A DNA stretch of 25,755 nucleotides. It comes from Prevotella sp. CAG:755. Lineage in GTDB: Bacteria; Bacteroidota; Bacteroidia; Bacteroidales; Bacteroidaceae. The stretch is taken from the NCBI GenBank assembly GCA_000431275.1, contig HF989186.1, positions 23,746-49,500 of the forward strand. The letters are read 5' to 3'. The translations under genes were made by a program, and so were the position numbers. Shown piece by piece: positions 1 to 25,755 of this stretch. Each line of letters begins with the position of its first letter. Position 1 is the stretch's first letter. A model generated the notes under the pieces. That model was not told where the DNA came from, did no database searches, and saw only the letters and a list, made by a program, of their open reading frames with translations.

Positions 1-61
1 CCCGTCAAAGCCCGCCGCCGATACGGCAGCAGTCCGTGGCGGGAAAATCGGGAATAAAGCG

Positions 62-69
62 TAACTTTG
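62..69 (+). promoter_or_regulatory. Bacteroidales -7 promoter box for crcB
   Basis: TAACTTTG matches the Bacteroidales -7 consensus TAnnTTTG and sits 24 bases before the crcB ATG. It also rules out the upstream in-frame TTG at 67 as a translation start, because that codon lies inside the promoter box. I see no convincing -33 TTG about 20 bp upstream. Confidence 0.6.
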
Positions 70-93
70 CGCCGCACTTATCCCCGGTTCTTC

Positions 94-480
94 ATGACTA
101 AGATCATTTTTGCTGTTTTTCTGGGAGGAGGATTCGGCAGTCTGATGCGCTTTGCCGTCCAAGCCCTGTTTCATCGTAGCATCACCCCCATTCTCTTCCC
201 TTGGGCTACGCTCACGGTCAACGTAGCGGGCAGCTTCCTTATCGGCCTGTTCTATGCCCTTTCTGCCCGTCTCCATCTTTCAGAAGAGACGCGGCTTTTC
301 CTCACCACCGGCCTATGCGGAGGCTTCACGACGTTTTCCACGTTCAGCCACGAAAACCTGGCCCTGCTAAGACAGGGAGCCTATGGCGCATTCGCCCTCT
401 ACGCCACGTTAAGCGTCGCGACGGGGCTGGCGGCAGCCTTGGCCGGAGGCTGGGCAGGCACGGCGGCTATGGGGAAATGA
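94..480 (+). CDS. crcB: Fluoride-specific ion channel CrcB/Fluc
   Basis: This is a small inner-membrane channel that lets fluoride leave the cell and so protects against fluoride toxicity. The 128-residue protein has the usual family length and four hydrophobic segments. Visible Fluc motifs are GGGFGSLMRF at residues 11-20, the pore asparagine in NVAGSF (N43) and the phenylalanine-box sequence FTTFSTF at 78-84. Fluc channels work as antiparallel dimers, so a single small gene is sufficient. I chose the ATG at 94 because the in-frame TTG further upstream falls in the promoter box. The gene converges on the HD-domain gene, whose stop lies 107 bp away. No fluoride riboswitch is recognisable in the short leader, though only 93 bases of upstream sequence are present. 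Confidence 0.95.
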   Translation: MTKIIFAVFLGGGFGSLMRFAVQALFHRSITPILFPWATLTVNVAGSFLIGLFYALSARLHLSEETRLFLTTGLCGGFTTFSTFSHENLALLRQGAYGAFALYATLSVATGLAAALAGGWAGTAAMGK

Positions 481-587
481 CAGCTGCAACAACGGCCGGA
501 ACGGCAACTACCCCTCACGCCCCGTCCACACTGTTTTTCAATGCAAACAAGACGGCCAAGGCAACGCCAGCCCATGCTGCGGACGAC

Positions 588-1226
588 TCAGGCGGTCACG
601 ATGTGCTCCAAGCAGTTCGAAGCCACCATGTCGGCGGCCTGCAACAGGCTGACCAGGGGGCTCATCCCCATCGCCGCGCGATAGGAGGCACGGCCCGAAC
701 TTGTCGGTTCGCTCATCTCGAAAAGCCCCATGTGCCAGCGGATAGCCAGCAGTTCGTCCGGACTCAGGCGGAGAAACCAGTTGAGAATCAGGCATGACTT
801 CTCGCCGTGGCCAAAGGGAAAGGCGTCTTTCACCTCATAGCCTGCGTAGCTCTCCCAGCGGCCGGACTCATCCTTGCGCCACCGTTCGACGGGATGGTAA
901 AAGTTCGCCTTACACACATCGTGAAACAGCGCGACAACAGCAAGGCTCTCAGCCGGCACCTCTTCGGCGAAAGGCGACGTGCCTGCCTGGATGGCCGGAC
1001 CGACGGCAGCTTCGTAAAAAGCAGTCAACGTGCGGAACACGTTGATAGAGTGGCGGCAGAGCCCACCTCGCTCATTCAGGTGAAAGCGCGTCGAACTCGG
1101 CGCGGTGAAGAAGTCCGTCCGACGATCCAGATAGTCCAACAACTCGTCGAGACCAGAACGGTTGATGTGCGCCCGGCAGAGCCCGATGAATTCTTCGCGT
1201 GCCGCAGTAATTTCTAATTCAGTCAT
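588..1226 (-). CDS. HD-domain metal-dependent phosphohydrolase-like protein
   Basis: Predicted cytosolic HD-superfamily hydrolase of 212 residues; the substrate is unknown. The metal-site series is visible in order: H59 in LCRHS, H102-D103 in ALFHDVCK, H140 in FGHGEK, H165 in IRWHMG and D199 in LQAADMVA. The arrangement resembles the HD fold of nucleotide or RNA phosphodiesterases, but nothing shows which. The ATG at 1226 overlaps the stop of the upstream PEP-synthase-like gene by 8 bases, implying translational coupling. An in-frame ATG at 1247 would add seven residues (MKQKQTV) and cannot be excluded, since neither has a clear Shine-Dalgarno. As the last gene of the lipoprotein/ATP-grasp/HD operon it may act with the ATP-grasp protein, which is inference from position only. 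Confidence 0.85.
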   Translation of the reverse strand: MTELEITAAREEFIGLCRAHINRSGLDELLDYLDRRTDFFTAPSSTRFHLNERGGLCRHSINVFRTLTAFYEAAVGPAIQAGTSPFAEEVPAESLAVVALFHDVCKANFYHPVERWRKDESGRWESYAGYEVKDAFPFGHGEKSCLILNWFLRLSPDELLAIRWHMGLFEMSEPTSSGRASYRAAMGMSPLVSLLQAADMVASNCLEHIVTA

Positions 1227-4209
1227 GACAGTCTGTTTTTGTTTCATTCCGAGGCTTCAGGACAGCACCAAGGGCACGGCGTCCGTCCATCTTGATGACA
1301 CAAGGTGCGGAAAGACGGACATGGCGCACACGCGGCGTCTCGTGTTCGGCGGGCTGGGCGTCAAGCCAAGCCTCATCGAAAGTACCGTCGCCGCGATAAG
1401 GATTGACGGTGAAATATCCGACACCGAAAGAGGTTAGGTTCTGGAAAAAGTGAGTACCCTGGCTAGGATCAATCCGGTAACGTTCAAGACCACATTCGAC
1501 GATGACGCGCGCGCCGCTGATATGAGGCCACTTCACGGGGATACCCAGCCATGGGTCGCTACTGCCCCACCGTCCGGGCCCCACGAGGACATAGCCGCGC
1601 CCCTCGGCCGTCAGCGTACGGTTGAGTTCTGCAATATCGTAGGCCGTGAGCTGGTTGGCAGAAGCGTTGAAAGCCTCGCTGCGCACGTAGACCACGTCGG
1701 CCACATCGGTGACTATGCCGTTACCCAAAGCAACCTTCGTCGTGATGAGGGCATCCTCGGGATTGATAGCCGTGAGGTCCTCGTCGACCGTCTCTTTGCC
1801 GTCGACGATAGGGCGGATTTGGAGAAGGCAGAAGCGGGCTGAACCTCCGTCGGGAGAGATGTCCATTGCAAACTCTATCTCCACGGGACGCCCCATCTCC
1901 TTCGCGCCAATGTGAAGCAGGCGATCGACAGTCTCGGCCAAGGGGAAGACGCCATGATCGAGGATGTTGACGAATGAGATTATCTTCCGACCTCCTGGAT
2001 AGTACCCCTCGTAGACAACCTGGTCGTAGGGGTCGTATGTGGAACTGATGAAGCGGAGCGCGCCGTCGGCCTCGGCTTCTTTCAGGCCGAGACGGAGCAG
2101 GTTAAAGGCATCATCGGTTTTGAAGCCAGGGGCAAGGTTTTTCAGATCGAGGGCATAGAAACGCGTCTGTGTCTCGCGCAGGGCCAGCTCGGTGGTACTG
2201 GTTTGCAGGACATGATGAGGATGACGTGGTGAAAAGCGAAGCGTCAGGCCGCCGTCGACGATGTACTTCCCCAGTCCAAGCGCCACGTGGGCGATGCCGT
2301 CTTCGGCCTTTTCGTCACCAATCGGATAAAAATTGAGCGAGCGAGCCACGCCGGAAAGTGTAGGATAGAAGCGGTCGCCATAGGCCGTCCCGACAACCTC
2401 TTGCAGCACAATGGCCATCTTCTCTTGGTCGATAAGGTTCTGCGTGGCTGTCAGATAAGCCTTGCTGTCGCGATAGAACACCGAAGCGTAGACCGCCTTG
2501 ATTGCGTCGCGCAAAAGACGGAGCATCTCATGGCGATCGGCAACGCGGGGCACCATGTAGGTGGAATAAATGCCCGCAAAGGGCTGATAGTGGGAATCTT
2601 CGAGCAAGCTCGACGAGCGGACAGCGATCGGGGCATGCGTAATGTTGAACAGGGCAAGCAAGTCGTCAAGCACACGGTCGGGGAGAGACGCGCTGAGAAA
2701 GCGATCAAGGATTTCCTCGTCTGTCGCCGTGTTCGAGAGCGCTATGGGATAAAGATTATTTGTCTCCATGAACTCGTCGAAGATGTCCGTGCAGATGACC
2801 ACCGTCTTCGGAATGTTAACGGTGAAGTGCTCGCTTTCCAGACGAGGATAGCGCTTGACCATCGTTCCCATGAAGGCGAGACCACGGCCTTTGCCTCCAA
2901 GCGAACCGTTGCCGATGCGGGCAAAATTGCTATACTCGTCGAAACGGTCTTTTTGGTAGATGGCCACGACGCCTTCGTTCTTGATACGACGATATTCGAC
3001 GATGAGCCCGGCAATAAGTTCCCGCGCCTGTTGCATATCGGTATAATCATCGACGTTCACCTGACGCAGGACCGCGGCCGGCGGGAACATGGCCCTCGAA
3101 TAGAAGAAACGCGAAAAGTGGTCGTGGGCAAGATGATAGCGTAACGAAGCGTCTGGAATCTCGTAAATCCGTCGTTGCAGGTCGTGAAGCGTACGTATGC
3201 GCATTACCTCGCGCCCCCCGTGTTCGGGATCGATGATGACGAAATCGCCGAAACCGAAACGTTCCATGATGTGACGGCGCAACTCTTGGGGATAGGTCTT
3301 GGCGTTTTTGTTGATAAAGGCAAGACCAAGCTCGTCGGCATAGTGCATGTTGGCCGCCTCGCTTGATTCGAGCACGAAAGGCAGGTTCGGACTTCCGTCA
3401 AGCACCTTACGGGCAAACCGGTAGCCGGCCAAGGGATCTTTCTTCCCTTCACGCATGAAACTCATGTCTGAAACAACGCCGAGCATGTAATCCTTGTAGC
3501 GTTCATAAAGACTGAGCGCTTCCTCATAAGTACGGGCCAACATCACCTTAGGGCGTCCGCGCATACGGAGGGTTTTCAGGTGGTCATTAAGTGCCTCCTT
3601 GGAAAATTCCTGGCTCTGTTCAAGCACCACCTTGTAGAGGTGAGGCAGCGCGGAAGAATAGAAGCGGATCGAGTCTTCCACCAAAAGAATCACCTGAACA
3701 CCTACCGAAGCTGTATCGTCAGGTGCATTCCACTTGTCCTCTACTAACTTGATGATGGCAAGCAGGAGTTCGGGATTGCCCAGCCACGAGAAGATGTAGT
3801 CGATGGCCGATAAGTCTTTTGCGTCGGCCACCCGTTTACTCACCTCACGCGAGAAGGGAGTCAGTACGACGATGGGGATGTGGGGATGGCGGAGCTTGAT
3901 TTCGCCAGCTGCCGCAAAGATGTCGCGGTTGTCCATATTGGGCATCACGATGATGAGCTCGAAGTTGCGGTCGTCAAGTTCTTCAAGGGCTTCCTCCTCC
4001 GTAGTCACTTGGGTGAAGCGTGGCGGATAGCGAAGACCGAGGGCGGCATATTCATTGAATATCTGCTCATCAACGCGACCGTCGTCTTCAAGCATGAAAG
4101 CGTCATACTTCGTAGCGAGGAGCAGGACGTTGTAAATGCGCTTATTCATCAACTCGGCGAACGGTGTGTCGCGCAAGACGAGTGCTTTGAGATCGGGTAT
4201 GCGGCTCAT
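1219..4209 (-). CDS. Receiver-receiver-PPDK_N protein (PEP-synthase-like, uncharacterised)
   Basis: A 996-residue cytosolic protein with two receiver-like modules followed by the ATP-grasp domain of PEP synthase/pyruvate phosphate dikinase. The first module (about 25-160) is degenerate: IIVMPNMD near residue 90 lacks the acceptor aspartate. The second (about 170-310) looks active, with acidic E178/D179, candidate acceptor D248 in VVSDMSF, and K301. The PPDK_N domain (about 440-800) has R531 in IAVRSSS and closes with LQIRP at R799. What is missing is the swivelling phosphohistidine domain and the C-terminal PEP/pyruvate barrel of true PEP synthase. Instead there is a tail with GPGRWGSSDPWLGIPV near 873-890. 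It is therefore unlikely to make PEP by itself. It starts 2 bases after the lipoprotein stop and overlaps the HD gene. Annotation pipelines would probably call it phosphoenolpyruvate synthase; I regard that as misleading. Confidence 0.88.
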   Translation of the reverse strand: MSRIPDLKALVLRDTPFAELMNKRIYNVLLLATKYDAFMLEDDGRVDEQIFNEYAALGLRYPPRFTQVTTEEEALEELDDRNFELIIVMPNMDNRDIFAAAGEIKLRHPHIPIVVLTPFSREVSKRVADAKDLSAIDYIFSWLGNPELLLAIIKLVEDKWNAPDDTASVGVQVILLVEDSIRFYSSALPHLYKVVLEQSQEFSKEALNDHLKTLRMRGRPKVMLARTYEEALSLYERYKDYMLGVVSDMSFMREGKKDPLAGYRFARKVLDGSPNLPFVLESSEAANMHYADELGLAFINKNAKTYPQELRRHIMERFGFGDFVIIDPEHGGREVMRIRTLHDLQRRIYEIPDASLRYHLAHDHFSRFFYSRAMFPPAAVLRQVNVDDYTDMQQARELIAGLIVEYRRIKNEGVVAIYQKDRFDEYSNFARIGNGSLGGKGRGLAFMGTMVKRYPRLESEHFTVNIPKTVVICTDIFDEFMETNNLYPIALSNTATDEEILDRFLSASLPDRVLDDLLALFNITHAPIAVRSSSLLEDSHYQPFAGIYSTYMVPRVADRHEMLRLLRDAIKAVYASVFYRDSKAYLTATQNLIDQEKMAIVLQEVVGTAYGDRFYPTLSGVARSLNFYPIGDEKAEDGIAHVALGLGKYIVDGGLTLRFSPRHPHHVLQTSTTELALRETQTRFYALDLKNLAPGFKTDDAFNLLRLGLKEAEADGALRFISSTYDPYDQVVYEGYYPGGRKIISFVNILDHGVFPLAETVDRLLHIGAKEMGRPVEIEFAMDISPDGGSARFCLLQIRPIVDGKETVDEDLTAINPEDALITTKVALGNGIVTDVADVVYVRSEAFNASANQLTAYDIAELNRTLTAEGRGYVLVGPGRWGSSDPWLGIPVKWPHISGARVIVECGLERYRIDPSQGTHFFQNLTSFGVGYFTVNPYRGDGTFDEAWLDAQPAEHETPRVRHVRLSAPCVIKMDGRRALGAVLKPRNETKTDCHD

Positions 4210-4211
4210 GA

Positions 4212-6281
4212 TCAGTCGATAATAACGGTTTCTTCCTCCTTCCGGGCGTCGGACTTGGGCAAAATAGCGTCGGGCTTGAGACGTCCTTCCTCATCGAACA
4301 GTCCGTAGGTCGTACGCAAGACACGGAACTGGGTGCGGCGGTTGAGGGCGTTACAAGTGTCCTGCTGTTCCGGCGTCAGGCGGAGAATATACGCCTCAGT
4401 GAGGGTGTCGTTTTCGTGAAGGAAAGGATAGGTTTCGGCCAAGCGTTTGGTCACCACCTTAGGCTGCTGCTCGCCATAACCTTTTGCTGTGAGACGGTCG
4501 GCGGCGATACCATGCTCCGTGAGGTAGCGCACAACACTCTCGGCACGGCGTGCTGAAAGGCGTTCGTTGTAGTCGTCGGCGCCCCGATAGTCGCAGTGGG
4601 CACTGAGTTCAATGGTAACGTTCGGATTCTCGGCGAGCAACGTGACAAGACGGTCAAGAGCCGGGAGCGAAGCCGGAAGGATTTCGGCGCTGTCAAACGC
4701 ATAAAAGACGTTGCGCACCAATACGGGCGCCGAAATCGACGGAAGAGGGAATTGCAAGACATACTGGTGGCTCTCGGTCGTACTGTCGGGCCGCAGACTG
4801 TTACGATAGTTCAGATAACCCTCGCAGGTAGCCAAAAAGATATAGTCGACACCAGGCTGGACAGGCTGTTCGAACGAACCGTCACTGCGGGGCGTGATTT
4901 TGAGGTAAGTGCCGTCGTTTCCGACCATATAGACGAGTGCTTCGGGCAGTTCATAACCGTCTTGTTCATACACCCAACCTTTCACCGTTTGGAGCACTTC
5001 GGGATACGAGAACTCGAAAATCTTGTCCCATCCTCGGCCTCCGGTAGTGCGGCTCGTTGAGAAGTAACCCCGGTTGTGCAGCCCTTCAAACGTGATACCG
5101 AAGTCATCGCCGTTGGAGTTCATCGGAGCGGGCAGATGGCGCACAGTCCAACGATGGGAGACGGTGTCCTCCACTGCGGCATAGAGGTCGAGTCCGCCAA
5201 GGCCGCCGAAGCCGTCGCTAGAAAAGTAAAGCTCGCCTGAGGGCCGGAATGCGGGAAACACCTCATTGCCTGCCGTATTGATGTCAGGGCCAAGATTTTC
5301 GACCAGTCCGATACCATGACCGTCAAAACGGGCGCGCCAAAGATCAAGCCCGCCGTAGCCGCCTGGCAGATCAGACGTGAAATAGAGCCAACGACCGTCA
5401 GGCGAGACGGCCGGGTGTGCATACGACGAGAGCGTGTCGCCCGTGATTTTGAGCAGTTGAGGTTTAGCCCATGCGGCGTCAGTACGTGTGGCCGTCCATA
5501 TCTCAGCCATGCGCGGCCACTGCGGGTCAGTGCGGCAAACGGTAAGGTACATCGTCTTGCCGTCGGGCGAAAAAGAGCAAGCCCCTTCGTCAAAAGCCGT
5601 GTTGAGTTCGCCCTCTACGGGTTCAGGACGTTGCCAGACGCCCTTCTCGTCTTTCTTCGACCAGTAGATGTCCCCGGGCATCACGCCGGTAATGTCGCTC
5701 TCTTCATCGCCCGTCACTTGGGGGCGGGTCGTCGTGAAATAAAGGCGGTCAGAAGCATCTCCCGTCAGCGCGGGGCAATAATCCGAGCGGTAGGAGTTGA
5801 AGAGTTGCGCCTCCTTGACGGTGTAAGCCGATCCGGCCTTTTTCACACCGGGCGCCAGCCGGGCTGCATCGATACCCGCTAGGGCGACGGAATCGCCAGG
5901 ATGCTGGTCGAGCCAAGCTTCGTAGCTGGCCACGGCTCCCTTATAATCGCCCATGGCACGGAGGGCGTCGCCGAGGCGCAGGTAGGTCAACGTGTCCGTA
6001 TGCTTATAGCGTTCGGCGTTACGGAAAGCCCCCGTAGCCTTGGCCACGTTGCCAAAGAGTCGGTAAGCGTCGCCCAGTTTGTAAGCGATGGCGCCCCTCT
6101 TTTCACGCTCGCGCGACGGTGTCCGTGTGTAAGCCCGCTTGTAATAATCCGACGCCGCCGAATACTCGCCAAGGGCCAACGCCGCGTCGCCGCGCCGCAG
6201 CAACTTGTCGACACTGTTGCACGACACGAACGACAACAGCACCGCACACATTATTATATATAGCGTCTTACGATTCTTCAT
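4212..6281 (-). CDS. TPR / beta-propeller / OmpA-domain lipoprotein (PorE-like)
   Basis: Predicted peptidoglycan-binding outer-membrane-associated lipoprotein of 689 residues. The signal peptide MKNRKTLYIIMCAVLLSFVS precedes a lipobox cysteine at residue 21. Then come TPR-like helices (about 25-130), a PD40/WD40-type propeller with repeated SPDGxxxYFTSD and YFSSDGFGGLGGLDLY signatures (about 140-440), a carboxypeptidase-regulatory-like beta domain (about 445-520), and an OmpA_C domain (about 520-625) with FYAFDSAEIL and NERLSARRAESV. This order is the one known for PorE of the type IX secretion system in Porphyromonas gingivalis, but Bacteroidales encode several similar proteins, so the T9SS role is inference. 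The start at 6281 gives the lipobox; an upstream in-frame codon at 6305 would precede it needlessly. It is the first gene of a three-gene operon, with only 2 bases to the next gene. Confidence 0.88.
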   Translation of the reverse strand: MKNRKTLYIIMCAVLLSFVSCNSVDKLLRRGDAALALGEYSAASDYYKRAYTRTPSREREKRGAIAYKLGDAYRLFGNVAKATGAFRNAERYKHTDTLTYLRLGDALRAMGDYKGAVASYEAWLDQHPGDSVALAGIDAARLAPGVKKAGSAYTVKEAQLFNSYRSDYCPALTGDASDRLYFTTTRPQVTGDEESDITGVMPGDIYWSKKDEKGVWQRPEPVEGELNTAFDEGACSFSPDGKTMYLTVCRTDPQWPRMAEIWTATRTDAAWAKPQLLKITGDTLSSYAHPAVSPDGRWLYFTSDLPGGYGGLDLWRARFDGHGIGLVENLGPDINTAGNEVFPAFRPSGELYFSSDGFGGLGGLDLYAAVEDTVSHRWTVRHLPAPMNSNGDDFGITFEGLHNRGYFSTSRTTGGRGWDKIFEFSYPEVLQTVKGWVYEQDGYELPEALVYMVGNDGTYLKITPRSDGSFEQPVQPGVDYIFLATCEGYLNYRNSLRPDSTTESHQYVLQFPLPSISAPVLVRNVFYAFDSAEILPASLPALDRLVTLLAENPNVTIELSAHCDYRGADDYNERLSARRAESVVRYLTEHGIAADRLTAKGYGEQQPKVVTKRLAETYPFLHENDTLTEAYILRLTPEQQDTCNALNRRTQFRVLRTTYGLFDEEGRLKPDAILPKSDARKEEETVIID

Positions 6282-6331
6282 CCTTATAACAAAAAACCGC
6301 CGCACCGCCGTTTTATTGTGCCGCGGTTTTG

Positions 6332-6362
6332 CAAAAATAGTGAAAGGCGGGCGCTAAAACAA
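6332..6362 (-). promoter_or_regulatory. Promoter of the lipoprotein/ATP-grasp/HD operon
   Basis: On the minus strand TATTTTTG (6339 to 6332) matches TAnnTTTG, and TTG of a -33 box (6362 to 6360, in the context CTCTTG) lies exactly 20 bp upstream. The expected transcript would have a leader of about 45 bases before the ATG at 6281. The -33 region and spacer resemble those of the prmC promoter. Confidence 0.6.
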
Positions 6363-6410
6363 GAGAAAGCAGCCTTTCTTCCTGCCCTGGCAGGACAGCC
6401 TTGCCCCTCT
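6351..6410. repeat. 21-bp-period intergenic repeat (locus F, two units)
   Basis: Two adjacent 21-bp units, 6369-6389 and 6390-6410, lie between the divergent lipoprotein operon and nagA. They are preceded by the segment CAAGAGAAAGC, which recurs at locus E (18135-18145). The units are diverged from the consensus but line up with locus E in the same 21-bp phase. CCTGCC/GGCAGG at 6381-6394 forms a small dyad. The remainder of the 233-bp intergenic region holds the two promoters. Confidence 0.5.
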
Positions 6411-6468
6411 CGTGAACAAAAATACGCAGAAAGCCGCTGACTGTCACCCCTCTTCCATAAAAAAAACG

Positions 6469-6476
6469 TACATTTG
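6469..6476 (+). promoter_or_regulatory. -7 promoter box for nagA
   Basis: TACATTTG matches TAnnTTTG and follows a run of A residues. It lies 38 bases before the nagA ATG. No clear -33 TTG is present 20 bp upstream. Confidence 0.55.
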
Positions 6477-6514
6477 CGCTAAGAACGACTAACTCTCTAA
6501 TACATCAAACGCTT

Positions 6515-7675
6515 ATGCTGACACAAATCATCAACGGGCGTATCCTGACCCCCGAAGGCTGGTTGGACGGAGGTTCCGTCCTGATCGACGGTAACCAGAT
6601 CGTCAATGTCATCAACACCGACCTGCCCATCGAAGGCGCCCAGCGTATCGACGCAAAAGGCTGTGCCGTAGTGCCCGGCGGCATCGAAATGCACGTGCAC
6701 GGCGGTGGCGGACGCGACTTCATGGAAGGCACGGAAGAGGCTTTCCGCGTAGCTATCGACGCACACTTGCAAAACGGAACAACAGCCATCTTCCCCACCC
6801 TGTCCTCGTCGACCGTACCGATGATCGAAGCCGCAGTCAAGACCTGCGACAAGCTCATGGCCGAGCCCGACAGCCCGGTGATGGGGCTTCACCTTGAAGG
6901 CCCCTACTTCAACCCCGCGCAGGCCGGCGCCCAAATTCCCGAGTGGATCAAGCCGCCCGTAGCCTCGGAATACGAACCCCTGCTCGAAAACTCGAAATGC
7001 CTTCGCCGATGGGACGAGGCCCCCGAGCTCCCAGGCTCGATCGAGTTCATCAAGTGCTGCCGCAAGCACGGCGTGCTCCCCGCCATTGCCCACACCCGCG
7101 CCACCTACGACGACGTGCACGCCGCCCATGAGGCCGGCATGACCCACGCTACCCACTTCTACAACGCCATGCCCGTGGTCTACAAAAACCGTGAGTTCAA
7201 AGTTTGCGGAACCGTCGAGAGCATCTTCGCCGAAAAGGACATGACCGTCGAGATGATTGCCGACGGCATCCATGTGCCCCCCGTGATGCTCCGGATGATA
7301 TACCAGATCAAAGGCGTTGAGCGGACTGCCCTCATCACCGACGCCCTCGCCTGCTCAGCCAGCAAGGGGAACACCGCTTTCGACCCCCGCGTCATCCTCG
7401 AAGACGGCGTCTGCAAACTGGCCGACCGCTCGGCCTTGGCCGGAAGTATCGCCACGATGGACCGCCTCGTCCGCACCTGCGTCCAGCAGGCCGGTATCCC
7501 CTTGGCCGACGCCTGCCGCATGGCCTCGGAAACCCCGGCACGCATCATGGGCATACTCGACCGCAAAGGCACCTTGGAGGCCGGAAAAGATGCCGACATC
7601 ATCATGTTCGACGACAACCTCGACCTGCGTTTCGTCATGCAGATGGGGCGCACTGTCCGCAACGAGCTGGCCTGA
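6515..7675 (+). CDS. nagA: N-acetylglucosamine-6-phosphate deacetylase
   Basis: Cytosolic amidohydrolase that removes acetate from GlcNAc-6-phosphate, giving glucosamine-6-phosphate for glycolysis or cell-wall precursor recycling. The 386-residue length is typical. Visible active-site elements are the HVHG pair (H60/H62), the metal ligand E128 in HLEGPY, H193 in IAHT, H214 in THATHFYNAM and the catalytic D276 in TDAL. The start follows a TACATTTG promoter and no alternative upstream ATG competes. The gene stands alone, with its own promoter and a strong terminator; no nagB or sugar transporter is adjacent, so it probably serves general amino-sugar recycling. I see no substitutions of key residues. 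Confidence 0.95.
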   Translation: MLTQIINGRILTPEGWLDGGSVLIDGNQIVNVINTDLPIEGAQRIDAKGCAVVPGGIEMHVHGGGGRDFMEGTEEAFRVAIDAHLQNGTTAIFPTLSSSTVPMIEAAVKTCDKLMAEPDSPVMGLHLEGPYFNPAQAGAQIPEWIKPPVASEYEPLLENSKCLRRWDEAPELPGSIEFIKCCRKHGVLPAIAHTRATYDDVHAAHEAGMTHATHFYNAMPVVYKNREFKVCGTVESIFAEKDMTVEMIADGIHVPPVMLRMIYQIKGVERTALITDALACSASKGNTAFDPRVILEDGVCKLADRSALAGSIATMDRLVRTCVQQAGIPLADACRMASETPARIMGILDRKGTLEAGKDADIIMFDDNLDLRFVMQMGRTVRNELA

Positions 7676-7699
7676 CCCACAGCATCAGCCATTTCCACA

Positions 7700-7737
7700 A
7701 AAGCCGTCCCGCCCGACCCGCTGGGACGGCTTTCTTC
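7700..7737 (+). terminator. Rho-independent terminator of nagA
   Basis: The perfect stem AAAGCCGTCCC (7700-7710) pairs with GGGACGGCTTT (7723-7733) around a 12-base loop. It is followed by the short pyrimidine tail CTTC and lies 25 bases after the nagA stop. Confidence 0.85.
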
Positions 7738-7824
7738 ATGTCCGGCGGGCTGAAAAAAATTAAAAAAGCGAAACAATTTGCAAAACCGCCCGCACGCCGC
7801 GCGCAGCATTCCGGAAAAACGCCG

Positions 7825-7832
7825 TAACTTTG
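7825..7832 (+). promoter_or_regulatory. -7 promoter box for the marR gene
   Basis: TAACTTTG is an exact match to TAnnTTTG, 26 bases before the ATG at 7859. The sequence just upstream is A-rich (GGAAAAACG), as at the hisS and crcB promoters. There is no obvious -33 box. Confidence 0.6.
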
Positions 7833-7858
7833 CCCACGCTGCCAGAACCGCAACACCT

Positions 7859-8314
7859 ATGGAACTTCTCGATATAGACATCCGCTTGATTTTCGCCATC
7901 ATGAACGGCAAAGTGTCGTCGGCCATCAACCGGAAGTTACAGAAAAACTTCAACGCCGCCGACGTCAACCTCACTCCCGAGCAGTGGACTGTCATGCTCT
8001 ACCTTTCGGAGCAAGACGGCGTCACACAGCAACAGCTCTGCAACGCAGTCTATAAAGACAAGCCCTCGATGACACGGCTCATCGACATCCTCGAACGTGC
8101 GGACGTCGTTGTGCGGCAAACCAACAAGCTCGACCGCCGCGCCAACACCGTACACCTCACCCCGCACGGTCGCGAAATGAAAGACAAAGCCCAGAAAATA
8201 GCCCTCGTCACCTTGCGCGAAGCCTTAAAAGGCCTCACCATGGACGATCTCCGCACTTGTCAGAGCGTCATGCGCTGCGTCTTCGAAAACCTCACCGCCG
8301 ACGGCCGCCGCTAA
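7859..8314 (+). CDS. MarR-family transcriptional regulator
   Basis: A 151-residue winged-helix DNA-binding protein that should act as a dimer. The MarR fold is recognisable from [23 protein letters not shown] (split by the helix break near residue 53), the recognition helix around [12 protein letters not shown] (about 78-89), and the wing [13 protein letters not shown] (about 99-111). The start at 7859 is favoured because the promoter box lies between it and the upstream in-frame codon at 7778. It is not beside an efflux or stress gene, being flanked by terminated nagA and by hisS with its own promoter, so its target cannot be read from context. Many MarR proteins repress their own promoter, but no clear palindromic operator is visible here. 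Confidence 0.9.
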
Positions 8315-8354
8315 TCCCCCTTCACCTCTTTCTTCCTCACGGGCAGAACTCCCA

Positions 8355-8459
8355 GCCACTCCTCCCGACTTTCCAGCCGCAGCGAGAGCGTTTTCTGTCA
8401 CTGCGACAGGAAACACTGTCAGCCGTCACGTTTTTCCAGCCAGCCATCCCGTCCGAAAA
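8355..8459. repeat. 21-bp-period intergenic array (locus A, five units)
   Basis: Five consecutive 21-bp units begin at 8355, 8376, 8397, 8418 and 8439. Units 3 and 4 are closest to the family consensus (GTCA...GACAGG and GTCAGCC...TTCCA). GACAG (8405-8409) and CTGTC (8416-8420) form a dyad with a 6-base gap. The array lies in the 305-bp gap between marR and hisS. The rest of that gap shows only the hisS promoter; I see no convincing gene in it. Confidence 0.7.
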
Positions 8460-8579
8460 AACAAGGTCCACATCACGTACCAATGGCCGGAACAGCCTCC
8501 GGACGTTGCAGCAGGGATTATTTTCTCACTTTCTATGCCCTCGCGGCCTGCCTCGAAGCAAAGCGTCGGAAAAAAATCG

Positions 8580-8587
8580 TAACTTTA
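8580..8587 (+). promoter_or_regulatory. -7 promoter box for hisS-metG
   Basis: TAACTTTA is a one-base variant of TAnnTTTG, preceded by GGAAAAAAATCG. It lies 32 bases before the hisS ATG and downstream of repeat array A, so transcription from here would not include the array. Confidence 0.5.
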
Positions 8588-8619
8588 CGGCCGCTAACGA
8601 AACCTTAACCCCTACGACA

Positions 8620-9984
8620 ATGGCTCAAAAACCCAGCATACCGAAAGGCACGCGCGACTTCTCGCCAGCCGAGATGGCCAAACGCAATTACATCTTCGGC
8701 ACGATCCGCGACGTCTATGCTCTCTATGGTTTCCGTCCCATCGAGACGCCGGCCATGGAGAACCTCTCAACGCTCATGGGCAAGTACGGCGAAGAGGGCG
8801 ACAAACTGCTCTTCAAGATCCTCAACTCGGGCGACTTCACCCATGGCCTGACCACTGATGACTTCGGTGCAGGGAACGCCGCCCGGCTGGCTGCCCGCAT
8901 CTGTGAGAAAGGCTTGCGCTACGACCTGACGGTGCCTTTCGCACGCTATGTGGTGCAACACCGCGACGAGTTGCAACTCCCCTTCAAACGATACCAGATA
9001 CAGCCCGTCTGGCGGGCCGACCGGCCGCAGCGCGGACGCTACCGCGAGTTCTATCAATGCGACGCCGACATCGTCGGGTCGGACTCGCTCCTGAACGAAG
9101 TGGAACTCGTGCAGATTGTCGACACGGTGTTCACACGCCTGGGCATCCGCGTAGCCATCAAAATAAACAACCGCAAGATCCTCAGCGGCATCGCCGAGGT
9201 CATCGGCGCGCCTGAGAAAATCACCGACATCACCGTGGCCATCGACAAGCTCGACAAGATCGGCCTCGACGGCGTCAACGCCGAACTGGCCCGTGCCGGA
9301 CTCACGCCCGAAGCCATCGCAAAAATCCAGCCAATCATCGCGCTCACAGGCACGAACGACGAAAAGCTCGCCAGCATCCGCAACGTCCTCGCCGGCAGCG
9401 AGGCGGGGCTCAAAGGAGCCGACGAAGTGGACTACGTGCTCACAGCGGCCGGCACACTTGCCCTCCACAACCGCGTGGAACTGGATCTGACCCTGGCGCG
9501 CGGCCTGAACTACTACACGGGATGCATCTTCGAGGTGAAAGCCCTCGACGTCGAAATCGGCTCCATCACCGGCGGTGGACGCTATGACAACCTGACGGGC
9601 ATCTTCGGCCTGCCGGGATTGAGCGGCGTGGGCATCTCGTTCGGTGCCGACCGCATCTACGACGTCCTTAACCAGCTCGACCTATACCCTCAGGGCACTA
9701 CGGCGGGCGCCGAACTGCTCTTCATCAACTTCGGACCGGCCGAAGCGGCATACTGCCTGCGTCTGGCCGCACAGACGCGCGCGGCAGGAATAGCGACCGA
9801 AGTCTACCCCGACACGGCCAAAATGAAGAAACAGATGAGCTACGCCAACGCCACTGGCGTCAGGTTCGTAGCCCTCGTGGGCGAAGACGAGATGACGCAG
9901 GGCAAAGTGACACTCAAAAACATGGCTACGGGCGAACAACGCCTCGTCAGTCCCGAGGAAATCGCCGCCGTCGTCCGCGCCTGA
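8620..9984 (+). CDS. hisS: Histidyl-tRNA synthetase
   Basis: Class II aminoacyl-tRNA synthetase charging tRNA-His in the cytosol; 454 residues. The start ATG at 8620 opens with [14 protein letters not shown], a typical HisRS N-terminus; the frame is open further upstream to 8257 but that stretch is the repeat array and promoter. Visible signatures include motif 1 around [31 protein letters not shown], motif 2 in the region [19 protein letters not shown], the histidine-specific RGLNYYTG with R294, and motif 3 in [15 protein letters not shown]-terminal anticodon-binding domain follows from about residue 360. metG follows after 36 bases with no TAnnTTTG box between, which suggests co-transcription of two translation genes. 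Confidence 0.97.
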
Positions 9985-10020
9985 CCCTCACCGACAGCAA
10001 AAACACATATAATATATAGC

Positions 10021-12060
10021 ATGGAAAAAGACTTCAAGCGCACGCTCGTCACCGCCGCCCTGCCATATGCCAACGGCGGTGTACACATCGGGCATCTGGC
10101 CGGCGTTTACGTCCCGGCCGACATCTATGTGCGCTACCTCAGACTGAAACACCGGGACGTGCTCTTCGTCTGCGGCTCGGACGAGCACGGCGTCCCCATC
10201 ACCCTGCTGGCCAAGAAGAAAGGCTGCTCGCCGCAAGACATCGTCGACCGCTATCACGCCCTCATCCGCGACAGTTTCAAGGAGTTCGGTATCTCGTTCG
10301 ACGTCTTCGGACGCACCACCTCCGAGGTGCACCGCCAGACGGCGTCCGACTTCTTCCGTACACTCTATGACAAGGGCGAATTCGTCGAAAAGGAAAGCGA
10401 ACAATACTATGACGAAGAGGCTCACACTTTCCTGGCCGACCGCTACATCACGGGCGAATGCCCGCATTGCCACGCCCAAGGTGCTTATGGCGACCAGTGC
10501 GAGAAATGCGGCACAGCCCTCTCCCCGCTCGAGCTTATCAACCCGCAGAGCGCCATCAGCGGCTCCAAGCCCGTCCTGCGCAAGACAAAGCACTGGTACC
10601 TGCCCCTCGACAAACACCAGCAGTGGCTCGAACCGTGGATCACGGAGCAACACAAAGAATGGCGGTCGAACGTGATGGGACAATGCAAGAGCTGGTTCGA
10701 CATGGGGCTGCAACCGCGCGCCGTCAGCCGCGACCTCGACTGGGGCATCCCCGTGCCCGTCGAAGGCGCTGAGGGCAAGGTGCTTTACGTATGGTTTGAC
10801 GCGCCTATCGGTTATATATCAAACACGAAAGAACTGCTGCCCGACACATGGGAGACGTGGTGGAAAGACTCCTCAACCCGCCTGATTCACTTTATCGGAA
10901 AGGACAACATCGTGTTCCACTGCATCGTCTTCCCGTCCATGCTCCGCGCCGAGGGCAGCTACATCCTGCCCGACAACGTCCCGGCCAACGAGTTTCTGAA
11001 CTTGGAGGACAAGAAAATCTCGACATCGCGCAACAGGGCCGTCTGGCTCCACGAGTATCTTGAAGAATTGCCCGGCAAGCAGGACGTCCTGCGCTATGTG
11101 CTCACGGCCAACGCCCCCGAGACAAAGGACAACAACTTCACATGGCGCGACTTCCAAGCCCGCAACAACAATGAACTCGTTGCCGTCTACGGCAACTTCG
11201 TCAACCGCGCCCTCGTGCTGACACAGAAATACTACGACGGCGAGGTGCCCGCCGCCGGCGAGCTGACCGACTACGACCGCGACACCATCCGCGAATTCAC
11301 CGACGTGAAGGCACAAGTGGAGCGCCTGCTCGAAAACTTCCGTTTCCGCGACGCACAAAAGGAAGCCATGAACCTCGCCCGCATCGGCAACAAGTACCTG
11401 GCCGACAGCGAGCCGTGGAAACTCATCAAGACGGACGCCGAACGTGTCAAGACGATACTCAACCTTTCGGTGCAACTCGTGGCCAACCTGGCCATCGCCT
11501 TCGAGCCCTTCCTGCCGTTCAGCAGCCAGCGCCTGCGCAGCATGCTCAACGTAGGCGAACTCGAATGGGACCGTCTCGGCGCCACCGACCTCATCGCCGC
11601 CGGGCACCACATCGGGAAGCCCGAGCTGCTCTTCGAAAAGATTGACGACGAAGTCATCGACTTCCAGATGAAAAAATTGGAGGAAGCCGAGCGGAAGAAT
11701 GCCGAAGCCAATTATCACGCCAACCCCGTGAAAGCCGACATTGCCTTCGAGGATTTCGAGAAGCTCGACATCCGTGTCGGCACAGTGCTCGAATGCGAGC
11801 GCGTGCCCAAAGCCGACAAGCTCCTGCGCTTCGTCATCGCCGACGGACTGGAAAACCGCACCATCGTGAGCGGCATCGCCAAGCACTATAAGCCGGAGGA
11901 TCTCGTCGGAAAGCAGATCTGCTTCATCGCCAACCTGCCTCCGCGCAAACTGCGCGGCATCGAAAGCCAAGGCATGATACTGAGCGCCGAAAACTTCGAC
12001 GGCTCGCTCAGCGTCATCACGACGCTCAGCGAAGTCAAACCCGGCAGCGAGGTGAAATAA
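10021..12060 (+). CDS. metG: Methionyl-tRNA synthetase
   Basis: Class I synthetase charging both initiator and elongator tRNA-Met; 679 residues. The HIGH motif is HIGH at 22-25 and the KMSKS-equivalent is KISTS at 332-336. The connective domain has one zinc knuckle with C147-x2-C150 and C160-x2-C163. The C-terminal part from about residue 577 ([20 protein letters not shown]) is the EMAP-II/Trbp-like tRNA-binding and dimerisation domain, fused as in many bacterial MetRS. The start at 10021 follows an AT-rich spacer after hisS with no clear Shine-Dalgarno, normal for Bacteroidota. It converges on the lysine exporter genes, with a large hairpin terminator between. Confidence 0.97.
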
Positions 12061-12096
12061 GCCGCCACACGCCGTCCGCCCGGGCGGCCGACATAC

Positions 12097-12147
12097 AGCT
12101 ACGGTGCATCCCGAGGGGGAACTCCCCTTTCAGGATGCACCGTAGCT
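12097..12147. terminator. Bidirectional hairpin terminator between metG and lysO
   Basis: The perfect 15-bp stem AGCTACGGTGCATCC (12097-12111) pairs with GGATGCACCGTAGCT (12133-12147). The 21-base loop itself contains a GGGG/CCCC inner stem. It sits between convergent genes, 36 bases from each. The T-tract is weak on both strands (TTTGTT on plus), so it may act as a transcript 3'-end stabiliser as much as a terminator. Confidence 0.8.
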
Positions 12148-12182
12148 TTGTTCATACCCAAGAAACGACCTCTCGGCAGGCC

Positions 12183-12779
12183 TCATCCGGCAAACAGCGT
12201 AACGAGAAAGAATACCGACGCATCGGCCACGAAGCCGTGATAGACGGCCAGCGGGGCATACTCGCGGCCTGCATAGCGCGTGCAGACAGGCAGGGCCGTG
12301 TCCATCGACGTCGCCCCAGCCACGGCAATGGGCGCCAGCCGCCCGAACCACCGCGCCCACAGCGGCGCCACCAGCAGGGCCAGCAGCTCGCGCACGATGT
12401 TGGTCATCAGGGCCAGCGTCCCCAACTCCGCCCCGCGATACTCTGTCAAGAGAATGCTCGACAACGAATAGTAGCCCATGCCCGACCCTGCGGCGCACCA
12501 GTCCGCCGTCGTCCAGCGTCCAAATGCCGACAAGACGAGGCTGCCCGCTGTCGTGCCCGCAATGGTGGCCAGCGGCAAGAGCGCCAGGCGCGGATTGAGC
12601 CTTACCGCCCGGCCCAAAGCCGAAGGGTCGCGCCCGAGGCCGAACGCCACGCAGAACATCAGCAGGCACAGCGCCGCCGTGCTCAAATGTCCCCCGACCA
12701 GCCAAAGGGGCAAGACGTCAAGCCGGCCACACAGCACACCGGCCACGAAGAAGGCCACAGCGATGAGACTACCCCTCAT
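12183..12779 (-). CDS. lysO: Lysine exporter LysO, C-terminal part (Lys_export/DUF340)
   Basis: Inner-membrane protein of 198 residues with about six hydrophobic segments, matching the C-terminal two thirds of LysO (YbjE), which exports L-lysine. Recognisable LysO signatures are GSGMGYYSLSSILLTEY, LALMTNIVRELLALLVAP and GATSMDTALPV. The frame is open from a GTG at 12785, but AGGAGG (12791 to 12786) abuts that codon and stands 6 bases before the ATG at 12779, so the ATG is the better start. It overlaps the N-terminal gene by 11 bases in another frame, a coupled arrangement rather than a random frameshift. Together the two products should form one transporter. Confidence 0.85.
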   Translation of the reverse strand: MRGSLIAVAFFVAGVLCGRLDVLPLWLVGGHLSTAALCLLMFCVAFGLGRDPSALGRAVRLNPRLALLPLATIAGTTAGSLVLSAFGRWTTADWCAAGSGMGYYSLSSILLTEYRGAELGTLALMTNIVRELLALLVAPLWARWFGRLAPIAVAGATSMDTALPVCTRYAGREYAPLAVYHGFVADASVFFLVTLFAG

Positions 12780-13053
12780 GGCCACCTCCTTTCCGCCGCT
12801 CGGCCCAACGCATCACGCCCCAGGCCGCCAGCGCACTGCCCACAGCAGTCGTCAGCGCCAAAGCCACGGCCCAGCCGCCCAGCCGCGGAAGGGCCGCCAC
12901 GATGGCCTCGTCGGCGCCCACCTCAGCCCCCAGCAAAAAGAGCAACAGCCACACCAGCGGCCCCGTGAGCCCGTCGAGCGAAAGCCGCCCGCGCCGCAGC
13001 ACCCATCCCGCCCCGAAGCCGAGGCACATCGTAGTCAAAATCAGCATCCACAT
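12769..13053 (-). CDS. Lysine exporter LysO, N-terminal part
   Basis: A 94-residue membrane protein with three hydrophobic segments (about 1-18, 27-44 and 55-80) and LLLFLLGAEVG, like the N-terminal region of full-length LysO. The start at 13053 is chosen because the -7 box TATCTTTG ends only 8 bases upstream; the in-frame extension to 13080 would run through the promoter. The transcript may be nearly leaderless. The last codons contain the Shine-Dalgarno and start of the downstream half, so translation of the two parts is probably coupled. From my knowledge of Bacteroidota this split form is usual there and is not a local mutation, but I cannot verify that here. Confidence 0.8.
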   Translation of the reverse strand: MWMLILTTMCLGFGAGWVLRRGRLSLDGLTGPLVWLLLFLLGAEVGADEAIVAALPRLGGWAVALALTTAVGSALAAWGVMRWAERRKGGGHEG

Positions 13054-13061
13054 AGCGGCTG

Positions 13062-13069
13062 CAAAGATA
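13062..13069 (-). promoter_or_regulatory. -7 promoter box for split lysO
   Basis: Minus-strand TATCTTTG, preceded by GGATTTTCG. Only 8 bases separate it from the ATG at 13053, so the predicted transcription start falls within a few bases of the start codon. No -33 TTG at the expected place. Confidence 0.55.
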
Positions 13070-13112
13070 CGAAAATCCACACTACACGCCGACAGGCGCC
13101 TACATCCCGCCC

Positions 13113-13217
13113 ATAGCCAGCTTGGATTTTCAAACCTCCCTGCGGGAATTTACAGCATGCCTGACAGAATTATCTGTCAGGGCGACAGAAATTCCTGTCG
13201 CCTTGGCCGTTCCACCC
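13113..13217. repeat. 21-bp-period intergenic array (locus B, five units) with twin palindromes
   Basis: Units begin at 13113, 13134, 13155, 13176 and 13197 in the 375-bp gap between divergent lysO and secDF. Two near-consensus units generate palindromes: CCTGACAG-AATTAT-CTGTCAGG (13160-13181) and GGCGACAG-AAATTC-CTGTCGCC (13181-13202), sharing one G. The remaining gap (13218-13370) shows no gene or clear signal apart from the secDF promoter at its end. Confidence 0.75.
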
Positions 13218-13370
13218 ATCCGCGCTCCTACAAAATGCAGCGAAGACGGAGGCTATCCTCCATAACGCCGTAGACGTCAAAAAGCCGCGCCACACAACCA
13301 CAGTCCCGCGCCCGACGTCGCAAACGCCCGAAAATAAGCCACAAAGACAGTGCAAAACCGAAAAAATGCC

Positions 13371-13378
13371 TATATTTG
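13371..13378 (+). promoter_or_regulatory. -7 promoter box for secDF
   Basis: TATATTTG matches TAnnTTTG and lies 50 bases before the secDF ATG. The leader is strongly A-rich (AAAAACAAATTAAACATAAA), which in Bacteroidota can replace a Shine-Dalgarno sequence. Confidence 0.6.
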
Positions 13379-13428
13379 CACGCTCATATGCACGAAAAAC
13401 AAATTAAACATAAACATAAAAATAAGCA

Positions 13429-16400
13429 ATGCAAAACAAAGGATTTGTAAAGGTAATCGCAGTCGCCTTGACGCTGGTCTGCCTTTTCTACCTGTCGTTC
13501 TCCGCAGTGACGCATCACTATGAGAAAAAGGCAGCTGAGATGGGACCGGCCGGACAGGCCTACCTCGATTCGATGAAGAACGAGCGCGTATGGCTCGGCG
13601 TCTACACCCTGAAACGCTGTCAGGAACTCCAAATCAGCCTTGGCCTTGACCTTCAAGGAGGAATGAACGTCATCCTCGAGGTGTCGGTACCCGACGTGAT
13701 CAAGTCGCTGGCTGGCGAGAACGCGGCCGACCCGACGTTCCAGAAAGCTTTGGCCCAAGCGCAAAAGCAAGCCAACGAGAGTACGGGCGACGTCATCGAG
13801 CTTTTCGTCAAGAACTATCAGCAGCTTAGCGGTATGAATCACTTGGGCGGCGTCTTCACCGCCCGCCTCCGCAGTGAGGGCATCACGCCCAACAGCACCG
13901 ACGCCGACGTGCAGCGCGTACTGACTGACGAGGTGAAAGCTGCCGTGGGCAACTCTTACGAAGTGCTCCGCACACGTATCGACCGTTTCGGCGTAGCCCA
14001 GCCCAACATCCAGACCCTTGAAGGCAAGGGCCAGCTCGGCCAGATTATGGTCGAGATGCCGGGTATCAAGGAACCGGAGCGCGTACGTAAGCTCCTGCAA
14101 GGTAGCGCGAACCTCGAATTCTGGGAAACGTATAACGCCGGCGAAATCAGCGCAGCGTTGGCCACCCTCGACAACCGCCTGGCACAAACCGACAAGGCCG
14201 CAAGCGACACTACTGCCACGGCCGTCGCTGCCACCGACACAGTGAAAGCCGCCGCCGACACCGCCAAGACCAGCGCCGAGCCGAGCCTGGCTGCCTTCAA
14301 GAAAGACGCGGACAAGAAAGCCGACGCCGCTGCCAACAAGGAGTTAGAGGCATTCAAGGCCCAGCACCCGCTCTTCGGCGTACTGCTGCAAGACGTGGTC
14401 AGCCCGCAGAACTGCGTCATCGGTATTGCCCAGGCCCGCGACACAGCTGCTGTCAACCGCATGTTGCAATCCGAACTGGCCCGAGACATCCTGCCGGCCG
14501 ACTTGCGCACATACTGGGGCGTGAAAGCCTCCGACATGATCAAAGGCGATTACTACGAGCTCTATGCCCTCAAAGCCACTGACGGAAAAGCCGCCATGGC
14601 CGGCGACATGGTCGAAGGCGCCCGCGACGACTACGACGAATTCCACCGTCCCTGCGTCTCAATGACCATGAACACCGAAGGCGCCCGCGAATGGGCCGTC
14701 CTGACGCGCAACAACATCAAGCGCTGCGTCGCTATCGTGCTCGACGGTTACGTGTACAGCGCCCCGACCGTCCAGAACGAAATCTCAGGCGGCGTATCAT
14801 CCATCACAGGTAACTTCACCACCGAAGACACCAAGGACTTGGCCAACGTGCTGCGAAGCGGTAAGATGCCAGCCCCGGCAAAGATCGTGCAAGAAGAGAT
14901 GGTCGGCCCCTCGCTCGGTGCTGCCTCCATCCAAGCCGGTTTCACGGCATGCGTCGTCGCTTTCGTCGCCTTGATGGTATTCATGTGCGTTTACTACGGC
15001 TTCATCCCAGGCATGGTCGCCAACGGCGCACTCATCCTCAACTTCTTCTTTACCTTCGGCGTGCTGACCTCGTTCCAGGCCGCTCTGACCATGTCAGGCA
15101 TCGCCGGTATGGTTTTGTCGCTCGGTATGGCAGTCGACGCCAATGTGCTCATCTATGAACGCACCAAGGAGGAGTTGCGCGCCGGAAAGAACATCAAGCA
15201 AGCCTTGGCCGACGGTTACGGCAACGCGTTCTCGGCGATTTTCGACTCCAACCTTACGTCCATCATCACGGCCGTTATCCTATTCTACTTCGGTACAGGT
15301 CCCATCCGAGGCTTTGCTACGACTCTGATCATCGGTATCTGCGCCTCGTTCTTCACCGCCGTATGGATGACGCGCATCGTCTACGAGCACTTCATGAACA
15401 AAGACAAGTGGCTGAACTTGAAGTTCAACACGAAACTCTCTCGTGGCTTCCTCGAAAACACGAATGTGCAGTTCATGACGTTCTACCGCCGTTCGTTCAC
15501 CATCTTCGCTGTCTTCCTCGCCGTCTGCCTTGTCTCGCTCGGCGTGCGCGGCCTGTCGAAAGGCATCGACTTCACTGGCGGCCGCAACTTCGTCGTACAA
15601 TTCGAGCAGCAAGTGACGCCCGAAGAAGTCAGCAGCGCCATCGCCGACAAGGTGCACGCCGTTGACCCTGAGGCCAACGTATCGGCTCTCGCCCTCGGCA
15701 CGGACGGACGCACCGTCCGCCTGACCACGAACTACCGCATCGAGGACAACGCCGACGGTATCGACGAGCAGGTAGAGCACTTCATCTACGAAGGCCTGAA
15801 AGAGCACAATCTGATCAAGGCGGACTATGCCACGTTCATCGACCGCGACAACCACAAGGGCGGTTCGATTATCTCGTCGCAGAAGGTCGGCCCCTCGGTC
15901 GCTGAGGACATGACACGCGGCGCCATCGTCAGCGTCATCCTCTCGCTCGTAGCCATATTCCTCTACATCCTCATCCGATTCCGCAATGTGGCGTTCTCTG
16001 TGGGTTGCGTCATCTCGCTGACAGTCGACACGCTCATCATCATCGGTATCTACTCACTCTGCTGGGGATGGATGCCGTTCTCCCTCGAAGTCGACCAGAC
16101 GTTCATCGGCGCCGTCCTGACGGCCATCGGTTACTCCATCAACGACAAAGTCGTCGTCTTCGACCGTATCCGCGAATACCTCGGACTCTATCCCAACCGC
16201 GAACGTCGCCGCTTGTTCAACGACTCGCTGAACCACACGCTCTCGCGTACCATCATGACATCGGGCACCACACTGCTCGTGCTGCTCTGCATCCTCTTCC
16301 TCGGAGGCGACAGTGTACGCTCGTTCTCGTTCGCTATGATCCTCGGTGTAATCTTCGGAACACTTTCGTCCATATTCCTGGCCGCACCGATTGCCTACCT

Positions 16401-16452
16401 GACACTCAGCAAACGCGAACGCAAAGAAGGAAAGGCCGTAGCCACGGCTTAA
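13429..16452 (+). CDS. secDF: Fused protein translocase subunit SecDF
   Basis: Inner-membrane accessory of SecYEG that uses proton motive force to pull secreted proteins across; SecD and SecF are fused, as is common in Bacteroidota, giving 1007 residues. SecD features: an N-terminal membrane segment, GLDLQGGMNVILEV, RIDRFGVAQPNIQ, GNFTTEDTKDLANVLRSG and the membrane motif SLGMAVDANVLIYERTKEEL. SecF features: GIDFTGGRNFVVQF, SSQKVGPSVAEDM and AIGYSINDKVVVFDRIREYL. Twelve membrane segments are expected. An Ala/Thr/Asp/Lys-rich low-complexity insertion lies at about residues 251-304 in the periplasmic part of SecD. The gene is monocistronic, with its own TATATTTG promoter and a GC-rich hairpin after it. 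Confidence 0.97.
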   Translation: MQNKGFVKVIAVALTLVCLFYLSFSAVTHHYEKKAAEMGPAGQAYLDSMKNERVWLGVYTLKRCQELQISLGLDLQGGMNVILEVSVPDVIKSLAGENAADPTFQKALAQAQKQANESTGDVIELFVKNYQQLSGMNHLGGVFTARLRSEGITPNSTDADVQRVLTDEVKAAVGNSYEVLRTRIDRFGVAQPNIQTLEGKGQLGQIMVEMPGIKEPERVRKLLQGSANLEFWETYNAGEISAALATLDNRLAQTDKAASDTTATAVAATDTVKAAADTAKTSAEPSLAAFKKDADKKADAAANKELEAFKAQHPLFGVLLQDVVSPQNCVIGIAQARDTAAVNRMLQSELARDILPADLRTYWGVKASDMIKGDYYELYALKATDGKAAMAGDMVEGARDDYDEFHRPCVSMTMNTEGAREWAVLTRNNIKRCVAIVLDGYVYSAPTVQNEISGGVSSITGNFTTEDTKDLANVLRSGKMPAPAKIVQEEMVGPSLGAASIQAGFTACVVAFVALMVFMCVYYGFIPGMVANGALILNFFFTFGVLTSFQAALTMSGIAGMVLSLGMAVDANVLIYERTKEELRAGKNIKQALADGYGNAFSAIFDSNLTSIITAVILFYFGTGPIRGFATTLIIGICASFFTAVWMTRIVYEHFMNKDKWLNLKFNTKLSRGFLENTNVQFMTFYRRSFTIFAVFLAVCLVSLGVRGLSKGIDFTGGRNFVVQFEQQVTPEEVSSAIADKVHAVDPEANVSALALGTDGRTVRLTTNYRIEDNADGIDEQVEHFIYEGLKEHNLIKADYATFIDRDNHKGGSIISSQKVGPSVAEDMTRGAIVSVILSLVAIFLYILIRFRNVAFSVGCVISLTVDTLIIIGIYSLCWGWMPFSLEVDQTFIGAVLTAIGYSINDKVVVFDRIREYLGLYPNRERRRLFNDSLNHTLSRTIMTSGTTLLVLLCILFLGGDSVRSFSFAMILGVIFGTLSSIFLAAPIAYLTLSKRERKEGKAVATA

Positions 16453-16474
16453 CCGAACGCCGCGATTCGCAAAC

Positions 16475-16517
16475 ATACGCAGGGGCGCCCCGTTATGAGG
16501 GCGCCCCTGCGGCGTAT
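16475..16517 (+). terminator. Hairpin terminator after secDF
   Basis: A perfect 13-bp stem CGCAGGGGCGCCC (16478-16490) and GGGCGCCCCTGCG (16499-16511) encloses an 8-base loop. Outer ATA/TAT bases extend it with one bulge. There is no T-tract, so termination strength is uncertain. Confidence 0.75.
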
Positions 16518-16539
16518 TAAGAGTACCGGAAGAAAGACT

Positions 16540-16644
16540 GCCGGCTGGTTAGAAAAAGCCGTCGCAGCGACAGGAAATCCAGTCAGCCATCCAGAATCTT
16601 CCGTCAGCCATCCCGCCAAGATGGTCAGCCGGCCTGTTTTTCCA
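16540..16644. repeat. 21-bp-period intergenic array (locus C, five units)
   Basis: The clearest array of the family. Units start at 16540, 16561, 16582, 16603 and 16624. Three successive units open with GTCAGCC and the register is perfect. It lies in the 312-bp gap between convergent secDF and recX, downstream of the secDF hairpin. The segment 16645-16736 holds nothing I can identify. Confidence 0.8.
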
Positions 16645-16736
16645 ATCGGAAAGTATAGAAAAACTACACCGACGACGGGAGGGACTACCGGCAACGACTG
16701 ACAGAAGAAATACGGATACAAGAAAACAGAGAAGGT

Positions 16737-16764
16737 CGTACGGATAACGGTGACGGCCCGTACG
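16737..16764 (-). terminator. Possible terminator of prmC-recX
   Basis: CGTACGG (16737-16743) pairs with CCGTACG (16758-16764) directly after the recX stop. On the minus strand the stem is followed within a few bases by the pyrimidine-rich CTTCTCTGTTTTC. The stem is only 7 bp, so this is tentative. Confidence 0.4.
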
Positions 16765-17235
16765 TCAATCGTCTCCGACAAGGCGGTCGACCGCCTTGAC
16801 CGCCCGTTCAGGCTCAAAGCCACGCGAAACTGCGAAACGCAGCAGCTTCATCCGCCGCTCATAGTCATTGACAGCCCGGACGGTACGCAGTTTCGAAGCC
16901 AGCAGGGCGTCGAGGCCGGCACCATAGGCGTCATCGTCCACCGCGGCCAGGGCTTCGCAGACTGCCTCGTCGCCGATACCCTTCAAACGCAGTGCCTGAC
17001 GCACCTTATGGCGGCCCCAATGGTTATACGTCACCTTGTCGTGCACGAAAGCGGCGGCATAGCGGTGCTCGTCGATGTAACGCTCCCGTTCAAGGCGGTC
17101 GAGGAGGGCATCAGCGGCGTCCGGCGCAAGACCACGTGCCAGCAGCTTCGGCCGCAAGTCGGCCCGGCAGAGCTCGGCACGGGCACAGCGCCCCGTGGCA
17201 TAGCGATATGCAGCTTCAGGAGTAAAGTCGTTCAT
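16765..17235 (-). CDS. recX: Regulatory protein RecX
   Basis: Small helical regulator that binds and inhibits RecA filaments, limiting recombination and the SOS response; 156 residues, usual for the family. Three-helix RecX repeats are seen in the family motifs RADLRPKLLARG, LLDRLERERYIDEHRYAAAFV, and GRHKVRQALRLKGIGDEAV. The ATG overlaps the prmC stop in an ATGA junction, so recX is translated by coupling from the prmC transcript. recA is not in the window. No truncation or unusual residue is apparent. Confidence 0.9.
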   Translation of the reverse strand: MNDFTPEAAYRYATGRCARAELCRADLRPKLLARGLAPDAADALLDRLERERYIDEHRYAAAFVHDKVTYNHWGRHKVRQALRLKGIGDEAVCEALAAVDDDAYGAGLDALLASKLRTVRAVNDYERRMKLLRFAVSRGFEPERAVKAVDRLVGDD

Positions 17236-18101
17236 TGTTTCAAACTGGGGTTTGAAGGCAGGACAGCACGAAGCATGCGCGTCCGCCCGAACTGGTCGCG
17301 GCGCAGTTCGACAGGATCGTAGCCTGCCCTGCGGAACACCCCGGCGGTTTCTTCGCCGAGCGCTTCATTCAGCTCCACGTAGATGCGGCCCAGCGGACGC
17401 AGGCACTGCCGGCCCAAACGGGCCAGCGCATGGTAGAAACGAAGCGCATCATCGTCGGGCACGAAAAGGGCCAACGCCGGCTCACGCCCGACGACATGGG
17501 CTTCCATTGCCGTCCGCTCTGACTCACGCACGTAGGGGGGGTTGCTCGCCACGACGTCAAAACCTTCTGCCACACACGGCGGGCTGAGCAAATCAGCCCG
17601 AACGAATTTCACTGCGGCGTCCAGCCGGGCAGCATTGCGCCGCGCCACAGCGAGAGCCTCAGGCGAAACATCCCACGCCTCAACTTCGGTACCGGGCAAG
17701 TCGAGGGCAAGGGTGATGGCAATGCAACCGCTCCCCGTGCCACCGTCAAGCAGGCGGCTGCCCGGCGCGAGTCCGTCTGCCTCCACCCAAGCCACGAGTT
17801 CTTCGGTCTCGGGCCGGGGAATGAGCACCGCCGGCTCCACCTCGAACGTCCGCCCGGCAAAGCGCGCCGTGCCCAAAACATACTGCACGGGCTCGCCGGC
17901 TTCAAGGCGCTCCAAGATCCGTGCGAGGTGTTGCCGCTCGTCTGCCGAAAATTGCCTAACTTTGCCTGCATACACATCGACAGGCCGAAGGCCGAACGCG
18001 TCGTCGAGCACCACGCGCACAATGGCGCGAGCCTCACGCTCATCGTAAAGCGGGACAAGCCGCCGCCAGAGCGTGGAAAGCGTATGAGCATCTGTGTCCA
18101 T
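17232..18101 (-). CDS. prmC: Peptide chain release factor N5-glutamine methyltransferase
   Basis: S-adenosylmethionine-dependent enzyme that methylates the GGQ glutamine of release factors RF1 and RF2; 289 residues. The N-terminal helical domain contains GEPVQYVLGTARFAGR. The Rossmann methyltransferase domain has LIPRPETEELVAWV, the SAM-binding LLDGGTGSGCIAITLAL and the substrate motif NPPY at 187-190. The ATG at 18101 is preferred although the frame is open to 18407, because a TACCTTTG box ends 5 bases before it. The mRNA is therefore probably leaderless or nearly so. recX follows with a 4-base overlap. Confidence 0.93.
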   Translation of the reverse strand: MDTDAHTLSTLWRRLVPLYDEREARAIVRVVLDDAFGLRPVDVYAGKVRQFSADERQHLARILERLEAGEPVQYVLGTARFAGRTFEVEPAVLIPRPETEELVAWVEADGLAPGSRLLDGGTGSGCIAITLALDLPGTEVEAWDVSPEALAVARRNAARLDAAVKFVRADLLSPPCVAEGFDVVASNPPYVRESERTAMEAHVVGREPALALFVPDDDALRFYHALARLGRQCLRPLGRIYVELNEALGEETAGVFRRAGYDPVELRRDQFGRTRMLRAVLPSNPSLKQ

Positions 18102-18106
18102 GCGTG

Positions 18107-18137
18107 CAAAGGTAGCGAAAGGCGTGAGCCGGAGCAA
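18107..18137 (-). promoter_or_regulatory. Promoter of prmC-recX, likely leaderless
   Basis: Minus-strand TACCTTTG (18114 to 18107) with -33 TTG (18137 to 18135, context CTCTTG) exactly 20 bp upstream. Only 5 bases separate the box from the prmC ATG, so transcription should start at or beside the start codon. The -33 region and part of the spacer (CGCCTTTC) are shared with the promoter at 6332-6362. Confidence 0.65.
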
Positions 18138-18185
18138 GAGAAAGCCAGCTTTCTTCTTGGGCTGGTCAGGACGCACGCACTTCCA
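18123..18185. repeat. 21-bp-period intergenic repeat (locus E, three units)
   Basis: Units at 18123-18143, 18144-18164 and 18165-18185 lie between prmC (-) and the small + strand ORF. CCAGC (18145-18149) and GCTGG (18160-18164) form a dyad. The first unit contains the -33 box of the prmC promoter. The third unit (GTCAGGACG...CTTCCA) fits the family consensus best. Confidence 0.55.
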
Positions 18186-18215
18186 CCCATCCGCCGTAAT
18201 CAAAATCCGACCGCA

Positions 18216-18416
18216 ATGAAACACATCCGAACTGCCCTTCTCTATCTTCTCAGCCTGCTCGCACTGATGGCTTGCGGCATAATCGTGATGAAACTCTTGG
18301 ACGCCGCCTTCACACTCGACCTCGACGGCCGCGCCGGAAGCCTCGGCGCCCGCTGCGGTCTCGTGGCGTGGCTGCTGATGACAGTCATCTCCATAAGACG
18401 CAGACATCGCAAATAA
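18216..18416 (+). CDS. Possible small two-helix membrane protein
   Basis: A 66-residue reading frame with two hydrophobic stretches, TALLYLLSLLALMACGIIVM (about 7-26) and CGLVAWLLMTVISI (about 48-61), ending in the basic tail RRRHRK. I do not recognise a family. In favour of a real gene are the membrane-protein-like composition, a plausible ATG after A-rich ATCAAAATCCG, and its fit between prmC and ribD with 47 bases to the ribD start. Against it are the absence of a clear promoter or Shine-Dalgarno and the ease with which GC-rich DNA yields open frames. Part of the larger open frame upstream, from 17928, is antisense to prmC and is not coding. Confidence 0.45.
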   Translation: MKHIRTALLYLLSLLALMACGIIVMKLLDAAFTLDLDGRAGSLGARCGLVAWLLMTVISIRRRHRK

Positions 18417-18463
18417 GCCGGCCGGCGACGTGCATTTATTATATTACCCCAAAAATGACAGCC

Positions 18464-19456
18464 ATGAACGACAAGAACTCGGACGAGAGATGGATGCGGC
18501 GCTGCCTCGACCTTGCGCGCTGCGGACGCTACGGCGCGCCGCCCAATCCCATGGTCGGTGCGGTCATCGTCTGCGACGGGCGCATCATCGGCGAAGGTTA
18601 TCACCGCCGTTGCGGCGAGGCGCACGCCGAAGTCAATGCCGTCAACTCCGTGCGACCGTCCGACCGGCCGCTGCTCCGCCACAGCACGATCTATGTCAGC
18701 CTCGAACCCTGTGCCCACTTCGGCCGGACGCCGCCCTGCGCCGAACTCATCGCCCGCCTCGGCATCCCGCACGTCGTCGTGGGATGCGTCGACCCCTTCG
18801 CCCGCGTCCAAGGGCGCGGCATCGCCATGCTGCGCGAGGCGGGCTGCGACGTGACCGTCGGCGTGCTCGACGCGGAATGCCGCGAGCTGAACCGCCGCTT
18901 CTTCGTCTTCCACACACACCACCGTCCCTACATCACGCTGAAATGGGCGCAGAGCTCCGACGGATTCATCGACCGCCAGCGCAGCGGCGGGATGCCCGCG
19001 CGCCTTTCGTCGCCCCGCTCGCTGATGGAGGTCCACCGCCTGCGGGCTCAACATGGCGCCATCCTCGTTGGCCATTCTACGCTGCGCCTCGACCATCCCC
19101 GACTCGACGTGCGTTGCTGGCCGGGCGCCTCGCCGCGCCGGCTGGTGCTGGGCCATGTCAGCCCCGACGAGCTCCCCGGAGGCTTCGAAGCATTCGCCGA
19201 CCGCAGCGAGCTGCTCGACACGCTCTACCGCGACGGCGTGCAGTCGCTCCTTGTCGAAGGCGGCGCGCAGACGCTGGCTTCCTTCCTGGCCGATGGCGTG
19301 TGGGACGAAGCCCGCGTCGAAGTGACCGGCACGGCATTGGGCGACGGCGTGGCTGCCCCCGTCGTTCCGTGCGGCCATCCCGTCCACACGGAACGTCATT
19401 TCGGCTCGCTCATCCTGCACTACCGCAATAAAGCGGCGGCGGACTTGGACGAATGA
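18464..19456 (+). CDS. ribD: Bifunctional riboflavin biosynthesis deaminase/reductase RibD
   Basis: Carries out two successive cytosolic steps of riboflavin synthesis: deamination of the diaminopyrimidine intermediate, then reduction of its ribosyl chain with NADPH. The 330-residue protein has an N-terminal cytidine-deaminase-like zinc domain with H54 and E56 in HAEVNAV, C83 in EPCAHFGRTPPC and C92. The C-terminal reductase domain starts near FITLKWAQSSDGF-like sequence (ITLKWAQSSDGFI) with LVEGG near the end. An ATG at 18455 (three residues longer, MTA) is equally possible. The longer frame to 18272 overlaps the small ORF and is not needed. No flavin-mononucleotide riboswitch is recognisable in the short upstream region, and other rib genes are not adjacent. 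Confidence 0.95.
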   Translation: MNDKNSDERWMRRCLDLARCGRYGAPPNPMVGAVIVCDGRIIGEGYHRRCGEAHAEVNAVNSVRPSDRPLLRHSTIYVSLEPCAHFGRTPPCAELIARLGIPHVVVGCVDPFARVQGRGIAMLREAGCDVTVGVLDAECRELNRRFFVFHTHHRPYITLKWAQSSDGFIDRQRSGGMPARLSSPRSLMEVHRLRAQHGAILVGHSTLRLDHPRLDVRCWPGASPRRLVLGHVSPDELPGGFEAFADRSELLDTLYRDGVQSLLVEGGAQTLASFLADGVWDEARVEVTGTALGDGVAAPVVPCGHPVHTERHFGSLILHYRNKAAADLDE

Positions 19457-19475
19457 GCGCTTTTTCTTACTTTTG
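19445..19475 (+). promoter_or_regulatory. Promoter of hflX
   Basis: TACTTTTG at 19468-19475 matches TAnnTTTG, with TTG at 19445-19447 exactly 20 bp upstream. The -33 element lies within the last codons of ribD. The hflX leader would be about 20 bases. Confidence 0.6.
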
Positions 19476-19501
19476 TTCCCCTACGACAGAAAGAACGAAC
19501 G

Positions 19502-20755
19502 ATGAAAGAATTTGTACTCTCAGAAGCGCAGACCGAAACCGCCGTACTGGTAGCCCTCATCACTCGTACACAAGACGAGCGCAAGACGAACGAATACCTC
19601 GACGAGTTGGCTTTCCTGGCTGAGACAGCCGGCGCCCGCACCGTCAAGCGCTTCACCCAGCGACTCGACCAGCCCCTTGCAGCCACCTATGTAGGCAAAG
19701 GGAAACTCGACGAAATACGCCAGTACATCGAAGAGGAGGAAGAAGCCGACCGCGAAGTCGGCATGGTCATCTTCGACGACGAGCTGAGCGCCAAACAGCT
19801 GCGCAACATCGAACGGGAACTGAAAGTAAAAATCCTCGACCGCACCTCGCTCATCCTCGACATATTCGCCATGCGCGCGCAGACGGCGAATGCCAAAACG
19901 CAAGTAGAACTGGCACAATACAAATATATGCTGCCGCGGCTGCAACGGCTTTGGACACACCTCGAACGCCAGGGCGGCGGTTCGGGTTCGGGAGGCGGAA
20001 AGGGCTCCGTCGGACTGCGCGGACCGGGCGAAACGCAGCTCGAGATGGACCGCCGTATCATCCTGAACCGAATGGCGCTGCTCAAACAGCGCTTGGCTGA
20101 CATCGACCGCCAAAAAGCGACGCAACGCAAGAACCGCGGACGCCTCATCCGTGTAGCACTCGTAGGATACACGAACGTCGGGAAATCGACGCTCATCAAC
20201 CTGCTGGCCAAGAGCGACGTATTTGCCGAGAACAAGCTCTTTGCGACGCTCGACACCACCGTGCGGAAAGTAATCATCGGCAACCTGCCCTTCCTGCTCA
20301 GCGATACGGTCGGATTTATCCGCAAAATCCCGACCGATCTTGTCGACTCGTTCAAAAGCACGCTCGACGAAGTGCGCGAGGCTGACCTGCTGCTGCACGT
20401 CGTAGACCTTTCTCACCCTGATTTCGAAGAACAGATAGACGTGGTCAACCGTACGCTGGCCGACCTTGGCTGTGCGGAAAAGCCGGTCATCATAGTGTTC
20501 AACAAGATAGACGCTTACACGTGGACGGAGAAAGCGGCGGACGACCTCACGCCTGCCACGAAAGAGAACATTTCCTTGGAAGAACTTCAACGTACATGGA
20601 TGGCGAAGATGGGCGAAGGCTGTATCTTTATCTCTGCCCGCCAGCGCGAAAACATCGAAGCGCTGAAAGACCTGCTCTATCGCCGCGTGCGTGAACTCCA
20701 CGTACAGAAGTACCCCTACAACGACTTCCTTTTCGACACCTACGAGGAGGCCTGA
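19502..20755 (+). CDS. hflX: GTPase HflX
   Basis: Ribosome-associated GTPase that in other bacteria splits stalled or heat-damaged 70S ribosomes and hibernating ribosomes. The 417-residue protein has the N-terminal HflX domain (about 1-180, with YVGKGKLDEI and the glycine-rich linker ending GLRGPGETQLEMDRR), followed by a G domain: G1 GYTNVGKST at 222-230, G3 DTVG at 268-271, G4 NKID at 334-337 and G5 ISAR near 378. A short C-terminal tail follows. It has its own promoter, overlapping the ribD 3' end, and a strong terminator after it. Confidence 0.96.
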   Translation: MKEFVLSEAQTETAVLVALITRTQDERKTNEYLDELAFLAETAGARTVKRFTQRLDQPLAATYVGKGKLDEIRQYIEEEEEADREVGMVIFDDELSAKQLRNIERELKVKILDRTSLILDIFAMRAQTANAKTQVELAQYKYMLPRLQRLWTHLERQGGGSGSGGGKGSVGLRGPGETQLEMDRRIILNRMALLKQRLADIDRQKATQRKNRGRLIRVALVGYTNVGKSTLINLLAKSDVFAENKLFATLDTTVRKVIIGNLPFLLSDTVGFIRKIPTDLVDSFKSTLDEVREADLLLHVVDLSHPDFEEQIDVVNRTLADLGCAEKPVIIVFNKIDAYTWTEKAADDLTPATKENISLEELQRTWMAKMGEGCIFISARQRENIEALKDLLYRRVRELHVQKYPYNDFLFDTYEEA

Positions 20756-20777
20756 CCCGCCCCTCGCCCCGACCGAG

Positions 20778-20824
20778 ACGCCGGACGCCGCGACTGGATT
20801 TCTCCTCGCGGCGTCCGGCGTTTT
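20778..20824 (+). terminator. Rho-independent terminator of hflX
   Basis: The perfect stem ACGCCGGACGCCGCGA (20778-20793) pairs with TCGCGGCGTCCGGCGT (20806-20821) around a 12-base loop, followed by TTT. It lies 22 bases after the hflX stop and may also serve the convergent sbcC. Confidence 0.9.
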
Positions 20825-20826
20825 CT

Positions 20827-20889
20827 GTCGGCCGACCTGTAAATCCTGGCAGCCGTCCCGCAAACCCTGTCAGCCGACTTGCAGTTCAC
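20827..20889. repeat. 21-bp-period intergenic array (locus D, three units)
   Basis: Units at 20827-20847, 20848-20868 and 20869-20889, opening GTCGGCC, GGCAGCC and GTCAGCC, lie directly after the hflX terminator T-run and before the sbcC stop. The remaining 38 bases up to sbcC hold nothing recognisable. Confidence 0.7.
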
Positions 20890-20927
20890 GATCCGGCGGT
20901 CGGATCCAAGACCAGCGCAACCGGGGG

Positions 20928-23900
20928 TCAGCTAATCTCGATGCGGCTCCGCCCACCTGTGGGCAGTTTGACGATGTGTATCTGCGGACTGATCTGCGAG
21001 CGGATCTGCTCGGTGTGGCTTATCACTCCGACTTTCCGTCCCTGCGTGCTTTCAAGGTGTGACAGGGCATCCATTACCAGTTCGAGCGACGCTTGGTCGA
21101 GGTTGCCGAACCCTTCGTCGATGAAAAGGCTCCCGATTTGCAGACTGCCTGCCGAAAGCGACGCCAAACCGAGGGCGAGCGCCAGGCTGACGATGAACGT
21201 CTCACCACCAGAGAGGGAATAAACGTAGCGACGGCGGTCGAACATGTCGCGGTCTATGATTTCGAGGTCAAGCGTACCGGGGATGGTCTGCAAACGGTAG
21301 CGCGGAGAGAAGAGGCGCAACTGGCGGTTGGCATGCTCGACGAGGAAACGGAACGTATAGCTTTGGGCCAGCTCCCGGAAGCGCTTTCCGTCAGCACTGC
21401 CAAACATGGCATTCAGCCGGGTCCAGTTCTCGCTCGCAGCGACCGCCTCGTCGAGTTCTTTCTGCAAGCCCTCGACTTGCTCCCGACGCTCTTCGTGAAT
21501 TTGAAGCTTACGGTCGAACATGGCCAACTGCTGACGCTGTTCCTCCACACTGCGCCGGGCGGCCGGGAGTGCGGCGGCCACGGCCTCAGGCGCTTCGTCG
21601 CCCTGCCCCGAAGGATGTCCGGGCTCGCCCATCAGCCGCGTGACAGCCGTGCGGGCCTGCTCCAAGCGATCAGAGGCCAGAATGCGGGCCTCGCGGATAC
21701 GGTTGAGTTCAGCGCGCAAGTCATACCAATGGCGCTCGTCGGCAAAGATGCGTTCCAACTCGGCACGCTGCAAAGGCGAACCCTCTCCGCGGCCGTTGAA
21801 ACGCAGGATCGCGCTGTCAAGCCGGCTGTTATGCTGTTGCCACTCGGCTTTCACTGCGGCATCGCTCTCGGCGAGGTTCTTGCACCGGCCGGTCAGATTG
21901 TCGAGCACGGCACGGGCCGCGTCGCAGTCGCGGCGCAGCTGTTGCTCGCGAGCCACGGCGGTATCCACATCGCGCTGCAAGACCTCAGCCTCGGCACGGG
22001 GCGAACTCTCGCCGAAAAGACGCTTCAGCCCGGCCGTCAGGGCTTCGCGGCGTTCGGCCGTGCGGGCCTGTTCTGCCTCGGCCTCACGCAGGGCGTTCTC
22101 TGCGAGCGTCACGTCGCGCCCTATCGCCGCAAGCTGCTCGCTCAACACGGCGGATTCGCGATCGCCCTGCTCGATGGCCACAGTCAACTCACACCATTTC
22201 TTATAATACCCCTCAATAATCACATGGAAGTGATCAGGATCATGACTCCAAGTGGCATACCACGCGGAAAGGGTCATGGACTTGTCCAGTTCATTATAAA
22301 GTTGCCCGCTCGCATTGTCAGCCTCGGCAATGCGTTGTTGCGTCTGCGCGATAGTCTGGTCGAGCGCTGCCAGTTCCCTGCGCTGCCGCTCGAAACGCTC
22401 GCGCATCGTGACGGCCTCTTCGCTGAGCCGGCGCAAATCGGCGTTGAGCTGATTGATGGCTTGCTGGTTGGCGTTGAACGCCGTCCACGCCCGCTGCACC
22501 TCGGCGAGCGAACGTTGCGTGTTGTCCAACAACTGCCCCAGCATCAGCCGACGGGCTTCACGGTTAACCGAAGCAGAACAGTCGGCAAACGTCCGGTCGA
22601 GCGCAGCATACGTGCCCCATTCGGACACGTCGGCATCCTGCTGCTCGCGCCGGCGTGACAAGTAGTCACGTCCGGCACTGAGCGCTACTTCACGGCGCGT
22701 CTGCTCGCTTTTCAAGGCTTCGAGTTTCTCCACCTTCGCCGTCAGTTCGCCGTCGACCTCCGTAAAGTCCTGCTCCAACTTTGAGAGGATGTGCCCCAGT
22801 TTCTGTTCAGTTTCCGTGTGATAGGGATGATGCGTCGCACCGCAGAGCGGGCACGGCGTACCTTCGCGGAGGTTATGGCGGAGTCCCTCGATGTCTTTAC
22901 TGCGGCTCAGGGTGCAGGCTTCAAGCAGGCGGGCGTGCTCGCGCCGTAGGGGAACGAGGGCCTCTTCCTGCATGGACACGGTTTGCTGGACCTGCTTTAG
23001 CTCGCGCTCGGCGCGCTCCACGTCGGCTTGCAGGCGCTCCACGTCCGCATAACCGGTAGTGATGCGGTTCCACAACGCCCGGGCTGATTCGAGCCGGGCC
23101 GCATCGCGTTGCAGGGTGGCAAGGCGCGTTTGAAGTTCCAGGCCGTCGCGTCCTTGGTTGGCCCTTCCCGCCATGTCGAGCGCCTCACGCTTCGAACGGA
23201 TCTGCTGTTCCACCTGTTCGCAGGCATCGCGCTCGGTGTCGACCGTAGCAGCCAGTTCCGCGCGCTGACGGCGGCTGCCCTCCAGCAGTTCGCCCAGACG
23301 GCGCGTCTCGGCATGCGCGCGGTTCAGCTGGTTGAGTTTGTCACACACGAGGTCATAACGCTCGAGCATCCGGCGATGCACGACGAGCGATTGCAGGTCG
23401 GCGCGGTTTTTGGCCAGGCGCTGCATGAGCGAGTCGTACTCGGCGCCTTTATTCTTATAGCCGTCGCGCGTGTTGTTGAGGAGGTTGCGCCGCTGGTCGC
23501 AGCGGACCGCAAGATGGCGAAGCTGCTCGTTCACATCATCGAGCTGACCTTGAAGGCGGTAGCCCTCATCGAGTTCCGGCCGACGGACGGCAAGGCGGCT
23601 CTCGGCCGTAGCGACGGCCTCGTGAGCGCGCTGTTGCTCTTCGGCAGCCTGGCGGACCACCTCCTTCTGGCGTCCGATCTGCGCGTCGAGCTCGGCGGCA
23701 GCCGCCTTGTTGCGTTCAATTTGCGCGGCACAGGTCAGGACATGCTGGTAAAGCTCGTGCATGGGCTGCACGCGGTCATAGCGTTCGAGGGCAGCCTCAT
23801 CATCGCGCCGGGCCACGTAGGCTTTGTGAGCGGCAGTGTACTGCGCTTCACATCTGGCCTGATCGGCCAGCGCGCCGTCGTAGGCGGCAAACCATCGGCC

Positions 23901-24701
23901 GTAAGCCGTCAACCGCTCGACGTCCGAGAGCGCATTGTCAAGGCTGGCCTGCGCCAGCCGGCGGCCTTCGACGGTCTGGGCGTAGTCGGCCTCGTCGAGC
24001 AAACCGCTTCCGGCCACAGTGCGAAGACGTTCGCGCAAGCTGTCGCAGACAGAGGCTGCGGCACGGGTCCGGTCGTAAATCCGGCGGGAGATTTCGCCAT
24101 AAATCTCCGTGCCTGTCAGTTTTTCGAGCAAGCCTGACTTTTCGCTGCGACGGGCTTTCAGAAAGTTCGAGAAGCTGTTTTGGGCCAACAGGGCTGTGCG
24201 CGTGAACTGTTCGTAGGTGAGGCCGGTGATTTCCTCTATCTGGCGGTTGATTTCGGTCTTTGTCCCGCCGAACTCCTCGGGCTGCGGGGACAGCCGGCGG
24301 AGCTGGCGCTGGGCGGGCTCGACGTTCCCGTTGCGGTTGACGCGCAAGCGCCATTCTGCCTCGTAGCGCCGGCCGTCGCGGGCGGTGAAGACCACGCGGC
24401 TGTACGCCTCGCTGCATCCGCGCCGCAGCAGGTTGCGCACATCGTCTGTCTGTATGGCGCGCACCTTTCCCTGCACCAGGCGCTCCTTGGCGTCGGTTTC
24501 GAGCCGCTCCACGCCGTCAAAGCGCGGCGCGCGGTCGTAGAGCGCCAGACAGATGGCATCAAGCAGGGTCGACTTGCCGGCACCTGTGTCGCCGGTAATT
24601 GCGAACAGACCTGCCGAACGCAGCGGCTCAACGGTGAAATCAATGATTTGCTCGCCTTCGAGCGACGTCAGGTTGCAGAGTATGATTTTCTCTATCTTCA
24701 T
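20928..24701 (-). CDS. sbcC: Exonuclease SbcC (Rad50-like ATPase)
   Basis: SMC-like ATPase subunit of the SbcCD nuclease, which opens hairpins and processes blocked DNA ends and palindromes. The 1257-residue protein begins MKIEKIILCNLTSLEG and has Walker A GDTGAGKS at 37-44. Two long coiled-coil arms flank the zinc-hook CPLC at 617-620. The C-terminal half has the ABC signature LSGGE at 1163-1167 and Walker B LFIDEGFGNLD with D1195/E1196. It is about 200 residues longer than the E. coli protein, mainly in the arms. The ATG at 24701 is preferred over a TTG at 24719, since it gives the conserved start. It begins 26 bases after the sbcD stop, an operon arrangement. The gene product could act on palindromes such as those in the repeat arrays, but that is speculation. 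Confidence 0.96.
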   Translation of the reverse strand: MKIEKIILCNLTSLEGEQIIDFTVEPLRSAGLFAITGDTGAGKSTLLDAICLALYDRAPRFDGVERLETDAKERLVQGKVRAIQTDDVRNLLRRGCSEAYSRVVFTARDGRRYEAEWRLRVNRNGNVEPAQRQLRRLSPQPEEFGGTKTEINRQIEEITGLTYEQFTRTALLAQNSFSNFLKARRSEKSGLLEKLTGTEIYGEISRRIYDRTRAAASVCDSLRERLRTVAGSGLLDEADYAQTVEGRRLAQASLDNALSDVERLTAYGRWFAAYDGALADQARCEAQYTAAHKAYVARRDDEAALERYDRVQPMHELYQHVLTCAAQIERNKAAAAELDAQIGRQKEVVRQAAEEQQRAHEAVATAESRLAVRRPELDEGYRLQGQLDDVNEQLRHLAVRCDQRRNLLNNTRDGYKNKGAEYDSLMQRLAKNRADLQSLVVHRRMLERYDLVCDKLNQLNRAHAETRRLGELLEGSRRQRAELAATVDTERDACEQVEQQIRSKREALDMAGRANQGRDGLELQTRLATLQRDAARLESARALWNRITTGYADVERLQADVERAERELKQVQQTVSMQEEALVPLRREHARLLEACTLSRSKDIEGLRHNLREGTPCPLCGATHHPYHTETEQKLGHILSKLEQDFTEVDGELTAKVEKLEALKSEQTRREVALSAGRDYLSRRREQQDADVSEWGTYAALDRTFADCSASVNREARRLMLGQLLDNTQRSLAEVQRAWTAFNANQQAINQLNADLRRLSEEAVTMRERFERQRRELAALDQTIAQTQQRIAEADNASGQLYNELDKSMTLSAWYATWSHDPDHFHVIIEGYYKKWCELTVAIEQGDRESAVLSEQLAAIGRDVTLAENALREAEAEQARTAERREALTAGLKRLFGESSPRAEAEVLQRDVDTAVAREQQLRRDCDAARAVLDNLTGRCKNLAESDAAVKAEWQQHNSRLDSAILRFNGRGEGSPLQRAELERIFADERHWYDLRAELNRIREARILASDRLEQARTAVTRLMGEPGHPSGQGDEAPEAVAAALPAARRSVEEQRQQLAMFDRKLQIHEERREQVEGLQKELDEAVAASENWTRLNAMFGSADGKRFRELAQSYTFRFLVEHANRQLRLFSPRYRLQTIPGTLDLEIIDRDMFDRRRYVYSLSGGETFIVSLALALGLASLSAGSLQIGSLFIDEGFGNLDQASLELVMDALSHLESTQGRKVGVISHTEQIRSQISPQIHIVKLPTGGRSRIEIS

Positions 24702-24727
24702 CGGTAGTTTTGCTGACAATTAAAGAC

Positions 24728-25755
24728 TCATTCGCTTTCGTGGCAGTCTGCTTCGGCCACACGGAAGAGCTTTTCGAGTTCCGAAGGCATCGGGTTGTGG
24801 TAACGCTCGGCAAAGAGCAGACGGGCCATGTCCAAGGGCTGCATGGCTGCCAGCTCGTCGGTCGTGCGGATGGCCGGGGCGTCGGGTTCGGACACCGTAG
24901 GCACAGAGCGCACCACACGGCAGAAATGGACGGCCCGGTCGGACAGGGCGTCGAGCAGCCGGGTGACGAGCATGGGGTCGGGCTGCGTCTCGACAATCCG
25001 CATTTCGAGATAAGGCCACGTAGCGCCGTCATCATCCGGACCTATTCGGGGCAGACGACTGACAGCACGGAACATTTCGTCCGCCGTGGCCGCCCCCTGC
25101 CGGGGCAAGGAGAGAAGCGGACGGAGGGGCGGCAGCTCGACCGGTGTGGCGACGGCGTGACCGGCCTCGTCGATTTCGACACGCACCACGCCGTGACGAT
25201 AGCCACGCTCGGAGAATGACATGGGGAGGGCGCTACCAGCATAACGCACGTCGGAACGCCCGGCCACGGCCTGCCCCTTATGGATATGTCCCAAAGCCAC
25301 ATAGGAAAAGCCCCGGGGCAGACGCTCCACATCGACGCACTCCTGTCCGCCCACAACAAGGCGCTCGCTGTGTTCGTCGGCACAGACGTCGGCTCCGGCG
25401 GCATAGAAGTGCGCCACCGTCACGAGCGGCACGCCCGCGTTGCGGTGGGCGGAAGCAGCCTGACGGAGTCCGCGGAAGAAATGGGCCACACCCTCGGACG
25501 GAGTCAGGCCGGCCGGGTAGTCGCAGGCACGCAGGAAAGGAACGGCCAGACAGAGGGCGGCCACGCGGTCGTCGCCCCGGCGGCGCAGGGGGATGAGGTG
25601 GCGGCCGTAATCGACCTCGCCTTCGGGCGTGCGGCGCACAGTGCCGCGCACGAAGACGCGGTGCGTGCTCAGCATCGTAGCAGGCGCTTCGAGCCGGGCG
25701 GCCGAGTCATGGTTGCCCGCAGTGACTACGATTTGCAGACCGTCGACCTCGGCCG
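24728..25755 (-). CDS. sbcD: Exonuclease SbcD (Mre11-like), 5' end outside window
   Basis: Manganese-dependent nuclease subunit that pairs with SbcC. The visible part is 341 residues; the reading frame runs without a stop to the window edge, so the N-terminus, with the first phosphoesterase motifs (DxHLG and GDxxD), is missing. The phosphoesterase motif GNHDS followed by RLEAP is readable near the edge (about 25690-25715), upstream of the first internal ATG at 25675. Further in, TVAHFYAAGAD and GYVALGHIHKGQ-type sequence (SYVALGHIHKGQAV) supply the last metal-binding histidines, and a C-terminal cap domain follows. It is upstream of sbcC in the same operon. Confidence 0.95.
   Translation of the reverse strand, partial: AEVDGLQIVVTAGNHDSAARLEAPATMLSTHRVFVRGTVRRTPEGEVDYGRHLIPLRRRGDDRVAALCLAVPFLRACDYPAGLTPSEGVAHFFRGLRQAASAHRNAGVPLVTVAHFYAAGADVCADEHSERLVVGGQECVDVERLPRGFSYVALGHIHKGQAVAGRSDVRYAGSALPMSFSERGYRHGVVRVEIDEAGHAVATPVELPPLRPLLSLPRQGAATADEMFRAVSRLPRIGPDDDGATWPYLEMRIVETQPDPMLVTRLLDALSDRAVHFCRVVRSVPTVSEPDAPAIRTTDELAAMQPLDMARLLFAERYHNPMPSELEKLFRVAEADCHESE

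Follow-up and report, generated by a model that had tools for sequence, protein, structure and literature searches.

The window and its repeats

The window, that is, the whole stretch of 25 755 nucleotides that was analysed, comes from Prevotella sp. CAG:755 (genus Candidatus Caccomonas). It contains four intergenic arrays of a 21 bp unit and two members of a second dispersed repeat, D2.

8334..8459, no strand assigned: array of 5–6 slots of 21 bp in the co-directional gap between a marR-like gene and hisS
13092..13217, no strand assigned: array of 5–6 slots, some reverse oriented, upstream of secDF in a divergent gap
16540..16644, + strand: 5-slot array separating the convergent secDF and recX-like genes
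20806..20889, + strand: array of 3–4 slots in the convergent gap between hflX-like and sbcC-like genes
6330..6410, − strand: D2 member, outside the 21 bp family, with no unit at a score of at least 9; sequence kept in the related genome G001
18105..18185, − strand: D2 member, outside the 21 bp family, with no unit at a score of at least 9; further copies in G001

Units were called at a score of at least 9 with a weight matrix derived from G001 stretches and the window. Eight such units are present in the window, all within 8355–8459, 13113–13217, 16540–16644 and 20827–20889. An earlier note on this DNA had listed six array regions; these four stand, with matrix units here and arrays in the same gaps of G001, and the other two (6351–6410 and 18123–18185) belong to D2. 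A 61 bp match at 75% links segments 6330–6390 and 18105–18165. The D2 layout consists of TGCAAA.nTA at one end and a AAGAGAAAGC..CTTTCTTC hairpin; the copy at 6330..6410 displays a promoter-like end, TGCAAAAATA, and the hairpin AAGAGAAAGC..CTTTCTTCC. Further copies are present in G001: L108 has two, and one more was seen in L110 and again in L132. A search of Rfam 15 at the gathering score returned no match in the window and only two tRNAs in the six array-bearing loci.

The same gaps hold arrays in the window and in G001 in all four cases, and three of these differ by exactly one 21 bp unit. The array at 8334..8459 has a single matrix match (slot 8418) and aligns slot for slot with its G001 counterpart in C125, with five slots each from 8355 onwards; slot 8397 has the palindromic form CTGTC-n5-GACAG, and so does G001 slot 8376. 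The array at 13092..13217 also has a single match, on the reverse strand, and its G001 homologue is longer by one unit. Three matches at 21 bp spacing are found in each of the arrays at 16540..16644 and 20806..20889, for which the G001 homologue has one unit less and one unit more, respectively. By eye, a hairpin resembling an intrinsic terminator precedes the 20806 array, which begins at the hairpin's T-run. Movement of the arrays appears to be slow, as their positions are unchanged in 4/4 at 87–90% identity. Small indels number 2 per 91 substitutions in the arrays versus 16 per 138 in the flanks (Fisher p = 0.02), which hints at a constraint on array spacing.

The 21 bp family in G001

The unit comprises a 15 bp imperfect palindrome and a 6 bp spacer, with the consensus CTGTCAGCCGTCCCGTAATTT. 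It forms a high-copy family in G001 (331 pattern matches versus none for the reversed control), in agreement with the dispersed family proposed in the earlier note. The proposed period also holds: among GTCAGCC pairs at most 250 bp apart in 656 kb, lags of 21, 42 and 63 bp occur 72, 38 and 18 times and any other lag at most once, a strict spacing far beyond chance. The units are not, as had been described, head to tail only. Both orientations share one lattice, with 237 of 243 pairs at most 135 bp apart in register, 55 of them opposite-strand, and dyad symmetry is found at the slot centres and mid-spacers. Clusters contain 1–5 matrix-scored units each, and the unit profile falls to background by slots 5–6. 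The longest slot stem is 5 bp (by eye), and the commonest unit is not a hairpin. A search of the 120 bp flanking the clusters found no shared flank: of the 15 7-mers with the strongest enrichment, none occurs more than 12 times.

Genes were called with a purpose-made codon-usage caller that was checked by eye on the window, where the gene at 12183–13080 was called only in part. Intergenic enrichment of the units, a check proposed earlier, is strong: 228 of the 263 matrix matches lie in 112 kb of noncoding DNA and 35 in 544 kb of coding DNA, the latter compared with 15 in a Markov control. Arrays occupy 19/53 convergent, 24/49 divergent and 40/176 co-directional gaps, with a density of 1.09 per kb in convergent versus 1.06 in divergent gaps, and units in co-directional gaps are oriented with the genes in 49 cases and against them in 50. 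This placement in G001 is not terminator-like, in agreement with the earlier note. The statement that no copy lies inside a gene is correct for the scored units of the window and fails genome-wide, where 27 of 120 clusters are mostly within called genes: 20 single units, of which many are weak, and 7 of the 84 multi-unit clusters.

Several genes, including ispG and genes of a fucosyltransferase and the WbqC family, contain arrays as in-frame inserts that are missing from more distant homologues. The inserts are 7n residues in length, and close relatives differ by whole heptads. The fucosyltransferase has 324 residues versus 317 (98% identical) and 303 (87%) in two homologues, and the other eight aligned rows have 286–290, four of them 289; the excesses over 289 are +35, +28 and +14. 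The IspG loop measures 44 (two rows), 30, 23 and 23 residues, and 9 in six rows, giving excesses of +35, +21 and +14, and a WbqC segment of 174 residues corresponds to 139 in three relatives (+35). Among in-gene clusters with a best score of at least 14 and a best unit at least 30 bp inside the called gene, 11 of 12 have the lattice in a common frame. In the intergenic multi-unit arrays frame 0 contains stops at only 21/2777 and 13/2777 codons on the two strands, compared with a noncoding rate of 0.029. Unit-like seeds were noticed by eye at insert-free sites in two protein alignments (VAATGNP in P0126 and RLDGS in IspG homologues).

Relatives with other motifs

The 21 bp family is species-specific, with its motif at background in 20 sampled genus mates (0–4 matches each) and in 150 sampled family members. 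Intergenic arrays with a period of 21–23 bp, mostly 22 or 23 bp, are also present in other Bacteroidaceae/Prevotellaceae genomes; their motifs are unrelated and often palindromic, and several unrelated motifs can coexist within one genome. In tandem-repeat profiles (complexity filter, dinucleotide entropy of at least 3.2), this period dominates the noncoding tandem repeats of the relatives whatever their sequence; of the exact noncoding matches (20 of 20 bases), 11 of 39 are at lag 22, with seven at lag 44 and five at lag 66. The coding DNA of the relatives displays no 21 bp excess, and coding samples of G155, G156 and G276 yielded no clear in-gene copy of their own families (one G276-family array, L003:11514, was left uncounted because the called frame runs through masked Ns).

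In ten stretches of Bacteroides xylanisolvens, lag 22 accounts for eight tandem matches. Ten 20 kb stretches of P. vulgatus show no 21–23 bp peak, although its secDF locus (L013) has one. No such peak was found in 20 loci from the whole phylum, whose 67.7 kb of noncoding DNA gave one match, or in 32.5 kb of noncoding E. coli DNA. A conserved array site downstream of secDF in the relatives was considered and rejected: arrays occur in 8 of 73 such gaps, which make up 12% of gap bases in a set of 68 arrays, so that there is no enrichment. Phasing of AT/GC, as for bending, is weak: p < 0.05 was reached by 16 of 130 arrays. None of the matches listed among open-licence papers concerns such arrays in Bacteroides, Prevotella or Caccomonas.

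Proposed interpretation as a spreading repeat

We interpret the arrays as copies of a species-specific, palindromic insertion repeat that propagates unit by unit and behaves comparably to Rickettsia palindromic elements (RPEs) and REPs, with a probability of about 0.58. Units would enter intergenic DNA and also genes, the latter without a frame break because the seven codons of a unit are nearly free of stops whichever strand is read, and whole units would then be gained or lost by the arrays. The most probable way of spread would be copying directed by homology, through template switching or ectopic gene conversion, from an existing array to a unit-like stretch at the target. Such copying would account for the exact 21n bp inserts, the phase kept with the host sequence, the two orientations mixed on a single lattice and the absence of an obvious transposase. 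We infer that the direction was gain rather than loss and that the repeat is selfish. The mobile or amplified repeat that the earlier note gave as its alternative fits best, apart from being 'purged from genes', given the in-frame insertions. Several observations count against this reading: no mobilising enzyme was identified for the 21 bp repeat, array positions are stable, indels are scarce in arrays and the three relatives gave no clear in-gene copies. It also leaves the common 21–23 bp period of unrelated repeats unexplained.

Phased sites for a dimeric DNA-binding protein, either nucleoid-associated or regulatory, are an unlikely alternative, in which each dyad slot is a site, two helical turns keep the sites on one face and specificity turns over between species. 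The strict register in both orientations, the dyad symmetry of the slots, the indel scarcity, the shortage of array ends near start codons (10 at most 100 bp away, about 24 expected) and the occurrence of this layout in G276, G155 and G156, built there from other motifs, agree with such sites. However, units lie within conserved enzyme genes, a period of 22 or 23 bp in most relatives would drift off the helix face, several unrelated motifs per genome would demand several proteins and there is no candidate protein. The helical phasing for cooperative binding suggested earlier is weakened by the first two of these points. Ordinary minisatellites are less likely still: a clade-specific mutational process would produce duplications of about 22 bp without a dedicated element, and the G001 family would happen to have been copied around. 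The dominance of the 21–23 bp period regardless of sequence, exact repeats included, and the long local arrays of G155, with units that are non-palindromic by eye, are consistent with this. It leaves unexplained how one motif came to occupy hundreds of sites, why units lie in both orientations on a single lattice, why palindromes are in excess among the consensus units (23 of 77 reach p < 0.05, with 3.9 expected) and why the coding DNA of relatives has no 21 bp excess.

RNA elements, namely tandem hairpins that end or stabilize transcripts, are very improbable. They would suit the near-perfect palindromes among many units and the density in the other Bacteroidaceae/Prevotellaceae, which is highest in convergent gaps (0.51 per kb versus 0.15 in co-directional and 0.08 in divergent gaps). 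Hairpins and terminators were nevertheless rejected for G001, where convergent gaps are no richer than divergent gaps, strand bias is absent, sense-strand G-U is not above A-C (127 versus 168) and the commonest unit lacks a hairpin; the window array at 20806 follows the terminator-like hairpin and does not form one (by eye). In the relatives, sense-strand G-T versus A-C is 41 versus 32, and compensatory changes are too few (10 double Watson–Crick versus 5 broken). Mobilization of REP/REPIN sequences by a RAYT (Y1 transposase) has the least to recommend it: the units are palindromic, dispersed, clustered and mostly extragenic like REPs and BIMEs, and the first eight genomes were suggestive, but G001 has no PF01797 match (a draft, in which the gene could be missed) and a hand tally of 58 genomes including G001 shows no association, with PF01797 above the cut-off in 12 of 36 genomes with locus arrays and 6 of 22 without.

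RPEs were reportedly described by Ogata et al. (2000/2002). Passages of two papers present them as palindromic repeats with in-frame copies in unrelated protein genes and outside genes (PMC10969869, PMC3733652), about 150 bp in size (PMC10969869). By description, the 21 bp repeat is likewise palindromic and in frame within otherwise conserved genes, with 7n-residue blocks in three proteins, but its units form short, mostly intergenic arrays with 21n inserts in other organisms. GTAG- and CGTC-tagged REPs and BIMEs are, in the relevant part of PMC3733652, short, dispersed palindromes, often species-specific and sometimes clustered or intragenic, the CGTC class being reported from five phyla including Bacteroidetes and apparently lacking a dedicated transposase. 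The 21 bp repeat is also short, palindromic, dispersed and species-specific. It differs in its fixed lattice with both orientations (REPs/BIMEs form head–head dimers), in the lack of a terminal GTAG tag and of a PF01797 match in the draft G001, and in having neither a terminal CGTC tag nor an 8–9 bp stem; CGTC is internal to the core of the common unit and absent from palindromic slots such as GTCGCAGTGACAG.

Porphyromonas gingivalis, the host of the minisatellite-MITE BrickBuilt, belongs to the Bacteroidales. BrickBuilt is intergenic, with 23 nt imperfect tandem units of strain-variable number (up to 22.8), and the sections of PMC4596501 that describe it give 19 elements, 16 with a leader, tail or both, and no BLASTn match outside P. 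gingivalis. Compared by description, the 21 bp arrays are similarly intergenic; their length changes by whole units, the unit being 21 bp rather than 23 nt. Unlike BrickBuilt, they comprise hundreds of unit copies, at most five scored per cluster, in both orientations and with in-frame gene copies, and no leader or tail common to the clusters was seen. PARCELs, as outlined in part of PMC2996958, are coding tandem repeats with DNA-level dyad symmetry that are thought to be mobile; their units, 25 residues long, make up a protein domain in ORFs without assigned functions. The dyad symmetry and tandem coding copies are shared with the 21 bp repeat, which differs in its seven-residue units within enzymes and its mainly intergenic arrays.

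We tentatively suggest that Bacteroidaceae/Prevotellaceae share an undescribed system in which a built-in, sequence-independent ruler of 21–23 bp governs the making and spreading of palindromic arrays between genes. Species would have their own motif families, of which the 21 bp families would also write heptapeptide inserts, and a common enzyme or replication-linked copying would set the unit length and replace the sequence from one species to another within a genus. The copying of exact units into intergenic DNA and conserved enzyme genes would make the spread of palindromic repeats that have no known transposase, such as RPEs and CGTC REPs, testable by strain comparison, and the heptapeptide inserts may mislead gene callers and phylogenies. 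The most interesting part is the ruler common to the relatives: that motifs without any relation have a 21–23 bp period points to a single underlying process in a common group of gut bacteria.

Extent and placement of the family

With the SecDF protein as the query for a locus scan, from which the best 80 loci were retained, the top locus (L001) came from Candidatus Caccomonas pullistercoris, with a protein identity of 98%; it matches the window at 87–90% nucleotide identity with synteny kept. Its genome (G001, 2.2 Mb) was sampled as 40 stretches totalling 630 kb, which together with the window give the 656 kb underlying the matrix, lattice, dyad, orientation, cluster and frame counts. The pattern-match count, unlike this sample, covers all of G001: GTCAGCCNTCCNGNNNNTNCNGTC (at most two mismatches) has 331 matches versus none for the reversed control. 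The same pattern gives 0–8 matches in each of 150 other sampled genomes of the taxonomic family (control 0–7) and 0–4 in each of 20 others of the genus. With a score threshold of 10, a 21-bp weight matrix finds 263 places in the sample, versus 15 in Markov sequence of equal size, with 228 in 112 kb of noncoding and 35 in 544 kb of coding DNA, so that the intergenic enrichment for which the earlier note had proposed such a scan is borne out. Among the papers listed by searches of open-licence literature, none dealt with these arrays. At score 9 the window holds eight units, confined to the regions beginning at 8355, 13113, 16540 and 20827; these four of the six regions originally grouped together stay in the family, and those at 6351 and 18123 are members of a different dispersed repeat, D2.

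Window 6330–6410 and 18105–18185; G001 stretches L108, L110/L132 and L276: D2 repeat, about 54–61 bp

D2 has a TGCAAAggTA end followed by AAGAGAAAGC..GCTTTCTTCTTG; on the other strand, this end resembles a Bacteroidota −7 promoter element.

Arrays occupy co-directional, convergent and divergent gaps in G001 (40, 19 and 24, respectively), as had been described for the window. Gaps of at least 60 bp number 176, 53 and 49, and the arrays per kb are 0.76, 1.09 and 1.06, densities that, like the others from this sample, are inflated because contigs C122, C158 and further ones were chosen from G001 pattern matches (C1–C15 were chosen by number). A further 37 clusters, within called genes or at edges, fall outside this tally. 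The arrays avoid start codons, with 10 array ends at most 100 bp away where ∼24 are expected, and show no avoidance of stop codons (34 versus ∼34); units in co-directional gaps are oriented 49 to 50. By eye, the window arrays of convergent gaps come after intrinsic-terminator-like hairpins of hflX and secDF (20770–20830 and 16475–16520), and one of the two begins at the hairpin T-run.

Lattice and unit anatomy

Each unit comprises a 15-bp imperfect palindrome and a 6-bp spacer. Slot centres lie 21, 42, 63 or 84 bp apart in 182 same-strand and 55 opposite-strand pairs, with six pairs off the lattice (same strand 22, 43, 64 and 85; opposite strand 25 and 33), and the strict period claimed for the window holds. 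With the core as anchor, the lattice can be made out from about slot −4 to +3 and is down to background by slots 5–6. The 120 clusters comprise 36 single units and 84 with two to five scored units, built from few slot types: CTGTCAGCCGTCCCG and its reverse, palindromic CTGTC-n5-GACAG forms and GTCAGTTATTTAG. Dyad symmetry, measured as the mean Watson–Crick fraction across seven pairs (baseline 0.26), reaches its maximum of 0.50 at mid-spacer −10.5, with 0.41–0.48 at slot centres −2 to +2 and 0.37–0.42 at the other mid-spacers; the off-lattice centres −4 and −0.5, within the anchored unit, are also high (0.47). Slots of types other than the main one retain the symmetry at slots −2 to +2 (2.8–3.4 of seven pairs versus 1.7–1.8 in shifted controls) and barely exceed controls at slots 3–4 (1.9–2.1 versus 1.7–1.9).

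All four window arrays are also present in G001. The array at 8355 has five slots in both, with no indel from 8355 onward, and those at 13113, 16540 and 20827 differ by exactly one 21-bp unit each. Substitutions and small indels number 91 and 2 in the arrays versus 138 and 16 in the flanks (Fisher p = 0.02), both small array indels falling in leading, degenerate slots.

Copies inside genes

The earlier note had found no copy inside a gene, which does not hold in the 656-kb sample: 27 of the 120 clusters (seven multi-unit and 20 single units, several of them strong) lie mostly within called genes. Translation of ten cluster-bearing genes yields heptads such as GRLTENP, VSRPENP and AVTENP. For three proteins, homologue searches scored just those candidates with the largest number of words in common (8000, 7998 and 8000), and 10, 11 and 12 rows were aligned from the best 120 of each. 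Among the aligned rows, the fucosyltransferase has 324 residues in G001, 317 (98% identity) and 303 (87%) in relatives and 286–290 in the other eight, four of them at 289. The IspG loop has 44 residues in G001 and P0001, 23, 23 and 30 in P0002–P0004 and nine in six further parsed rows (P0011 lies outside the parsed set). For the WbqC segment, G001 and four close rows share a length of 174 residues, against 139 in P0245, P0248 and P0252 (P0250, −1); P0246 and P0258, parsed from another anchor, were left out. In the WbqC alignment (A3), P0247 and P0249 from other species carry 28 and 21 additional residues of unrelated sequence in the loop that holds the insert in Caccomonas.

Eleven of the 12 strong in-gene matches at least 30 bp from a gene edge are in lattice frame 0. 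Stops on the two strands of intergenic multi-unit arrays number 21 and 13 of 2777 in frame 0, 23 and 25 of 2701 in frame 2 and 172 and 179 of 2704 in frame 1 (noncoding rate 0.029); by these counts the unit is passable in frames 0 and 2. That genes use one of the two suggests either that the peptide is under selection or that insertion keeps the phase of a unit-like seed. The site reads VAATGNP in P0126, which is without the extra length, and RLDGS, near the RLTG of the unit, in several insert-free IspG homologues; such residues are only suggestive of seeds.

Arrays in relatives and possible origin

In 346 kb of noncoding DNA from the 80 loci, tandem matches are most numerous at lags 21 (22 matches), 22 (67), 23 (12) and 44 (29), with 0–7 at other lags; in 1.22 Mb of coding DNA, lag 22 has none and lag 21 has five, similar to lags 18 (five) and 24 (four). 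A match at lags 20–24 occurs in 39 of the 80 loci, and the 21–23 bp peak is absent from 20 phylum-wide loci. Motifs differ among species within one genus: L002, L003, L010 and L075, loci from the genus of G001, each have other sequences with a period of 21–23. The array at L002 19932–20061, with TTGACAC..GTGTCAA palindromes, has unit spacings of 23, 22 and 21 bp along its length. Three relatives' genomes (G276, G155 and G156) show a like design, both orientations being mostly on a single lattice of 21 or 22 bp; opposite-strand pairs of the 22-bp family in G155 are displaced by 3 bp in one direction or the other, as an off-centre search word would produce. The period of 77 relatives' arrays is 22 in 55, 21 in 14 and 23 in eight, and their consensus is more palindromic than shuffles in 23 of the 77 at p < 0.05 (3.9 expected) and in nine at p < 0.01. 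Unlike those of G001, relatives' arrays favour convergent gaps (0.51 per kb versus 0.15 co-directional and 0.08 divergent). Long local 22-bp arrays of 6–11 units in G155 (L240:5312, L241:10702, L241:10248 and L237:16154) appear non-palindromic by eye; if so, their period requires an explanation other than a dimer site.

Because family consensus blocks stand in frame in genes and have no counterpart in more distant homologues, DNA of the 21-bp family most probably enters new places. Copying may be guided by the unit itself, a reading to which we give roughly one chance in three; it is favoured by inserts of exactly 21n, by whole-unit changes, by the absence of a Y1 transposase match in G001 and by the lack of a duplication visible at the protein level at the inserts. 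For the intergenic copies, a lattice of binding sites is possible. Neither unit-guided copying nor such a lattice explains the period common to unrelated motifs. The 21-bp family is without a defining feature of each known repeat family tested; in the way that it works, it is like the Rickettsia palindromic element (RPE) and intragenic REPs.
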